NCBI RefSeq assembly: GCF_902833085.1
Contig: NZ_CADFEB010000001.1
Span: 789,742-853,741, forward strand
DNA length: 64,000 nt
Reading direction: 5' to 3'
Source of the DNA: Burkholderia ubonensis
Lineage (GTDB): Bacteria; Pseudomonadota; Gammaproteobacteria; Burkholderiales; Burkholderiaceae
In this document: positions 1-64,000 of the stretch, piece by piece
Layout of the letters: every line of letters begins with the position of its first letter
Numbering within the stretch: position 1 is the first letter of the stretch
Made by a program: the position numbers and the translations under genes
The notes under the pieces: generated by a model
Told to the model about the DNA's origin: nothing
Database searches by the model: none
The model's input: the letters and a program-made list of their open reading frames with translations, nothing else

Positions 1-3000
1 CCTGCTCGGCAGCCGCGTCGCGCAGGACGGCGTGGTGGGCGTCACGACGAGCGTGAACACGCCGGGCCGGATCACGATCTCGACCGTCGACGAGTACCGG
101 TCGAACGATCCGCTCGGCAACGCGTATCCGGGGACGCCGCTCGTGACGGGCACCGCCGACGACGCGCACCGGGCGGGCCTGCTCACGTTCGGCCCCGGAT
201 CGGTGACGACCGTGCTGCCGGACAACAACGGCCAGACGGCGACGTCGACGCCCGGCACGGTGTTCACGCCGGGCGGTATCGCGATGACGGCGGGCGCGGT
301 GTGGTTCCAGCGCGGATCGCTGATCGAGGCGCCGGGCTCCAACGTGTCGGTGACGGCGCTTTCGCCGTCGGCGTTGGTCTATACGCCCGACGTCGCGCGG
401 AACGCGGCGCCCGGCCGCATTTATCAGGATGCCGGCTCGACGATCGACGTGTCGGGGCTCGCGAACGTCGGGCTGCCGATCGGCCAGACGCTCGTCACGG
501 TGCCGCGCATCGGCCAGAACGAGCTCGCCGATTCGCCGCTGCTGCGCGACAGTTTCCTGGCCGGGCTGAAGAACGTGATCGTCGACAGCACGCTGACGGG
601 TACGCGCAGCGACGGCGTGTCGTGGGTCGGCAGCCCGATCCTGAACCTGTCGGGCTATGTGAACCTGATGCCGCGCACGGTCGACCAGCTGCTGACCAAC
701 GGCGGGACGATCACGCTGTCCGGCAACGAAGTGATGACCGCGCCCGGTTCGTCGATGAACCTGAACGGCGGCTACGTGCACTACGAAGGCGGCATCGTCG
801 CCACGACGCGCCTCGTCGACGCGAACGGCGCGATCGTGCCGATCGGGCAGGCGAGCCCGTACCAGACCTACGTCGGGATCGCGGGCCAGTTCGTCGAAAA
901 CCATCCGCGCTGGGGCGTGGCGAAGTCGTGGTACAACCCGCTGCAGACGGGCGGGGTCTATCAGCCGGACTACATCGTCGGCGGCAACGCGGGCACGCTC
1001 GATCTCTTCGCGACCTCGGCGCTCGTGCTCGACGGCGACATCAGCGCGCACGCGTTCGGCGGCGCGAAGCAGATGCAGGGCAACAGCCTGCCGTCGGGCG
1101 GGACGTTCAATCTCGGCGCCGATCCGAAGCTCGACGGCAGCGCGCTCGCCAATCTCACGTCGAACAACGCAAACGGCGCCCCGTCCGGCGTATCGGGCCT
1201 GACGATCCTGCAGGACCGGGCCCCGCAGCTCGACGATCTCGCGCCGGGCTTTTCGAGCAGTACGCCGATCGACAAGACGGCGCTGCAGAACGTCGCCGCC
1301 GCCGATCCGCGCAACGTGCTGACCACGATGGTGGTGCCGGTCGCCGCGCTGAACGGCGGCGGTTTCTCGAACGTGAGCGTGACGCAGGACACGCACGGCG
1401 GCAAGGGCATCGTCGTCGCGCAGGGCACGCGCCTGAACGTGCAGCCGGGCGGGTCCATCGCGCTCGTCAGCCCGACCGGCGGCGCCGACGTCAACGTATC
1501 CGGCAGCCTGTCCGCGCCGGGCGGCGCGATTTCGATCGCGAGCGGCGGCAACATCGTCGTCGGGCCGCAGGCGGTGCTCAGCGCGGCCGGCCAATGGGTC
1601 AACAACGACGTGCGGGCGGCGCCGGGCACGACGCCCGGCAACACCCAGTTCATCAACGGCGGCAGCATTTCGCTGGCGACCAGCGAGGGCTCGGTCGGAA
1701 CCGTCGGCGTTGGTTTCAAGGACACGACGGGTTCGATCCTGCTGCAACCCGGCAGCGTGCTGGACCTGTCGAGCGGCGGTGAACTGCTGCCGAACGGCCA
1801 GTTGCTGATGCGGAACGGCATCCCGGTCGGGCGCGGCGGGAACCTGTCGTTGCAGACCTACGTGGCGCCCGCCACAAAGCAGTTCGGTCACACGGCCGAC
1901 GGCGGCGCGGTCCTGCCGACCATTCAGCCGGCGAACGGCACGATCGCGCTCGGCGGCACGATTCTGAGCGACGGCTTCTCCGGCGGCGGCACGCTGACGC
2001 TGCAGGCGCTCGGCTTCCGGATCGGCGGCGATCCGGCGACCGCCGCGCCGTGGGACGTCTATTTGCCGGAGCGCTTCTTCGCGCAGCAGGGTTTCGGCAA
2101 GTACGTGCTGAATGCGTACTACGACGCGACCGTGGCGCCCGGCGCGACGGTCGCGCTCACGCAACGCAATCTCGTTCCCGACACGCTCGCGCTGCGGCAG
2201 GCGGCCACCGGCGCGAACCTGTCGACTTCGGGCCTGACGACGTCCGGCCGTCTCGACGACTATCACCGGCAGCCGACGAGCCTCGTGCTGACGGGCGGCA
2301 ACGACGTGTCGTGGCTGACGTCGCTGGCAGCGGTGCCGTCGTACCCGGGCGTGACGGGCGCGGTCACGCTGTCGTCCGGCGCGTCGATCCATGCGGATGC
2401 CGGCGCGAGCATCGGCTTCGGCTCGCCGACGCAGGTGACGGTGCTCGGCTCGATCGTGGCGCCGGGCGGGGCGATCACGCTCAGCGCGGACACGGGCGGC
2501 CCGTTCGCGCAGACGGGGCAGTACAGCGTCTTCACGCCGAGCGACAGCCGGTCGGTCTGGCTCGGCGCAAACGCGACGCTCGACGTGTCGGGCGTCGCGA
2601 TCGCGAATCCGCTCGCCGCGCCGGTCAAGGTCGGCGGGAAGGCCGTCGTGCCGAACACCGGCAAGGTCCTGCCGGGCGGCTCGGTCACGCTGTCGAGCGA
2701 TGCGGGCTATGTGGCCGCGCAGCCGGGTTCGCGGATCGACGTGTCCGGCGCATCCGCGAACTTCGACCAGTTGCAGGCGAACGGCGCTTACGCGTCGCAG
2801 CCGCTCTGGAGCGATGCCGGTTCGATCACGCTGTCCGCCGCGTACGGCCTGTTCGCCGACGCGACGCTGGCCGCGCAGGCGGGCGCCGCGCAGGGGCGGG
2901 GCGGTACGCTGACGATCCTGCCGCATCAGAGCGGCGGCGCCGGGGCGACCGCGCTGGTCGTGCGGCAAGGCGGCGAACTGACGCCGGCCGGCCTCGCGGC

Positions 3001-6000
3001 GGGCCAGAGCTTCGTCACGGCGATCGATCCGACCACCGGATTGCCGATCGGCCAGCCGACCGGCGTGCTCCAGTTCGCGGCCGACAGGCTGGACGGATCG
3101 GGGGTCGCCAATCTGGTGCTCGGCAACGGCGGGATTACGCCGTTGGGCATGGAGGTGCCGCCGATCGTGTTTGCGGGCGATGTCAGGCTGGCGCTGTCGG
3201 AATCCGTCACGTTGAATACCGGCCGCATCGCGGCGCTCGGGATGGACCAGCTCGCGACGCTGCTGTCGACGCCGGCCCGTCAGCCGAGCGGCGGCACGAT
3301 ACCGCGGTCCGTCATCCAGGACCTGCTCGCGCAGCCGCCGCAGCGACCGCTCGGCACGACGATCGAAATCGATGCGCCGTACGTCGCGCTGGCCGGGCCG
3401 GCATTGACATCGCAATCTCCGGCATTCGCGCCGGTTGCGACGGTGTCCGACGCGACGCTGAACGTGAACGCGTCGTTCATCGACCTGCGCAACCAGTTCC
3501 AGCTCAACAACATCGGACACGCGAACTTCACCAGCGCCGGCGACATTCGCGTGAGTTCGATCAATGCCAATCCGGCGGGCACGGCTGCGGCCCCCGGCAT
3601 GCTCTATACGCCCGGCAATCTGTCGTTCAAGGCAGCGAACCTGTATCCGGCCACCGGCAGCACGTTCATCGTCGATGCGGTCGGGCCGACCGATCCGGCA
3701 ACGGGCAAGCCCGCGCCGACGACGGTCACGTTCGCGTCGAACGGCGCGTCGGCCACGCCGCTGTCGGCGGGCGGCACGTTGCTCGTCGATGCGACCGACA
3801 TCGTGCAGGGCGGCACGGTGCGCGCGCCGTCCGGCACGATCGTGTTCGGCGTCGGCGATCCGTCGAATGCCGCGACCAAAGCGCAATTCGCGGGTCTGCC
3901 GCTCGTCGCGACCGATTCGGTCACGCTTGCGAACGGCAGCACGACGTCGGTATCGAATGACCGCCTCCTGATTCCGTACGGCACGACGGTCGACGGCGTC
4001 GCGTGGCAGTTCAACCCGATCGCGGACGTGACGGCGCCCGACCTGGGCGCGCCGCCCGCGAAGTACGTCGGCGTCAACGCCGGCCGCGTCGCGCTCGACA
4101 AGGGCGCGAAGATCGACCTGTCGGGCGGCGGCGACCTGCAGGCGGTCGAGTGGGTGCCCGGCACGGGCGGCACGCGCGACGTGCTGTCGCAATACAACAT
4201 CAGCTATGCGAACAATCCGGCCGGCGTGACGGTGCCGGTCAATCCGGGCGCGGCGAACGTCTATGCAATCGTGCCGGGCGCGCAGTCGCCGGTGGCGGCC
4301 TACGATCCGGTATTCGCGCAAACCGCGCAGCCGCCGGCGGGCGGCGCGGCGGGCAGCACGACGGCGAGGCTCGGCGTCGGCCAGGCCGGCATGAACGATG
4401 CGATCGGCAAGGCCGTGTACCTGTCCGGCGTGCCGGGGCTGGCCGCCGGCTACTACACGCTGCTCCCGGGCAAGTACGCGACGCTGCCGGGCGCGTACCG
4501 CGTGACGGTGGCGGGCGTGCCCGGCAATGTCGTGCCGGGCGCGAGCCAGGTGCTGCCGGACGGCACCGTGACGACGGCGGGCTACTTCGCCGATGCGGTG
4601 ACGGGCGGCCGCAGCGCGACGCCGACGCTGTTCAGCGTGCAGTCGGGGCCGGTCTGGCAGCGATACTCGCAGTACACGCTGACGGGCGCGAACGGCTTCT
4701 TCGCGGCGCAGGCCGCGAAGAAGGGCAACGTGACGCCGCCGCTGCCGGTGGACGGCGGCCAGCTCGTGCTCGCCGCGACCCGGGCGCTGACGCTCGGCGC
4801 GACGCTGAACACGGCCGCAGGCAGCGGCGGTGCGCCGGCCGAAGTCGACATCGCGTCGCAGGACATCCAGATCACCGGCAATGGCGCCGCCGCGTTGCCG
4901 GGCTATCTGCAGATCGGCAGCGACGCGCTCGATTCGCTGAACGCGGGCAGCCTGCTGATCGGCGGCACGCGCGCGGCGACCGCGAAAGGCGTGACGATCA
5001 CGCCGATCGCGAACAGCGTCGTCGTGTCGAACGATGCCAACACCGCGCTCAAGGGCCCGGAAATCCTGCTCGTCACGAAGACCGACGCGAGCGGCGCGGA
5101 CGCAAACGCGGCGAACGGCTTGCGCGTCGATGCGGGCGCATCGATCGCGGCGGCGGGCGACTATCCGGCGGCGAAGGACCTGCCGATCGCGATTGCGGGC
5201 GACGGCGCGCTGCTGCGCGTGTCGAACGGCGCGATGGCGCCGCTCACGCGCACGGGCTCGACCGGCAGCGGCCTGCTGACGGTCGCCGCCGGCGCGACGC
5301 TGACGGGCGGGCAGGCGCTGACGCTCGATTCGTCGGGAAACCTGAAAGTCGATCCGAGCGCCGTGCTGTCGGCCAAGGCAATCACGGCGGACGGCTCGGC
5401 GATCACGTTCACGGGCGCGAACGGCGCGGCGGCCGCGGCGCTGCCGGGCTTCGTGATCGATCCGGCGGGGCTGGCGCAATTCGGCAACGCACAGCAGGTG
5501 ACGCTGCGCAGCTACGGCGCGATCGGCTTCGTCGGCGACGTGAACGCGACGTTCGGCAACAGCGTGGACCTGAGCGCGGGCACCTTCACGAGCGACGGCG
5601 GCCACGTGACGCTGAACGCGCAGCAAATCGCGTTCACGAACGAGACGGGCGCGCCGAACGGCGCGGCCGCAACGGGCAACGGCACGTTGACCGTCAATGC
5701 AAAGGAAATCGATTTCGGCGCGGGCACGAAGACGATGAGCGGTTTCGGGGCCGCGAGCATGACGGCGACGGGCGGCATCGTCGGGCAAGGCACCGGCGCG
5801 TTCGACTTCGGCGCGCTGCCCGTCACGCTGAATGCGCCGGTGTATCTCGCCGATACGAGCTCGGCATCGACGGTGAAGACGACCGGTGCGTTGACGCTGA
5901 ACGGCGCGCCGGGCGCCGCGCTTGCAAAGACGCCGGTCGGCGGCGCGTGGCGCTTCGTCGGCGGGACGATCGCCGACAACGGCGCGACGATCGCCGCGCC

Positions 6001-9000
6001 GGCGGGCAACGTGAGCCTCGAGGCGACGAGCGGCAACCTGACGATCGGCAGCGGCGCGACGGTGAGCGCGGCCGGGGTGTCGAAGCCGTTCTTCGACGTT
6101 GTGCGCTACGCGCCGGCCGGCGCGATCACGCTGACCGCCGACAAGGGCACGGTCGACGTTCAGGCGGGCTCGACGCTCGACTTCTCGGGCGCGAACGGCG
6201 GCGGCGCGGCGGGCAGCCTGACGCTGTCGGCGCCGCAGCAGGTCGTGAACCTGAACGGCACGATCAAGGGCGGCGCGGCGAGCGGCTACGCGGGCGGGTC
6301 GCTGTCGCTCGACACGGGCGGCGCGGCCGATCTCGACGCGTTATCGAAGACGCTGGCGTCGAGCGGCGTGAACCAGGCGATCGCGATCCATACGCGCGCG
6401 GGGAATCTCGCGCTGTCGGCCGGCAGCACGCTGACCGCGCACGCGGTGTCGCTGACGGCGGACGGCGGCGCGGGCAACGCGGCGGACACGGCGAACGGCA
6501 ACGTGAACGTACTGGGCACGATCGACGCGTCGGGCAAGGCCGGCGGCGCGATCGCGCTGTACGGCCGCAGCGGCGTCGACGTCGAAGGCACGCTGCTCGC
6601 GCGCGGCTCGAATCCGAACCAGCGCGGCGGCAAGGTCGACATCGGCACGGGCGGCGTGTTCGATCCGAATTCGCCCAATCCGTACGACACGACCTACGGC
6701 TACGAGCACATCGATCCGTCGCGAGCCGGGCTGATCCGGGTCGGCGCGAATGCGCTGATCGACGTGTCGGGCGGGACGGCGGGCGGGCTGTCGGGCGGCA
6801 CGGTGAATTTCCGCGCACCGCTGCTGGCGGACGGCACCGTGAACGTGTCGCTGCCGCCGTCGGGCTTCAACGCGGACAAGGGAATCGCGGGTTCGCGCGC
6901 GACGACGCTCGAGGCCTACGCGGTGTGGAGCACGACGGATGCGACGGCGGGGGCGAAGCATTTCGACGGCGTGATCGATCCGGCCGGCTGGTATGACGCC
7001 CGAGGGCACCTGCTGGCCGGCACGTTCACCGCGCAGAGCGCGTCCGGCTCGCCGGCGACCTTCACGTTCACGCCGGATGGAACCGGCGGCGGCACGGTGA
7101 CGAACGACGCGACGGGCGCGACGGCGGCGGTGACGCAGGCGCAGTTGCAGAGCGGCTACGGCGCGATCGGCTTCGGCGGGCTGCAGACGATGTTCTTTGC
7201 GCTGGCGTCGGGCGGCGCCAACGCGGATCATCAGACCTTCTACGGCTACCTGGGCGGGGACGCGTCGGCGGCCGCGCCGGGCACGCTGATGGGCTTCGTG
7301 CGGCACGGGCTCGATGCGCTGAAGAATCCGTTCGCCGGCACCGGGATCGCGAATGCGCGCATCGTGCCGGGCATCGAGCTGGACAATCCGAGTGCATCGA
7401 TCAACGGCGGCAACATCGCGGTGCTGACGAACTGGAACCTCGGGGCAGGGACGTCGCCGACGAATCCGGCATTCCGGTTCAACGGACAGGCGCCGGTCGT
7501 GACGTTGCGGGCGGAGAACGACGTCGACGTCAGGGCGAGCCTGTCGGACGGCTTTTTCCAGATCGACAATCCGATCGGGAGCAGCATCGTCGCGCCGCGA
7601 CCGACGCCGTCGAATTACGGCGCCGCGAACTATGCGTGGTCGGCGCAGCCGTTCGGCCCGTTCAATTACATCCTGGCGAACTACAGTTATCTCGGCCTGA
7701 GCGGGCCGTACAACTGGACATCGGGGAACAGCGACGAGATTGCGCAGTATTACGGCATGTACAAGGAATATGCGCAGTACCTGATGTCGCAGCTGTCCGA
7801 CGGCGCCTGGGCGCTCAACTACGCGGACATGTTGCATCAGAATGCGCAGCAGGCGGCAGGGCAGCCCGTACTGACGCTTCAGGCGCCGACGGCGGCCCAG
7901 GAGCAGGCCGACCCGACGTGGTATCCGCGTTATCTCGCGCAGTATCAGTCGTACGTCAAGGACATGATCAAGTGGCAGGCCGCCCATCCTGGCGTCACGC
8001 CGCACATCGACCAGGTGCAGGCGCCGCCGACCGTGCTGGTGCCGGTCATCGCCGGGGACATCACGGTGCAGCCGCCCCAGACGGACAACACGCCGGCGCC
8101 GGTCGCGGTGGCGGCGAACGCGCTGCCGCTGCTTTCCGCCAGCCTGAACCCGGGGAGCAGCACGTCGTACCGGCTCGTGGCGGGCGCCGATGCGTCGAGC
8201 GCCAATCCGCTCGCGCTGAAGCCGTCTGACGTGTTCTCGGCGTCGACGGGCGGCAACGTGATCGTGGACGGGCATTTCGAGTACAACAACGCGACCAATC
8301 CGAACATCGCCAATCCGAACGGCCTTGCCGTCGTCGCGCCGACGATGGTCCGGACCGGCGTCGGCTCGATCGACGTCGCCGCGGCGAACGACGTCTCGCT
8401 GTTCGATCCGGCCGCCGCGCGCGAGCCGGGGGCGACGGTCATACCCGGCGTGATCTACACGGCCGGCACGCCGTCGCCGAAGGCGCCCGTCACGCCGGCG
8501 GGGTCGACCACGGTCGTGCAGGGCGGGGCGGCGCCGGCGCCCAATATCCTCGTCACGTCGGCGGTCAATCCCGAAGCCGCGGGCGACATTTCCATCCGCG
8601 CGCAGGGCGACATCGCCGGTCTCGAGAACGTCATCGACACGAACGGCACGATCTCCGGGCGGGCCGGTGCGTCGATCGGCCAGTTCTGGTGGCAGTGGAT
8701 GCAGGTCACCGCGAAGCCGACGATCGTCACGGGCGGCAGCGGCTATGTGCCGATCGACCGCACGTCGATCGACTTCGGCGCGTTCGGTCAGGGCGTCATG
8801 AGCGTGGGCGGCAACGTCTCGATCAACGCGGGCGGCAACATCGCCGATCTCGGCGTGTCGCTGCCGACCACCTGGTACAAGGATGCGACGGGCACGCCGA
8901 TCACGGTCGGCGGGGGCAACCTGACGGTGCGGGCGGAGGGCGATATCCGGAGCGGCGACTATTTCGTCGCGAAGGGCGAGGGAACGATCGCGGCAGGCGG

Positions 9001-11353
9001 GCGCATCGGTTCGGACATCGTCGTGCAGCCGTGGCTGGTCGGGCAATCGCCGATGTCGGTCTCGACCTTGCTGGCGACGCAGGACGGTGTGCTCGATGTC
9101 AGCGCACGTCAGGGAGCGGACATCGGCGGCGTGTTCAATCCGTCGTACGTGCAGGGCGATGTGCTGCAGAACAGCTACAAGCGGTATGCCGATTCGCAGG
9201 CCTATTCGGCAAATTCCGCGGTGAATGTCCAGGCCACGACGGGTGACGTCGTGTTCGGCTCGCTGCCTGCGAAAAAACTCATTGGCGGATCGGACCAAGG
9301 TGAGAATCCGAAGAACGACTTGTCGTACATCTTGCCGGCAACCGTGAATGTGACCGCGTTCTCGGGCGGTGTCGACGTCTTGTCGAGCACCGCACTTTTC
9401 CCTTCCTCGTCGGGCAATCTGAATCTCGTCGCGGATCAATCGGTCAACTTCTCGAATCTCTATGGCAATGTCACGGGGCGCGCCAGATTCGGCATGCTCG
9501 ATCTGGATCCGTCATTGATGCCTTCCGCGGCGAATCCGTTCGCCGTCGTGCCCGTGCTCGGCGATACGACGGCGGCGGCGCACGCCGTCGGCGCGTTACA
9601 TGCCGACGATCCGGTACCGGCGCGCATCTATAGCCTGAACGGCGATATCGTGAGTGGCACGGTGCAGACAACCGGTCGCAACGCAGGATTCTACGACCAG
9701 CTATTGTCGATCATGACCGACAAGCCGGCGTTGATCCAGGCCGGTCGGGACATCGTCAACCTGTCGTTCCAGGGGCAGAACCTGCGCAAGTCGGACGTTA
9801 CCCGGATCGTGGCAGGGCGCGACATCCATGACACGCCGCTGGCGTACAACGCAGAGACCGTGCCGGCATTGGTCCTGGGCGGGCCGGGAACCTTCGACAT
9901 CGACGCGGGGCGGAATATCGGCCCGCTGACGAGTCAGACGGAAGTCTACGCCGCAAAAGCGGGCGGATCGTCGGTCACGGCGGGGCTGACGGGCATCGAC
10001 GCAATCGGCAATGCGTTCAATCCGAACCTGCCGCACGACGGCGCGAACGTGAACGTATTGTTCGGTATCGGTCCGGGCATCGACACCGGCACGTTCATCT
10101 CGAAGTACGTCGACCCTGCGAGTTCGGTGCCGGGCGTGGCGGGCACGGCGCCCGCACTCATCGCGTTCGTGCAGCAGTACGAGGCTGGACGGGTGATCGA
10201 TACGGGGCTGGTGAAGAACCAGCCGGCGCTCGCCCCGCTCGACGCGGCGCAGGCGTGGGCGAAGTTCAAGGCATTGCCGTCGTACGTTCAGCAACTGTTC
10301 GCGGAGCAGGTGCTGTTCAACGTGCTGACGCGTGTCGGCGAAGACTACAACAATGCCGCCAGCCCCTATTTCCAGAAGTACGCACGCGGCTACGAGGCGA
10401 TCAATACAATGTTCCCCGCGTCGTTCGGCTATACGGCGAACAATTTGGGCGGCGGCGGAAACGGCGCGAACAAACCGGTCGCGACCGGCGATCTGGACAT
10501 CCGCAACACGACGATCCAGACGCAGCAGGGCGGCAACATCTCGATCCTCGGGCCGGGCGGGCAGGCGCTGGTGGGCAGCGCGTCGGCGCCGCCGCAGATC
10601 GTGGACGCCAACGGCAACGTGATCGTCGGCCCCGGCGCGATGGGCATCCTGACGCTCGAGAAGGGCGACGTGAACATCTTCACGGATCGCAGCGTGCTGC
10701 TCGCGCAAAGCCGGATCTTCACCGAGCAGGGCGGCGACATGACGATCTGGAGCTCGAACGGCGACATCAACGCCGGCAAGGGCGCGAAGTCGGCGGCCGA
10801 TACGCCGGCGCCGCAGTATCTGTGCGACGCGAACCACTACTGCACGGTCGACGCGCGCGGCCAGGTGACGGGCGCCGGCATCGCGACGCTGCAGACCGTG
10901 CCCGGCGTGCCGCCGGGCACGGTCAACCTGATCGCGCCGCGCGGCACGGTCGATGCGGGCGATGCCGGGATTCGCGCGGGCAACCTCAATGTCGCGGCGC
11001 TGCGCGTGGTGAACGCGGACAACATCCAGGTGACGGGCAACGCGAGCGGCGTTCCGCTGGTGCAGGCGGTGAACACGGGCGCGCTGACCGCGGCGAGCGC
11101 GGCCGCGACGGCGGCCAGCCAGGTTGCGCAGGACCTCGCGAAGAACGGCGCATCGGGTGCGCCGGCGCGTCGCTGGACGATTTCGGTGCAGGTCGAAGGA
11201 TTCGGCGACGCGGGCGACGATGGTTCGCGAAAGCGCAAGCAGGCGAGCTACGATCCGTCGAACGCCGTGTCGATTCTCGGCTTCGGGCAGGCCGGGGCCG
11301 CCCAGCGAGCTGCGTTGACCGAGGATGAGCGCGCGAAGTTGGGAAAGATCTGA
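1..11353 (+). CDS. Giant filamentous haemagglutinin-family TPS exoprotein, 3' part
   Basis: This is the C-terminal ~3,780 residues of a secreted TpsA-type exoprotein; the frame is open to the left edge, so the signal peptide and TPS secretion domain lie outside the window. The visible protein is a monotonous run of short Gly/Ser/Thr/Ala/Val repeats (for example GGTITLSG, IDVSG, GGNI) expected of a right-handed beta-helix. The last ~400 residues have the conserved non-repetitive tail of the DUF3739 haemagglutinin group, ending in SILGFGQAG and a short charged tail. No C-terminal toxin domain follows, so an adhesin or matrix protein is more likely than a CdiA toxin. The only two cysteines I noticed form a C-x5-C pair near 10823-10843. 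The likely export partner is the FhaC-like pore at 26086. Family assignment is firm; function is inferred. Confidence 0.9.
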   Translation, partial: LLGSRVAQDGVVGVTTSVNTPGRITISTVDEYRSNDPLGNAYPGTPLVTGTADDAHRAGLLTFGPGSVTTVLPDNNGQTATSTPGTVFTPGGIAMTAGAVWFQRGSLIEAPGSNVSVTALSPSALVYTPDVARNAAPGRIYQDAGSTIDVSGLANVGLPIGQTLVTVPRIGQNELADSPLLRDSFLAGLKNVIVDSTLTGTRSDGVSWVGSPILNLSGYVNLMPRTVDQLLTNGGTITLSGNEVMTAPGSSMNLNGGYVHYEGGIVATTRLVDANGAIVPIGQASPYQTYVGIAGQFVENHPRWGVAKSWYNPLQTGGVYQPDYIVGGNAGTLDLFATSALVLDGDISAHAFGGAKQMQGNSLPSGGTFNLGADPKLDGSALANLTSNNANGAPSGVSGLTILQDRAPQLDDLAPGFSSSTPIDKTALQNVAAADPRNVLTTMVVPVAALNGGGFSNVSVTQDTHGGKGIVVAQGTRLNVQPGGSIALVSPTGGADVNVSGSLSAPGGAISIASGGNIVVGPQAVLSAAGQWVNNDVRAAPGTTPGNTQFINGGSISLATSEGSVGTVGVGFKDTTGSILLQPGSVLDLSSGGELLPNGQLLMRNGIPVGRGGNLSLQTYVAPATKQFGHTADGGAVLPTIQPANGTIALGGTILSDGFSGGGTLTLQALGFRIGGDPATAAPWDVYLPERFFAQQGFGKYVLNAYYDATVAPGATVALTQRNLVPDTLALRQAATGANLSTSGLTTSGRLDDYHRQPTSLVLTGGNDVSWLTSLAAVPSYPGVTGAVTLSSGASIHADAGASIGFGSPTQVTVLGSIVAPGGAITLSADTGGPFAQTGQYSVFTPSDSRSVWLGANATLDVSGVAIANPLAAPVKVGGKAVVPNTGKVLPGGSVTLSSDAGYVAAQPGSRIDVSGASANFDQLQANGAYASQPLWSDAGSITLSAAYGLFADATLAAQAGAAQGRGGTLTILPHQSGGAGATALVVRQGGELTPAGLAAGQSFVTAIDPTTGLPIGQPTGVLQFAADRLDGSGVANLVLGNGGITPLGMEVPPIVFAGDVRLALSESVTLNTGRIAALGMDQLATLLSTPARQPSGGTIPRSVIQDLLAQPPQRPLGTTIEIDAPYVALAGPALTSQSPAFAPVATVSDATLNVNASFIDLRNQFQLNNIGHANFTSAGDIRVSSINANPAGTAAAPGMLYTPGNLSFKAANLYPATGSTFIVDAVGPTDPATGKPAPTTVTFASNGASATPLSAGGTLLVDATDIVQGGTVRAPSGTIVFGVGDPSNAATKAQFAGLPLVATDSVTLANGSTTSVSNDRLLIPYGTTVDGVAWQFNPIADVTAPDLGAPPAKYVGVNAGRVALDKGAKIDLSGGGDLQAVEWVPGTGGTRDVLSQYNISYANNPAGVTVPVNPGAANVYAIVPGAQSPVAAYDPVFAQTAQPPAGGAAGSTTARLGVGQAGMNDAIGKAVYLSGVPGLAAGYYTLLPGKYATLPGAYRVTVAGVPGNVVPGASQVLPDGTVTTAGYFADAVTGGRSATPTLFSVQSGPVWQRYSQYTLTGANGFFAAQAAKKGNVTPPLPVDGGQLVLAATRALTLGATLNTAAGSGGAPAEVDIASQDIQITGNGAAALPGYLQIGSDALDSLNAGSLLIGGTRAATAKGVTITPIANSVVVSNDANTALKGPEILLVTKTDASGADANAANGLRVDAGASIAAAGDYPAAKDLPIAIAGDGALLRVSNGAMAPLTRTGSTGSGLLTVAAGATLTGGQALTLDSSGNLKVDPSAVLSAKAITADGSAITFTGANGAAAAALPGFVIDPAGLAQFGNAQQVTLRSYGAIGFVGDVNATFGNSVDLSAGTFTSDGGHVTLNAQQIAFTNETGAPNGAAATGNGTLTVNAKEIDFGAGTKTMSGFGAASMTATGGIVGQGTGAFDFGALPVTLNAPVYLADTSSASTVKTTGALTLNGAPGAALAKTPVGGAWRFVGGTIADNGATIAAPAGNVSLEATSGNLTIGSGATVSAAGVSKPFFDVVRYAPAGAITLTADKGTVDVQAGSTLDFSGANGGGAAGSLTLSAPQQVVNLNGTIKGGAASGYAGGSLSLDTGGAADLDALSKTLASSGVNQAIAIHTRAGNLALSAGSTLTAHAVSLTADGGAGNAADTANGNVNVLGTIDASGKAGGAIALYGRSGVDVEGTLLARGSNPNQRGGKVDIGTGGVFDPNSPNPYDTTYGYEHIDPSRAGLIRVGANALIDVSGGTAGGLSGGTVNFRAPLLADGTVNVSLPPSGFNADKGIAGSRATTLEAYAVWSTTDATAGAKHFDGVIDPAGWYDARGHLLAGTFTAQSASGSPATFTFTPDGTGGGTVTNDATGATAAVTQAQLQSGYGAIGFGGLQTMFFALASGGANADHQTFYGYLGGDASAAAPGTLMGFVRHGLDALKNPFAGTGIANARIVPGIELDNPSASINGGNIAVLTNWNLGAGTSPTNPAFRFNGQAPVVTLRAENDVDVRASLSDGFFQIDNPIGSSIVAPRPTPSNYGAANYAWSAQPFGPFNYILANYSYLGLSGPYNWTSGNSDEIAQYYGMYKEYAQYLMSQLSDGAWALNYADMLHQNAQQAAGQPVLTLQAPTAAQEQADPTWYPRYLAQYQSYVKDMIKWQAAHPGVTPHIDQVQAPPTVLVPVIAGDITVQPPQTDNTPAPVAVAANALPLLSASLNPGSSTSYRLVAGADASSANPLALKPSDVFSASTGGNVIVDGHFEYNNATNPNIANPNGLAVVAPTMVRTGVGSIDVAAANDVSLFDPAAAREPGATVIPGVIYTAGTPSPKAPVTPAGSTTVVQGGAAPAPNILVTSAVNPEAAGDISIRAQGDIAGLENVIDTNGTISGRAGASIGQFWWQWMQVTAKPTIVTGGSGYVPIDRTSIDFGAFGQGVMSVGGNVSINAGGNIADLGVSLPTTWYKDATGTPITVGGGNLTVRAEGDIRSGDYFVAKGEGTIAAGGRIGSDIVVQPWLVGQSPMSVSTLLATQDGVLDVSARQGADIGGVFNPSYVQGDVLQNSYKRYADSQAYSANSAVNVQATTGDVVFGSLPAKKLIGGSDQGENPKNDLSYILPATVNVTAFSGGVDVLSSTALFPSSSGNLNLVADQSVNFSNLYGNVTGRARFGMLDLDPSLMPSAANPFAVVPVLGDTTAAAHAVGALHADDPVPARIYSLNGDIVSGTVQTTGRNAGFYDQLLSIMTDKPALIQAGRDIVNLSFQGQNLRKSDVTRIVAGRDIHDTPLAYNAETVPALVLGGPGTFDIDAGRNIGPLTSQTEVYAAKAGGSSVTAGLTGIDAIGNAFNPNLPHDGANVNVLFGIGPGIDTGTFISKYVDPASSVPGVAGTAPALIAFVQQYEAGRVIDTGLVKNQPALAPLDAAQAWAKFKALPSYVQQLFAEQVLFNVLTRVGEDYNNAASPYFQKYARGYEAINTMFPASFGYTANNLGGGGNGANKPVATGDLDIRNTTIQTQQGGNISILGPGGQALVGSASAPPQIVDANGNVIVGPGAMGILTLEKGDVNIFTDRSVLLAQSRIFTEQGGDMTIWSSNGDINAGKGAKSAADTPAPQYLCDANHYCTVDARGQVTGAGIATLQTVPGVPPGTVNLIAPRGTVDAGDAGIRAGNLNVAALRVVNADNIQVTGNASGVPLVQAVNTGALTAASAAATAASQVAQDLAKNGASGAPARRWTISVQVEGFGDAGDDGSRKRKQASYDPSNAVSILGFGQAGAAQRAALTEDERAKLGKI

Positions 11354-11374
11354 GGGCAGCGAGGTGAAGCATGA

Positions 11375-11413
11375 CGCGGGCCGCCGGTTTTTGCCGGTGG
11401 CTCGCGTTTTTTT
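11375..11413 (+). terminator. Rho-independent terminator of the exoprotein gene
   Basis: A GC-rich hairpin (arms about 11375-11388 and 11393-11406, with a few G-T pairs) is followed by seven T residues. It starts 21 bases after the exoprotein stop codon, so the giant gene is probably the last gene of its transcript. Confidence 0.75.
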
Positions 11414-11503
11414 GTATGCCGGGTCGCGCGGATCGCAGGGCGAGAAGACGTCATGCGGGGGAACGCGAGGAAGCGTCACCGAAACTGCGAGATGGATGCG
11501 CGG

Positions 11504-11577
11504 GATACCTCGAATGATCGACGCAAAGCTGGCATTCGTGTAGTGGCCGTCCGGAAAGTCGTGCACGGCGGTCACGA
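11504..11577 (-). pseudogene. Remnant of a second pstS-like gene (C-terminal fragment)
   Basis: Read on the minus strand, this stretch encodes TAVHDFPDGHYTNASFASII. It closely matches TAVHDFLNAHFTNASFASIV near the C-terminus of the intact pstS-like gene just upstream (nucleotides about 11917-11980). Outside this segment I could not align the two copies, and there is no start, no upstream coding sequence and no matching tail. The simplest reading is the decayed end of a tandem duplicate. The match is seen directly; the duplication history is inferred. Confidence 0.65.
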
Positions 11578-11710
11578 CCTGTACGGGAGCATGGATGCCG
11601 AGTCCGAATCGGGTTCGCCCGTAGATGATTTTCGGTGCGTGATCGTTCGGTGTCCTGGAAGGTAGTGCCGACTCAGCGGACGACCGGGCACGCGGATTGA
11701 AGATACAAAC

Positions 11711-11743
11711 GAAAACTGCGCCCTTGGTTGCCCAAGGGCGCAG
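11711..11743 (-). terminator. Rho-independent terminator of the pstS-like gene
   Basis: A perfect 12-bp stem (11716-11727 with 11732-11743) and a 4-base loop are followed, on the minus strand, by a short T tract. It lies 36 bases beyond the stop codon of the minus-strand pstS-like gene. Confidence 0.85.
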
Positions 11744-11778
11744 CCGTGTCGATGGCGGTCAGTCGACCCGCCGAACGC

Positions 11779-13089
11779 TCAACGACCCGTGACCGTGCCC
11801 GCGCAGACGGTCGCGTTGCCGATGTCGAGGTTGAAGCCGCTCGCGTTGCTCAGGAAGTCGTTCGAGATGGCCGTCCGGTAGCCCGACGGCACCGTGTCGA
11901 AGCCGTTGCCATGAACGATCGACGCGAAGCTCGCGTTCGTGAAGTGCGCGTTCAGGAAGTCATGCACGGCTGTCTTGACCGACGCATCCGCGTAGCACTG
12001 GCTCAGGATGATCTGGCTCGTGCCCGAGACCGGATAGCCCGACGTCGGCTTGCCGACGTTCGGCACCCAGTTCGCCGGGTTCGAAGCGGCGGCCTTGGTG
12101 GTCGGCGCTTGAGCCGTCGCCGTGCTGGCGATCGCGGCCGAAGCGTTCGCATACGTCGGCGCGTAGTACTGGGTGCCGTTCACGAGGCTCGCCACCGGCA
12201 GTTGCAGCGCGCCGGCCGCCGTCACGACCGTGCTCGACGGGGCGAGGAACGTGTTCGTGTAGTCCGGGCTCAGGTAAGCCACGGCGGCCGTGCCGGCCGA
12301 CGAGAAGCTCGCCAGCTGGCCGCGCACGCCGCCGCTGCCCGACACGGGGACGAAGTTCGACGGGACGCCGCCTGGGAACGCGGTCGTGTTCGCGAACGTC
12401 AGCGAGTCGATGAACGTCACGCCGGCGGCCGTGTTGACGGTCGTACAGACGGCTGCGAGATGGCGGGTCAGCAGTTCGGTGGTGCCGCTGCCGTCCGCAC
12501 GATAGATCACCTTGATCGGCGCGTTCAGCGGGTAGGCCGAGCCGGTTTCCGGGTTGACGACCTGGTTCCAGTTCGTCAGCTTGCCCGAGAAGACGCCGCA
12601 CAGGTCGTCGTCGTTCAGCGCGATGCTGTGCGCCTGACCCGGCGTCGTTTGCGGCGTCGTCGTGCTCGCCACGGCCGGGCCGTTGACGACCGGCACGGCG
12701 ATCGGCGTGACGATGTACGGGATCTGGATCAGCGGACCGTTGGTCGCGCCGAGGCCCGACTTGTACGACGTGAGCTGCGTGGCCGACAGCGCCGCATCGC
12801 TGTTCGCGAAATGGACCGTGCCCGTGACGCCCGCGCCGAAGAACGTCGGCTGGTTGTTCAGGAACGCGTTCATGCCGGCGCCCGAGCCGACCGAGTAATA
12901 CGTGAACGAGCCTTGGGACGTGCCGAACAGGCCGATTTCGGTTGCGGGGTTGCCGATCGCGCCGATGGTCGGCGCGACGAGCGACGAGCCGCCGCCTTGC
13001 ACGTTCGGAGCGGCCATCGCGGCCGTTGCGCCGATGCTCGAAACGAGAAGAGCCAGGACCTGACAGATCTTGCGCTTGCTGGATTTCAT
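11779..13089 (-). CDS. PstS-like secreted/periplasmic phosphate-binding-type protein
   Basis: 436 residues. A signal peptide (KRK followed by a hydrophobic stretch ending TAAMA|APN) is followed by the PstS-family ligand loops GGGSSLVAP, GSGAGMNAF and RADGSGTTELL; the last is the RxDGSGTT signature of phosphate-binding proteins. I chose the ATG at 13089 because AAGGGA precedes it and the signal peptide starts there; an in-frame start further upstream lacks both. No PstC, PstA or PstB transporter genes are nearby. Instead the gene sits divergent to T2SS-like gspFGH. In Pseudomonas, PstS/DING-type proteins and alkaline phosphatases are linked to T2SS, so this may be an exported or surface phosphate-binding protein rather than a transporter subunit. 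Family is secure; role is inferred. Confidence 0.85.
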   Translation of the reverse strand: MKSSKRKICQVLALLVSSIGATAAMAAPNVQGGGSSLVAPTIGAIGNPATEIGLFGTSQGSFTYYSVGSGAGMNAFLNNQPTFFGAGVTGTVHFANSDAALSATQLTSYKSGLGATNGPLIQIPYIVTPIAVPVVNGPAVASTTTPQTTPGQAHSIALNDDDLCGVFSGKLTNWNQVVNPETGSAYPLNAPIKVIYRADGSGTTELLTRHLAAVCTTVNTAAGVTFIDSLTFANTTAFPGGVPSNFVPVSGSGGVRGQLASFSSAGTAAVAYLSPDYTNTFLAPSSTVVTAAGALQLPVASLVNGTQYYAPTYANASAAIASTATAQAPTTKAAASNPANWVPNVGKPTSGYPVSGTSQIILSQCYADASVKTAVHDFLNAHFTNASFASIVHGNGFDTVPSGYRTAISNDFLSNASGFNLDIGNATVCAGTVTGR

Positions 13090-13212
13090 GAAAATTCCCT
13101 TGAACGAAGATAAACGACGGGGAGCCTGCTGCTGCGGCCTGAATGCGATATCGGCCGCGGAGTAACTGTAGGAGGGAATTCGCAATGCGCGTGTGAATTT
13201 TTCATAAAGAAT

Positions 13213-13374
13213 GGTCCGTAACATTTTTGATGAAAGGCCGATTGCCTTGCTCCGATTGATAAATCATCGAATCAACGAGAATGCAGGCCAGGGTGTTGCT
13301 CGAGCGTGGCGGAGCATCACCCGGAATCGCGCTAGCGTAGCCCCGAGTCATTTTCGTGGCAGATGTTACGGACC
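13213..13374. promoter_or_regulatory. 12-bp inverted repeat pair in the pstS-like/gspF divergent region
   Basis: The 519-base gap between the divergent pstS-like and gspF genes is AT-richer than its surroundings. GGTCCGTAACAT at 13213-13224 is repeated in perfect inverted form, ATGTTACGGACC, at 13363-13374. Each copy therefore reads ATGTTACGGACC in the direction of the nearer gene. This symmetry suggests matched promoter or operator elements for the two divergent transcripts, possibly recognised by the sigma factor encoded at 16734. Nothing else coding was seen in the gap. Confidence 0.5.
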
Positions 13375-13608
13375 TTTCCGACGATCGGCGCGCGGGTTGA
13401 AAGTCGAATTTCATTAATTCATTTACCGGTCGGCGAAAATAGCAAATGCCGACAAGAAAAGAATCAAACCAAATAATCCCCGCCGTCCCAAAAGGTAGCC
13501 CAACATCCGTCACAAATTTGCGCCGGTTCACTCTTTAGTCTTTGCCCGCGAATCCACCGGGCGCGACGTCGCTCGAGGCAGTGTTGCGCGTGACGGGAGG
13601 CCGCTGAC

Positions 13609-14826
13609 ATGTCCGCATTCCGCTATGAAGCGATCGATCGCGTCGGCAAGACGCTGAGGGGCGTGCTGGAAGCCGACAGCGCGCGCGCGGGGCGCAGCCA
13701 GCTGCGCACGCAGGGGCTCACGCCGCTCGTCGTCGAGCTGGCCGCGTCGCGGCTGCACGGCGAGCGCAATCAGCGTCTCGCGCTTGGCCGCAAGCTGTCG
13801 CAGCGCGAGCAGGCGATCCTCACGCGCCAGCTCGCGAGCCTGCTCGTCGCCGGGCTGCCGCTCGACGAATCGCTGTCGGTGCTGAGCGAGCAGGCCGAGC
13901 GCGAATACGTGCGCGAGCTGATGGCGTCGATCCGCGCCGAGGTCGTCGGCGGCCATTCGTTCGCGAATGCGCTCACGCAGCATCCGCGCGATTTCCCGGA
14001 AATCTATCGCGCGCTCGTCGCGGCGGGCGAGCACACGGGCAAGCTCGGCATCGTGCTGTCGCGTCTCGCCGACTACATCGAGCAGAGCAATGCGCTGAAG
14101 CAGAAGATCCTGCTCGCGTTCACGTATCCGGGGATCGTCACGCTGATCGCGTTCGGCATCGTCACGTTCCTGCTGAGCTACGTGGTGCCGCAGGTCGCGA
14201 ACGTGTTCACGAGCACCAAGCAGCAGTTGCCGATGCTGACGGTCGTGATGATGGCGCTGTCGGATTTCGTGCGGCACTGGTGGTGGGCGTCGCTCGCCGC
14301 GTTCGCGGGGGTGGTCTTCGCGATCCGCAAGGTGCTGTCGCAGACGGGGCCGCGCCTCGCGTTCGACCGCTGGCTGCTGACCGCGCCGCTCGCCGGCAAG
14401 CTGGTGCGCGGCTACAACACGGTGCGCTTCGCGAGCACGCTCGGCATTCTCACGGCGGCCGGCGTGCCGATCCTGCGCGCATTGCAGGCGGCGGGCGAGA
14501 CGCTGTCGAACCGCGCGATGCGCGGGAACATCGACGACGCGATCGTGCGCGTGCGCGAAGGCTCCGCGCTGTCGCGCGCGCTGAACCACGTGAAGACGTT
14601 TCCGCCGGTGCTGGTGCACCTGATCCGTTCCGGCGAAGCGACCGGCGACGTGACGACGATGCTCGACCGCGCGGCGGAAGGCGAGGCGCGCGAGCTCGAA
14701 CGCCGCACGATGTTCCTGACGAGCCTGCTCGAACCGCTGCTGATTCTCGCGATGGGGGGCGTGGTGCTCGTGATCGTGCTGGCGGTGATGATGCCGATCA
14801 TCGAGCTGAACAACATGGTGCAGTGA
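13609..14826 (+). CDS. gspF: T2SS inner-membrane platform protein GspF
   Basis: 405 residues, the normal GspF length. The N-terminus ([21 protein letters not shown], then GLTPL) and two repeated T2SSF domains, roughly residues 65-190 and 270-395, are typical. Hydrophobic segments lie near 165-190, 220-245 and at the C-terminus ([20 protein letters not shown]). GGGAGG lies 8 bases before the ATG. GspF recruits the assembly ATPase and helps assemble the pseudopilus. gspG and gspH follow closely, but GspE, GspD, GspL and GspM are not in the window, so this is a partial or split T2SS set. Confidence 0.95.
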
Positions 14827-14851
14827 TTTTGACGCGAGAGCGAATGACGAC

Positions 14852-15337
14852 ATGATGACGCGAGACCACGAGACCGAACCGGCGCACGACGCGATGCGCC
14901 GAACCTGCGGCGGCGGTCGCCACGCGCAGCGCGGCTTCACGCTGATCGAGATCATGGTGGTGGTCGCGATTCTCGGCATCCTCGCCGCGCTGGTGGTGCC
15001 GAAGATCATGAGCCGGCCGGACGAGGCGCGCCGCATCGCGGCGAAGCAGGACATCGGCACGATCATGCAATCGCTGAACCTGTACCGCCTCGACAACGGC
15101 CGCTACCCGTCGCAGGAGCAGGGCCTGCACGCGCTGATCCAGAAGCCGGGCACCGAGCCGATCCCGGGCAACTGGAAGGACGGCGGCTATCTCGAGCGGC
15201 TGCCGAGCGACCCGTGGGGCAATGCGTACCAATACCTGAGTCCCGGCACGCACGGCGCGATCGACGTGTTCAGCTACGGCGCGGACGGCAAGGCGGGCGG
15301 AGACGGAAACGATGCGGACATCGGCTCGTGGCAATAG
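14852..15337 (+). CDS. gspG: T2SS major pseudopilin GspG
   Basis: 161 residues with an unusually long N-terminal leader (~27 residues; a start at 14894 would shorten it) before the prepilin peptidase site [23 protein letters not shown]. The C-terminal half has the canonical GspG pattern [23 protein letters not shown] and [11 protein letters not shown]...DADIGSW, which includes the calcium-binding region. It would form the periplasmic pseudopilus that pushes substrate through the secretin. It lies 25 bases after gspF and overlaps gspH by 26 bases, so the three are probably co-translated. Confidence 0.95.
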
Positions 15338-15815
15338 GCGCGTCGGTGCCGCGCGGCGCGCGGCGGGCTTCACGCTGCTCGAAATGCTCGTCGTGCTGGT
15401 GATCGTCGGGCTGCTGGTCGCGGTCGTGACGCTCGCGCCGTCGCGCAACCGGCGCACGGAGCTGGCCGAGGACGCCCAGCGGCTCGCGAGCCTGCTCGAA
15501 TCGGCCGGCGACGAAGCGCAGGTGCGCTCGATGGCGATCGCGTGGCAGCCGGTCGGCGGCGGTTACCGGTTCGTGCAGCGCACGGAGAGCGGCGCATGGC
15601 TGCCGATGACCGACGACCTGTTCCGCGCGCGCCGCTGGGGCGCGGAAGTGACCGGCGTGTCGGTCCGTCATACGGGCGGCGGCGAAGCAATCGAGCGCGT
15701 CGTGCTCGGCGACGAAAGCATCGACGTGCCGGTGACGATCACGCTGTCGTCCGGCTCGACACGGCTTCGCGTCGTCGGCACGGGGATCGGCAACTTCGTC
15801 GTGCAACAGCCTTGA
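15312..15815 (+). CDS. gspH: T2SS minor pseudopilin GspH
   Basis: 167 residues. The leader is cut at [21 protein letters not shown], a type IV prepilin signal with Glu at position +5, followed by a GspH-type domain ([22 protein letters not shown]...). The start at 15312 is supported by GGAG nine bases upstream, inside the end of gspG. Minor pseudopilins form the pseudopilus tip with GspI, GspJ and GspK; GspK is on the opposite strand at 22035, while GspI and GspJ are not visible here. Confidence 0.9.
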
Positions 15816-15986
15816 GCGGCCCTACGACCGGCATACGAAAGGCTCGCGATTTGGCCGCTCGCCGTCACAATTCACCTGACTGTCACACGCTCCGCGCACA
15901 ATCCGTCATTCGCTTGCCGCGAAGTCGCCCACGGGGGTGCGGGGGATTCGCCGGCAGCGTGCAACTTCACTTCCGTCCAGGAATTC

Positions 15987-16727
15987 ATGATTCGTTCACG
16001 GGCGCCGGCCGGCGTCCTGGCGATCGTCGCGTGGTTCACCCTTGCCGCGTTGTTCATGCGTGTCGTGCACGCGCAGGAGACCGGAACCGCCGGACGTCAG
16101 CCGGGTGCCACGGCGCACTTCGATCTGCCCGCGCAGCCGCTCGCGAAGGCCTTGCAGGATTTCGCGCGGATCACCGAGCTGATCGTGCTGGCGCCCGCGC
16201 CGCTGCTGGACGGGCGCACGAGCGCGCCGGTCCGGGGCGAATTCATGCCGCGCGAAGCACTGGAGAGGGTGCTGGCGGGAACGGGGTTGCGCGCGGAATT
16301 CGCGCGGCCGGACGAGGCGATCATCGTCGCGCGGCCGGCGGCCGACACGGCGCCGGCCACGGTCGAGGCGCCGGCGGATTCCGCGCTGCCGATCGACGGG
16401 GTCGGCGCTTCGGACGAACTGCACACGTTCGCGGGCCTGTTGCAGGCGCATCTGGTCGATGCGCTGTGCGCGCAGCCGGCGGCGGTTCCGGGAAGCTATC
16501 GACTCGTCGCGCAAGTGCGCATCGATAACAAGGGGGCGGTGGTGGCGGTCAACATGGTGGCATCGAGTGGTCTTGCGTCGCGCGACGCGGCGGTCCTGCG
16601 CGCGCTGCGCACGCTGAGGCTCGACGCGGCGCCGCCGGCGGCGCTGCCGCAGCCGGTCACGATCCTGCTGCGGCCGGTCGGCAACGGCGTGCATTTCCGC
16701 TGTCCGCGGACAGCCGAACGGAACTAG
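15987..16727 (+). CDS. STN-domain and TonB_C-domain hybrid periplasmic protein
   Basis: 246 residues: an N-terminal signal anchor or peptide (~1-30, ending VVHAQ), an STN domain (~44-112, FDLPAQPLAKALQDFARITELIVLAP...), a linker, and a TonB C-terminal-like domain (~160-240, YRLVAQVRIDNKGAVVAVNMVASSGLASRDAAVLRALRTLRL). STN domains occur at the N-terminus of secretins and of TonB-dependent transducers such as FecA, where they signal to FecR. Here the STN has no barrel or secretin and is joined to a TonB_C-like end. The gene sits 6 bases before the FecI-type sigma gene, so a soluble or anchored signalling input is likely. Domain calls are by motif reading. Confidence 0.75.
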   Translation: MIRSRAPAGVLAIVAWFTLAALFMRVVHAQETGTAGRQPGATAHFDLPAQPLAKALQDFARITELIVLAPAPLLDGRTSAPVRGEFMPREALERVLAGTGLRAEFARPDEAIIVARPAADTAPATVEAPADSALPIDGVGASDELHTFAGLLQAHLVDALCAQPAAVPGSYRLVAQVRIDNKGAVVAVNMVASSGLASRDAAVLRALRTLRLDAAPPAALPQPVTILLRPVGNGVHFRCPRTAERN

Positions 16728-16733
16728 GCGGTC

Positions 16734-17282
16734 ATGTCCGACACCACCCGCGCCGGGCTCAGGAAGCTGCTGGCGTCGCGCTACGCGTACCTGGTCAGGC
16801 GGCTCGAGCGCGTGACGGGATCGAAGGACGGCGCCGCCGACGCGCTGCACGAGACCTGGCTGCGCCTCGAAAACGCGAACGTGTCCACGCAGGTGACCAA
16901 CGCCGACGCCTATATTCTCGGGATGGCGAACAACGTCGCGATCGACCAGCATCGCCGCGAGCGGCGGCACCTGCACGACGACGACGTCGAGACGCTGCTC
17001 GAGCTGCCCGACGAGGTGGCCGATCCCGAGCGCATCGTCGCCGCGCGGCGCAAGGTCGACGCGCTGAAGGACGTGCTGCGCGGCTTGCCGCCGCGGCGCC
17101 GGGCGATCCTGCTGGCCGCCCGCGTCGACGGGCTGCTGAATCGCGAGATCGCCGAGCGCTTCGGCATTTCGCTGCGGCTCGTCGAAAGCGAGCTGAGCGC
17201 GGCGATGAAGTACTGCCTGCAGCGCATGCAGGAAGAGGGTGAGTCGTACACGGGTTCGCGCGGCGGGCCACGTAAATTTTGA
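16734..17282 (+). CDS. FecI-type ECF RNA polymerase sigma factor
   Basis: 182 residues. Region 2 lies at about residues 10-80 (DALHETWLRLEN...NADAYILGMANNVAIDQHRRERR) and region 4 at about 110-165 (LPPRRRAILLAARVDGLLNREIAERFGISLRLVESELSAAMKYC). This is the layout of group-IV sigma factors controlled by a FecR-type anti-sigma factor, which is encoded directly downstream. It follows the STN-TonB_C gene by 6 bases. The likely regulon is this surface locus, but no target promoter can be proved from the window. Confidence 0.92.
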   Translation: MSDTTRAGLRKLLASRYAYLVRRLERVTGSKDGAADALHETWLRLENANVSTQVTNADAYILGMANNVAIDQHRRERRHLHDDDVETLLELPDEVADPERIVAARRKVDALKDVLRGLPPRRRAILLAARVDGLLNREIAERFGISLRLVESELSAAMKYCLQRMQEEGESYTGSRGGPRKF

Positions 17283-17293
17283 GCATCCGGACG

Positions 17294-18286
17294 ATGACGA
17301 AAGCCCAGGCCGATTCCGCACACGACACGCTCGACGAAGCGAGCGCGTGGCTGCTGCGTCTGCGCTCCGGCAGCGCGACCCGGGACGACGTCGACGCGTT
17401 CGAGCGCTGGTGCGCCGCTCGTCCGCAGGCCGCACAACTGCTGCGCGACACGTGGGGCACGTTGCGCACCGCCACGGCGGAACTCGCGCAGGAGGAACGC
17501 ACGGCCGCCGCGTGGGCAAACGTTGCAAAGCGTGAACGCACGATGCGCACGGGCCGGCGCGCGTTCGTCGGCTTCGCGGTCGCGGCCGGCGCGTCGTGGC
17601 TCGCGCTGCGGCCGCCGATGGCGCTGTGGCCGTCGCTGGCCGAGCTCGCGGCCGACTACCGTACGGGCACCGGCGAGCAGCGCCAGGTCGCGCTGGCGGC
17701 GGGCGTGACGGTCGAGCTGAACACCCGGACGCGGGTCGACGTGCTGCCCGCGAGCGTCGCCGCGCGCGGCGTCGAGGTGGTCGCCGGCGAAGCGGAGATC
17801 GACGCCGCGCCGGCGTCGGGCCGTGCGGCGGCGCTGCAGCCGGTCGTCGTGGTCGCGGGCGGCGGCCGGATGCAGGCGACGGTCGCGAAGTTCAACGTGC
17901 GCCGCACCGGTGCGCAGGTATGCGTGACCTGCCTGTCGGGCACGGTCGCGCTGCAGCATCCGCGCGGCGCGCGCACGCTGCGCGCCGACGACCAGGTGAC
18001 CTACGACGACCGCGGCGTGCAGCCGGTGTCGCGCGTCGATCCGGGCGCCGTCAGCGCATGGCGGCGCGGGATGCTCGTGTTCAACGGCGTGCCGCTCGCG
18101 GAGGTCGTCGACGAGATCAACCGGTATCGGCCCGGCAAGGTCATCCTGCGCAGCGGCGCGCTCGCCGCGAACCGCATGCAGGCGCAATTTCCGATCACGC
18201 GGCTCGACGACGTGATCGACATGGTTGGCCGCCTGTACGGCGCGCACATCACGCGGCTGCCCGGCAACATCGTGCTGCTGAGCTGA
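17294..18286 (+). CDS. FecR-type anti-sigma / sigma-regulator protein
   Basis: About 330 residues. An N-terminal DUF4880 domain (~5-55, ASAWLLRLRSGSATRDDVDAFERWCAARPQAAQLLRDTW) is followed by a single membrane segment after RTGRRAFVGFAVAAGASWLAL (~85-105). A periplasmic FecR domain follows (~125-235), and the end (~250-330, FNGVPLAEVVDEINRYRPGKVIL...) resembles an STN-like module. I chose the ATG at 17294; a TTG at 17279 overlapping the sigma-factor stop is the alternative. The protein would hold the sigma factor until a periplasmic STN partner signals. Confidence 0.9.
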   Translation: MTKAQADSAHDTLDEASAWLLRLRSGSATRDDVDAFERWCAARPQAAQLLRDTWGTLRTATAELAQEERTAAAWANVAKRERTMRTGRRAFVGFAVAAGASWLALRPPMALWPSLAELAADYRTGTGEQRQVALAAGVTVELNTRTRVDVLPASVAARGVEVVAGEAEIDAAPASGRAAALQPVVVVAGGGRMQATVAKFNVRRTGAQVCVTCLSGTVALQHPRGARTLRADDQVTYDDRGVQPVSRVDPGAVSAWRRGMLVFNGVPLAEVVDEINRYRPGKVILRSGALAANRMQAQFPITRLDDVIDMVGRLYGAHITRLPGNIVLLS

Positions 18287-18509
18287 GCGCCGACGCGCCG
18301 CATCTCCATCATCGCGTCCCGCGTCCTGCGGGTTACGCGTCTTCGATTCGACATCGTCAATGAGGGCCGGCAAACGCCGGGCGGCCGTTCGCGGCTGCCC
18401 GGTGGAGCGTCGTCGGACCCGAGGCGTGTGTGGCAAAGCGCCCCGCGCAGCGCATCGCTGCGTTGCGCGGGAAGAACGCGTTCATTTGGCTTCGGGCGGT
18501 GGCGTGATC

Positions 18510-18761
18510 ATGACCATATCGCAACGGGATGAATATTCCGGCGACGCGCAGGCGCTCGCCGACGAGATTCGCGAGGGCGCCATTCGCTGGCTGCTCTGGC
18601 TGCGCGCCGGCGATGCGACCGCGCGCGAGCTCGATGCTTTCCGGCGCTGGCGAATGCGCAGCGCCGAGCATGCGCGCACCGCGCACGAGCTGATCTGGCT
18701 ATGGGCGGTGCTCGGCATGCTCGGGCAAGCGGAACCGGACGGGTCGACGCAGGTGCATTGA
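18510..18761 (+). CDS. Free-standing DUF4880 (FecR N-terminal domain) protein
   Basis: 83 residues consisting almost only of a DUF4880-type helical domain: ADEIREGAIRWLLWLRAGDATARELDAFRRWRMRSAEHARTAHELIWLW aligns with the cytoplasmic sigma-binding end of the FecR protein just upstream. It has no clear periplasmic domain. It could bind the sigma factor independently of membrane signalling or be the relic of a second fecR. The ATG at 18510 is the first after which the domain begins; the upstream frame is open but unlike a protein. Function is inferred. Confidence 0.6.
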   Translation: MTISQRDEYSGDAQALADEIREGAIRWLLWLRAGDATARELDAFRRWRMRSAEHARTAHELIWLWAVLGMLGQAEPDGSTQVH

Positions 18762-18771
18762 CGCGACCGCC

Positions 18772-19038
18772 CTACAGGTCCGACGGCAGCAGCGTGACGC
18801 GCTCGCCGGCGAGCGGCATCGGACACAGCGCGACCGCGCGCAGGATCCGCTGCCGGTTCAGCTCGAATGCGAGCAGCAACTGCCGATGGCTCGCGTCCGC
18901 CGCGCCGAGGTGCTGGCGCAGCGTGTCGGGCGGCAGCGCGTAGGCGGCGTAGCCCCAGCCGAATCCGTAGGCCGAAAACCAGATTTCCGAATCAGTCGAC
19001 GCCATCGGTGCAGTGAGGTAAATGCAGGGCAAGGGCAT
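18772..19038 (-). CDS. DUF1488-like small protein
   Basis: 88 residues. IWFSAYGFGWGYAAYALPPDTLRQHL followed by LLLAFELNRQRILRAVALC and a terminal RVTLLPSDL match the layout of DUF1488 proteins (a short beta-rich N-terminus, an AFxxxRxxI helix and a final hydrophobic strand), which are common in Burkholderia and have no known function. Its stop lies 10 bases from the convergent DUF4880 gene. The start at 19038 is the best ATG, though its ribosome site is weak. Confidence 0.65.
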   Translation of the reverse strand: MPLPCIYLTAPMASTDSEIWFSAYGFGWGYAAYALPPDTLRQHLGAADASHRQLLLAFELNRQRILRAVALCPMPLAGERVTLLPSDL

Positions 19039-19222
19039 GTCGCAGGTCCGTTGAAGTGTTGGGATTGTGACGACGGCGTGACGCGACAACACTACCGCAA
19101 CGTTGCCGGTTTGGCGATGGATGCGATGCGCGACGATGCCCGCATCGCAAGAAAGTCTGCGGGTTATGCGAACCCGCTACGACCTAGTAAACGAGAGCGA
19201 GGGGCCGTGAAGCGGGACCGGG

Positions 19223-19264
19223 GGGGCCGGCCATCCGGGGCCGGCCATCCGGGGCCGGCCGTCC
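19223..19264. repeat. Three tandem 14-bp repeats
   Basis: GGGGCCGGCCATCC occurs at 19223-19236 and 19237-19250, and once more with one change (GTCC for ATCC) at 19251-19264; a further partial copy follows. It lies in a 332-base non-coding gap (19039-19370) between two minus-strand genes. The gap also holds a 7-bp hairpin at about 19159-19177. No gene was seen in it. Confidence 0.75.
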
Positions 19265-19370
19265 GGGGGCCGGGCGAGACCGCCCCCCGGATTGCCGCGA
19301 CCGAGAGAGAGCAGGTACAGAGCAACGACAGAGCAAGAGAACTCAGGGGCCGAGCCGCGCGCCGGCGGCA

Positions 19371-20198
19371 TCAGCGCGCGGACGGATCGTCCTGCGCACC
19401 GGCGCGTGCGCGTGCCCAGGCGGCATCGAGCGGGTCGTCGGCGTCGCGCAGGGGCTCGCGCAGAAACGGAAAGCGTTCGGCGAGCGGTGCGGATTCTTGC
19501 AGGGCCACGATATGGTTGATCATCCATTGCAGCAGCTCGCCGCCGTGCCGGACCTGGTCCGGCCGCCAGTGCGGCATCGCGGCGAACAGCCCGGCGAATC
19601 CGCTCCAGCGGGACGGCCGGTCGTTGTCGCCGGGCCGCAGGTAAGTGTTCATCGACACGTCGCGTGCGTCGGTCAGCACGCCGACGAACAGCCCGAGCGA
19701 GGTCGGCACGCCGACCTGCCGCCAGCCTTCCGCGAGCGCGAGCGAGCGGATCACGCGCGCGCACACGAACGCGATGCGTGTTTCATGTTCGATCCCGGCC
19801 AGCGACATCACACCGTTGCGCTGCATGCAGCGGGCCACCGCATGCGGCCGGATCGCGTTCGACGCGAAGCTGCGCAGCACGAGATCGGGCACCGTGAGCT
19901 GCAGCTGGAATTCGCGCAGGCCGTGCTCGGCGCTCATCGTCGAGAAATTGACGAACAGCCCTTCGAGCCGGCCGAGCGCGCCCACGTAGGGCTCGAGCCC
20001 GAGCCGCGCGAGCTTCGGCGCGATCTGCCGTTCGAGGAGCCGCATCAGGTTGCGGCGGGTGCGCGCGCCGGTGAAGCCGTCGATGCCGCGCGTGACGACG
20101 TCGCTGATCTCCCAGCGGCGTTCTTCGGCGAAGAGGCGGGGCGAGCGGCTCAGGTCGAACCGGGCGCGGCCGTGCGCCACGCGGGGGTCTACGTACAT
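19371..20198 (-). CDS. Hypothetical protein
   Basis: 275 residues from the ATG at 20198; in-frame starts at 20258 and 20336 (TTG) would lengthen it. I do not recognise the family. The protein is soluble in appearance, has no signal peptide or membrane segment, and is rich in Arg and aromatic residues (RFDLSRSPRLFAEERRWEISD near the start; WSGFAGLFAAMPHWRPDQVRHGGELLQWMINH near the end). It is divergent from the transposase-derived gene at 20363, sharing a 164-base upstream region. Codon use is that of a real gene. Confidence 0.65.
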   Translation of the reverse strand: MYVDPRVAHGRARFDLSRSPRLFAEERRWEISDVVTRGIDGFTGARTRRNLMRLLERQIAPKLARLGLEPYVGALGRLEGLFVNFSTMSAEHGLREFQLQLTVPDLVLRSFASNAIRPHAVARCMQRNGVMSLAGIEHETRIAFVCARVIRSLALAEGWRQVGVPTSLGLFVGVLTDARDVSMNTYLRPGDNDRPSRWSGFAGLFAAMPHWRPDQVRHGGELLQWMINHIVALQESAPLAERFPFLREPLRDADDPLDAAWARARAGAQDDPSAR

Positions 20199-20362
20199 GC
20201 CGGGGTCTCGTGCAGCGATTGCGGGCGGAGCGCCGCGACGCGACGTCGTCGCGCGCATCCGGTCGCTCACGATGCTGCTGCGTCGCAAGCGGCGCGTCAA
20301 GTGCGGCCGGCCCGAGCGTGTCGCGCTCGCGTCCAATCCAACCCAGACGAGGTGATCAGGTG

Positions 20363-22045
20363 ATGCGCATGGTCGTGGAACGCTTTGTCGAACAGAGTCC
20401 GATGACGATCATGGCGCGACTCGTCCTGCAATGCGCGCTGCATGACGACTGGATCGACGGCGCGGCCGCTACGGGCGACGAGCCGGACGGCGAGGCGATC
20501 CGCGAAGCGCTGTTCGCGCTGGCGGTCGACGCGATCGTGGCGATCGCGGCGCGGCAGCCGGGTTCGGGCCGTCCGCCGCACGCGTTCGACGGCGGCGCGG
20601 CAGCGGGGTTCGGTCCGGCCGTCGCGGCGCTGCACGACTGCATGAGCCGGCTGCGCGCCGGCTGGGGCCGCGCGCTCGTGAAGGACAGCGTCGAGCTGCT
20701 GCTGTCCGCGACGGCGCCGCGCCCGCGCGAAGGGCCTCGCTTCACCGGCGGCATGCGGCTGCGCGTGCTGGACGGCGGGATGCCGTGCGGGCACGACGCC
20801 GCCGGCTGCGGGTGCGGGTGCGGCAATCCCGGCCGCGAGGCCGCCGCGCACGCGCGGGTGCTGCCCGTCTATGACCCGGATCTTGGCATGATCGTCGATC
20901 TGCTGCCGCACGAGCGCGGCCGGATGCACGAGCGCGCATTCGCCGGTGCACTGCGGGAAGCGGTGCAGCCGGGCGAGCTGTGGATCATCGACGGCCGCTT
21001 CGAGACGGACGCGATCCTGTCCGGCTGGCCGCGCCGCGGCGGCGCGTGCATCGTGCGCGAGCACGGCCGCGCGGCCGCGTGCCGCGCGCTCGGCGACTGG
21101 CGCGACGCCGGGACGCACGACGGCGGCACGGTGCGCGAGCAGGCGGTCGGCCTGGCGGGCGACCACGATGCGTCGGCCGCGCTGCGGCGCATCGAATGGC
21201 GCAGCGCGCCGGACGCCGTGGTGACGCTGCTGACGGACCTGCCGGCCGCGCAGTTCGATGCGCGGCAGATCGTGCAGCTCGCGTGCCGGCCGTGGCGCGA
21301 CGCGCTGCCGCTCGGGCCGGCGTTCGACGGCGCGCTGTTCGGCGACGTGCCGGCGCGCGCGGCGCTGCTCGCGCACGGCATCGTCGCGATGGCGTACAAC
21401 GCGTTCGCCGCGATGACGAGCGTCGTTCGCGCCGCGCTCGATCTCGACGCGCGCGACGTCGAACGCCTGCCGTCGCACATCGCCGACGGCGTCGCGGCGA
21501 CCTACGCGGGAATGATGATCGCGCTGCCGCCTGTGTGGTGGCGGCGCTACGACCAGTTGCCGGCGACGACGCTCGGCCAGATCGTGCGGCTGCTCGCCGC
21601 GCACGTCGATCCGCGCAGCGAGCGCAGGAAGCGTCGCGACAGCCGGCTGTCCGCGAAATCGCAGGCGCTGCTGCGCGCGGCGACGCTCGAGCGCCTGCTG
21701 CACGACGACGGCGACGATGCCGCGACGAACGTGTTCAGCCTGCGTACGATCGCGATGGCGACGCGCGATTTCAGCAGCAATCCGTCGAAGGCGCTCCGGC
21801 ATGCGAGCGAAGCGCTGGTGATGGTCACGAAATACAACCGGCCGATCGCGCTGCTGGTGTCGATCGACGACTGGAACCGGCTGCTAGGCGAGGTGCGCGA
21901 AACGAGCATGACGCGGCTGTCGCTGGACTATGCGGGCGCGATGCAGAGCCTGCGTCCGGCCGCGTTCGGCGATGCGTCGCCGAATCAGGACGCGCGCGCG
22001 GCCGGCGTGCCCGGCGTGCCGGCCGTGGCCGCGCTCAGCTCGTGA
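20363..22045 (+). CDS. IS4-type transposase-derived protein with C-terminal Phd/YefM antitoxin-like domain
   Basis: 560 residues. The first ~340 follow the plan of IS4-family transposases: MARLVLQCALHDDWID, then LRVLDGG (first Asp ~137), YDPDLGMIVDLLPHE, GELWIIDGRF (second Asp 210), GACIVREHG, and AAL.AHGIVAMAYNAFAAMTSVVRAAL. The YRxRWxIE region carrying the third catalytic residue has become CRPWRDALPLG, so the Glu is missing and transposition is unlikely. Residues ~460-515 (MATRDFSSNPSKALRHASEALVMVTKYNRPIALLVSIDDWNRLL) match the Phd/YefM antitoxin fold. No inverted repeats or toxin gene are adjacent. This looks like a domesticated transposase turned DNA-binding regulator. The start is supported by GAGGTG 8 bases upstream. 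Confidence 0.75.
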   Translation: MRMVVERFVEQSPMTIMARLVLQCALHDDWIDGAAATGDEPDGEAIREALFALAVDAIVAIAARQPGSGRPPHAFDGGAAAGFGPAVAALHDCMSRLRAGWGRALVKDSVELLLSATAPRPREGPRFTGGMRLRVLDGGMPCGHDAAGCGCGCGNPGREAAAHARVLPVYDPDLGMIVDLLPHERGRMHERAFAGALREAVQPGELWIIDGRFETDAILSGWPRRGGACIVREHGRAAACRALGDWRDAGTHDGGTVREQAVGLAGDHDASAALRRIEWRSAPDAVVTLLTDLPAAQFDARQIVQLACRPWRDALPLGPAFDGALFGDVPARAALLAHGIVAMAYNAFAAMTSVVRAALDLDARDVERLPSHIADGVAATYAGMMIALPPVWWRRYDQLPATTLGQIVRLLAAHVDPRSERRKRRDSRLSAKSQALLRAATLERLLHDDGDDAATNVFSLRTIAMATRDFSSNPSKALRHASEALVMVTKYNRPIALLVSIDDWNRLLGEVRETSMTRLSLDYAGAMQSLRPAAFGDASPNQDARAAGVPGVPAVAALSS

Positions 22046-23027
22046 GGCGGCGCACCCAGATCACCGACGTCCACGTGAAGTTGCCGCTGCCGTAGCGCGC
22101 GATCAGCGTGTCGATGCGCGCATTGATCCGTGCGGACTGCACGCGGCAATGCACGATGAAATAGCCGCTGTTCACGCCGACGGCCGAGCCGTCCGGCAGC
22201 GTCGCGTTGCCCTGGACCGGCGCGAGATACTCGGCGACGTCGCCGGTGCTGACGAAGTACGCGGTGCGGCGGCGCTCGACGAGGCGGCGCGCCTGGCTGC
22301 GCGACAGCGTCGGGATCGCGGCGACGAGCACGGGCTCGGCCGCGGTGTTGACGTTGACGGTGGTCAGGTCGGGCAGGATCGTCACGAGCGGCGCGAGCGC
22401 GGCGATCGCGCGGGCGTCGTAGCCGGGAATGCGCGCGAGGTCGTCGACCGACACGAGCTGCAGCGGCCAGCCGCCGGGACCGTTCGCGTCGCGCAGCGAG
22501 CGCAGCAGGTAGTCGGCCGTCTGCTGCGCGAGCGCCGGATCGAGCGACAGCTCGCCGAGCAGCCGGCGATACGCGAGCAAACCCTCGCCGTGGGTCTGCC
22601 ACGGCTTGCCGGGCGCGACGCGCGACACGAGATTCATCAGGTTGAAGCGTGCCTGCGCATCCTCGACGTGGCCGGAAATCCGCGCGCGCGCGAGCTCGGC
22701 GTTGACCGTCGCGGCGGCCGGCGGCAGCAGGTTCGAGAGCGGCACGTCGGCGGCCGGCTGCGACCACGTCTGGCCGTCGAAAGTCACGTTCGACGTGGCG
22801 CTCTGCGCGCGCAGCGTCGCCCGTGCCCACTCGACGGCCGCGCGTTCGACCCACATCGTCTGCGTCGCGAGCCGCTGGTTCTCGACGTCGCGCGTCGCGA
22901 CCTGCTGGCGCCACAGCACGCTCGCCGCGAGGGTGGCCGCCAGCGCGACGACGAGCAGCACCGTCACGATCGCGATGCCCCGTTCGCGCCGCGCGGCTGC
23001 CTTCCGCCCTCGTTCGTATCGATGCAT
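22035..23027 (-). CDS. gspK: T2SS minor pseudopilin GspK
   Basis: 330 residues. A basic N-terminus leads to the pseudopilin helix RERGIAIVTVLLVVALAATLAASVLW. The large globular part has GspK features: ARFNLMNLV, a paired helix-hairpin-helix-like region (LARIPGYDARAIAALAPLVTILP...NVNTA) and a C-terminal beta domain. GspK caps the pseudopilus tip with GspI and GspJ. It lies far from gspFGH and on the opposite strand, following a membrane-protein gene by 62 bases. Its 3' end overlaps the convergent transposase-derived gene by 11 bases. Confidence 0.9.
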   Translation of the reverse strand: MHRYERGRKAAARRERGIAIVTVLLVVALAATLAASVLWRQQVATRDVENQRLATQTMWVERAAVEWARATLRAQSATSNVTFDGQTWSQPAADVPLSNLLPPAAATVNAELARARISGHVEDAQARFNLMNLVSRVAPGKPWQTHGEGLLAYRRLLGELSLDPALAQQTADYLLRSLRDANGPGGWPLQLVSVDDLARIPGYDARAIAALAPLVTILPDLTTVNVNTAAEPVLVAAIPTLSRSQARRLVERRRTAYFVSTGDVAEYLAPVQGNATLPDGSAVGVNSGYFIVHCRVQSARINARIDTLIARYGSGNFTWTSVIWVRRLTS

Positions 23028-23089
23028 TCGCGTGTCCCCGACAGTGCCCACATTGCCCACGGTGCCCGCCGTGCCGGTGCGGCCGGCCG

Positions 23090-23656
23090 TCAATCCTCGA
23101 ACGCCAGCCACGCGTGCACGATGCTCGCATGCGCGGATGACGCCATGCCGAACGCGGCGGCCAGCCCGGCGACCCACAGCGCGAGCGGCGCGCGCCGCGT
23201 GCCGTCGGCCGACGCCGCGAGCGGGCCGACCAGGCCGGCAATCGCGTGCGATTGCCACAGCAGCAGCACGAACAGCGCGCCGCCGACCGCCGTCGCGACG
23301 GCGAACGCGTGGAGCGCGACCGCCGTTCGGCGCAGGAACGGCGCGCGGTGATGGCGCTGGTTCGTCGCGACGATCGCGACGCCGTTCGCGACCGGCACGA
23401 TCGCCATCGCGGCGGCCCAGAAGAACGGCTGGTCGCTGGACGGATTGATCAGCAACAGCGTGCCGATGGTCCAGAACGGCGGCGCGAGCAGCGTGAGCGC
23501 CACCCACGACAGCATCTGCCACGCGAGCCACGGCGCACGCCAGCGCAGCGGGCGTTGCGCGAGGCGGGCGGCGAACGGGCGTGCGCGGTCCGGGAGCGCG
23601 GCGGCGCCGGGCAGGCGTGCCGAGAGCCACCGCGCGAGCATCGTAGCGAGCCACAT
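23090..23656 (-). CDS. Multi-pass membrane protein of unknown function
   Basis: 188 residues with about four hydrophobic segments (WLAWQMLSWVALTLLAPPFW; FFWAAAMAIVPVANGVAIVA; LHAFAVATAVGGALFVLLLW; LALWVAGLAAAFGMASSA) and a basic N-terminus. I do not recognise a family. It is the first gene of a probable two-gene minus-strand unit with gspK, so it may serve the same secretion apparatus as an inner-membrane component. Confidence 0.7.
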   Translation of the reverse strand: MWLATMLARWLSARLPGAAALPDRARPFAARLAQRPLRWRAPWLAWQMLSWVALTLLAPPFWTIGTLLLINPSSDQPFFWAAAMAIVPVANGVAIVATNQRHHRAPFLRRTAVALHAFAVATAVGGALFVLLLWQSHAIAGLVGPLAASADGTRRAPLALWVAGLAAAFGMASSAHASIVHAWLAFED

Positions 23657-24125
23657 GGGCGTTTCCCATCGTTGACGTTTTTCTCAATAGCTAGGACGTA
23701 ACGGCCGGCCGCAAGCCGCAGGATTTCGTCGCATGGCGGCCCCGGATAGACGGGACGCGCGCAATCTGGTGCGAATCTTCAGCGGAATGTCACAAAAACT
23801 TCCCGGTTGAGACACGACGATTGTCGGGCCGCGCGAGAACGCGGCGGCCGACGCATCGCAGCGCCGGGCAGAACGACAAGCACACGAAACGGGGGCCACG
23901 CACATTCATGCGCAACGTGCCGCGCGAAGCCGGCGCGGAACCCGTTGCGCGCGCATCGTCGGCCGCTCGCCGGCACGGCCGCAACGACGGGCCGGCGGGC
24001 CGCATGCAAAAAAATTGCGGCAATGCGCGTCTCGTTCCGTCTAGGTAGGTGTGAGCGGCGACCGGAGGCATCCGGTCGCGGTCACGCGCATTCATTTCAT
24101 CGGGCGGCGCACAGCCGACAGGATC
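23657..24125. other. Non-coding divergent region
   Basis: This 469-base gap separates the minus-strand membrane protein/gspK pair from the plus-strand TIGR03032-cysC pair. It has AT-rich patches near 23680-23700 and 23788-23812 that could hold the two promoters. The sequence GTTACG..CC on the minus strand near 23696-23705 loosely resembles the ATGTTACGGACC motif of the pstS-like/gspF region. No convincing gene or RNA was found. Confidence 0.4.
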
Positions 24126-25274
24126 ATGAACGTGGAACAGTTCGACGAAAGCCGATTGACCGGCGACGCAGCGCCGCCAGACGCGGATGCCGCGTCGCCG
24201 GTCATCAACCTGCGCGATACGGGGCGTTTCCTGCAGGTGCTCGCCGCGCTCAAGTGCTCGCTCGCAGTGAGTCGCCGTCCGTCCGGCGTCGCGCTGATCG
24301 GCGTCGGCGACGATGGCGTCCCGACGCTGTCCGCGTGTCAGCTGCCGCGCTCGATGGGGATGGCGGTGGCCGGCAACCGGCTCGCGGTCGCGACGATGCA
24401 CGAGCTGATGGTGTTCGCGAACGTGTCGACGCTCGCGCCGCACTATCCGGCCCGTCCCGCGCATTACGACGCGGTGTTCGTGCCGCGCATCGCGTATTAC
24501 ACGGGCGATCTCGACCTGCACGACATGGCGTTCGACAAGCAGGTCGTGCTGGCGGTCAACACGCGCTATTCGTCGATCTGCGTGATCGACGGTTACTTCA
24601 ATTTCACGTCGATCTGGCAGCCGCCGTTCGTGACCGCGCTGGCGCCCGACGACCGCTGCCACCTGAACGGGATGGCGTTCAGCGACGGCAAGGTCCGCTA
24701 CGCAACCGCGCTCGGGCAGACCGACACGCCGTTCGGCTGGCGCGGCGGGATGGCCGACGGCGGCATCGTGATGGAAGTGCCGTCGGGGCGCATCGTCGCG
24801 TCCGGCCTGTCGATGCCGCATTCGCCGCGCGTGATCGGCGGCCGCCTGCACGTGCTCGAGGGCGGTCGCGGCCGGGTGCTGCAGATCGATCCGCAGACGG
24901 GCGCGAAGCGCGTGCTCGCGACGCTGCCGGGCTTCACGCACGGTCTCGCCGAATACGGCGGCGTGCTGTTCGTCGGGCTGTCGAAGCTGCGCGAGAAGCG
25001 CGGGCCGCAGGGCCTGCCGATCGAGCGCGAGGCGGACGCGCTCGTCGCGGGCGTCGCGGCGCTCGATGCGGGCAGCGGCGACGTGCTGGGGATTCTGCAG
25101 TTCTTCAACGGCGTCGACGAGATCTTCGACGTGCAGGTGATGCCGAACGTGCTGCGCGGCGAGATCCTGAGCCCGCACCAGTGGAGCGAGACGCCGTCGA
25201 TCGTGACGATGCAGGGCGGCTTCTGGCAGACGCGTCCGCGCGAGCAGGACGAGCCCGCGAATCATGAAAGCTGA
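24126..25274 (+). CDS. TIGR03032 family protein
   Basis: 382 residues from the ATG at 24126. The sequence has the recurrent short beta-strand pattern of a propeller-like protein and matches the TIGR03032 family: FLQVLAALKCSLAVSRRPSGVALIG near the start, LPRSMGMAV, HDMAF, NTRYSSICVID, CHLNGMAF, LSMPHSPR, FTHGLAEYGGVLFVGLSKLREK, and the late FFNGVDEIFDVQVMP and SIVTMQGGFW. The family is uncharacterised and is often found near large surface proteins. It overlaps cysC by 11 bases, so the two are translationally coupled. No signal peptide is evident. Confidence 0.85.
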   Translation: MNVEQFDESRLTGDAAPPDADAASPVINLRDTGRFLQVLAALKCSLAVSRRPSGVALIGVGDDGVPTLSACQLPRSMGMAVAGNRLAVATMHELMVFANVSTLAPHYPARPAHYDAVFVPRIAYYTGDLDLHDMAFDKQVVLAVNTRYSSICVIDGYFNFTSIWQPPFVTALAPDDRCHLNGMAFSDGKVRYATALGQTDTPFGWRGGMADGGIVMEVPSGRIVASGLSMPHSPRVIGGRLHVLEGGRGRVLQIDPQTGAKRVLATLPGFTHGLAEYGGVLFVGLSKLREKRGPQGLPIEREADALVAGVAALDAGSGDVLGILQFFNGVDEIFDVQVMPNVLRGEILSPHQWSETPSIVTMQGGFWQTRPREQDEPANHES

Positions 25275-25935
25275 GCCGCCGATGAACGCCGATCGCTGCG
25301 GGTTTGCCGCGCCTGTTTCGTCATTACCGGTAGACGCGTGCGATCGCAGCGATGCGGGCGATCCGAGTGGCGCGGGCGGCGTGCTGTGGCTCACGGGGCT
25401 GTCGGGCGCGGGCAAGAGCACGCTGGCGGATGCGCTGGCCGACCTGCTGCGGCGCCGGGGCCTGCGGGCCACGGTGCTCGACGGCGACCGGCTGCGCGCG
25501 GGGCTGAATCGCGATCTCGGATTCTCCGAGCGCGACCGCTTCGAGAACGTGCGGCGGATCGCGGAAGTGGCGTCGCTGTTCGCGGATGCGGGATTCATCG
25601 CGATCGTCGCGGCGATCTCGCCGCGCGCGGCGATGCGCGACGACGCGCGGCGCGTCGTCGGCGCGGGCTTTCGCGAAGTGCACGTCGCCGCATCGCTCGA
25701 AGTGTGCGAGGCGCGCGATCCGAAAGGGCTGTACCGGAAGGCGCGTCGCGGTGAGCTGCGCGAGTTCACCGGTGTCTCGTCGCCGTACGAGGCGCCGCGT
25801 GCAGCGGACCTCGTGCTGGAGACCGGCAGCCGGTCGCTTGCCGACTGCGTGAACGCATTGCTGGACTTCGCGTTGCAGCAGTTCGGCCGAGTCGGCGACA
25901 GGCAGCCGGTCGTGCGCGAGACCGAGACCGGCTGA
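25264..25935 (+). CDS. cysC: Adenylylsulfate (APS) kinase CysC
   Basis: 223 residues. All APS-kinase motifs are present: P-loop GLSGAGKST (45-53), DGDRLRAGLNRDLGFSERDR, ENVRRIAEVA, and the C-terminal DPKGLYRKARRGE plus FTGVSSPYE. It phosphorylates adenylylsulfate to PAPS, the donor for sulfotransferases. It stands alone, without cysND or a sulfate-assimilation operon, coupled to the TIGR03032 gene and 150 bases upstream of the TPS operon. This suggests PAPS supply for a local sulfation step, but no sulfotransferase is visible in the window. A second possible ATG lies at 25282. Confidence 0.93.
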   Translation: MKAEPPMNADRCGFAAPVSSLPVDACDRSDAGDPSGAGGVLWLTGLSGAGKSTLADALADLLRRRGLRATVLDGDRLRAGLNRDLGFSERDRFENVRRIAEVASLFADAGFIAIVAAISPRAAMRDDARRVVGAGFREVHVAASLEVCEARDPKGLYRKARRGELREFTGVSSPYEAPRAADLVLETGSRSLADCVNALLDFALQQFGRVGDRQPVVRETETG

Positions 25936-26085
25936 CGATGGCGGAAACGAACAGGGCTGGAGCCTGAGAGACTTATTAAGGATGGCTGATAAAAAGTCAT
26001 CAATTTGAAACAACGCATTGATAGCGGACATACCGAATGTCCGCGTCAGCGCGAGGATGATCCGCGACAGAAAGGGGAATGGCGC

Positions 26086-27750
26086 ATGCCGCCAACAGCA
26101 GACCGTAAATCACGCGAGCCGCGGCGGCTCCGACGCCGGTGCCTGGCCGGCGTGGCGCTGGTCGGGGGACTGAGCCTCGCGTCCGGCGCTCGCGCGCAGG
26201 AGGCCGGCGCGGGGGCGGCGACGCCGGCGGCGCCGCCGGCGAGCGGCGTGCCGCAGACGTTCGACGTGAACGCATTCATCGTGCGCGGCAACACGACGTT
26301 GCCGAGCATCGAGATCGAGAAGGCGGTGTATCCGTTCGAGGGGCCCGGCCGCACGCTGGCCGACGTGAACGCGGCGCGCGATGCGCTGCAGAAGGTGTAT
26401 CAGGACCACGGCTACCAGTCCGTCGTGGTCGAGCTGCCGCAGCAGCAGGTCAAGAACGGCGTAATCCTGCTGCAGGTGGTCGAGGCGAAGGTCGGGCGGC
26501 TGCGCGTCGACGGCGCGAAGTACTACTCGCCGCAGAACATTCGCGACGCGGTGCCGGCGCTCGCGGAAGGCGTCGTGCCGGATTTCAACCAGGCGCAACT
26601 GCAGCTCACCGACCTGAACCGCTCGGCGGACCGCCAGGTGATTCCGGTGCTGAAGCCCGGCACGCTGCCGCAGACGGTCGACGTCGACCTGAAGGTCGAC
26701 GACCACAGCCCGCTGCACGGCTCGCTCGACCTGAACAACGACAGCAGCCCCGGCACGTCGTCGCTGCGCACGACCGCGACCCTCAGCTATTCGAACCTGT
26801 GGCAGCTCGGCCACGTGATTTCCGGCACCTACGTGCTCGCGCCGCAGCATCCGAACGACGCGCGCGTCTATGCGTTCTCGTATCTCGCGCCGATCAGGGA
26901 CACGCGCTGGAGCTTCCTCGCGACCGTGGTCCACTCGGACAGCAACGTCGCGTCGGTCGGCGGCACCAACGTGCTCGGCAAGGGCACGACCTACGGGTTC
27001 ACCGCGATCTACGCGCTGCCGGCGTCCGACACTTACGCGCAATCGGTGAGCATCGAGATCGACCGCAAGCATTACGACGAGAAGGTGAGCGTCGCCGGAC
27101 AGTCGTCGACGGTGCCGCTGACCTACGTGCCGGTGACGTTCTCGTACAGCGGCCAGCTCAGCCTGAAGCAGTCGCAGACGTCGTTCTCGGCAGCGCTCGT
27201 GACCAACATCCGCGGCATCGGCAGCGACTGGGGCGCGTGGGACAGCAAGCGCTACAAGGCGACGCCGGATTTCGTCTACGGAAAGTTCGACGTGAACCAT
27301 ACACAGCGCTTCAACAACGACATGCAGGCCAACGCACACGTCAGCGCGCAGATCTCGAACTCGCCGCTCGTGTCGAGCGAGCAGTTCGCCGCGGGCGGGA
27401 TGAACAGCGTGCGCGGCTACCTGCAGGCCGAGGACACGGCCGACAGCGGCGTGATCGGGTCGCTCGAGCTGCGCACCCCGTCGCTCGCGAAATTCCTCGG
27501 CGGCGCGATCGGAAGCCGCATCAACGAATGGCGCTTCCATGCGTTCGTCGATGCCGCGCATCTGTGGCTGCTGAGCCCGCTGCCCGAGCAGACGTCGAGC
27601 TTCAACCTGCTCAGCGTCGGCGTCGGCACGCGGCTGCAGCTCGCCAAGTACGTGAGCGCCGACTTCGAGGCGGGCTGGCCGCTCAAGGCGGGCGTCTATA
27701 CGAAGCAATACAGCCCCCGGTTCGATTTCTACGTGCGACTGGGGTTCTGA
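26086..27750 (+). CDS. FhaC/ShlB-type two-partner secretion outer-membrane pore
   Basis: 554 residues: signal peptide (~1-37, ending SGARAQ), a linker helix region, two POTRA domains (~50-215; FDVNAFIVRGNTTLPSIEIEKAVYPFEGPGRTL, then GVILLQVVEAKVGRLRV), and a 16-strand barrel ending in Phe (FDFYVRLGF). The conserved L6 loop motif VRGY is present (MNSVRGYLQAE). It translocates a TpsA exoprotein across the outer membrane; the giant protein at the left edge is the obvious cargo. The ATG is preceded by AAGGGGA. It begins the long operon that continues with ExbB, ExbD and TonB. Confidence 0.93.
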   Translation: MPPTADRKSREPRRLRRRCLAGVALVGGLSLASGARAQEAGAGAATPAAPPASGVPQTFDVNAFIVRGNTTLPSIEIEKAVYPFEGPGRTLADVNAARDALQKVYQDHGYQSVVVELPQQQVKNGVILLQVVEAKVGRLRVDGAKYYSPQNIRDAVPALAEGVVPDFNQAQLQLTDLNRSADRQVIPVLKPGTLPQTVDVDLKVDDHSPLHGSLDLNNDSSPGTSSLRTTATLSYSNLWQLGHVISGTYVLAPQHPNDARVYAFSYLAPIRDTRWSFLATVVHSDSNVASVGGTNVLGKGTTYGFTAIYALPASDTYAQSVSIEIDRKHYDEKVSVAGQSSTVPLTYVPVTFSYSGQLSLKQSQTSFSAALVTNIRGIGSDWGAWDSKRYKATPDFVYGKFDVNHTQRFNNDMQANAHVSAQISNSPLVSSEQFAAGGMNSVRGYLQAEDTADSGVIGSLELRTPSLAKFLGGAIGSRINEWRFHAFVDAAHLWLLSPLPEQTSSFNLLSVGVGTRLQLAKYVSADFEAGWPLKAGVYTKQYSPRFDFYVRLGF

Positions 27751-27818
27751 CGGTTTTTTTGATCGTGCCGCGCATCCGCATATCTGCGTATGGGGGCGGC
27801 GCATTCGGGGAGTGGATC

Positions 27819-29624
27819 GTGAAGCGAGTGATGGGGTTACTGTTGGCGGCGATGCTGGGCGTGCTGCCCGGCATCGCGAACGCGTGGTGGCAGAACGACT
27901 GGTCGTACCGCAAGGCGATCACGATCGATGCCAGCGCGAAGGGCGCGAACCTGACGGAAGCGGCGGGCCGCGTGCCGCTGCTGATCCGCCTGCATTCGGG
28001 CAATTTCCAGTTCGACGGGCTGGCCGACAACGGCGCGGACATCCGCTTCGTCGCCGCCGACGACAAGACGCCGCTCAACTATCACATCGAGCAGTACGAC
28101 GCGATGCTCGGCGTCGCGCTGGTGTGGGTCGACATTCCGAAGCTGCCGGCCGGCACGGCGGAGTCGATCTGGATGTACTACGGCAACAAGAAGGCGCCGG
28201 ACGGCGGCAAGCCGGCCGAGACGTTCGACGCCGACACCACGCTCGTCTATCACTTCAACGGCGCGGCGGGCGCGCCGCCGAAGGACGCGACCGCGTATGC
28301 GAACAACGCGCAGAACGCGCCGTTTCGCAGCGTCGAGGACGGCATCGTCGGCAAGGGCGCGCAGTTCGACGGCAGCGCGGCGCTGACGCTGCCGGCCAGC
28401 CCGTCGCTGAACGTCGCCGCGGGCGGCGGCTTCACGTTCAGCGCGTGGGTCAAGCCGTCGGCGCTCGCGCCGAACGCGCTGCTGTACAGCCGCCGCGACG
28501 GCGCGAACGCGCTGTTGATCGGCCTCGACAACGGCGTGCCGTTCGCGCAGGTCGACGGCGCCGCCGGCAGTCCGGCGCCCGTGCGCACGCCGGCCGCCGC
28601 GCCGGTCGCCGCGAACCAGTGGACGCATCTGGCGGTGACGGACGACGGCCGCAACCTGACCGTCTATGCGAACGGCAAGCAGGTCGCGCAGGTCGCCGCG
28701 CCGCTGCCGGCCCTGACGAGCGCGGCCGCGGTCGGCGCGGACGTCGCGGGCGCGCCGGCCGGCTTCGCGGGCTACGCCGGCGCGATCGACGAGCTGCGCC
28801 TGTCGAAGGTCGCGCGCCCGGCCGCCGCGCTCGCGGTCGACGCGCTGTCGCAGGGCTCCGAATCGAAGCTCGTCGCGTACGGCAACGACGAGAAGCAGTC
28901 GGGCTTCGGCTTCGGCTACTTCGGCGTGATCGTGCAGTCGGTGACGGTCGACGCGTGGGTGGTGATCACGATCCTGCTCGCGATGGCGATCGTGTCGTGG
29001 GTCGTGATGTGGACGAAGGCGCGCTACGTCGGCACGGTCGACAAGGCCAACCATTACTTCGTGCAGCGCTTTCGCGAAGTCGCGGGCAAGCACCTGGTCG
29101 GGCTCGCGCACGTCGACGAGCGCAGCGACGACGGCCGCCGCCTGAACCAGTCTTCGCTGTACCGCCTGTACCGGGCCGGCGTGCATGAAATCCACAGCCG
29201 CGTCGACGACAACGGCCGCACGGTGATCACGACCGAATCGATCGAGGCGATCCGCGCGTCGATGGATGCGACGCTCGTGCGCGAGAACCAGCGGCTGTCG
29301 AAGTCGATGGTGCTGCTGACGATCGCGATCTCGGGCGGCCCGTTCCTCGGCCTGCTCGGCACGGTGGTCGGCGTGATGATCACCTTCGCGGCGATCGCGG
29401 CCGCGGGCGACGTGAACGTCAACGCGATCGCGCCGGGCATCGCGGCCGCGCTGCTCGCGACGGTCACGGGCCTGTTCGTCGCGATTCCGGCGCTGTTCGG
29501 CTACAACTACCTGCTGATCCGCAACAAGAACGTGACCGCGAACATGCAGGTGTTCGTCGACGAATTCGTCACGCGCCTGGCCGAAGCGCATCGCTCGCCG
29601 GATCACGCGGTGCTGGCTGACTGA
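27819..29624 (+). CDS. ExbB/TolQ-family proton channel with periplasmic DUF2341 and LamG-like domains
   Basis: 601 residues from a GTG preceded by GGGGAG. A signal peptide (~1-22, ending GIANA) is followed by WWQNDWSYRKAITIDAS..., a DUF2341 domain (~25-140), and then a LamG/concanavalin-like domain (~155-325, FTFSAWVKPSAL...WTHLAVTDDGRNLTVYANGKQV). A membrane segment lies near 380-402, and the MotA/TolQ/ExbB core (~440-590) contains ISGGPFLGLLGTVVGVMITF and the last helix AAALLATVTGLFVAIPALFGYNYL. With ExbD and TonB directly after it, this is a dedicated proton-motive-force unit. The large periplasmic beta-domains are absent from classical ExbB and may bind a partner or polysaccharide. Confidence 0.92.
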   Translation: MKRVMGLLLAAMLGVLPGIANAWWQNDWSYRKAITIDASAKGANLTEAAGRVPLLIRLHSGNFQFDGLADNGADIRFVAADDKTPLNYHIEQYDAMLGVALVWVDIPKLPAGTAESIWMYYGNKKAPDGGKPAETFDADTTLVYHFNGAAGAPPKDATAYANNAQNAPFRSVEDGIVGKGAQFDGSAALTLPASPSLNVAAGGGFTFSAWVKPSALAPNALLYSRRDGANALLIGLDNGVPFAQVDGAAGSPAPVRTPAAAPVAANQWTHLAVTDDGRNLTVYANGKQVAQVAAPLPALTSAAAVGADVAGAPAGFAGYAGAIDELRLSKVARPAAALAVDALSQGSESKLVAYGNDEKQSGFGFGYFGVIVQSVTVDAWVVITILLAMAIVSWVVMWTKARYVGTVDKANHYFVQRFREVAGKHLVGLAHVDERSDDGRRLNQSSLYRLYRAGVHEIHSRVDDNGRTVITTESIEAIRASMDATLVRENQRLSKSMVLLTIAISGGPFLGLLGTVVGVMITFAAIAAAGDVNVNAIAPGIAAALLATVTGLFVAIPALFGYNYLLIRNKNVTANMQVFVDEFVTRLAEAHRSPDHAVLAD

Positions 29625-29644
29625 ACGGACGCGGGGAGACCACC

Positions 29645-30055
29645 ATGCAGGTTCAGGACGACGACAAGCCGTACGACGACATCAACATCACGCCGATGCT
29701 CGACCTCGCGTACGTGCTGCTGATCATCTTCATCATCATGACGACCGCGTCGGTGCAGGGCATCAAGGTGGACCTGCCGAAGGCGAGCTCGTCCGCCAGC
29801 CTCGCGAAGCCGAAGACGAAGGCGATCACGGTCGCGGATTCGGGGCAGATCTTCCTCGATGCGTATCCGGTGACGATGGACGAGCTCGAAAACCGGCTGC
29901 GCACCGAGAAGGCGAGCAACCCGGAATTCCCGATCGTGCTGAAGGGCGACGCGGCCGTGCAGTACCAGCGCGTGATGGACGTGCTCGACCTGCTGCGGCG
30001 CCTCGACCTGTCGCAGGTCGGCCTCGTGACCGGCAAGGCGAAGCAGGGCGGCTAG
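29645..30055 (+). CDS. exbD: ExbD/TolR-family biopolymer transport protein
   Basis: 136 residues. It has a short cytoplasmic N-terminus, one membrane helix (~19-40) with the essential protonatable Asp (D20 in ITPMLDLAYVLLIIF), and a periplasmic ExbD domain with the usual ending (LDLLRRLDLSQVGLVTGKAKQGG). It completes the ExbB-ExbD motor that energises TonB. It lies 20 bases after the ExbB-like gene and 3 bases before tonB. Confidence 0.95.
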   Translation: MQVQDDDKPYDDINITPMLDLAYVLLIIFIIMTTASVQGIKVDLPKASSSASLAKPKTKAITVADSGQIFLDAYPVTMDELENRLRTEKASNPEFPIVLKGDAAVQYQRVMDVLDLLRRLDLSQVGLVTGKAKQGG

Positions 30056-30058
30056 GCG

Positions 30059-30754
30059 ATGGAAATGACCTACAACGGCGGCGGGCCGAACAAGGGGCCG
30101 GGCCGCTTCGTCAAGCCGGCCGTGATCGTGCTGGCGCTCGCGGGGCTCGGCGCGCTGGTCTGGCATTTCGCGAGCGACACCGCGGGCGTGAAGCGCGCGA
30201 GCGCGCCGCAGGTGACGACCGTGATTCCGCTCCCGCCGCCTCCGCCGCCGAAGCAGAAGCCGCCGCCCGAAAAGGTGAAGGACGAGGTGAAGACGCCGGT
30301 CGACAAGCCGAGCGTCGCGCCGAAGCCGTCGGAAGCGCCGAAGCCGTCGGACAACCAGCCGAAGCAGATGACGATGAACGCGCCGGCGCAGGCCGGCACG
30401 GACAACTTCAACATCGGCGCGGGCGACGGCTCGGGGATGGTCGGCAGCGGCGGCGGCGGCCGCTTCGGCAACGCGAGCTATGCGCAGTACATGGTCTACG
30501 TGCTGCAGCGCGCGATCGAGCAGGACAAGGCCGTGCAGGAGGCGGGCGGCGCGCGCTTCGCGGGCAGCCTGAACCTGTGGCTGGAGCCGTCGGGACGGAT
30601 CGCGAAGGTGACGATCGCGCAGTCGACCGGCGACGCGCGGATCGACGCGGCGGTGGTCGCGGCGGTCGAGGCGCTCGGCAAGGTGGACGAGGCGCCGCCG
30701 CCCGCGACCGCGTATCCGGTGCTGGTCCGGCTGCAGGGGCGCAAGCCGGCATGA
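30059..30754 (+). CDS. tonB: TonB energy transducer
   Basis: 231 residues: one N-terminal membrane anchor (~19-37, AVIVLALAGLGALVWHF), a Pro/Lys-rich spacer (~57-105 with PPPPPPKQKPPP and repeated PKPSEAPKPS), a Gly-rich hinge, and a C-terminal TonB domain (~145-228, YMVYVLQRAIEQDKAVQEAGGARFAGSLNLWLEPSGRIAKVTIAQSTGDARIDAAVVAAV). It would carry ExbBD energy to an outer-membrane protein. No TonB-dependent receptor is encoded nearby, so the target is probably the porin-like barrel downstream or the TPS apparatus. Confidence 0.93.
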   Translation: MEMTYNGGGPNKGPGRFVKPAVIVLALAGLGALVWHFASDTAGVKRASAPQVTTVIPLPPPPPPKQKPPPEKVKDEVKTPVDKPSVAPKPSEAPKPSDNQPKQMTMNAPAQAGTDNFNIGAGDGSGMVGSGGGGRFGNASYAQYMVYVLQRAIEQDKAVQEAGGARFAGSLNLWLEPSGRIAKVTIAQSTGDARIDAAVVAAVEALGKVDEAPPPATAYPVLVRLQGRKPA

Positions 30755-30834
30755 AGCGGCGCGGTGAGTCATGGGGCGGGCCTGGGGAAAAGGGCTCTGC
30801 CGGAAGAGGAATGGAAATTATTCGGAGTACTTTG

Positions 30835-32640
30835 ATGATTCGGAAATCGAATGAACGGGGGAGCGAGCACCGGCGCGGCGCGATGCCCGCGCGCCTGACG
30901 CGCGTCGGCGCGGCGGCGCTCGCGTTCGGCGTGAGCTGCGCGCACGCGCAGTCGCTCGACGCGCAGGCCGCGGCGGGCAGCGCGGCGCCGACCGAGAGCG
31001 TGGTGATCAACCTGATCAACCTGCTCGTCAAGCGCGGCGTGCTCACGCAGCAGAATGCGACCCAGCTGATCGGCGAGGCGCGCGCGGAAGCCGCGCAGGC
31101 GAAGGCCGCGCGCACGACCGGCGGCGCGCGCACGGCGCTCGCCGGCGTACCGATGCCGCCGACGCAGCCCGGCGACGTCGCGGTGCCTTACGTGCCGCAG
31201 GTGGTGCGCGAGCAGATCCGCGACCAGGTCAAGCAGGAGGTGATCGCGCAGGCGAGGGCCGAGAACTGGGCGCAGCCGAACACGTTCCCGGACTGGGTGT
31301 CGCGCATCACGCTCGACGGCGACTTGCGCGTGCGCGACGAATACCACTTCTACGGCAGCGGCAACGCGAACAACGTGACGAACTTCGCCGCGATCAACCA
31401 GGGCGGCGGCTTCGACATCAACCCGAACACCAACACGACGCAGCTGCCGACGCAGAACACGACGCAGAACCGCAACAACCTGCTGCGCTACCGCGCGCGG
31501 CTCGGCGTGACGGCGACGCTGTCCGACGAGCTGACGGCAGGCCTGCAGCTCGCGAGCGGCAACGACAACGGGCCCGTGTCGACCACGGCCACGGCGGGCG
31601 GCGGCTTCGGCAAGAAGAACATCTGGCTGAACAAGGCGTACTTCGCGTACCGGCCGACGTCATGGCTGAACCTGACGGCCGGCCGCTTCGACAATCCGTT
31701 CTTCAAGTCGGACCTGGTGTTCTCCGACGACCTGATGATGGACGGCATCGCCGCGAACCTGCGCCATGCGCTGCCGTGGAACCCGGACGTCACGCTGTTC
31801 GGCACGCTCGGCGTGTTCCCGATCCAGTACACGAGCGAGAACTTCCCGTCGAACAGCACCGACAAGGCGGGCAGCGACACGAAGTGGCTGTTCGGCGCGC
31901 AGTTCGGCGCGGACTGGAAGATCAACGCGCAGAACCGCCTGAAGGGCGCGGTCGCGTACTACGACTTCCAGAACATGCGCGGCACGCTGTCGTCGCCGTG
32001 CGCGCTGTATCTCGGCGCGACGAGCTGCAGCACCGACAACCAGGCGCCGGCCTTCATGCAGGGCGGCAACACGCTGCTCGCGCTGCGCAACATCGTGCAG
32101 AACCCGAACCTCGCGCCGGGCATGACACCGCAGCCGCAGCTGTTCGGGCTCGCGTACAACTACCGGCTGCTCGACCTGAAGGCGCAGTGGGATACCGTCG
32201 TCGCCGACCGCTTCAAGCTGCGGCTCGACGGCGAATTCGTGCGCAACCTCGCGTACAACGAGAACAAGGCGTTCGGCGCGGCGTCGCTGCCGGTCAACAA
32301 CTACGAGTCGACGTCGGTGAACGCGACCCGCGCCGACTACCGCAGCGGCCCGAACGGCTTCCTCGCGAAGGCGACGCTCGGCGAGCCCGAGCCGCGCGCG
32401 AAGGGGCAGTGGAATTTCTCGATCGCGTACAAGTACCTGCAGCCGGACGCCGTGCTCGACGCGTTCAACGATTCGGACTTCCACCTGGGCGGCACCAACG
32501 CGCGCGGCTACGTGATCGGCGCGGCCTATGCGGTCGCGCGCGACGCGTGGGTGTCGGCGCGCTACATGAGCGCGAAGGAAGTGTACGGCCCGCCGGTGTC
32601 GATCGACGTGCTGCAGCTCGAGCTCAACGCCCGTTTCTGA
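30835..32640 (+). CDS. Large outer-membrane beta-barrel of the putative porin family
   Basis: About 600 residues. The start at 30835 has GGAG at a good distance; an ATG at 30811 is possible. The signal peptide ends GVSCAHAQ, and a helical/charged N-terminal part (~50-150) with KRGVLTQQNATQLIGEAR follows. The long barrel (LDGDLRVRDEYHFYGSG, LLRYRARLGVTATLSDELTAGLQLASGN, WLNLTAGRFDNPFF...) ends in LQLELNARF with a terminal Phe. This is the layout of the putative porin family (PF16930 type). Lying after tonB without a classical receptor, it may be the barrel energised by the local TonB, although I cannot see a TonB box. Confidence 0.85.
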   Translation: MIRKSNERGSEHRRGAMPARLTRVGAAALAFGVSCAHAQSLDAQAAAGSAAPTESVVINLINLLVKRGVLTQQNATQLIGEARAEAAQAKAARTTGGARTALAGVPMPPTQPGDVAVPYVPQVVREQIRDQVKQEVIAQARAENWAQPNTFPDWVSRITLDGDLRVRDEYHFYGSGNANNVTNFAAINQGGGFDINPNTNTTQLPTQNTTQNRNNLLRYRARLGVTATLSDELTAGLQLASGNDNGPVSTTATAGGGFGKKNIWLNKAYFAYRPTSWLNLTAGRFDNPFFKSDLVFSDDLMMDGIAANLRHALPWNPDVTLFGTLGVFPIQYTSENFPSNSTDKAGSDTKWLFGAQFGADWKINAQNRLKGAVAYYDFQNMRGTLSSPCALYLGATSCSTDNQAPAFMQGGNTLLALRNIVQNPNLAPGMTPQPQLFGLAYNYRLLDLKAQWDTVVADRFKLRLDGEFVRNLAYNENKAFGAASLPVNNYESTSVNATRADYRSGPNGFLAKATLGEPEPRAKGQWNFSIAYKYLQPDAVLDAFNDSDFHLGGTNARGYVIGAAYAVARDAWVSARYMSAKEVYGPPVSIDVLQLELNARF

Positions 32641-32652
32641 CCGGAGCCGCGG

Positions 32653-33339
32653 ATGAAGACCACGCAACATGCGATCGTCGCGGCCGGCCTCGCCGGTGCG
32701 CTGCTGCTGGCCGCCGGCGGCGCCGGCGCGCAGGGCATCGAGGACAAGCTGCGCAGCCAGCTGCGTTCGACCGTGCAGGAGCTGCGTCAGCTCCAGAACG
32801 GCCAGGCGCAGTTGCAGGCGGACAAGACGGCCGCCGAGCGGCAGCGCGACGACGCGCTCGCGCAGCTGAAGGCGGCGCAGGCGCAGCTCGCGGCGGCCAA
32901 GGGGCAGTCGGGCGGCGAAGCGGCCGCGAAGCGCGCACTCGCGCAGGAGCGGGCCGTGCGCGAGCAGGATGCGCAGGCGCTCGCGAAATACAAGGCGTCC
33001 TACGAGGATCTGTTGACCGTGTCGCGTGCACGCGATGCGCAGCATACGCAACAGCAGGGCGAAATCCGTGCGCGTGACACGCAACTGCAAACCTGCCAGG
33101 CCCACAATGCGGAGCTGTATCGCGTGGGCCGCGAGATCCTCGATGCGTACGAGCATGTCGGCATCGGCACGCTGTTCGCGTCGCGGCAGCCGTTCGCGGC
33201 CGCTGCGCGCGTGAAGTACGACGACCTCGCGCAGCGTTACGGCGATGCGCTGTATGCGGGCAAGTACGACCCGGCCGCGCGTGCGGCGAACCCGGCAAGC
33301 GCGCCCGCGGCGGCGTCCGCGCCTGCCGGCGCTCAGTGA
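32653..33339 (+). CDS. Periplasmic coiled-coil protein
   Basis: 228 residues. A signal peptide (~1-26, LLLAAGGAGAQ) is followed by a long coiled coil (~30-150) rich in Ala, Gln, Glu, Lys and Arg (QLRSTVQELRQLQNGQAQLQADKTAAERQRDDAL...). A short globular end contains YRVGREILDAYEHVGIGTLFASRQPF. I do not recognise a named family. It is 12 bases after the porin gene and probably acts as a periplasmic spacer or scaffold of the same apparatus. Confidence 0.8.
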   Translation: MKTTQHAIVAAGLAGALLLAAGGAGAQGIEDKLRSQLRSTVQELRQLQNGQAQLQADKTAAERQRDDALAQLKAAQAQLAAAKGQSGGEAAAKRALAQERAVREQDAQALAKYKASYEDLLTVSRARDAQHTQQQGEIRARDTQLQTCQAHNAELYRVGREILDAYEHVGIGTLFASRQPFAAAARVKYDDLAQRYGDALYAGKYDPAARAANPASAPAAASAPAGAQ

Positions 33340-33400
33340 CGGAACGGGCCTTCCGTCGCGCGGGCGACCCGATCGATTCGTTGAAACAAGGAAGAGAGCC

Positions 33401-33967
33401 ATGCTGGACAGCAAGATTGAAGCGTCGGGCGACCGCCCGGCACAGGACGCGCTGATCGATGCGATCGGCGTCGACGCGCTCGCGGACGTGTTCCGCAATG
33501 CGGGCTACCGCGTGACCGCGACCGAGCAGAACGGCGCGGTGCAGCTGATGAGCGCGAGCCAGGGCGTCGGCTTCGCGGTGCGCTTCGGCAACGCCGCGCC
33601 GCCGCAGGGCGAGGCCGCAGGTGCGTCGATTGCGCGCTACCTCGACTACACGCTCGGCTGCGTGCTGCAGGTGCAGGGCGACCTGCCCGCGCAGCTGGTG
33701 GCCGACTGGAACCGCACGAAGCGCTTTGCGCGGCTCGCGAGCCACGGGCCGTTCCTTGCGCTGGAGATGGACGTGATCGTGGCGGGCGGGGTGTCCGTGC
33801 GCTACCTGCGCTCGACGATCGAGTTGTGGGACCGCATGGTCCAGGAGTTCCTGCTGCATTTGCGCAACCGGCCGGCGTTCGCCGAGCAGGAAGCCGCCGC
33901 GCGCGCGGGTAGCGACCCGGAGACCGACGACGCGGGGCAGGGTCGCGCGGAAGCCGCCGCGCAATGA
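33401..33967 (+). CDS. YbjN-like protein
   Basis: 188 residues from the ATG at 33401 (AAGGAAGAG upstream). The core ALADVFRNAGYRVTATEQNGAVQLMSASQGVGFAVRFGN...YLDYTLGCVLQ...LVADWNRTKRFARLASHGPFLALEMDVIVAGGVSVRYLRSTIELWDRMVQEFL matches the YbjN/type III chaperone-like fold. There is no signal peptide, so it is probably cytosolic and may be a chaperone for an exported component of the operon. Its stop overlaps the next start (ATGA). Confidence 0.75.
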   Translation: MLDSKIEASGDRPAQDALIDAIGVDALADVFRNAGYRVTATEQNGAVQLMSASQGVGFAVRFGNAAPPQGEAAGASIARYLDYTLGCVLQVQGDLPAQLVADWNRTKRFARLASHGPFLALEMDVIVAGGVSVRYLRSTIELWDRMVQEFLLHLRNRPAFAEQEAAARAGSDPETDDAGQGRAEAAAQ

Positions 33968-34422
33968 CCGGCGCCGGCCGGATCGGCGCGGCGCTGCGTG
34001 CGCTGCTGACGCGCGGCCGGCCGGCGCAGCGCGGCCCGGTGGCGGTCGGCGACGCGCCGGCCGCGTGGGCCGACTATGCGCAGCGCGTCGCGCAGCGGCT
34101 CGCAGCGGCGCTCGACGGCACGGACGCGGCGGCATCCCGCTTTCGCGCGCAGCTCGAACGTGATGCGGCGCGCAGCGAGGACGACGAGAACGGCGACGCG
34201 CCCCCGGCGCTGCGGCTGAAGGCATGGCTCGACCGGCGCGGCAACGTCGAGCGGGTCGAGAGCGCGCCGGCGTTCGCGCCGGACGTCGCCGCGGACCTGC
34301 GCTCGGCGCTGGTCGGCCGGCGGGTCGGCGCGCCGCCGCCGCGCGGGATGACGCAGCCGGTGGTCGTGCGGGTGCGCGTTGCGGTTCAGGACAGCAGTCA
34401 GACAGGACAGGAACGATCGTGA
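33964..34422 (+). CDS. TonB_C-like protein
   Basis: 152 residues. The second half (ALRLKAWLDRRGNVERVESAPAFAPDVAADLRSALVGRRVGAPPPRGMTQPVVVRVRV) has the beta-alpha-beta pattern of the TonB C-terminal domain, with the characteristic D/G-x-V-x-R-V strand and a closing PxxVRVRV strand. The N-terminus has only a weak hydrophobic stretch. It overlaps both neighbours by 4 bases (ATGA and GTGA), indicating strict translational coupling. It is one of four TonB_C-like proteins in the locus. Confidence 0.65.
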   Translation: MTGAGRIGAALRALLTRGRPAQRGPVAVGDAPAAWADYAQRVAQRLAAALDGTDAAASRFRAQLERDAARSEDDENGDAPPALRLKAWLDRRGNVERVESAPAFAPDVAADLRSALVGRRVGAPPPRGMTQPVVVRVRVAVQDSSQTGQERS

Positions 34423-35297
34423 AGAACTTTGCAACGATGATGGGCGGCCTGCTGCTGAGCGTGCCGCTGATGGCGGCCGCGCAGGACGACGTGATCGCGA
34501 ACGGGCCCCAAGCGTCGGTCACGCAGTCGGATATCGCCGCGCTGCTGAAGGCGGCGGGCGACGAAGGGCGCGCGCGGCTCGCGGCCGATCCCGCCGCGAT
34601 GGATCAGGTCGTGCGCGCGACGCTCGCGCAGAAGGCCGTGCTCGCCGAGGCGAAGGCGAAGGGCTGGGACAAGCAGGCCGACGTGCAGTCGGCGATCGAG
34701 CAGGCGCGGCGCGACATCGTCGCGCGCAGCTATCTCGCGTCGGTGAATGCGCCGCCGGCGGACTATCCGTCCGACGCCGAAATCCAGTCCGCATACGACA
34801 AGAATCGCGCGGCGTTCACCGTGCCGCGCGCGCTGCGCGTCGCGCAGATCTACGTCGCGGTCGCGCCCGACGCGGACGCGGCGACCGTCGACAAGGCGCG
34901 CAAGCAGGCCGCGGACCTCGCGAACCGCGCGCGCGGCGGCGACTTCGCCGCGCTGGCGAAGGCGAATTCGCAGGACGCCGCGAGCGCCGCGAACGGCGGC
35001 GACCTGGGCTTCGTGCCCGAGACGATGCTGCTGCCCGCGGTGCGCCAGGCGGCCGACGCGCTGAAGACGGGCCAGGTGTCCGCGCCGATCCGCACGGCCA
35101 CCGGCTTTCACGTGGTGAAGCTGATCGACACGCGGCCGGCGGCGCCGCGTCCGCTCGCGGACGTGAAGGAGCGCCTGCGCACGATGCTGCGCGCGCAGCG
35201 CACGCAGCAGAACGCGCAGGCGTATCTCGCGAAGCTCGGCGGCGACGCGCCGATCAACGAAGACGCGCTGAAGAAGGCGCTCGCCGCCGCCCGGTAG
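34419..35297 (+). CDS. Parvulin-type (PpiC/SurA-like) periplasmic peptidyl-prolyl isomerase
   Basis: 292 residues from a GTG overlapping the previous stop. The signal peptide ends LMAAAQ. A helical chaperone region follows (~30-130), then a PpiC rotamase domain (~134-235) with ALRVAQIYVAV, ARGGDFAALAKANSQDAASAANGGDLGFV, LPAVRQAADALKTGQVSAPIRTATGFHVVKL. It catalyses proline isomerisation and would assist folding or export of outer-membrane and secreted proteins, here probably the giant exoprotein, its pore or the barrel. Confidence 0.92.
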   Translation: MKNFATMMGGLLLSVPLMAAAQDDVIANGPQASVTQSDIAALLKAAGDEGRARLAADPAAMDQVVRATLAQKAVLAEAKAKGWDKQADVQSAIEQARRDIVARSYLASVNAPPADYPSDAEIQSAYDKNRAAFTVPRALRVAQIYVAVAPDADAATVDKARKQAADLANRARGGDFAALAKANSQDAASAANGGDLGFVPETMLLPAVRQAADALKTGQVSAPIRTATGFHVVKLIDTRPAAPRPLADVKERLRTMLRAQRTQQNAQAYLAKLGGDAPINEDALKKALAAAR

Positions 35298-35305
35298 GCA
35301 TCCTC

Positions 35306-36097
35306 ATGACCGTCACCCGTTCCGCACCGAAACCGGCCGCGCCCGAGCCACGCAGCCCGGCGCCCGCGCGCACCGTTGCCGCCAACGCGTGGCCCGGCGC
35401 GCCGGGCGTGCTGCCGTCGCACTGTCCGCTCTGTTTCGGCACGCTCGAGCCGATGCCCGGCATGCCGGGCCGCGCGCGCCATCGGAGTGCACGGTGCTCG
35501 GCCCAGTGCGTGCTGACGACCCGCCAGTACCAGCCCGACGAGATGGCGGTGCACGGCGGCCGCGACGCGCGGGTGTCGGCGCGTCATCGCGAGCGCTTCG
35601 TCGCGAACTGGGAGCGGCATTACGCGCTGGTGCGGCGCATGTGGCCGGCGTTCACGATCGCGCGCTTTACGGCGGTGCTGGCCTGCGCGGACGTGCAGGA
35701 CCTGTGGTCGTACCCGTCGCTGCGCGACGACGACCTCGCGTCCGTGCTGCTCGTGCTGGCCGGTTTCATGCGGATGCCGGGGGCGCACGAGCCGGCCGAT
35801 GCGTCGGCCGGCGGTCCGGCTCGCTGGGTGCGGTTCTGGTTCGACGCGAGCGTGCGGGACGTGGGGGATCTGTGGACGGCGGGCGCCGATGCGCCGCGAT
35901 TCTTTCGCGTCGACTACCGGGAACCGCAGGCGACGCCGTTTCCGACCGGCGCTCAGGTGCTGGCGTGGCAGCAGATCGGCGGCGTGCGCGACGCATGGGC
36001 GCAGCAGCAGCGCGCACTCGTGCCGGCCGTCGAGCCGGCCGGGCGCGCGGCGTTTGCGCGTTTCGTCGCCCGCGCGAAGCGGCACGACACAATCTGA
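35306..36097 (+). CDS. Hypothetical protein with a Cys4-type motif
   Basis: 263 residues. No family was recognised. After a Pro/Ala-rich N-terminus it has HCPLCFGTL and, ~20 residues later, CSAQC, a spacing consistent with a zinc-binding or disulfide-linked knuckle. The rest is Trp-rich and soluble (RFVANWERHYALVRRMWPAFTIARF...). There is no signal peptide, so it should be cytoplasmic. It lies 8 bases after the PPIase gene and is part of the same operon. Confidence 0.7.
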   Translation: MTVTRSAPKPAAPEPRSPAPARTVAANAWPGAPGVLPSHCPLCFGTLEPMPGMPGRARHRSARCSAQCVLTTRQYQPDEMAVHGGRDARVSARHRERFVANWERHYALVRRMWPAFTIARFTAVLACADVQDLWSYPSLRDDDLASVLLVLAGFMRMPGAHEPADASAGGPARWVRFWFDASVRDVGDLWTAGADAPRFFRVDYREPQATPFPTGAQVLAWQQIGGVRDAWAQQQRALVPAVEPAGRAAFARFVARAKRHDTI

Positions 36098-36138
36098 CGA
36101 CGGCCGCGACGAGGCCGCGAGCACGGGAGGAAGCAGGC

Positions 36139-36507
36139 ATGGGCGAATGGCGGAAGTGGAGCGTGGCATGGGGTTGCGCGTTGCTGGCGGGCGCCGTCCA
36201 TGCGCAGGCTGGTCGGCCGGCGGCGGCGGGCAGCCAGCCGGGTTCGGCGGCGAAGCCGGTCTGCGTCGATGTGGAAGTAAACGGCGAGCGCGCGCTGTCG
36301 TACGACTGCCTGAGCGCGCAGCTCAAGCCGAAGGCGACGCCGCAGGCTGGCGCGTCGCAGACGGCCGCGGAGGGGCTCGCGACGGCGCCGTCGAACCGGC
36401 TCGGCACGTTCAACCTGTCGACGGAGCGCAACCGCTTCGGCACGAACTGGGGCAAGTCGGCGACGCCGCAGCGCCCGGCGCAGCCGGTCGCGGTGCCGCC
36501 GAAATGA
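36139..36507 (+). CDS. Small secreted/periplasmic hypothetical protein
   Basis: 122 residues: a signal peptide (WRKWSVAWGCALLAGAVHAQA) and then a low-complexity mature part with two cysteines (KPVCVDVEVNGERALSYDCLS) and a repeated Asn/Arg/Phe pattern (NRLGTFNLSTERNRFGTNWGKS). GGGAGGAAGCAGG precedes the start. No family recognised. It may be a small structural component of the periplasmic or surface part of the system. Confidence 0.7.
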   Translation: MGEWRKWSVAWGCALLAGAVHAQAGRPAAAGSQPGSAAKPVCVDVEVNGERALSYDCLSAQLKPKATPQAGASQTAAEGLATAPSNRLGTFNLSTERNRFGTNWGKSATPQRPAQPVAVPPK

Positions 36508-36542
36508 GCGGACGCGCGTCGTTCGCGCGTGAAACGACGAGG

Positions 36543-37988
36543 ATGAGGATCGTGGAATCGGGTATCTGCAGTCGGGCGGGCGTGACGCTCGCGATGCTGG
36601 GCGCGATCGCGCTGAGCGGCGCGGGCGATGCGGACGGATTGGCCGTCGCCGCCGAACGGCCGGCGCAGCCGGCGCTCGCCGCGATGCCGTTGGCCCCCCC
36701 TGAGGCGGCCCTGCCGAACTTCGCCGCGCTCGTCAAACGGTATGGCGCGGCGGTCGTCAACATCAGCGTCACGCGCGAGGTGACGCAGCTGGGCATCCAG
36801 CTCCCGCCGGGCATCGGGCCGGACCATCCGCTCGCGCCGTTTCTCGCGCGCCGCGTGATCGGCAACCGCGAGGAGGTGAGCCTCGGCTCCGGGTTCATCG
36901 TCGGCGCGGACGGCGTGATCCTGACGAACCGGCACGTGGTCGGCGACGCGGCCGTGGTCGACGTGAAGCTGACCGACAAGCGGCAGTTCAGGGGGCGGGT
37001 GATCGGCAGCGATCCGCTGTCCGACGTCGCGGTGGTCCGGATCGACGCGCGCAACCTGCCGACGGTCGTCACCGGCGATCCGGCGCGCACCGAGGTCGGC
37101 GACTGGGTGATGGCGATCGGTTCGCCGTACGGGTTCGCGAACACGGTCACGCAAGGCATCGTCAGCGCGAAGTCGCGCTCGCTGCCCGGCGAGCGTTACG
37201 TCCCGTTCATCCAGACCGACGTGCCGATCAATCCCGGCAGTTCGGGCGGGCCGCTGTTCAGTCTCGACGGCCGCGTGATCGCGATCAACTCGATGATCTA
37301 TTCGAAGACCGGCGGCTATCAGGGGCTCTCGTTCGCGATTCCGATCGACCTCGCGCTCGACGTGAAGGACCAGCTGCTGCGCACCGGCAAGGTCACGCGC
37401 GGACGGCTGGGCGTCGCGCTGCAGGAAGTCAGCGATGCGCTCGCGCGTTCGTTCGGCCTGCCGAATCCCGACGGCGCGCTGGTCACGATGGTCGAGCCGG
37501 GCGGGCCCGGCGCGCAGGCCGGGCTGCAGGCCGGCGACGTGGTGCTCGCGATCGACGGCAAGCCGGTCGCGGATTCGGCGGACCTGCTCGGCACCGTCGC
37601 GGGCATGCGGCCCGGGCATCGCGCGGATCTGCTGGTGTGGCGCGCGGGGCAGGCGAGCCGCGTGCAGGCGACGGTGGGGGCGTTCGACAGCGGCGTCGCG
37701 TCGAGCGGCGATGCGCAGGCGCTGGCGCGATTCGGGCTCGCGCTGCGTCCGGCGAGCGAGCAGGAGCGGCGGCAGCTCGGCGTGAGCCAGGGGCTCGTGA
37801 TCGAGCAGGCGAGCGGCCAGGCCGCCCGCGCGGGGTTGCGGGCCGGCGACGTCGTACTGTCCGTCAACGGTGCGCCGGCCGCGAACGCCGGCGCGCTGTT
37901 CGGCGAGCTGGACCGTGCGCGCGGCGCGATCGCACTGCTGGTGCAGCGCGGCGGCGCGCGGCTGTACGTGCCGGTCGATCCGGGCTGA
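36543..37988 (+). CDS. DegP/MucD-type periplasmic serine protease (HtrA)
   Basis: 481 residues. A signal peptide (~10-27) is followed by a trypsin-like domain with His131 (TNRHVV), Asp161 (DPLSDVAVV) and Ser234 (NPGSSGGPLF), then two PDZ domains (~290-375 with PGGPGAQAGLQAGDVVLAIDGKPV; ~395-475 with AARAGLRAGDVVLSVNGAPA). It would degrade or refold envelope proteins and probably polices export of the giant substrate. The start is uncertain: an ATG at 36504 overlaps the previous stop, and a GTG at 36552 has the best ribosome site. Confidence 0.93.
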   Translation: MRIVESGICSRAGVTLAMLGAIALSGAGDADGLAVAAERPAQPALAAMPLAPPEAALPNFAALVKRYGAAVVNISVTREVTQLGIQLPPGIGPDHPLAPFLARRVIGNREEVSLGSGFIVGADGVILTNRHVVGDAAVVDVKLTDKRQFRGRVIGSDPLSDVAVVRIDARNLPTVVTGDPARTEVGDWVMAIGSPYGFANTVTQGIVSAKSRSLPGERYVPFIQTDVPINPGSSGGPLFSLDGRVIAINSMIYSKTGGYQGLSFAIPIDLALDVKDQLLRTGKVTRGRLGVALQEVSDALARSFGLPNPDGALVTMVEPGGPGAQAGLQAGDVVLAIDGKPVADSADLLGTVAGMRPGHRADLLVWRAGQASRVQATVGAFDSGVASSGDAQALARFGLALRPASEQERRQLGVSQGLVIEQASGQAARAGLRAGDVVLSVNGAPAANAGALFGELDRARGAIALLVQRGGARLYVPVDPG

Positions 37989-38020
37989 CGGCGGGAGCGG
38001 ACAGGCACAAAGGAATCCTC

Positions 38021-38491
38021 ATGAAGCGAAACCAGAGGTATCGCGCGCGCGGCTGGAGCGCGGCGCTCGTCGTCGCATGGGCGCTCGTCGCGAGCGCGCC
38101 GTCGCGCGCACAGACCGCCGACGTGCCGCAGCCGTGGATCAGCTACGCGCAGCTCGCGGGCCGGCAGTTTCAGGCATGGCTCGAAGCCGACGGCGACGCG
38201 GCCGACCGGCTGCACCGGCATCTGGAGGATCGTGTGCTGCGCGCGAGCGCCGATGCGCCGCCGCCCGCGATCGTCGTGCGCGCGTGGATCGGCGCGAGCG
38301 GCGCGGTCACGCGCGTCGAATTCGCGACGCTCGGCGACCCGAACGCGGACGCCGCGTTGCGGCAGCTGCTGACCGCCGGGCCGCTGGCCGAGCCGCCGCC
38401 GCCCGACATGCGCCAGCCGCTGCGCGTGCGTCTGCGGTTGACGCCGAATCCCGACGCGCCGGCCGCGGCTTCCGGGGCGGCGGCTCCATGA
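38021..38491 (+). CDS. Periplasmic TonB_C-like protein
   Basis: 156 residues with AAAGGAAT before the ATG. The signal peptide ends APSRAQ. The C-terminal ~75 residues (IVVRAWIGASGAVTRVEFATLGDPNADAALRQLLTAGPLAEPPPPDMRQPLRVRLRLTPN) follow the TonB C-terminal fold and resemble the protein at 33964. It has no obvious membrane anchor or Pro-rich spacer of a working TonB, so it may be a periplasmic adaptor rather than an energy transducer. Confidence 0.68.
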   Translation: MKRNQRYRARGWSAALVVAWALVASAPSRAQTADVPQPWISYAQLAGRQFQAWLEADGDAADRLHRHLEDRVLRASADAPPPAIVVRAWIGASGAVTRVEFATLGDPNADAALRQLLTAGPLAEPPPPDMRQPLRVRLRLTPNPDAPAAASGAAAP

Positions 38492-38504
38492 CGGGCGTGG
38501 CGCG

Positions 38505-38735
38505 ATGACGATCGTGTTGATCCTGGTCGTGCTGGCGATCGGCGTGTTGTTCGGATTCGCCGCGCATGTGGACGCGCTGACCGGCCGGATCGGCCGGCAG
38601 CCGGCACGGGTGCAGCTCGAACGCTTGCGCAGGGAGGCGGTTGCGCTGCGGGCGGCGCTGCGGCGCGCATGGCAAGCGGCTTGCCGGGCGAACGCGCGCG
38701 CCGGCGCCCCGCGGCTTGGTGCAACGGGGAAGTGA
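38505..38735 (+). CDS. Small single-pass membrane protein
   Basis: 76 residues: one N-terminal membrane helix (MTIVLILVVLAIGVLFGFAAHV) and a basic, Arg-rich cytoplasmic or periplasmic tail. It lies 13 bases after the TonB_C-like gene and seems to end the long operon. No family recognised; the short length and strong TM followed by a positive tail are consistent with a small accessory subunit. Confidence 0.6.
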   Translation: MTIVLILVVLAIGVLFGFAAHVDALTGRIGRQPARVQLERLRREAVALRAALRRAWQAACRANARAGAPRLGATGK

Positions 38736-38781
38736 GCGGGGGGATACGAGGCGCCGACGCCCGGACAATGCCGGCGCTTAT

Positions 38782-38806
38782 CGCAATAAGATATGACGTT
38801 ATTGCG
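38782..38806. promoter_or_regulatory. Palindromic operator-like site
   Basis: CGCAATAA and TTATTGCG form a perfect 8-bp inverted repeat separated by 9 bases, centred 64 bases upstream of the gene at 38858. The AT-rich dyad in GC-rich DNA looks like a repressor binding site overlapping a promoter. The regulator is unknown. Confidence 0.5.
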
Positions 38807-38857
38807 TTGGCGGGATGACGACGACCCTCTTCCTCTCTTCCCCAAAAGGAACCGACC

Positions 38858-39337
38858 ATGGAACTCACTCAATTGGGCTCGCAAGTCGCCCAACTCGGCT
38901 TCGCCGAACGGCAGAAACAGGCGCAGGCATTGATGTACGGCATGGCCAACATCACCGAGTACGTTCCCAGGGGCGTCTGCTACGACGCCGCCGCCTTCGT
39001 CAGATACCTGCTCCAAGGTCATGGGCTCATCACGCCCGGCATCTTGCTCGACACGACGGGTCAAAACTGGCGGCCGCGGTTCAACTTCGAGGCCGGCAAT
39101 CAGTGGGACGGGCGGGCGAGCATTCCGGCGGGCACCGCGGTCGGCTTCTCCCGGGGCGGCAATGTGTTTCATGCCGCGATAGCCGTCGGAGGCAGCAGAA
39201 TCCGGGCCGTGAACGGAGGGCGTTTGGGGAGCGGATGGCTGTATGCGGTGGACCTCGCGCGCGTTCTTGCCCCCGGTGACGACGGCACCTTCCTGTACGA
39301 CAGGACGAACATTCGGGTGCACCTGTCGCGCCTGTAG
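38858..39337 (+). CDS. Small protein with papain-fold (NlpC/P60-like) signature
   Basis: 159 residues. GVCYDAAAFVRYLLQ (Cys ~41) followed ~65 residues later by NVFHAAIAVGGSRIRAVNGG (His ~109) is the Cys...His order of NlpC/P60, CHAP and papain-like hydrolases. The N-terminus (LGFAERQKQAQALMYGMANITEYVPRG) is helical, and there is no signal peptide. Similar small proteins occur as secreted effectors or cell-wall amidases. It is monocistronic, with its own palindromic promoter region and no visible immunity gene. Enzyme assignment is by motif only. Confidence 0.6.
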   Translation: MELTQLGSQVAQLGFAERQKQAQALMYGMANITEYVPRGVCYDAAAFVRYLLQGHGLITPGILLDTTGQNWRPRFNFEAGNQWDGRASIPAGTAVGFSRGGNVFHAAIAVGGSRIRAVNGGRLGSGWLYAVDLARVLAPGDDGTFLYDRTNIRVHLSRL

Positions 39338-39620
39338 ACGACCGGGCGAACCTGCGTCGAATCGACGAAGGGCCGGGCCGCGAAAGGCCGAGCCGCGCTC
39401 ATCCAGTCCCGGTCGTCCGGCGATATCCGCATGGCGTCGCGCCGTCTATCGCTGATATCCTCTCGATCGTGTCTGACTATTCAATGGATCGTGGCGACGC
39501 GTGCCGCGTCCCGGCGATGCCCGCGGGTGCAAACCGGGGCGCGCGCTGAGGTAGCATGGCTGAATCTCCACGCTGATCCATGACCTGTTTCGTGATCGAT
39601 TTCCTTTCGTCCATCTGCGC

Positions 39621-40574
39621 ATGGACAACCCAACGATGAGCGGCGCGACCAAACCCCCTGCCGCGAAGGCGCGGCCGTCGCGCCGGGCCGCGGCCGAGCA
39701 CGACGCGCCGGAACCCGTCGCGGCCGACGACGACGAGCCGGCCGGCGGCGCGTCGTCGTATCTGGTGCCGGGCCTCGAGCGCGGCCTGCGGATCCTGGCC
39801 GAGTTTTCCGCGCGCGAGTCGGTGCTCGGCGCGCCCGAGCTGTCGAAGCGCATCGGCATTCCGCGCACGACGACGTTCCGCCTGCTGCAGACGCTCGAAG
39901 CGCTCGGCTTTCTCGAACGCGTGAACGGCGACCGCCATTTCCGGCTCGGCGTCGGCGTGCTGCGGCTCGGCTTCGAATACCTGAATTCGCTCGAACTGAC
40001 CGATCTCGGTACGCCGGTGCTCGAACGGCTGCGCGATACGACCGGCCTGTCGACGCATCTGCTGATCCGCGACCGGCGCGACGTCGTGTTCGTCGCGAAG
40101 GCGCAGAGCCATGCGTCGATGTTCGGCTCGGTGAAGGTGCACGTCGGCACGCGGCTGCCCGCGCACGCGACCGTGCACGGCCACGTGCTGATGGGCGACC
40201 TCACGCGCGATGCGCTGCGCCAGCTGTATCCGGAAAAGCGTCTCGAGCAGTTCACCGAGCGCACGCCGGGCACGGTCGACGAGCTGTACGAGCGCGTGCG
40301 CCACTATGCGCGGCTCGGCTACGCGGTCAGCGAGGCCGCGTTCGAAGCCGGCATCTCGGCCGTGACCGCGCCGGTGCGCGACCATTCGGGCTCGATCGTC
40401 GCGGCGATCACCGCGACGGTGCCGCGCTCGGAGATCGGCGAGGCCGGCGAGAAGGAGCGCCTCGTCGAAGCCGTATGCGGCGCGGCGGTCGACCTGTCGC
40501 AACGGCTCAACTATCGTCCGCTCGAAAGCGATCCGACGTTCGCGCACGCGCGCCACAAGGTCGCGATGTTCTGA
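39621..40574 (+). CDS. IclR-family transcriptional regulator (copy 1)
   Basis: 317 residues. A disordered N-terminal tail (~1-45) precedes an IclR winged helix (~48-110, VPGLERGLRILAEFS...LGAPELSKRIGIPRTTTFRLLQTLEALGFLERVNGDRHFRLG) and an effector-binding domain (~120-305). It is very similar along its length to the second IclR protein at 46885. It stands 2.3 kb from the divergent porin/Rieske promoters and is the likely local or co-regulator of that cluster. An ATG at 39636 is an alternative start. Confidence 0.92.
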   Translation: MDNPTMSGATKPPAAKARPSRRAAAEHDAPEPVAADDDEPAGGASSYLVPGLERGLRILAEFSARESVLGAPELSKRIGIPRTTTFRLLQTLEALGFLERVNGDRHFRLGVGVLRLGFEYLNSLELTDLGTPVLERLRDTTGLSTHLLIRDRRDVVFVAKAQSHASMFGSVKVHVGTRLPAHATVHGHVLMGDLTRDALRQLYPEKRLEQFTERTPGTVDELYERVRHYARLGYAVSEAAFEAGISAVTAPVRDHSGSIVAAITATVPRSEIGEAGEKERLVEAVCGAAVDLSQRLNYRPLESDPTFAHARHKVAMF

Positions 40575-40631
40575 TGCGCGGGCGGCGCGGCCGCACCGCC
40601 CGCCGCGTTCAGGCGTCCGGCGCGGGAACGC

Positions 40632-40652
40632 CTCGCACGAGCATAGTGCGAG
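40632..40652. promoter_or_regulatory. Hairpin/dyad upstream of pssA
   Basis: CTCGCAC at 40632-40638 and GTGCGAG at 40646-40652 form a perfect 7-bp inverted repeat with a 7-base loop, between the IclR gene and pssA. It has no T tract, so it may be a weak terminator for the regulator or an operator for pssA. Confidence 0.35.
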
Positions 40653-40694
40653 CGTGTCCACGCCGGCGTGGCGATCCCTCGAAATTTCCTGAAA

Positions 40695-41324
40695 ATGATG
40701 AACAAGACCAAACCCGTCCGGCGTTTTTCGATGATCCGGGAATTCCATCTGGCTGACTGGTTCACGCTCGGCAACGCCGTCTGCGGCACCAGCGCCATTT
40801 TCTCGATCATCTCGTACATCGCCACCGAAGATGTGCTGCACGTGTACTACGCGGCCGGCCTGATCGTCGCCGCGCTGATCTTCGACATCCTCGACGGCAG
40901 GATCGCGCGCTGGCGACAGAAGTCGTCGGTGCTCGGGCGCGAGCTCGACTCGCTCGCCGACGTCATTTCGTTCGGCGTCGCGCCGGCCGTCATCGGCTAC
41001 GGGTGCGGGATGCGGGGGATGGTCGACCGGTTCCTGCTCGTCTACTTCGTCGCGTGCGGCGTGTCGCGACTGGCGCGCTACAACGTGACGGCGGAAGCGC
41101 TGTCGCAAGAAACCGGCAAGGTGACGTACTTCGAGGGCACGCCGATTCCGACCTCGATCGTCATCGTGCTGATGCTGGCCGTCGCCACCTATTACGGCGG
41201 GATCGGCCCGGCCATGTGGCTCGGCGAGGTCACGCTGCACGGCGCGGTCTTTCATCCGCTGACGCTGGTGTTCGGCTTGTCGGGCTCGCTGATGATCAGC
41301 CGGATCCGCATTCCGAAACCCTGA
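40695..41324 (+). CDS. pssA: CDP-diacylglycerol--serine O-phosphatidyltransferase
   Basis: About 209 residues. It has several membrane helices and the CDP-alcohol phosphatidyltransferase motif D-G-x2-A-R-x8-G-x3-D-x3-D (DGRIARWRQKSSVLGRELDSLAD). It makes phosphatidylserine, the precursor of phosphatidylethanolamine, in the inner membrane. The substrate could be serine or another alcohol, but VSRLARYN and the GTPIP motif fit PssA of the CDP-OH type. It stands alone. The start is uncertain (ATG at 40695 or 40698, or GTG at 40668), with no strong ribosome site at any. Confidence 0.88.
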   Translation: MMNKTKPVRRFSMIREFHLADWFTLGNAVCGTSAIFSIISYIATEDVLHVYYAAGLIVAALIFDILDGRIARWRQKSSVLGRELDSLADVISFGVAPAVIGYGCGMRGMVDRFLLVYFVACGVSRLARYNVTAEALSQETGKVTYFEGTPIPTSIVIVLMLAVATYYGGIGPAMWLGEVTLHGAVFHPLTLVFGLSGSLMISRIRIPKP

Positions 41325-41347
41325 CGGCCCGCAGCCGCTCCGGCACG

Positions 41348-41382
41348 CGCGGCCGCGCGCGAGCGCGCGACGCACGGCCGCG
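41348..41382. terminator. Possible bidirectional terminator
   Basis: CGCGGCCG (41348-41355) and CGGCCGCG (41375-41382) can form an 8-bp GC stem in the short space between the convergent pssA and porin genes. There is no T tract, so termination is only suggested by position. Confidence 0.35.
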
Positions 41383-42462
41383 TCAGAACGAGTGGTGGAT
41401 CCCCGCCAGCACGACGACCTGGTTCGCCGTGCTCGACACGCCGGCCGTGAAGAACGCCGCCTTCGCGCCGCCCGACGCGTGCTCGACGAGCACGTTCGCA
41501 TAGAGCTGCGTGCGCTTGGACAGCGCATAGATGTCGCCGAGTTCGAGCTGGGTCCAGCGCCGGCCCGACAGCGTCGACGTCGCCGCGCCGCCCGCGATCG
41601 TGTTGAACGGGCTGGTGCGGTAGTTCACGCCGGCGTCGTAGCTCTGGAACGTGTCCGAGCGGCCGTTCGACTGCATCTTCGTGCGCGTGTACAGCCCGTG
41701 CACGAGGAAGTCGCCGATCTGGTACGACGCGCCCGCGCCGATGTTCTCCACCTTGCTCGCGAGATAGCCGTTCGCGGTGTTCTGCCCCTGGAAGTTAGCG
41801 ATCCCGGTCTGGCCGATCAGGATCGAGCGGTCGTGCTCGCTCGAATAGACGGCCGACGCCTTGAACGGCCCGTTCGCATAGTTCAGCGCGACGCCGACTG
41901 ACTTGCCGGTCGAGAAGTTCGTCGTGTTGCCGAGCGCCATCACAGCCGCGGCGCTGAAGCCCGCGACACTCGGCGAGCGGTACTTGACCGCGTTGTTGTA
42001 CGGCACGTTGCCGGTCGCGGCGAGGCCGTCGATGTTGCCCGGATGGAACGCGTACCAGCTCGCCGCGAGGTACGCGGTGCTGAGCGGATCGAGATAGTCG
42101 AACGACAGCGGCGTCTGGCGGCCGAGGGTCAGCGTGCCGTAGCGCGCGGAATCGATGCCGACCCACGCGGCGCGGTTCCAGATCGTGTTCGCGGTCGCGA
42201 ACTGGCCGTTGTTCGTATAGAAGCCGTTTTCGAGCTGGAAGACCGCCGACAGGCCGCCGCCCAGGTCTTCCTTGCCCTTCAGCCCCCAGCGGTCGGGCTG
42301 CGTATTGCCCTGGATCATCGCCCACTTCGCGTGGCCGCCGACGTTGTTCACATAGGCGACGCCCGCATCCGTGCTGCCGTACAGCGTCACGCTGCTCTGC
42401 GCCCACGCGCCGGACGCGACGCCGAACCCGACGACCGCCGCCGCTACCGCTTGCTTGACCAT
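41383..42462 (-). CDS. Gram-negative general porin (Burkholderia OmpC-like)
   Basis: 359 residues. GGAAGGAGATC precedes the ATG. The signal peptide ends ASGAWA|QSSVTLYGSTDAGVAYVNN, the usual start of Burkholderia trimeric porins, followed by RWGLKGKEDLGGGLSAVFQLENGF and TLGRQ motifs and a terminal Phe (LAGIHHSF). It is a 16-stranded trimeric outer-membrane channel. It is divergent from the Rieske operon with paired operators between them, so it is probably the uptake channel for that operon's substrate. Confidence 0.93.
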   Translation of the reverse strand: MVKQAVAAAVVGFGVASGAWAQSSVTLYGSTDAGVAYVNNVGGHAKWAMIQGNTQPDRWGLKGKEDLGGGLSAVFQLENGFYTNNGQFATANTIWNRAAWVGIDSARYGTLTLGRQTPLSFDYLDPLSTAYLAASWYAFHPGNIDGLAATGNVPYNNAVKYRSPSVAGFSAAAVMALGNTTNFSTGKSVGVALNYANGPFKASAVYSSEHDRSILIGQTGIANFQGQNTANGYLASKVENIGAGASYQIGDFLVHGLYTRTKMQSNGRSDTFQSYDAGVNYRTSPFNTIAGGAATSTLSGRRWTQLELGDIYALSKRTQLYANVLVEHASGGAKAAFFTAGVSSTANQVVVLAGIHHSF

Positions 42463-42566
42463 TTGATCTCCTTCCTGATGCTCTCGCTCGAATGAATACG
42501 GGGGCGGGGTGCGCGCATCGGCCGACCTGCCTGCCGCGCACATCCACCGCAAGACGGGCATTCTTA

Positions 42567-42584
42567 TGTTCCATATAAGGAACA
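42567..42584. promoter_or_regulatory. IclR-type operator, porin side
   Basis: TGTTCC-ATATAA-GGAACA is a perfect 6-bp inverted repeat with a 6-base spacer, 105 bases upstream of the porin start. An identical arm pair occurs at 42850. Two IclR regulators are encoded near the cluster and are the likely binders. Confidence 0.65.
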
Positions 42585-42750
42585 ATGTGCCTCTGGTGGA
42601 ATGAAGTATAGGGCGACGGGAAACGCGGAAAAAAATAAATTTATCGGGCCGGAGCAGCGGCCGGAGATGGCCGGCGTTGCCGGCGCGCATCCTGACGTGG
42701 CCCGCAAATCCGCGAAACATAAGCAGATTTCCGAGGACGCAAGCTCGTCT

Positions 42751-42775
42751 CGGCAATTGCCGACCTATTGGTCGG
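42751..42775. promoter_or_regulatory. Two adjoining palindromes in the divergent promoter region
   Basis: CGGCAATTGCCG (42751-42762) is a perfect 12-base palindrome. It overlaps CCGACC-TATT-GGTCGG (42760-42775), a 6-bp dyad. They lie between the two TGTTCC-type operators within the 437-base non-coding region and may bind a second regulator. No gene was seen in that region. Confidence 0.4.
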
Positions 42776-42826
42776 TGTTTTCCCTAGGACGCGCGGCTTT
42801 TTATTTTTCTTCCGGAAAGTCGCTCC

Positions 42827-42867
42827 TATAATCACCATCCATAAACTGCTGTTCCGGATATGGAACA
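42827..42867 (+). promoter_or_regulatory. Predicted promoter -10 and IclR-type operator of the Rieske operon
   Basis: TATAAT at 42827-42832 is a consensus -10 element; the -35 region upstream is poor, which suits an activated promoter. The palindrome TGTTCC-GGATAT-GGAACA (42850-42867) lies just downstream of the expected transcription start and 32 bases before the first gene. That position suits repression, or regulated release by an IclR protein. Confidence 0.6.
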
Positions 42868-42899
42868 AACTAAGCGTCGATCAGAAGGAAGGGTGACAG

Positions 42900-43217
42900 A
42901 TGTCTGAACAATGGATTTGCGCCGGGCACGCCGGCGCGCTGTCGGAAGACACGCCGATCGAGTTCAAGCGGACCGACGGCGTCGAGATCGGGATCTACCG
43001 CGTCGGCGACGAGGTGTACGCGCTCGAAAACGTATGCCCGCATGCGTATGCGCTGCTGACGCAGGGCTTCGTCGACGACGGCACCGTCGAATGCCCGTTG
43101 CACGAGGCCGTGTTCGACATCAGGACGGGCCAGTGCCTGAAAGGGCCGGGCGGGCGCGCGCTGAAGCAGTACGCGGTGCGCCTCGCCGGCGAGGAAATCC
43201 AGATCAAGGTGGAGTAA
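42900..43217 (+). CDS. Rieske 2Fe-2S ferredoxin
   Basis: 105 residues, a normal stand-alone Rieske ferredoxin. Cluster ligands are C46-x-H48 (CPHAYALL) and C65-x2-H68 (CPLHEA). It carries electrons from the ferredoxin reductase at 53598 to the oxygenase at 43579. It is the first gene of the catabolic operon, with GAAGGAAGG upstream of the ATG. Confidence 0.95.
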   Translation: MSEQWICAGHAGALSEDTPIEFKRTDGVEIGIYRVGDEVYALENVCPHAYALLTQGFVDDGTVECPLHEAVFDIRTGQCLKGPGGRALKQYAVRLAGEEIQIKVE

Positions 43218-43220
43218 CCG

Positions 43221-43532
43221 ATGAAAGAAGCGACCGTGAACTTCAATCCCTTCCTGAAGCCGTGGGTGGCGCCGCAGCCGAACAACGTCGCGGGCAAGGG
43301 GCAGATCGAGATCCCGGGCCAGGTCGAGAACCGGATCTGGCAGACCCGCAAGGCCGAGCCGACGCAATACGAGAACGATCTCGGCGACGCGCTCGAACGC
43401 GTGTTCGAAGCCGGCGCGACCGAGCTGGACGACGTCGTCGCGGGCCTGAACCGCATCGGCTTCCGCACGCCGGACGGCGCGCCGTGGACCGCCGAGCGCT
43501 TCCGCGCCGAGCTGGCCTCGCTCGCGGAATGA
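43221..43532 (+). CDS. Recombinase-like helix-turn-helix domain protein
   Basis: 103 residues. The C-terminal part (ATELDDVVAGLNRIGFRTPDGAPWTAERFRAELASLA) resembles the recombinase/resolvase-type helical domain that binds DNA in serine recombinases, without any catalytic domain. The N-terminus is PFLKPWVAPQPNNVAGKGQIEIPGQ. Such small proteins recur between Rieske ferredoxin and oxygenase genes in beta-proteobacterial catabolic clusters. Its role, either an accessory oxygenase subunit or a regulator, is unknown. Confidence 0.7.
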   Translation: MKEATVNFNPFLKPWVAPQPNNVAGKGQIEIPGQVENRIWQTRKAEPTQYENDLGDALERVFEAGATELDDVVAGLNRIGFRTPDGAPWTAERFRAELASLAE

Positions 43533-43578
43533 GCGCACGCCTGGCCGACCCGACGACAACCGATTCCGGAGCACACTG

Positions 43579-44649
43579 ATGACGTCCCCCGCACAACCTG
43601 CATCCCAACACGACCCGGTCCGCGACTATCTCGACCGCGGCATCAAGAACTACTGGTATCCCGTCGCGCCGAGCTGGCAGGTGTCGAACGCGCCGGTCGG
43701 CCTCACGCGCCTGAATGAACAGATCGTGCTGTGGCGCGACCAGGACGGCCACGTCCATGCGCTCGAGGATCGCTGCCCGCACCGCGGCGCGCGCCTGTCG
43801 CTCGGCTGGAACCTCGGCGGCAACCTCGCATGCTGGTATCACGGCGTCGAGGTCGACGGCAGCGGCACGGTCAACCGCGTGCCGGCCGTGTCGAACTGTC
43901 CGCTCGAAGGCACGAAGTGCGTGAAGTCGTATCCGGTGCAGGAACGGGCCGGCGCGATCTTCCTGTGGTTCGGCGACGACGCGCATGCCGAGCCCGCGCC
44001 GCTGAACCTGCCGGAAGAGCTGGTCGCCGGCGAGTACGCGCACTTCCTGTGCATGTCGAACTGGAAGTGCAATTACCAGTACGCGATCGACAACGTGATG
44101 GACCCGATGCACGGCGCATACCTGCACGCGACGTCGCACTCGATGGCCGAAGGCGACAAGCAGGCCGACATGCGCGTGCGCAAGACGGAAACGGGCCTGG
44201 TGTTCGAGAAGACCGGCCAGCGCGACGTGAACTTCGACTGGGTCGAGCTCGGCGAAACCGGTTGCCTGTGGATGCGCCTCGCGATCCCGTACAAGCAGAA
44301 GTTCGGCCCGGGCGGCAACTTCGGGATCATCGGCTTCGCGACGCCGGTGGATAACGACCACTGCCAGGTCTATTTCTGGCGCACCCGCAAGGTCAGCGGC
44401 TGGCAGCGCGACGTGTGGCGCTTCATGTACCGCAACCGCCTCGAAGGCCTGCACTGGGACGTGCTCGAGCAGGACCGCTACGTGCTCGAAAGCCTCGCGC
44501 CGAACGCGCGCGATCACGAATACCTGTACCAGCACGACGTCGGCATCACGCGCGTGCGCCGGATGCTGCGCCAGCGCGCGCAGGAACACCTGTCCGCGCT
44601 CGACGCGCATCGCACGGCGCACGCCGCGTCGGAGTCCGCTCATGGCTGA
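43579..44649 (+). CDS. Rieske non-haem iron oxygenase, alpha subunit type
   Basis: 356 residues. The Rieske centre is C66-P-H68 and C85-W-Y-H88. The mononuclear iron site is in DNVMDPMHGAYLH (H178, H183, with D171 or D175 as the electron bridge). No beta subunit is encoded, which fits the shorter homo-oligomeric oxygenases (phthalate/vanillate or carbazole type). It is expected to hydroxylate or demethylate an aromatic or heteroaromatic substrate. Its end overlaps the SDR start by 8 bases. Confidence 0.93.
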   Translation: MTSPAQPASQHDPVRDYLDRGIKNYWYPVAPSWQVSNAPVGLTRLNEQIVLWRDQDGHVHALEDRCPHRGARLSLGWNLGGNLACWYHGVEVDGSGTVNRVPAVSNCPLEGTKCVKSYPVQERAGAIFLWFGDDAHAEPAPLNLPEELVAGEYAHFLCMSNWKCNYQYAIDNVMDPMHGAYLHATSHSMAEGDKQADMRVRKTETGLVFEKTGQRDVNFDWVELGETGCLWMRLAIPYKQKFGPGGNFGIIGFATPVDNDHCQVYFWRTRKVSGWQRDVWRFMYRNRLEGLHWDVLEQDRYVLESLAPNARDHEYLYQHDVGITRVRRMLRQRAQEHLSALDAHRTAHAASESAHG

Positions 44650-45412
44650 CCAGGCTCCGGTCGTGTCGCTCGCCGGCCGGCGCGTGCTCGTCACCGGCGG
44701 CGCGCGCGGTCTCGGCGCGGCGTTCGTGAAGGCGCTCGTCGCCGCCGGCGCGCAGGTCGCGTTCGGCGACGTGCTGGCCGACGAGGGCCGCGCGCTCGCC
44801 GCGCAGCTCGCGGCGCAAGGCCACGCCGCGCATTTCTTCGCGCTCGATCTCGCCGATCCGGCCAGCGTCCACGCGTTCGTCGCGCAGGGCGCGGCGGTGC
44901 TCGGCGGCATCGACGGCCTGATCAACAACGCGGCGATCACGAACTCGGGCGGCAAGCTGTCGACGGAGCTCGACGTTGCAACCTGGGACGCGGTGATGAA
45001 CGTCAACGTGCGCGGCCTGTGGCTCGCGAGCAATGCGGCGCTGCCGTACCTCGCGCTGTCGGGGCGCGGCGCGATCGTGAACCTCGCGTCGGACACCGCG
45101 CTGTGGGGCGCGCCGAAGCTGCTCGCGTACGTCGCGAGCAAGGGCGCGGTGATCGCGATGACGCACGCGCAGGCCCGCGAATTCGGCGCGCACGGCGTGA
45201 CGGTCAACGCGATCGCGCCGGGCCTCACCGAAGTCGAGGCGACCGCCTACGTGCCGGCCGAGCGCCACGCGTATTACCAGCAGGGCCGTGCGCTGACGCG
45301 CGCGCAAGTGCCCGGCGACGTGACGGGGCCCGTGCTGTTCCTGCTGTCCGACGCCGCGCGCTTCGTGACGGGTCAATTGCTGCCGGTGAACGGCGGCTTC
45401 GTAATGAACTGA
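44642..45412 (+). CDS. Short-chain dehydrogenase/reductase (SDR)
   Basis: 256 residues, classical SDR. NAD(P) site TGGARGLG (~19-26), NNAA, catalytic Ser in NLASDTALWG and Tyr-x3-Lys in YVASKG. It probably oxidises the diol or alcohol formed by the oxygenase. It is coupled to the oxygenase gene by overlap. Confidence 0.93.
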   Translation: MADQAPVVSLAGRRVLVTGGARGLGAAFVKALVAAGAQVAFGDVLADEGRALAAQLAAQGHAAHFFALDLADPASVHAFVAQGAAVLGGIDGLINNAAITNSGGKLSTELDVATWDAVMNVNVRGLWLASNAALPYLALSGRGAIVNLASDTALWGAPKLLAYVASKGAVIAMTHAQAREFGAHGVTVNAIAPGLTEVEATAYVPAERHAYYQQGRALTRAQVPGDVTGPVLFLLSDAARFVTGQLLPVNGGFVMN

Positions 45413-45439
45413 TTTTCACTCTGGATGAAGGAGATGACG

Positions 45440-45967
45440 ATGGCGGACGCCGATCTCGATCGCAAGTCGTGGGATCAACCGGAAAGCGCGAGCTTTGCCG
45501 ACTGGATGGAAGGGCGCGTCGCGCGCTATGCGACGCGGCGCTACGACTGGGACGCGCTGAAGTTCCAGGCCGACTACGACCCGAAGTATCGCCGTGCGCA
45601 GATGCGCTACGTCGGCACGGGCGGCACGGGTGTCGCGAAGGACGTCAACACGGTGCCGGCCGGCAACTTCACGTTCTCGACGATGGTGATCCCGGCCGGC
45701 AACATCGGCCCGAGCCACATCCACGTCGACGTCGAGGAAATCTTCTTCGTGCTGCGCGGCAAGATGAAGGTGATCTGCGAGCGCGACGGCGAGACCTGGG
45801 AAGCGATCCTCGGCGAGCGCGACCTGATTTCGGTGCCGCCGGGCGTGTACCGCACGGAGATCAACATCGGCGAGGAAGACGCGCTGATGTGCGTGATGCT
45901 CGGTTCGCCGAAGCCGATCACGCCGACGTATCCGCCGGATTCGCCGCTCGCGAAGATCAAGCGTTGA
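45440..45967 (+). CDS. Cupin-domain protein
   Basis: 175 residues from the ATG at 45440 (AAGGAG 6 bases upstream; earlier in-frame ATGs lack spacing). One cupin domain (~75-160) has GPSHIHVDVEEIFFVLRGKMKVICE and SVPPGVYRTEIN, matching G(x)5HxHxxxE-type metal ligands. It may be a dioxygenase, isomerase or decarboxylase of the pathway; the exact reaction cannot be read. Confidence 0.85.
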   Translation: MADADLDRKSWDQPESASFADWMEGRVARYATRRYDWDALKFQADYDPKYRRAQMRYVGTGGTGVAKDVNTVPAGNFTFSTMVIPAGNIGPSHIHVDVEEIFFVLRGKMKVICERDGETWEAILGERDLISVPPGVYRTEINIGEEDALMCVMLGSPKPITPTYPPDSPLAKIKR

Positions 45968-45985
45968 GCGCAGGAAGGTGAAGCG

Positions 45986-46888
45986 ATGAGTGTCATCGAC
46001 AAACGTGAACGCGACCGCGAGCGCATCGCGAGCTTCGCGACGCTGCTCGAGCGGTTTCCCGAGCAGCGCTGCGTGGCCGGCGCGGCGGGCACGATCGGCT
46101 ACCGCGCGGCCGGCGTGCAGCATGCGGGCCGCACGCTCCCCGTCGTGCTGCTGCACGGGATCGGCTCGGGCGCCGCTTCGTGGGTGCGCCAGCTCGATGC
46201 GCTCGGCGCTTCGCGGCGCGTGTTCGCATGGGATGCGCCCGGCTACGGCGCGTCGACGCCGGTGCACGGCGCGTCGCCGGCCGCCGCCGACTACGCCGCG
46301 GCGCTCGCCGCATGGCTCGATGCGCTCGGCATCGACCGCTGCGTGCTGGTCGGCCATTCGCTCGGCGCGATCGTCGCGGGCGGCTTCGCCCGCGTGATGC
46401 CGGAGCGCGTTGCCGGGCTGCTGCTGATCTCGCCCGCGGGCGGCTACGGCAACGCGCCGGCCGAGACGCGTGCGTCGCGCCGCGACGCGCGGCTCGCGAT
46501 GCTCGACGAACTCGGCCCGGCCGGGCTCGCGGCGCAGCGCAGCGGCAACATGCTGTCCGGCTTCGCGAGCGAGGACGCACGCGCCTGGGTGCGCTGGAAC
46601 ATGGCGCGCATCGTGCCGGCCGGCTACGCACAGGCGACGCATCTGCTCGCGAACGCCGATCTCGCGTCGGACCTTGCGGGCTTTCGCGGCCGCGCGGCGG
46701 TGGCCGTCGGCGCGAACGATGCGATCACGCCGCCCGCCGCGTGCGAGCGGATCGCCGCGGCTTTGCACGTCGGGCTGCAGGTGATTCCGCAGGCCGGACA
46801 TGCGGGCTACGTCGAGGCGCCGGCCGTCTATTCCGCACTGATCGACGCATTCTGCCGTCAGTGCGACCTGCAGCGGGGGCCGGCATGA
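45986..46888 (+). CDS. Alpha/beta hydrolase
   Basis: 300 residues. Oxyanion region VVLLHGIGSG, nucleophile elbow GHSLG, acid in VGANDAITPP and His in PQAGHAGYVEAP are in order. It resembles hydrolases that cleave C-C bonds of meta-cleavage products or hydrolyse esters, which fits next to an extradiol dioxygenase gene in the operon. Substrate unknown. It overlaps the IclR gene by 4 bases. Confidence 0.9.
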   Translation: MSVIDKRERDRERIASFATLLERFPEQRCVAGAAGTIGYRAAGVQHAGRTLPVVLLHGIGSGAASWVRQLDALGASRRVFAWDAPGYGASTPVHGASPAAADYAAALAAWLDALGIDRCVLVGHSLGAIVAGGFARVMPERVAGLLLISPAGGYGNAPAETRASRRDARLAMLDELGPAGLAAQRSGNMLSGFASEDARAWVRWNMARIVPAGYAQATHLLANADLASDLAGFRGRAAVAVGANDAITPPAACERIAAALHVGLQVIPQAGHAGYVEAPAVYSALIDAFCRQCDLQRGPA

Positions 46889-47736
46889 GCGAACCGCTGC
46901 TGAATGAAAACGACGGCGCGAAGGGCGACGCGAACTACGTGGTGCCGGGCCTCGAACGGGGCTTGAGGATCCTCGCGGAATTCTCGCCGCGCGAGCCGGT
47001 GCTCGGCGCGCCGGAGCTGTCGAAGCGGCTCGGCATTCCGCGTACGACTGTGTTCCGGCTGCTGCAGACGCTCGAATCGCTCGGCTTCCTCGAGCGCGCG
47101 GACAAGGACCGCAACTACAAGCTCGGCATCGCGGTGCTGCGGCTCGGCTTCGAATACCTGAGCTCGCTCGAGCTGACCGATCTCGGCCTGCCCGTGATCG
47201 AAAGCCTGCGCGACGCGACCGGGTTCACGACGCACATCGTGATTCGTGACGGCCGCGACGTGGTGTTCGTCGCGAAGGCGCAGAGCCAGGCGCCGGTGTT
47301 CAGCTCGATCCGGGTGAACGTCGGCACGCGGCTGCCCGCGCACGCGACCACGCACGGCCACGTGCTGATGGGCGATCTGTCGCTGGGCGAGCTGCGCGCG
47401 CTGTATCCGGAGGGCGCGCTCAACCGGATGACGAATGCGACGCCGGACACGGTCGATGCGTTGTACGAAATGATCCGCGAGGATGCGTTGCGCGGCTACG
47501 GCGTCAGCAACTCGTCGTTCGAGCGCGGCATCTCGGTGGTCACCGCGCCGGTGCGCAACGACACGCAGAAGATCGTCGCGTGCATCACGGTGACGGTGCC
47601 GCGCCCGGAGATCGACGCGGCGCTGATCGCGGACGGCCTGATCGACAAGGTGCGGCGCGCGGCGGCCGAACTGTCGCGGCGGCTCAACTACCGCTCGGAC
47701 GACGAGCATACGTTTCTGAAGGCTTTGGGGTTGTGA
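46885..47736 (+). CDS. IclR-family transcriptional regulator (copy 2)
   Basis: 283 residues: a winged helix (~18-80, VPGLERGLRILAEFSPREPVLGAPELSKRLGIPRTTVFRLLQTLESLGFLER) and an effector domain. It is nearly colinear with the regulator at 39621, a probable local duplication. It is unusual in lying inside the operon it probably controls, overlapping both neighbours (ATGA at each end), which suggests autoregulation through the operators at 42567 and 42850. Confidence 0.93.
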   Translation: MSEPLLNENDGAKGDANYVVPGLERGLRILAEFSPREPVLGAPELSKRLGIPRTTVFRLLQTLESLGFLERADKDRNYKLGIAVLRLGFEYLSSLELTDLGLPVIESLRDATGFTTHIVIRDGRDVVFVAKAQSQAPVFSSIRVNVGTRLPAHATTHGHVLMGDLSLGELRALYPEGALNRMTNATPDTVDALYEMIREDALRGYGVSNSSFERGISVVTAPVRNDTQKIVACITVTVPRPEIDAALIADGLIDKVRRAAAELSRRLNYRSDDEHTFLKALGL

Positions 47737-48525
47737 TGATCCAGATCGATTTGACCGGACAGGTTGCGGTGGTGACGGGCGGCTCGTCCGGCATCGGGCT
47801 CGCGACGGCCGAACGGTTCCTGCAGGCGGGCGCGTCGGTCGCGATCTGCGGCCGGGACGGTGAACGGCTCGCGCGCGCCGAAGCCGGGCTGCAGGCGAAG
47901 TACCCGGGCGCGCACTTGCTCGCCGAACGCTGCGACGTGCTCGACGAAAGCGACGTCGCCGGCTTCGCGCAGGCCGTGTCCGCGCGCTTCGGCCGCGCCG
48001 ACATGCTGATCAACAACGCGGGGCAGGGCCGCGTGTCGACCTTCGCCGACACGGCCGACGACGCGTGGCGCGACGAGCTCGAACTGAAGTACTTCAGCAT
48101 CATCCGCCCGACCCGCGCGTTCCTGCCGATGCTGCGCGACGCCGCCGCGCCGAGCATCACCTGCGTGAACTCGCTGCTCGCGCTGCAGCCGGAGCCGCAC
48201 ATGGTCGCGACGTCGTCGGCGCGCGCGGGCGTGCTGAGCCTCGTGAAGTCGCTCGCGAACGAGCTTGCGCCGCAGCGCATCCGCGTCAACTCGATCCTGA
48301 TCGGCATCGTCGAGTCGGGCCAGTGGCGCCGCCGCTACGAAGCGCAGGCGCAGTCCGGCGAAAGCTGGGAAGCGTGGACGGGCGCGCTCGCCCGCCACAA
48401 GAATATTCCGCTGAACCGCTTCGGCCGGCCCGACGAGGCCGCCTGGGCGCTCTTTTATCTCGCAACGCATCTGTCGTCCTATACGACCGGCAGCCATATC
48501 GACGTTTCTGGAGGCTTTGCACGCC

Positions 48526-48533
<8 letters not shown>
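47736..48533 (+). CDS. Atypical SDR-family protein
   Basis: 265 residues. The N-terminal NAD(P) motif TGGSSGIG and NNAGQG are intact. At the catalytic site the Ser (VNSLLA) is followed by HMVATSSARAG, so the Tyr and Lys of the YxxxK motif are missing (Lys replaced by Arg). The protein may catalyse a different reaction or be non-catalytic. It overlaps the IclR gene by one base and the ThDP enzyme gene by 8 bases. Confidence 0.85.
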
Positions 48534-51025
<2,492 letters not shown>

Positions 51026-51053
51026 ACCGGCTGAGGACGCACCGAGATGAAAC

Positions 51054-51120
51054 GACCCCCACGCTCACTACGTTCGCTGCCCCCCGAGGGGGCGGTCAGC
51101 CCCCTTGGGGCGGCCCGGCG
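51054..51120. repeat. Burkholderia-type intergenic palindromic repeat (REP-like)
   Basis: The sequence ACGCTCACTACGTTCGCTG, then GCCCCCCGAGGGGGC and CCCCCTTGGGGCGG, is a recognisable GC palindromic element of the kind scattered between Burkholderia genes. It separates the NadX-like and aldehyde dehydrogenase genes and would form stem-loops directly before the latter's ribosome site (GGAGG at 51119-51124). Confidence 0.6.
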
Positions 51121-51129
51121 GAGGCTGAC

Positions 51130-52620
51130 ATGACTGCATTCGATTCCACCCTCGTACCGAACGGCGAGATTCTCGTCGGCGGCGAATGGCGCCACGGCCG
51201 CGGCGCGAAGACGCCGAACTTCTACCCGGCCGACCAGTCGCTGAACGCCGAGATCCACATGGCCGACGCGGCCGATGCGAACGAAGCGGTCGAGGCCGCC
51301 GACGCCGCATGGCGCAAGGCCGACTGGGCCGGCCTGAAGCCGCACCAGCGCGCGACGGTGCTGTATCGCATCTCGGAGCTGATCCATGCGAACCACGAGG
51401 GGCTCGCGCAACTGCAGCGCCGCGACAACGGCAAGCCGATCAACGAGACGCGCGCGCTCGTGACGAGCGCGGCGAACACGTTCCGCTACTTCGCCGCGTG
51501 CGCGGAGACGATGGAGGAGGAGCTGACGCCGTCGCGCGGCGATTTCCTGACGATGAGCGTGCACGAGCCGCTCGGCGTCGTCGCGGCGATCACGCCGTGG
51601 AATTCGCCGATCGCATCCGACGCGCAGAAGCTCGGCCCCGCGCTTGCCGCCGGCAACGCGGTCGTGCTGAAGCCCGCCGAGGTGACGCCGCTCGCGTCGC
51701 TCGCGCTCGCGCGCCTCGTCGAGCAGGCCGGCGTGCCGCGCGGCGTCGTGTCGGTGATCCCCGGCAAGGGCTCGGTGGTCGGCGACGTGCTGGTGCGCCA
51801 TCCGCGCGTGAAGAAGGTGTCGTTCACCGGCGGCACCGAAGTCGGCCGCGGCATCGCGCGGCTCGCCGCCGACAAGCTGATGCCGCTGTCGCTCGAGCTC
51901 GGCGGCAAGTCGCCGACGATCGTGTTCGACGACGCCGATCTCGATCACGCGGTCAACGGCGTGCTGTACGGGATCTTCAGCTCGTCGGGCGAATCGTGCA
52001 TCGCCGGTTCGCGGCTGTTCGTGCAGCGCGGGATCTACGACGCGTTCGTGTCCCGGCTAGTCGAAGGCGCGCGCAAGCTGCGCGTCGGCGATCCGGCGAG
52101 CGAGCGCACGCAGATGGGCCCGCTGATCACCGGCCAGCATCGCGAGTCGATCGAGCGCTACGTCGCGCTCGGCCGCGACGAGGGCGGCCGCGTGCTGTGC
52201 GGCGGCGAGCGTCCGGCGGGCGACGGCCGCGAGCAGGGCTTCTTCTACCTGCCGACGATCCTCGACGGCCTGACCAATCGCGCGCGCATCTGCCGGGAAG
52301 AGATTTTCGGTCCGGTGCTCGTGGTGCTGCCGTTCGACGACGAGGCATCGCTGATCGCCGAAGCGAACGACAGCGTGTTCGGCCTCGCAGCCGGCATCTG
52401 GACCCGCGACTACAAGCGCGCATGGCGGATCGGCCGCGCGCTGGAGACGGGCACCGTGTGGATCAACACGTACAAGCAGTTCTCGATCTCGACACCGTTC
52501 GCCGGCTGGAAGGAGAGCGGGATGGGCCGCGAGAAAGGGCGCCTCGGCATCCGCGAGTACATGCAGCAGAAGAGTATGTACTGGGGCTTGAACGACGCGC
52601 CGCTGCCGTGGGCGAACTGA
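51130..52620 (+). CDS. NAD(P)-dependent aldehyde dehydrogenase
   Basis: 496 residues, full length. TPWNSPI, KPAEVTPL, FTGGTEVGR, catalytic Glu in LELGGKSP and catalytic Cys in SSSGESCIAGSR are intact, as is EEIFGPV. It oxidises an aldehyde intermediate to the acid. It is the only gene of the operon separated from its upstream neighbour by more than 100 bases. Confidence 0.95.
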   Translation: MTAFDSTLVPNGEILVGGEWRHGRGAKTPNFYPADQSLNAEIHMADAADANEAVEAADAAWRKADWAGLKPHQRATVLYRISELIHANHEGLAQLQRRDNGKPINETRALVTSAANTFRYFAACAETMEEELTPSRGDFLTMSVHEPLGVVAAITPWNSPIASDAQKLGPALAAGNAVVLKPAEVTPLASLALARLVEQAGVPRGVVSVIPGKGSVVGDVLVRHPRVKKVSFTGGTEVGRGIARLAADKLMPLSLELGGKSPTIVFDDADLDHAVNGVLYGIFSSSGESCIAGSRLFVQRGIYDAFVSRLVEGARKLRVGDPASERTQMGPLITGQHRESIERYVALGRDEGGRVLCGGERPAGDGREQGFFYLPTILDGLTNRARICREEIFGPVLVVLPFDDEASLIAEANDSVFGLAAGIWTRDYKRAWRIGRALETGTVWINTYKQFSISTPFAGWKESGMGREKGRLGIREYMQQKSMYWGLNDAPLPWAN

Positions 52621-52638
52621 GCGAAGGGGAATGACGCA

Positions 52639-53601
52639 ATGAGCATTTTGGGCATCGAGCAGATCACGTACGGCGTCGACGACCTGGCGACCTGCCGGCG
52701 CTTCTTCGCCGACTGGGGGCTCAGGGAAGTCGCGCACGACGACACGCGCGCGCGCTTCGAGACGATGAACGGCTGCACCGTGCTGGTGGTCAGGGCCGAC
52801 GATCCGGCGCTGCCGCCCGCGTTCGAAACGGGCCCGACGCTGCGCGAAGTGACGTGGGGCGTCGCGACGGCCGCGGAACTCGACGCGCTGCGCGGCAAGC
52901 TCGCGGGCCAGCCCGGCTACTACGCGCACGACGACGCGGTCGGCTGCATCGATCCGAACGGGATGGCGATCCGCGTCGAAGTCACGCGCAAGCGCGCGCT
53001 CGACGTGAAGGGCTCGCTGTCGAACGTATGGGGCGAGACGCTGCGCGTCGATACGCCGAGCACGATCTACGAACGCGCGGAGCCGGTCGAGGTCGGCCAC
53101 GTCGTGTTCTTCACGAACGCGCTCGACGCGCAGGAGCGCTTCTATCACGAGCTGCTCGGCTTCGAGACGTCGGATCGTTACCCGGGCCGCGGCGCGTTCA
53201 TGCGCTGCGCGCCGCACGGCGGGCATCACGACCTGTTCCTGCTCGCGCTGCCGAACGGCAAACGCGGCCTGAACCACGTCGCGTTCACGGTGCGCGACAT
53301 CCATGAAGTGTTCGGCGGCGGGATGCATATCGACCGCTGCGGCTGGGCGACCCAGCTCGGGCCGGGCCGGCATCCGGTGTCGTCCGCGTATTTCTGGTAC
53401 TTCCAGAACCCGGCCGGCGGCCTGATCGAGTACTACGCGGACGAAGACGTGCTGACGCCCGACTGGCAGCCGCGCGAGTTCGAGCCGGGCCCGACCGTGT
53501 TCGCCGAATGGGCGGTGGACGGCGGCCTCGACGGCAACACGCGCCGCCAGAAGCATGCGAAGGCGCCGGAAGGCAAGTTCATGACGGAGCGCAAATCATG
53601 A
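52639..53601 (+). CDS. VOC-family extradiol (catechol 2,3-) dioxygenase-like protein
   Basis: 320 residues made of two vicinal-oxygen-chelate modules. The second carries the metal ligands: His in VGHVVFF, His in LNHVAFTV and Glu in GLIEYYAD. The size and order are those of type I extradiol ring-cleavage dioxygenases. It would open a catechol-like ring made by the oxygenase and SDR. A good ribosome site (GAAGGGGA) precedes the start, and it overlaps the reductase gene by 4 bases. Confidence 0.9.
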   Translation: MSILGIEQITYGVDDLATCRRFFADWGLREVAHDDTRARFETMNGCTVLVVRADDPALPPAFETGPTLREVTWGVATAAELDALRGKLAGQPGYYAHDDAVGCIDPNGMAIRVEVTRKRALDVKGSLSNVWGETLRVDTPSTIYERAEPVEVGHVVFFTNALDAQERFYHELLGFETSDRYPGRGAFMRCAPHGGHHDLFLLALPNGKRGLNHVAFTVRDIHEVFGGGMHIDRCGWATQLGPGRHPVSSAYFWYFQNPAGGLIEYYADEDVLTPDWQPREFEPGPTVFAEWAVDGGLDGNTRRQKHAKAPEGKFMTERKS

Positions 53602-54839
53602 CTGACGCAACGAACGAAGCGGGCGCGGTGCGAACCGTCGTCGTGATCGGCGGCGGGCAGGCCGCCGGCTGGGTGCTCAAGACGCTGCGCGCGGAAGGCT
53701 ACGCGGGGCGGCTCGTGATGATCGCCGACGAGCCGCACCTGCCGTACGAGCGCCCGCCGCTGTCGAAGGCGGTGCTCGCCGGCGATGCGCACATCGAGAC
53801 CGTGCGCGTCGTGCATCCCGATGAATTCGCGGCGCTGAACATCGACGCGTGGCAGCCGGAGCGCGCGGCGTCGATCGACCGTGCGCGCCGCGTCGTGCGC
53901 ACCGAAAGCGGCCGCGAGGTCGAATACGACCGCCTCGTGATCGCGACCGGCGGCACGTCGCGCCGTCTGCCGGCATCGCTGGTCAGGACCGCTAATCTGC
54001 ACTACCTGCGCACGCTCGACGACGCAGCCGCGCTCGGCGAGAAGCTGCGCGCGAGCCGGCGCGTGCTCGTGATCGGCGGCGGCTGGATCGGGCTCGAAGT
54101 CGCGGCGACCGCGCGCAAGCTCGGCGTCGAGGCCGTCGTCGTCGAAGGTGCGTCGCGCCTGTGCGGGCGTTCGGTGCCGCAGCTCGTGTCGGACTTCCTG
54201 CTCGACCTGCATCGCGGCAACGGCGTCGACGTGCGCCTCGGCGCATCGCTCGTGTCGCTCGACGCACAGCCGGACGACGCGTCGAAGGTGCGCGCGACGC
54301 TCGCGGACGGCACGACGATCGACGCCGATTTCGCGGTGGCCGGGATCGGCCTTGCGCTGAACACGTCGCTCGCGACCGACGCGGGGCTCGCGGTCGACGA
54401 CGGCATCGTCGTCGACGAATTCGGGATGACGAGCGACGCGGCCGTGTTCGCGTGCGGCGACGTCGCGAACCACCACAACGGCTGGCTCAAGCGCCGCGTG
54501 CGGCTCGAATCGTGGGCGAACGCGCAGAACCAGGCGATCGCGGCCGCGAAGGCGGTACTCGGCGTGCGCGCGCCGTACGCGGAGATTCCGTGGTTCTGGT
54601 CCGATCAGTACGACGTGAACCTGCAGATCCTCGGCGATCTGCCGGCCGATGCGCAGCTCGTCGTGCGCGGCGAGCTCGCCGCGCGGCGCGCAACGCTGTT
54701 TTTCGTGGGCGACGGGCATGTGAGAGGTGTCATCGCCGTCAACAACGCACGCGAGCTGAAGCTCGCGCGCAAGTGGATGAACCAGGGCCGGGCAGTGGAT
54801 ACGGAAGCCCTGGCGGACACGAGCAAGGCACTGGCCTGA
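53598..54839 (+). CDS. FAD-dependent ferredoxin reductase of the oxygenase system
   Basis: 413 residues. FAD motif VVVIGGGQAAGW (~13-24), NAD motif VLVIGGGWIGLEVA (~155-168), the ATGG turn and the late FACGDVAN motif define a rubredoxin/ferredoxin reductase of the BphA4 type. It passes electrons from NAD(P)H to the Rieske ferredoxin at 42900, completing the three-component oxygenase. Confidence 0.94.
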   Translation: MTDATNEAGAVRTVVVIGGGQAAGWVLKTLRAEGYAGRLVMIADEPHLPYERPPLSKAVLAGDAHIETVRVVHPDEFAALNIDAWQPERAASIDRARRVVRTESGREVEYDRLVIATGGTSRRLPASLVRTANLHYLRTLDDAAALGEKLRASRRVLVIGGGWIGLEVAATARKLGVEAVVVEGASRLCGRSVPQLVSDFLLDLHRGNGVDVRLGASLVSLDAQPDDASKVRATLADGTTIDADFAVAGIGLALNTSLATDAGLAVDDGIVVDEFGMTSDAAVFACGDVANHHNGWLKRRVRLESWANAQNQAIAAAKAVLGVRAPYAEIPWFWSDQYDVNLQILGDLPADAQLVVRGELAARRATLFFVGDGHVRGVIAVNNARELKLARKWMNQGRAVDTEALADTSKALA

Positions 54840-54869
54840 CCGGGCGACGAGACAAAGGAGACACCCCGC

Positions 54870-56276
54870 ATGAGCACTTTCGACAACGTCGTGGCCGGCC
54901 GGGCCGCGACGGACGCAGCCGCCGCCACACCCGGCGCGATCATCGCGCGGCTGGAGCGGCTTCCCGCCAATGCGATGCAGATTCGCGCGCGCGTGCTGAT
55001 CGGCGCCGCGACGTTCTTCGACGGCTTCGACGTGATCACGATCGCCGCGACGCTGCCGCTGCTGATTCACAAATGGGGGCTGTCGCCGAACCAGATCGGC
55101 CTGCTGATCGCGTCCGGCGCGATCGGCCAGCTGATCGGCGCGTTCCTGTTTCCCGCGCTCGCGGAGAAGCACGGGCGCGTGAAGGCGATCGCGTGGAGCT
55201 CGGCCGTGATCGGCGTGACGAGCATCGCGTGCGGCTTTGCGCCGACCTTCGAGGTGTTCGTGCTGCTGCGCATCCTGCAGGGGCTCGGCCTCGGCGGCGA
55301 GCTGCCGGTCGCGGCCACCTACATCAACGAGATCACGCGCGCGCATGGCCGCGGCCGTTTCGTGCTGCTGTACGAGATCGTGTTCCCGATCGGCCTGCTC
55401 GTGTCGATGGCGCTCGGCGCGTGGCTCGTGCCGCGCTTCGGCTGGGAGATCATGTATTTCGTCGGCGGCATGCCGCTCGTGCTTGCGCTCGTGCTCACCC
55501 ATCTCGTGCCGGAATCGCCGCGCTGGCTCGCGTCGCGCGGGCGGCTGCCGGAAGCGGGGCAGGCGCTCGGCGTGTTCGAGGCGTCGGTGAAGGGGCCGCT
55601 GCCGCCCCCGCCCGTCACGCAGGCCGCCGCATTCGACGAGATGGTGCGCCAGCATCCGAAGCGCCGCATGATCGACCTGTTCAGCGCCGCGTACCGGAAG
55701 CGCACGCTCGCGGTCGCGACGCTGTGGGCTACCTGCGGTTTCATCCAGTACGGGCTGTCGACGTGGCTGCCGACGATCTACAAGAACTTCTATCACGCGC
55801 CGCTGCAACTCGCGCTGAATCTCGCGGTGATCGGCTCGGTGATGGGCGTGCTCGGGTCGCTCGCGTCCGCGCTGCTCGTCGACCGGCTCGGCCGCAAGCC
55901 GGTGATCGTCTGGTCGTTCGTGCTGTGCGCGCTGTCGCTTGCGCTGGCGGGCGTCTATCACGCGGCGTCGGTGTACGTCGTCGCGACGTTCTGCTCGCTG
56001 TCGCTCGGGTTGATGGCGTCGGGGTTCATCACCGCGTATGTCTATACGCCGGAGCAGTATCCGACGAGCATCCGCGCATCGGGGTGCGGCCTCGGCAGCG
56101 CATGGCTGAAGATCGCGTCGTTCGTCGCGCCGATGGTGGTGCCGCACGCGATCATCGGCGGCGACCTGAGCCCCGCGTTCTACCTGCTGGGCGTGGTGCC
56201 GCTGATCGCCGCGGTCACCGTGCATTTCGTCGGGATCGAGACGAAGGGGAAGGTGCTGGAGGCGCTGGAGGCGTAG
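54870..56276 (+). CDS. MFS transporter, aromatic acid:H+ symporter-like
   Basis: 468 residues with 12 predicted membrane segments. The signature FFDGFDVITIAATLPLL in helix 1, GRVKAIAWSS and GLGLGGELPVA, and ESPRWLASRGR after helix 6 are typical of the AAHS group (PcaK/BenK-like). It would import the operon's aromatic substrate across the inner membrane, in line with the porin upstream. It is the last operon gene. Confidence 0.93.
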   Translation: MSTFDNVVAGRAATDAAAATPGAIIARLERLPANAMQIRARVLIGAATFFDGFDVITIAATLPLLIHKWGLSPNQIGLLIASGAIGQLIGAFLFPALAEKHGRVKAIAWSSAVIGVTSIACGFAPTFEVFVLLRILQGLGLGGELPVAATYINEITRAHGRGRFVLLYEIVFPIGLLVSMALGAWLVPRFGWEIMYFVGGMPLVLALVLTHLVPESPRWLASRGRLPEAGQALGVFEASVKGPLPPPPVTQAAAFDEMVRQHPKRRMIDLFSAAYRKRTLAVATLWATCGFIQYGLSTWLPTIYKNFYHAPLQLALNLAVIGSVMGVLGSLASALLVDRLGRKPVIVWSFVLCALSLALAGVYHAASVYVVATFCSLSLGLMASGFITAYVYTPEQYPTSIRASGCGLGSAWLKIASFVAPMVVPHAIIGGDLSPAFYLLGVVPLIAAVTVHFVGIETKGKVLEALEA

Positions 56277-56288
56277 GCGCGGACGATT

Positions 56289-56312
56289 CCGCGCCGGCGT
56301 ATTCCGGCGCGG
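56289..56312 (+). terminator. Probable terminator of the Rieske operon
   Basis: CCGCGCCGG and CCGGCGCGG form a perfect 9-bp stem with a 6-base loop, starting 13 bases after the MFS stop. It is followed by only two T residues, so it may be a weak or Rho-assisted terminator. Confidence 0.5.
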
Positions 56313-56511
56313 TTCGCAAGCCCGCAGGAATGGAACCTGTCCGCACGGTTGCGGGCCGAGTCGAAACTTTGACAGGTGCGACTCCGGAACGCGGGAATAA
56401 TCGGGAATTATTACAATCCTGTCATTGTTAACGGTTTGCTTTCAATAAGTGGGGTGATAATTTCAATTCTCCTTTAAACGGAAATCGATAAATAGAAAAA
56501 GGAGAAGATGA

Positions 56512-57624
56512 ATGAATGGAGTCATACGACAGGGCTTGATCGTCGTCAGTGCATGCTGGCCGTTGTTCATGTCTTCGGCGCACGCGGGGGGCGCGCCCGA
56601 CGTGTCGCCCATTTGCACGTCCGTATTCCAGGAGACGAGCGACGACTCCCTGCTCAGTCGCGGTTCGCATTGCCAGAAGTCGGAATCGTTCGAGCGGGTG
56701 CTGATTGGAGACGACAACAGCGAGACCGGCCGGGTCCGCATCGACGCCTACACGTATTCGGATAATCCGCTCAACCAGCTGTCGTGGCAGGTCCGGTTCC
56801 GGTTCCGCACGACGACCCTGTCCGGCAATGGTGGCGGGTTGCAGATCAAGCCGGTCATCGAATGCGGGTCGCAGTGCACCGTGTCGCCGAGCGCCGGCGT
56901 AGGCCTCGTGCCGGGCGGCCTGTCCGGTGAGACGATCGTCACCATCACGCCGAACATGAGCGGCGGCAATCCGCTGTATGTGCGCCCGTATGTGGAGTAC
57001 CGGATCGTGAAGACCGGCGACTCGTTCGAGAACGGTTCGAGCCTGACCACGCATTCGGGCATGAGCTACGTGCCCGAGTTGCGCTGCGACGTCGGCCTCG
57101 CGAAAAGCAGCACGCAGGGATGCATCTACTGGAAGGCGCCGGCGGTGATGCGCACGGTCAAGACCGACAACCCGGATGTCGACGAATCCGCGAAGCACAT
57201 CAAGGATGCGCAGGCGCAGGGGCTGCCGGGCAACTTCGTGCCGCGTGACGACGGTACGATCCTGCCGGGGTCGGACTCGCGGGCGCTGACGCGCACCCGC
57301 AACGCAACGCTGCGCGCCTCCAATCGCGATGCGTCCAAGCAGCAGTGCATTGCGCTGTATGGCCGGGTCACCGGACAATGCGTGTTCACCGGCGATTCCG
57401 AGGAAACACCGAGCGATTGCGATTGCGACGAGTATCCGTTCGCGGCAACCAACCAGGGCGCGGCGGGCGGCAAGTTCTCGGTCAGGCGCATCGACGCCAG
57501 CGACAATCGTCGCGCCGGCGCGTTCCTCGGCAATTTCTTCAGCGCGCAGCGTGTGCTCGACGGCGACGAATTCTACGTCGACGTCGAACCGGGCGGCGCT
57601 GTTTCCACGTCAAAGCGGCGCTGA
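56512..57624 (+). CDS. Secreted protein with C-terminal NucA/NucB-type DNase domain
   Basis: 370 residues. The signal peptide ends MSSAHA|GGAPDVS. An unrecognised beta-rich N-terminal region (~30-260) contains several Cys pairs. The last ~100 residues match the NucA/NucB nuclease family: RNATLRASNRDASKQQC, CDCDEYPFAATNQGA, FSVRRIDASDNRRAGAFLGNFFSAQRVLDGDEFYVDVEP. The conserved Asp-Glu of CDEYPFA is intact, so it may cleave DNA outside the cell. A strong AAAAAGGAG and an AT-rich leader precede it. It could be a scavenging nuclease or a competitive toxin. Confidence 0.8.
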   Translation: MNGVIRQGLIVVSACWPLFMSSAHAGGAPDVSPICTSVFQETSDDSLLSRGSHCQKSESFERVLIGDDNSETGRVRIDAYTYSDNPLNQLSWQVRFRFRTTTLSGNGGGLQIKPVIECGSQCTVSPSAGVGLVPGGLSGETIVTITPNMSGGNPLYVRPYVEYRIVKTGDSFENGSSLTTHSGMSYVPELRCDVGLAKSSTQGCIYWKAPAVMRTVKTDNPDVDESAKHIKDAQAQGLPGNFVPRDDGTILPGSDSRALTRTRNATLRASNRDASKQQCIALYGRVTGQCVFTGDSEETPSDCDCDEYPFAATNQGAAGGKFSVRRIDASDNRRAGAFLGNFFSAQRVLDGDEFYVDVEPGGAVSTSKRR

Positions 57625-57646
57625 TTCGACGCTGCACCTGATCGAC

Positions 57647-57684
57647 CGCGCGCATCATCGGGCTGCTTGCCGATGATGCGCGCG
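57647..57684. terminator. Long hairpin between the nuclease-like and MoeA-like genes
   Basis: A perfect 15-bp stem (57647-57661 with 57670-57684) and an 8-base loop lie 22 bases after the nuclease-like stop and 16 bases before the next start. It lacks a clear T tract, so it could terminate the first gene, protect its mRNA 3' end or limit translation of the second. Confidence 0.55.
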
Positions 57685-57700
57685 CCCGTAGTGTATTGAC

Positions 57701-59737
57701 ATGACGATGACGAACGACCTTTTACCGATGCCGGCATGGCTGGCCGATGCCTATCGCCGTTGCGCCGACGCCGTGCCGGGCGGCATGCGCGTCGAGACCG
57801 TGCCGGTCGAGCACGCGTGCGGACGTGTGCTCGCGCAGGCCGTGACCGCGCCCGAGGCGCTGCCGCGGCTTGCGCTCGCGGCGATCGAAGGCTATGCGCT
57901 GCGCGCCGGAGACGCGGCACACGCATCACCCGCGCGGCCGGCGACGCTGAATGTGCGTCTGCAATATCCGATTCTGATTCATCGCGGCGGCGATCCGGCG
58001 GCACGCGCGCTGTCGGCGGGCGATGCCGAATGGCTGCCGGCGCTCGCGCCGTTGCCGGCGCATGCGGATACCGTGGTGCCTCGCACGCGCAATCGCGCGC
58101 CCGCCGGGCAGCAGCATGCGCGCCTCGACCTTGACGCGCCGCCGGTCGAAGGAGAGGGTGTGATCGCGCGCGGCGCGGATTACGCATGTGATGCGCTGCT
58201 GCTCGACAAGGGGCAGCGCATCGGCGCGGAACAGCAGGCGCTGCTGATCGCCGCCGGCGTGCGTACCGTCGAGGTCAGCCGGCGGCCGCGCGTGTGCGTG
58301 GTCGTCGCGAGCTACGACCTCGTGCCGTCCGCGTGCGAGCGGCAGCCGTGGCAGCGTCCCGACGCGAACGGCCCCTATCTGTGCGCGCTCCTGAAGCAAT
58401 GGGGCTGCGACGCGTCGCTCGAATATGTCGCTCCGCCCGACATGACCTTGCCTCCGCTGGAGTCCCGCGATGCCGAGCTGGCGTTTCGCCGCCGGCTTGC
58501 CGCGCTCGCGCAGCGCTACGACCTGCTGGTCGGCACCGGCGTGCTGGCGGATGATCCGCACCAGGATGCCGCGCTGAACCGGTTGCCGGTGTTTCCGGTC
58601 AGCGAGGCGCGCGTGACGCTGCCGCAGGTGCGTGGCGCGCGCTTCAATTTCGGCCGCAGCGAGGATCGTTCGCCGGCGCAGCGCCGCACGTTCGAGTTGA
58701 CCGATGCGGCGGGCCGGCCGCGCGGCTCGCGCGTCGTGACCTATTTCGACCAGGCGACGCTCGTCAATCTGCCGGGCTATCCCGGCGACGTCGCGATTCT
58801 CGCGCACACGATCCTGCGTCGGCTGATCGATCTGCTGGAATTTGCCGACATGCCGGGACCGTACTGGGAGACGGGCGTACTCGGCGCGCCGACGTCGCGC
58901 GATCCGGTGCGGCATGACCTGCGCTGGGCGACGCTCGCGGCGGGGGCGGCGGGCGAACCGGTCGTGACGCCGCTCGCGGGCGAACGGGCCGATGCGCTCG
59001 GCGCGCTCGCCGGAGCCGATGCGCTCGTCGCGATCGAGTCGGGGGCGATGCCGCTGGCAGCGGGCTCGCCGGTGCTGTTCATGCGGCTCGATCAGTCGCG
59101 CCGGCCGGTGCGCGCTGTAGGGGACGCTGCGCAAGCGGCTCGATCTCCTGCGGTGGATGCATCGCATGCGGCAGCCCCTGATTCAGCACGCAAGGATGCG
59201 ACGAGCGCGGCCGTCGCGCCGTCGCCGGACGACGCGATCGCGGCAGCCTGGGCGCGTCTCGACGCATGGCGGCGCACGCTGCCGGCCGACGCGCCGGAGC
59301 CGTTCCGCGGGCCGGCGAGCGACGACGACCTGCGCGCGCTCGAGGCGGGGCTGGGCGTCGCGTTGCCGGAGGCGTGGCGCGCGAGCCTGCGGTTGCACGA
59401 CGGACAGGAAGCCGGGCGCACCGAGCCGTTTGCCGGCGAGACGCTGCTGTCCGCGCGGCAGATCCTCGCGCAGTGGTCCATCTGGCGCGATCTGGTCGTG
59501 CGCGGCGATCTGGCCGACTGCGAGGGCGAGCCCGAGCCGGGCATTCGCGGCGACTGGTACAACCTGAAATGGATTCCGCTCACGCACAACGGCAGCGGCG
59601 ATCATCTGTGCGTCGATCTCGACCCGGACGAGGGTGGGAGGATCGGGCAGGTGATCAGGGTGTGGCACGACAGTCCCGAGCGCGAGCACGTGGCAGAGGG
59701 TGTGGGGGAGTGGCTGGCGCGTGGGGTGCCGGGTTGA
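57701..59737 (+). CDS. MoeA-like protein fused to an SMI1/KNR4 (SUKH) domain
   Basis: 678 residues. The first ~480 follow the layout of molybdopterin molybdotransferase MoeA: VPVEHACGRVLAQAVTAPEALPRLALAAIEGYAL, then domain 3 with RPRVCVVVASYDLV, FPVSEARVTLPQVRGARFNFG and LPGYPGDVAILAHTILRR. The usual TSGGVSxGDxD motif is replaced by GTGVLADDPHQ, so normal activity is doubtful. Residues ~545-676 (DDDLRALEAGLGVALPEAWRASLRLHDGQEA...WIPLTHNGSGDHLCVDLDPDEGGRIGQVIRVWHD) are an SMI1/KNR4 domain, a fold used by immunity proteins. The fusion is unusual and lies next to a nuclease-like gene. Confidence 0.82.
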   Translation: MTMTNDLLPMPAWLADAYRRCADAVPGGMRVETVPVEHACGRVLAQAVTAPEALPRLALAAIEGYALRAGDAAHASPARPATLNVRLQYPILIHRGGDPAARALSAGDAEWLPALAPLPAHADTVVPRTRNRAPAGQQHARLDLDAPPVEGEGVIARGADYACDALLLDKGQRIGAEQQALLIAAGVRTVEVSRRPRVCVVVASYDLVPSACERQPWQRPDANGPYLCALLKQWGCDASLEYVAPPDMTLPPLESRDAELAFRRRLAALAQRYDLLVGTGVLADDPHQDAALNRLPVFPVSEARVTLPQVRGARFNFGRSEDRSPAQRRTFELTDAAGRPRGSRVVTYFDQATLVNLPGYPGDVAILAHTILRRLIDLLEFADMPGPYWETGVLGAPTSRDPVRHDLRWATLAAGAAGEPVVTPLAGERADALGALAGADALVAIESGAMPLAAGSPVLFMRLDQSRRPVRAVGDAAQAARSPAVDASHAAAPDSARKDATSAAVAPSPDDAIAAAWARLDAWRRTLPADAPEPFRGPASDDDLRALEAGLGVALPEAWRASLRLHDGQEAGRTEPFAGETLLSARQILAQWSIWRDLVVRGDLADCEGEPEPGIRGDWYNLKWIPLTHNGSGDHLCVDLDPDEGGRIGQVIRVWHDSPEREHVAEGVGEWLARGVPG

Positions 59738-59918
59738 GGCGTGGCTGGGGGCGGCCGAAAAGATGGAAGCCGACGATTCGTGAAAACGAGGAATGGGGCA
59801 CGTGCCGCCGCTGATCGCGGCGGTCACCATGCATTTCTAACGGCAACTTTCCAGGTCAAACCTTCACCCCTTCACGCCGGGCTCGCCTGACGTCAACAGC
59901 GCGGCAATACCAGCGGCA

Positions 59919-61010
59919 TCAAGCCAGCACAGCCTCCACGGGACGGCGGGGCGAGAATGGCAGGGTCGGCCCGTAGCCGAAGCGCAGGACGATATCAGGC
60001 CGTCGCCGGCCGGTATTGCCGACGATGCCTGCCAGATGCGGACGAAGGCGCGCGACCTCGACGGGCTGATTGATGAAGGCGACCTTGATCCCGAGGTTTG
60101 TCGCTGTCAGCGCGAAGCGCTGACAGGCCCGACCGACCCTGATCCAATGCACCTTGTCTTCCCGATCGCCAACGAACACGGCGATGCCTGCTGACGAATC
60201 GATTTGGCGGGCATATTTGTCGTTCTCGGTTCGGGCATTAAAGAACTGCTCGAACGCGAAGCGGCCGAGCGCGCTCGGCAGCACGGGATTCCCGCTTGCA
60301 GCGGAGAACAGGCCATCGCCCGACAACATGGCGCTGCGTGGGTTGAATCGGATCCATCGCTTCAGTTCGCTCATGAAAGCCCAATCCGCCATTTGAACGT
60401 CGTTGGCGGCTACAACCAGATCCCTGACCTTGTCGATCCTCATTCGGTCGGTGATGAGGGTCAGGTGAACGCCGGGCGTGGCGGCCGTCTGTTCGAGGAA
60501 CGCGAGATCGGCGACAGGAACGGGACGTCTGTCATATTCGGCGCGCGTCGATTGTCGTTTGGCAATTGCAGCATAGAGTGAACTCGCTCTCATCGATCCG
60601 CGTACGAATGCATAACGTGCGCCGTCTCCGCCGGGAGCCATCTGGACCTCGCCCGGCCAGCCCGTTGCTGCAGCCGAGATGGCGAGGTTTTCCGCCGCGC
60701 ATCCGAGGCTCACAAACAGATGATGGTCGTCCGGGTCGACAGCGGGTGTGCGGCGCGAGATATCCGGAAGAATGTCGATGAACCCGTCGCCGACATGAAA
60801 CCGCCAAGGCTGCGTATTGTGGCTGTTGGCGGCAAGCGTCGCATAGCGGATGAGGCCACCAAAGTTCGGCGGCATTGTCAGAGCGGCACGCAGGCGCTTT
60901 GCATAGGCCTGATAGTCGGCCATCGATCCCACGGACGACATCCAGGCAGTCGTGCCGCCTGCCAGCATCAAGGCGCCGCCGGCGCCGACGAAAAAGGTTC
61001 GCCTGTTCAT
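59919..61010 (-). CDS. Tat-exported Acg-type nitroreductase-fold protein
   Basis: 363 residues. The N-terminus MNRRTFFVGAGGALMLAGG is a twin-arginine signal. The rest matches the Acg subgroup of the nitroreductase family (LAANSHNTQPWRFHV, LGCAAENLAISAAATGWPGEV, the double-length flavin-fold layout, WIRVGRACQRFALTATNLGIKVAF). Acg in mycobacteria is part of the hypoxia (DosR) response and binds flavin without clear reductase activity. It is divergent from the PPOX gene, with FNR-type boxes between them, so induction by low oxygen is likely. Confidence 0.88.
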   Translation of the reverse strand: MNRRTFFVGAGGALMLAGGTTAWMSSVGSMADYQAYAKRLRAALTMPPNFGGLIRYATLAANSHNTQPWRFHVGDGFIDILPDISRRTPAVDPDDHHLFVSLGCAAENLAISAAATGWPGEVQMAPGGDGARYAFVRGSMRASSLYAAIAKRQSTRAEYDRRPVPVADLAFLEQTAATPGVHLTLITDRMRIDKVRDLVVAANDVQMADWAFMSELKRWIRFNPRSAMLSGDGLFSAASGNPVLPSALGRFAFEQFFNARTENDKYARQIDSSAGIAVFVGDREDKVHWIRVGRACQRFALTATNLGIKVAFINQPVEVARLRPHLAGIVGNTGRRRPDIVLRFGYGPTLPFSPRRPVEAVLA

Positions 61011-61251
61011 GCCAAATTCCCGTACGTTGTCGCGGCTGCCGTGTCAGGGTGCGGCGCGCACAGTGCTCGACCAAAGACTTGCTGAAAATGGGCACGGTGA
61101 CACGCGACTCGGCACGCATCAAGACGCAAAGGCGATTCTCTCCGTCGCTTGAAATCTCAGCCTTTGTATCTCCGCTCCAGGCCGTTTTCGGCGCGCGTTG
61201 CCAATCATCGAGCCAGTCGCTTCAACCTATGTCAGGCAAATGCCGGCTCTG

Positions 61252-61265
61252 TTGACCTGAGTCAA
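61252..61265. promoter_or_regulatory. FNR/Anr-type box (TTGAC-N4-GTCAA)
   Basis: TTGAC-CTGA-GTCAA is a perfect 5-bp dyad with the 4-base spacer of FNR/FixK/Dnr-family sites. It lies 241 bases upstream of the acg-type gene and 166 bases upstream of the PPOX gene within the 421-base divergent gap, which holds no gene. Confidence 0.55.
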
Positions 61266-61363
61266 TTGCGGTCGGCTCGAGGTCGGGCCTGCGAAGCGGG
61301 TCCGTGCAGGCGGGCCGCTCACTCTTGCGGGCCGTGCATCTCGAAGTCGGTCATCTTCGGTAT

Positions 61364-61377
61364 TTGATTTGTATCAA
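61364..61377. promoter_or_regulatory. FNR/Anr box (TTGAT-N4-ATCAA)
   Basis: TTGAT-TTGT-ATCAA is a perfect match to the FNR/Anr consensus. Its centre is about 61 bases before the PPOX start codon, a distance compatible with class II activation at about -41.5 of a promoter with a short leader. Confidence 0.75.
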
Positions 61378-61431
61378 GCGCCGGATGACCCGGTGGTAGA
61401 GGATAGGATTTCACGAACCGGAAGGTGATCC

Positions 61432-61884
61432 ATGGACGAACAGATCAAGGAAAAGATCCTGTCATTGCTGGATCAGCATCGAATCATGACGATTGCCACG
61501 CTCAGGCCGGACGGCTGGCCGCAGGCGACCACCGTGGGGTACGTGAGCCAGGGGCTGACGCTTTACTTCCTTTGCGGTCTGGAAAGCCAGAAGGCGGCCA
61601 ATCTGGCCCGCGACGACCGCGTATCGCTCACGATCGACCACGACACGTCGGATCTGATGGCGATTACCGGTTTGTCGATGGCGGCGCACGCACAACCCGT
61701 GACTGATCGTGCCGAAGCGGAGAAGGTCTTGCGCATGCTTCCACTGAAGTATCCGGATATGCAAGCGCTGCCAATGCCGATGCCGTCTCCTGACGAAGTC
61801 CGGATATTTCGCGTGATTCCGACGGTCATTTCGGTGCTCGATTATTCGCAAGGCTTCGGGCACACCGATCTTTGCACTTGCTGA
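61432..61884 (+). CDS. PPOX-class pyridoxamine 5'-phosphate oxidase-like protein
   Basis: 150 residues. The split-barrel flavin fold is seen in the start IKEKILSLLDQHRIMTIATLRPDGWPQATTVGYVSQGLTLYFLCG and in SQKAANLARDDRVSLTID. The C-terminus is short. Such proteins bind FMN, F420 or haem and reduce or detoxify small molecules. GGAAGG precedes the start, and a perfect FNR/Anr box lies upstream, pointing to oxygen-limited expression with the divergent acg-type gene. Confidence 0.88.
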   Translation: MDEQIKEKILSLLDQHRIMTIATLRPDGWPQATTVGYVSQGLTLYFLCGLESQKAANLARDDRVSLTIDHDTSDLMAITGLSMAAHAQPVTDRAEAEKVLRMLPLKYPDMQALPMPMPSPDEVRIFRVIPTVISVLDYSQGFGHTDLCTC

Positions 61885-61914
61885 TCTCCTTCCATATCAA
61901 AGACGTAAAACTCG

Positions 61915-62358
61915 ATGACGCGGTGCTCACATCGTAGCCTCAGGTGGGCAGCCTGCGCCGAAGCGGGCTGCCTTTATGGATTGATCGTTTTTGTGATCGG
62001 CTTCGCCTTCGGAGCGATTCGCGTCCTGCTGCTTGTGCCGCTCCTGGGAGAGACGGCAGCCGTATCGCTCGAAGCGCCATTCATGCTTGCCGCGAGTTGG
62101 ACCCTGTCGCACTGGAGCGCGAAAAAACACGACATGCTGACAGATACCAACGAGGCGTTGCTGATGGGCGCATTCGCCCTGGCCGTATTGACGCTTGCGG
62201 AGTTGTGCACTAACGGACTCCTGTTCGGAAGGACGGTGCTCGAGTACTTTGTCGGCTTTTGGTCGGTGCCCGGCGCGATCGGCCTCGCAGGCCAACTTTG
62301 CTTTGCAAGCTTTCCGTTTCTGCAGGCGCGCGGTAACCGAATCGGATCGAGCAGGTGA
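61915..62358 (+). CDS. Small multi-pass membrane protein of unknown function
   Basis: 147 residues with about four hydrophobic stretches (GLIVFVIGFAFGAIRVLLLVPLLG; LEAPFMLAASWTLSHW; LLMGAFALAVLTLAELC; FVGFWSVPGAIGLAGQLCFASF). No family name is recognised. It lies 30 bases after the PPOX gene in the same direction and is probably co-transcribed in the low-oxygen unit. The following 200 bases hold no gene I can support. Confidence 0.65.
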   Translation: MTRCSHRSLRWAACAEAGCLYGLIVFVIGFAFGAIRVLLLVPLLGETAAVSLEAPFMLAASWTLSHWSAKKHDMLTDTNEALLMGAFALAVLTLAELCTNGLLFGRTVLEYFVGFWSVPGAIGLAGQLCFASFPFLQARGNRIGSSR

Positions 62359-62559
62359 ACGCGATTGCAGGCGGTCAGGAGCGCAACGCCGAATTGGCTG
62401 TTGAATCCGCAGAGCACAACGGCCACTCATTCCGAAGATCCGAAAGCTTGTCCCCCTTAGCGGATCGGTTGCAGCAACCAAGAGCCCGGCGCACCACGTG
62501 ACTGACCTGACTCCAGCCCCGCACCCAGCACGACTTGAAACCCAAAGGGCAAGCAATGA

Positions 62560-62943
62560 TCAGAGATCTCCGCGCACTTCACCGGTTCCCAGCGCGCTTC
62601 GCTGCCGGTTGACTTCCGCCCAAAGCTCATCGCTGTCGTCATTGCGCAGCAGGACCATCCAGTCCAGTTGATCGTCGGTCACGCCGAAGTATTCCAGGAT
62701 TTCCCGGCGAACCGCATCGACGAACTGCGCGTATTCCGGGGTTGCCTGGGCCTGCGCGTGCAAGGCATCGTATGCTGCATCGTCCGCGCCGCCGCCGTGC
62801 TCGTCGATATAGCGCGAGATCCACTGGTCTCGTTCGTGGTCGTAATCGGCCTCGGCACGCATCGCTTGCACAGCCGTGTAGAAATCCAATTGGGCAAACG
62901 CGGCGATCGCCGCCGTTGTCGCCTCGTCGAATGTAGTCGTCAT
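62560..62943 (-). CDS. Small acidic hypothetical protein
   Basis: About 127 residues (starts at 62955 or 62964 are possible). It is acidic and helical, with YDHERDQWISRYIDEHGGGADDAAYDALHAQAQATPEYAQFVDAVRREILEYFGVTDDQLDWMVLLRNDD and no signal peptide or membrane segment. I do not recognise a family. It is the downstream gene of a same-strand pair with the gene at 63056. Confidence 0.55.
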   Translation of the reverse strand: MTTTFDEATTAAIAAFAQLDFYTAVQAMRAEADYDHERDQWISRYIDEHGGGADDAAYDALHAQAQATPEYAQFVDAVRREILEYFGVTDDQLDWMVLLRNDDSDELWAEVNRQRSALGTGEVRGDL

Positions 62944-63055
62944 TCCATTTCTCATGTTGGTCATCGCACATCATCGCACGGGTCGCACCCGGGCAGGTGC
63001 CGCGAATGCGGACGGTGCAATGCGCCGCCTGGCGGCTTGCACCGACCCACTGCCG

Positions 63056-63814
63056 TCATCCCGTGGTTTGCAAAGCAGCCGTTCGGCGATCGTCTTCCAG
63101 ACCATAGAAGCTATTGAACAGAGAGATTGGAGCTTCGACCGCCAGTGCCTGGAACGGAAAGCAGAGCGCCAAGTCTTGAATGTCCGCTGCGTGCGATAGC
63201 CGGTTTATGAAGCTATCGGCGACGCTGCCCCTGACGAGGCCGTAACGATTGAGCAATTGCCCCCACAGAGGCATGTTGCGGAATCGCGATTCTGCAACCC
63301 TGGCACTCGCAACATACTCCTCTGGAAAGCACCGTCGATAAGCGCCCAGGTTATAAAGCCAAGATGTGCCGACAACACGTGCCGCATCTTTGTGGTTCCG
63401 CCCGACGTGATCGAACAGCGAACGGAGTTCACAAAGTCGCTCGGGCAGGCGGTCGATGCTCAACGGAGAGACCGTGAGCGGGTCCACATTCTGGAAGTGA
63501 ACACGAACGCATCCATCATCCTGCATGACATATGAGAAGCAGCCGAACGCTGCGCCTACTGATTGCCCCTGCGCACCTTCGACACGCGCGAGATAGCAGC
63601 GATAGGTCCAGTCGGACAGGTCTGCAGCTTGACTGAAGCCGTCTATGTAATGACGCCATGCCGGATGCGCTTCGTCGAAGTCGCGGCCAAGCCCGAGACG
63701 GACGTAGACGTTCGTATAGTCCAGCAACGCCTGCTCGATCCTCATGCCGGTTAGATCGGCAGCGGCTCGTGCAAAGCGGATCTGCAGATCGAAGAACTCC
63801 CTGCTGTATTGCAC
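63056..63814 (-). CDS. Hypothetical protein
   Basis: 252 residues from a GTG preceded by GGGAGG. It is soluble with no signal peptide (REFFDLQIRFARAAADLTGMRIEQALLDYTNVYVRLGLGRDFDEAHPAW..., then an aromatic-rich middle and GTSWLYNLGAYRRCFPEEYVASARVAE). No family is recognised. Base composition is lower in GC than in the left part of the window, in keeping with an accessory region. The 186 bases upstream (63815-64000) hold its putative promoter and no other gene. Confidence 0.65.
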   Translation of the reverse strand: MQYSREFFDLQIRFARAAADLTGMRIEQALLDYTNVYVRLGLGRDFDEAHPAWRHYIDGFSQAADLSDWTYRCYLARVEGAQGQSVGAAFGCFSYVMQDDGCVRVHFQNVDPLTVSPLSIDRLPERLCELRSLFDHVGRNHKDAARVVGTSWLYNLGAYRRCFPEEYVASARVAESRFRNMPLWGQLLNRYGLVRGSVADSFINRLSHAADIQDLALCFPFQALAVEAPISLFNSFYGLEDDRRTAALQTTG

Positions 63815-64000
63815 ACGGATATCCTCCCTGGGCAGGGATTGTCAACGATCTGGCCTTCCATGCCAATCGACGGCTCCTGGCCGCGTGCTGCCCGACACCG
63901 TCGGCTATAGTCGCCCCTAAGTGGACGCGAGAAGCTACATGCAACCGCATCGCGGCTTATATTGTACGACTGCCAAGTCGCCTTATTTGGGTTCATCGCG

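Follow-up and report, generated by a model that had tools for sequence, protein, structure and literature searches.

Type V secretion is usually taught as a process that needs no energy input. The classical two-partner systems (TPS, type Vb), such as FHA/FhaC and CdiA/CdiB, consist of an exoprotein with a TPS domain and a pore that combines POTRA domains with an Omp85-type barrel; the driving force of type V secretion is described as an open question in a review (PMC5422565). The closest described relative of the locus analyzed here is the PUMA3/Pdt cluster of Pseudomonas aeruginosa (PA0674-PA0701), the VreI regulon, which includes PdtA-PdtB, exbB2-exbD2-tonB4 and PA0696-PA0701 (PMC2729926; PMC7035377). 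A single promoter transcribes phdA, pdtB, exbB2D2, tonB4 and PA0696-0701 in this bacterium (PMC4971064). This TonB system was still termed uncharacterised in 2020 (PMC7035377), and the accessible portions of two papers assign no function to the DUF2341-bearing ExbB or to Porin_5 (PMC12505986; PMC7035377).

The locus lies in a stretch of 64,000 nucleotides of Burkholderia ubonensis DNA (hereafter, the window). Matches of Pfam and NCBIfam profiles to the open reading frames (ORFs) of the window yielded the following gene calls.

1..11353, plus strand: TpsA, giant FHA-like exoprotein; ORF open at the 5′ end, 4217 codons in total
11779..13224, minus strand: PstS-like phosphate-binding-type periplasmic protein (PBP_like_2, E 4e-26)
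13609..14826, plus strand: GspF, T2SS inner-membrane protein, accessory neighbour (PF00482, E 5e-59)
14852..15337, plus strand: GspG major pseudopilin, accessory neighbour (PF08334, E 1e-42)
15312..15815, plus strand: GspH pseudopilin, accessory neighbour (PF12019, E 3e-5; N_methyl)
15987..16727, plus strand: VreA-like protein, STN signalling domain and TonB-type C-terminal domain (PF07660, PF13103)
16734..17282, plus strand: VreI-like ECF sigma factor (PF08281, E 7e-13)
17279..18286, plus strand: VreR-like FecR anti-sigma factor (PF04773, E 3e-13)
19371-20336, minus strand: unnamed gene
20363..22045, plus strand: PhdA-like protein in the place of PA0691, upstream of tpsB; called by synteny and a weak Phd/YefM match near the C-terminus (PF02604, E 2e-4, under the curated cut-off)
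22038..23027, minus strand: GspK pseudopilin, accessory neighbour (PF03934, E 8e-13)
23090-23656, minus strand: unnamed gene
24126..25274, plus strand: TIGR03032/DUF4915 protein, accessory, in 19/83 loci; start codon uncertain
25264..25935, plus strand: APS kinase, accessory, in 13/83 loci (TIGR00455, E 3e-67)
26086..27750, plus strand: TpsB pore, PdtB-like, FhaC/ShlB family (PF03865, PF08479; structural model; clade)
27831..29624, plus strand: ExbB2-like motor subunit, DUF2341-LamG-ExbB (PF10102, PF13385, PF01618)
29645..30055, plus strand: ExbD (PF02472, E 9e-29)
30059..30754, plus strand: TonB with a proline-rich linker (PF13103, E 2e-5)
30835..32640, plus strand: Porin_5, PA0696-like (PF16930, E 7e-191; structural model)
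32653..33339, plus strand: PA0697-like protein that looks coiled-coil and seems to have a signal peptide; no Pfam match; in 73/73 complete loci
33401..33967, plus strand: YbjN-family protein, PA0698-like, in 52/73 complete loci (PF10722, E 2e-6)
33964..34422, plus strand: free-standing TonB-type C-terminal domain protein (hhalign; no Pfam match)
34419..35297, plus strand: PpiC-type peptidyl-prolyl isomerase, PA0699-like, in 47/73 complete loci (PF00639, E 1e-20)
36420..37988 (approximate start), plus strand: HtrA/DegP-type protease, accessory, in 22/83 loci (PF13365, E 3e-32)

The ORF of TpsA opens outside the window, some 1.3 kb before its first letter (coordinate about -1300), in the part that contains the TPS domain (PF05860, E 9.5e-13). 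Two further pseudopilin genes, GspI and one recognized by its N_methyl motif only, and a pair of TPR genes whose C-ends match glycosyltransferase-9 weakly are located just upstream of the window as well. The ORF at 38505-38735 gave no match in the Pfam search, and nothing was seen that connects it to the locus; searches of the window for Rfam families and tRNAs found none. The profile matches confirm the gene content listed in the initial annotation, namely the exoprotein, the FhaC-like pore, GspF/G/H/K, the FecI-FecR-STN genes, ExbB-ExbD-TonB, the porin, the PPIase and HtrA. Its description of small co-directional units is only partly right because four genes (those for GspK and the PstS-like protein and the two unnamed genes) are on the minus strand, and the STN signalling protein also carries a TonB-type C-terminal domain. 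Beyond that annotation, the analysis adds the genes just upstream of the window and, within it, those for TIGR03032/DUF4915, APS kinase, the Phd-like, YbjN and PA0697-like proteins and the free-standing TonB-type domain. The locus thus encodes three homologous domains of this type, in TonB, in the VreA-like protein (hhalign to the locus TonB, 99.6%) and in the free-standing protein (98.2% to TonB, 97.7% to the corresponding domain of VreA).

The Burkholderia locus is a copy of the PUMA3/Pdt cluster; for P. aeruginosa, the comparison was made with the published layout and, by sequence, with named loci of other Pseudomonas (among L070-L092). The genes for the STN-TonB/TolA-CTD receptor, the ECF sigma factor and FecR follow each other in that order (vreA-vreI-vreR), and tpsB-exbB-exbD-tonB-PA0696 porin-PA0697-YbjN-PpiC are arranged as in the reference order (PMC7035377, Table 1); tpsA and T2SS genes nearby are likewise common to both, and the weakly matching PhdA-like gene is a candidate counterpart of phdA (PMC2729926; PMC7035377). 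Unlike in P. aeruginosa, tpsA and the Gsp I/F/G/H genes precede vreAIR, the contig of the window lacks a secretin and GspL, and the TIGR03032, APS kinase, TPR-glycosyltransferase-like and HtrA genes are additional. The gene arrangement itself is not new, being preceded by the report of PUMA3 clusters with the same layout in 2009, B. vietnamiensis included (Llamas 2009; PMC2729926).

A search with the motor gene, starting from 421 relatives, retained 80 loci, 73 of them complete, and in 73/73 of the latter the order is fixed: pore, DUF2341-LamG-ExbB, ExbD, TonB, Porin_5 (the 16-strand porin) and the coiled-coil protein. Given that the motor gene was the bait, these 80 loci cannot reveal motorless pores, which are covered by a plasmid set and a reverse search with the pore. 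Other neighbours were recorded by tblastn with the window proteins (E 1e-4, 10 kb flanks), so that divergent or distant genes are undercounted. In a sample of 299 genomes of the phylum, 11 DUF2341 loci were found in 10 genomes, with ExbD and TonB at 11/11 and, on the stretch read, the pore at 10/11 and Porin_5 at 10/11. All 12 full-length Porin_5 loci of this sample adjoin module genes; partial or weak Porin_5 matches occur in five other genomes (G145, G198, G232, G256, G290), and genome G230 has an ExbB-ExbD-TonB-Porin_5 fragment on a 3.8 kb contig, with a POTRA_2 match nowhere in the genome. The reverse search of the 299 genomes, in which at most four candidates per genome were scored, returned 16 pores at E ≤1e-40, five of them without the motor, and the pores scoring at least 446 bits (11/11) all belong to genomes with both motor and porin. 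Among 72,556 plasmid records, Porin_5 is present in 11, DUF2341-ExbB in the identical 11, and the pore in 13 that include those 11, i.e. 2/13 are motorless. The kept order and the co-occurrence in the phylum sample and on plasmids exceed chance; the expectation that the TPS pore and the TonB unit would recur together in other genomes is strongly borne out.

Such grouping could simply reflect a shared regulon, in which the TonB unit adjoins the TPS pair since both are needed in phosphate starvation, with no action on each other. The single promoter for both in P. aeruginosa (PMC4971064), the T2SS as a co-regulated neighbour of this kind and the existence of sister pores that manage without a motor (see below) agree with this explanation. 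However, the module genes are jointly present even where they are dispersed over one plasmid (Methylomagnum) or where the motor genes are on a different contig from the pore and the porin (G219); phosphatases, T2SS and VreAIR vary around a constant module set; and one pore clade is bound to the motor. A shared regulon as the sole explanation is quite improbable.

The pore itself is of the two-partner type. TpsB has a signal peptide, POTRA domains and a barrel (POTRA_2/ShlB) and is paired with an exoprotein that carries a TPS domain; the best fold matches of its structural model are CdiB (6wim) and FhaC (4ql0). It differs from classical TPS pores in the constant company of a TonB motor and a porin, and in its N-terminus: the model shows no FhaC-type H1 plug helix before POTRA1, and there is little of the linker, which has about 30 residues in FhaC. 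H1 and linker are described as predicted in most TpsB proteins, with H1 being dispensable and hence not defining (PMC5422565). In a tree of 34 module and 17 other pores the motor-linked pores form one clade (SH-aLRT 100), as they do in a second tree of 28 module, 6 sister and 5 other pores (SH-aLRT 100); both trees are unrooted, were made by a quick method and contain long branches. The clade spans alpha-, beta- and gammaproteobacteria. Nearest to it are six sister pores (G036, G102, G178, G240, G268 and the Variovorax SRS16 plasmid, L160), for which no match to ExbB, ExbD, TonB or Porin_5 was found on the stretches read. A short N-terminus (6-22 residues) was measured in 5/6 of these as well, so that it is no evidence of TonB gating, and the idea that the motor was acquired because plug and linker had been lost was rejected. 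The Mann-Whitney test of module against non-module pores (p 1e-9) is overstated because kin pores are not independent; 4/62 module rows were dropped, the POTRA start motif not being found, and 19 of 25 non-module POTRA_2 places were taken, six weak or fragmentary ones being left out, with L143 and L146 lacking a usable ORF.

Because co-occurrence holds and the motor-linked pores form one clade, the data support an association of TPS with a TonB unit dedicated to it, and this part of the TPS variant suggested in the initial annotation stands; a role of that unit in powering or assembling the exoprotein is a proposal. The motor-linked exoproteins have 3467-4217 residues (six measured, window included), and those of the motorless sister pores in which a TPS domain was found have 830, 886, 1244 and 2151 residues (n=4, the G178 ORF giving no TPS match and the G036 locus ending at a contig edge). 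In R. palustris and Janthinobacterium, three tpsA-linked PUMA3 copies are reported per one tpsB-exbBD-PA0696 set (PMC2729926), a ratio that would fit a module acting as the common exporter of several exoproteins.

Based on these considerations, we propose that the ExbB-ExbD-TonB motor is dedicated to the TPS pore and its partner porin and uses the proton gradient for export or display of the giant exoprotein, the T2SS being separate; we give this reading an even chance. The motor would serve a pore-porin complex, with the gradient driving, completing or controlling the export of the exoprotein and its display on the surface. In this scheme, the binding site of TonB, or of the domains that resemble it, may be the pore or the tail of the porin, and the motor may give export a direction or hold the exoprotein at the cell surface.

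The ExbD membrane aspartate and the ExbB membrane threonine pair are functional residues of TonB motors. Both are retained throughout, Asp20 of ExbD in 80/80 and T511 and T544 of ExbB in 84/84 aligned sequences; the ExbB-type subunit additionally has predicted periplasmic DUF2341 and laminin-G/ConA-like domains. A histidine in the TonB membrane helix, for which a role is described where conserved (PMC12204202), is present in 43/81, window included, that is, it is not conserved here. Porin_5 is modelled as a 16-strand barrel with N-terminal helices and no plug; the 22-strand barrel and N-terminal plug of TonB-dependent transporters are absent from the model, on which basis an ordinary TonB-dependent transporter, and thus an ordinary TonB client, was rejected. 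In its N-terminal part, PGDVxVxYVP (residues 112-121) lies within a conserved segment that is unstructured and exposed in the model; the strict motif is found in 69/78 near relatives and 2/11 sample porins, with a looser YVP/YIP in seven more and two unreadable. A sequence search of the PDB gave no convincing match for Porin_5; identity to the attachment porin OmpM1 of Veillonella is low (19%), and Pfam reports no SLH domain in the Porin_5 protein.

The main rival is capture and uptake: an HxuA-like exoprotein would bind an external phosphorus source, which the TonB motor and Porin_5 would import under phosphate starvation, the pore merely exporting the capture arm. HxuCBA of Haemophilus influenzae likewise joins a TPS pair to a TonB-linked outer-membrane protein (PMC5422565); HxuC, however, is a TonB-dependent transporter, whereas the partner in the window is a porin modelled as plugless and 16-stranded, with the motor encoded in the locus. 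This rival is possible, if on balance unlikely.

The initial annotation had the exoprotein assembled through the TonB unit and a T2SS-like pseudopilus. In Burkholderiaceae, the Gsp genes are indeed interleaved with exoprotein and regulator genes. However, Gsp F, G, H or K lie within 10 kb of the module in only 27/80 relatives and at 3/10 sample DUF2341 loci besides the window, both counts being lower bounds because the flanks are short, so that the predicted co-occurrence of T2SS-like genes with the module fails. The locus holds no complete Hxc-type T2SS, only the genes for F, G, H, K and I with that for a further pseudopilin; the sole GspL match of the genome is on another contig (C10) and every secretin is off the contig of the window (C1). 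Furthermore, the equivalent T2SS of P. aeruginosa, Hxc, secretes the phosphatase LapA (PMC7035377). The pseudopilus was therefore rejected as a part of the machine, and the full model is extremely improbable; the T2SS genes do not belong to the core of the module and are likely a separate neighbour.

Judging by P. aeruginosa, the locus is likely to be induced by phosphate starvation. PstS-like genes also occur close to the module in L036, L059, L064-L066 and L159. A consensus search of the window found 2 Pho boxes against 1.98 expected by chance, neither of them at a promoter of the locus, and the best Pho-box-like sites upstream of tpsA and vreA have four mismatches. A candidate sigma-VreI promoter block shared by tpsA and phd (26/45) was equalled by 91/100 shuffles and discarded. 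Separately, the upstream regions of tpsA and the TIGR03032 gene agree at 29/45 (0/100 shuffles), the sole pair of seven above shuffles.

Another explanation is a signalling device or envelope tether, in which the TonB-type domains and the motor would sense or tension a complex of the pore, the porin and VreA, the output being VreR/VreI control or attachment, not transport. VreI or VreR are beside the module in just 39/80 relatives (10 kb flanks), however, and VreA of P. aeruginosa is dispensable for sigma-VreI activation in vitro and for virulence (PMC7035377); we consider this explanation improbable. Under the export-motor proposal, VreA could still report the state of the pore-porin complex to VreR and VreI.

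For the export motor there are precedents in principle. Oar-PopC of Myxococcus is a case of TonB-dependent protein secretion (PMC6434023), and in Salmonella the SiiAB proton channel governs retention of the type I giant adhesin SiiE (PMC6272769); both use a proton-driven inner-membrane motor for secretion or retention of a protein, but with other outer-membrane machines. In the present lineage, the motor may have joined pores already devoid of a plug, perhaps as the cargo passed 3,400 residues. Against an export motor counts the exit of giant exoproteins, such as FHA, via motorless pores of other clades. So do the absence of a plug from the Porin_5 model, the missing pore match in G230, the placement of the G219 motor genes on a different contig from pore and porin, the unconserved TonB histidine and the Pho boxes at chance level. 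Classical TPS also runs without an energy source, as reconstituted in liposomes (PMC5422565), and insertions in tpsB, tonB4 and PA0696 of P. aeruginosa left VreI-induced killing of zebrafish, the readout used, undiminished (PMC2729926). A literature search, with subscription papers (e.g. Faure 2014) outside its reach, found no study that examined the part of this motor in export.

A more elaborate version, which we regard as doubtful, is an energised type V machine: a pore lineage already without plug and linker would have gained a private TonB-ExbBD, with a periplasmic lectin-like ExbB arm, and a porin, and would then have exported exoproteins of more than 3,400 residues; TonB would pull on the POTRA groove or on the conserved strand exposed in the tail of the porin, while the free TonB look-alike and VreA would compete for that strand, reporting progress.

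The locus offers a role for the DUF2341-bearing ExbB and for Porin_5, and a reason why PUMA3 signalling relies on an STN domain that has no receptor barrel attached. The motor-linked clade, together with its motorless sister group with smaller cargo, provides a concrete test system for the energetics of type V secretion.

Gene calls on the window, made from open reading frames and codon-position GC together with Pfam and NCBIfam matches, bear out the gene list of the initial annotation; GspK and several others lie on the minus strand. The window occupies positions 789,742-853,741 of contig C1 in a 7.77 Mb genome of 42 contigs, and the best DNA match to it among the plasmids of the collection comes from Burkholderia (B. 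stagnalis, at 91.9% across 6.6 kb). The exoprotein ORF starts 1.3 kb upstream of the window, where its TPS domain is located, and is preceded by two TPR proteins, GspI and a second pseudopilin-like gene. Two gene pairs accompany the locus:

L012 (stretch including DNA upstream of the window):10852-13155 and L012:13159-15456, before the exoprotein gene: tandem TPR proteins (n = 2) with weak heptosyltransferase-type (Glyco_transf_9) C-ends
24126-25935 of the window, directly before the pore gene: a TIGR03032/DUF4915 protein and an APS kinase, found in 19 and 13, respectively, of 83 loci collected through the motor gene

The former pair possibly glycosylates the exoprotein ahead of export, and the latter hints that the exoprotein, or a surface glycan, is sulfated. 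Downstream of vreR, a short ORF (18360-18761) carrying a second FecR N-terminal (DUF4880) domain looks like a remnant of a duplicated anti-sigma gene. Outside the locus are a NucA/NucB-type DNase gene (56512-57624) and an unusual fusion, a single frame joining MoeA domains to a C-terminal SUKH (SMI1/KNR4) domain (57701-59737).

Loci of this type have been described in the literature since 2009, and the locus of the window is another example. The PUMA3 regulon of Pseudomonas aeruginosa (PA0674-PA0701) is described as comprising vreA, vreI, vreR, the Hxc type II secretion system (T2SS), tpsA, tpsB, exbB2, exbD2, a tonB, PA0696-PA0698 and a PpiC PPIase, with a gene between tpsA and tpsB now named phdA, and the layout given for B. 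vietnamiensis in the same report is the arrangement of the window (Llamas 2009; PMC2729926). PA0696 is annotated as a putative porin and PA0698 as a YbjN protein, and exbB2-exbD2-tonB4 is described as a putative, still uncharacterised TonB system (PMC7035377). The STN and TonB/TolA-type C-terminal domains of the vreA product have been known since the 2009 report (PMC2729926). Profile comparison by hhalign shows that TonB, VreA and a small protein (33964-34422) have homologous C-terminal domains (VreA with TonB 99.6%, the small protein with TonB 98.2% and with VreA 97.7%); the portions of the PUMA3 literature consulted make no mention of this free-standing third domain.

The association of TPS with a TonB unit proposed in the initial annotation is confirmed and sharpened. 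Scanning for proteins related to DUF2341-ExbB gave 421, of which the best 80 were kept; together with three plasmid loci, these 83 contain the pore (83), ExbD (82), TonB (80), the porin (78) and the PA0697-like coiled-coil protein (77). Among the best 80, all 73 loci with enough flank have the six module genes in identical order; YbjN accompanies them at 52 of the 73 and PpiC at 47. Since these loci were the best ones and had been found through the motor gene, 299 genomes of the phylum were sampled independently. There, DUF2341 occurs in 10 genomes (11 loci) and Porin_5 in 16, of which 11 have 12 full-length loci and five have partial or weak matches only. On the stretches read, ExbD and TonB are present at all 11 DUF2341 loci, the porin at 10, and the pore at 10 (adjacent in nine, ~12 kb upstream in G019). 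In the exceptional case, G219, the ExbB-ExbD-TonB genes and the pore-porin-PA0697-like set sit on separate contigs. A contig-end fragment of G230 carries ExbB-ExbD-TonB-porin, and POTRA_2 matched nothing in that genome, which counts against strict dependence.

In the reverse direction, the pore profile retrieved 16 pores in 15 genomes of the sample at E up to 1e-40: 11 scoring at least 446 bits, all in the ten genomes with motor and porin, and five (176-328 bits) in genomes lacking DUF2341 and full-length Porin_5. The DNA read around these five contains no motor or porin genes; in two cases a contig end truncates it. Of 72,556 plasmid records, 11 carry the porin, and DUF2341-ExbB is present in exactly these; at E up to 1e-40 the pore occurs there and in two weaker Variovorax records. 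The Variovorax plasmid pore is of the same motorless kind as the five. On a Methylomagnum plasmid as much as ~38 kb separates the motor, pore and porin genes, which are interspersed with phosphatase and phoU genes; their island includes PhoX, PhoU, a further alkaline phosphatase and a Cys-every-fifth RiPP peptide cluster. On an Aquabacterium plasmid the module carries ExbD as a tandem pair, flanked by DUF2341-ExbB and TonB, and adjoins T2SS genes, including secretin and GspE. Klebsiella plasmids (L010, L011) also carry the module, in L011, typed conjugative, with VreAIR and two haemagglutinin genes.

The pseudopilus, which the initial annotation had proposed as part of the same machine, does not hold its place there. 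The locus has only GspF, G, H, K, I and one more pseudopilin gene; the single GspL match of the genome is on C10, beside a second GspF, and no secretin was found on C1, all nine of the genome being on other contigs. A gspF, G, H or K gene lies near 27 of the best 80 relatives and, in the sample, near three of 10 loci apart from that of the window. The T2SS genes are best read as a co-regulated neighbour.

In a tree of 51 pores, one branch (SH-aLRT 100) splits 34 module pores of alpha-, beta- and gammaproteobacteria from 17 others belonging to six of the same genomes; a further tree that includes the sister pores likewise places its 28 module pores apart from the rest. The stretch from signal-peptide core to first POTRA domain has a median of 24 residues in module pores (58 of 62 measured) versus 65 in the 17 others. 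In the window pore as modelled by AlphaFold (mean pLDDT 80.5; best PDB matches CdiB and FhaC), no helix lies between signal peptide and POTRA1. In FhaC, helix H1 is reported to be dispensable, whereas the 30-residue linker is required and occupies the substrate site (PMC5422565). The idea that loss of helix and linker made room for TonB was dropped, because this stretch is just as short, at 6-22 residues, in five of the six motorless sister pores, the five that were measured. What differs between motor-linked and motorless sister pores is cargo size, in a small comparison of six exoproteins (3467, 3761, 4121, 4128 and 4137 residues or codons, and 4217 for that of the window) with four that have a TPS domain (830, 886, 1244 and 2151 residues). 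Giant exoproteins are exported by other pore clades without a motor. One motorless sister exoprotein (G102, L179:10813-17265) ends in a caspase-type (Peptidase_C14) domain that follows FG-GAP and YDG repeats.

Overall, the initial observation is largely right. The literature searched yielded no published test of an export or an uptake model for the TPS-TonB locus. The genes from phdA to PA0701 are reported to share one promoter and PhoB dependence (PMC4971064). Phosphate-linked uptake through the porin, the main rival proposal, seems less likely than the export reading below. Proton-driven motors able to act on protein secretion have been described in SiiAB-SiiE (PMC6272769) and Oar-PopC (PMC6434023). 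The reading we prefer, with about even confidence, is that the exoprotein would be exported, displayed or retained by a pore-porin complex served by the TonB motor.
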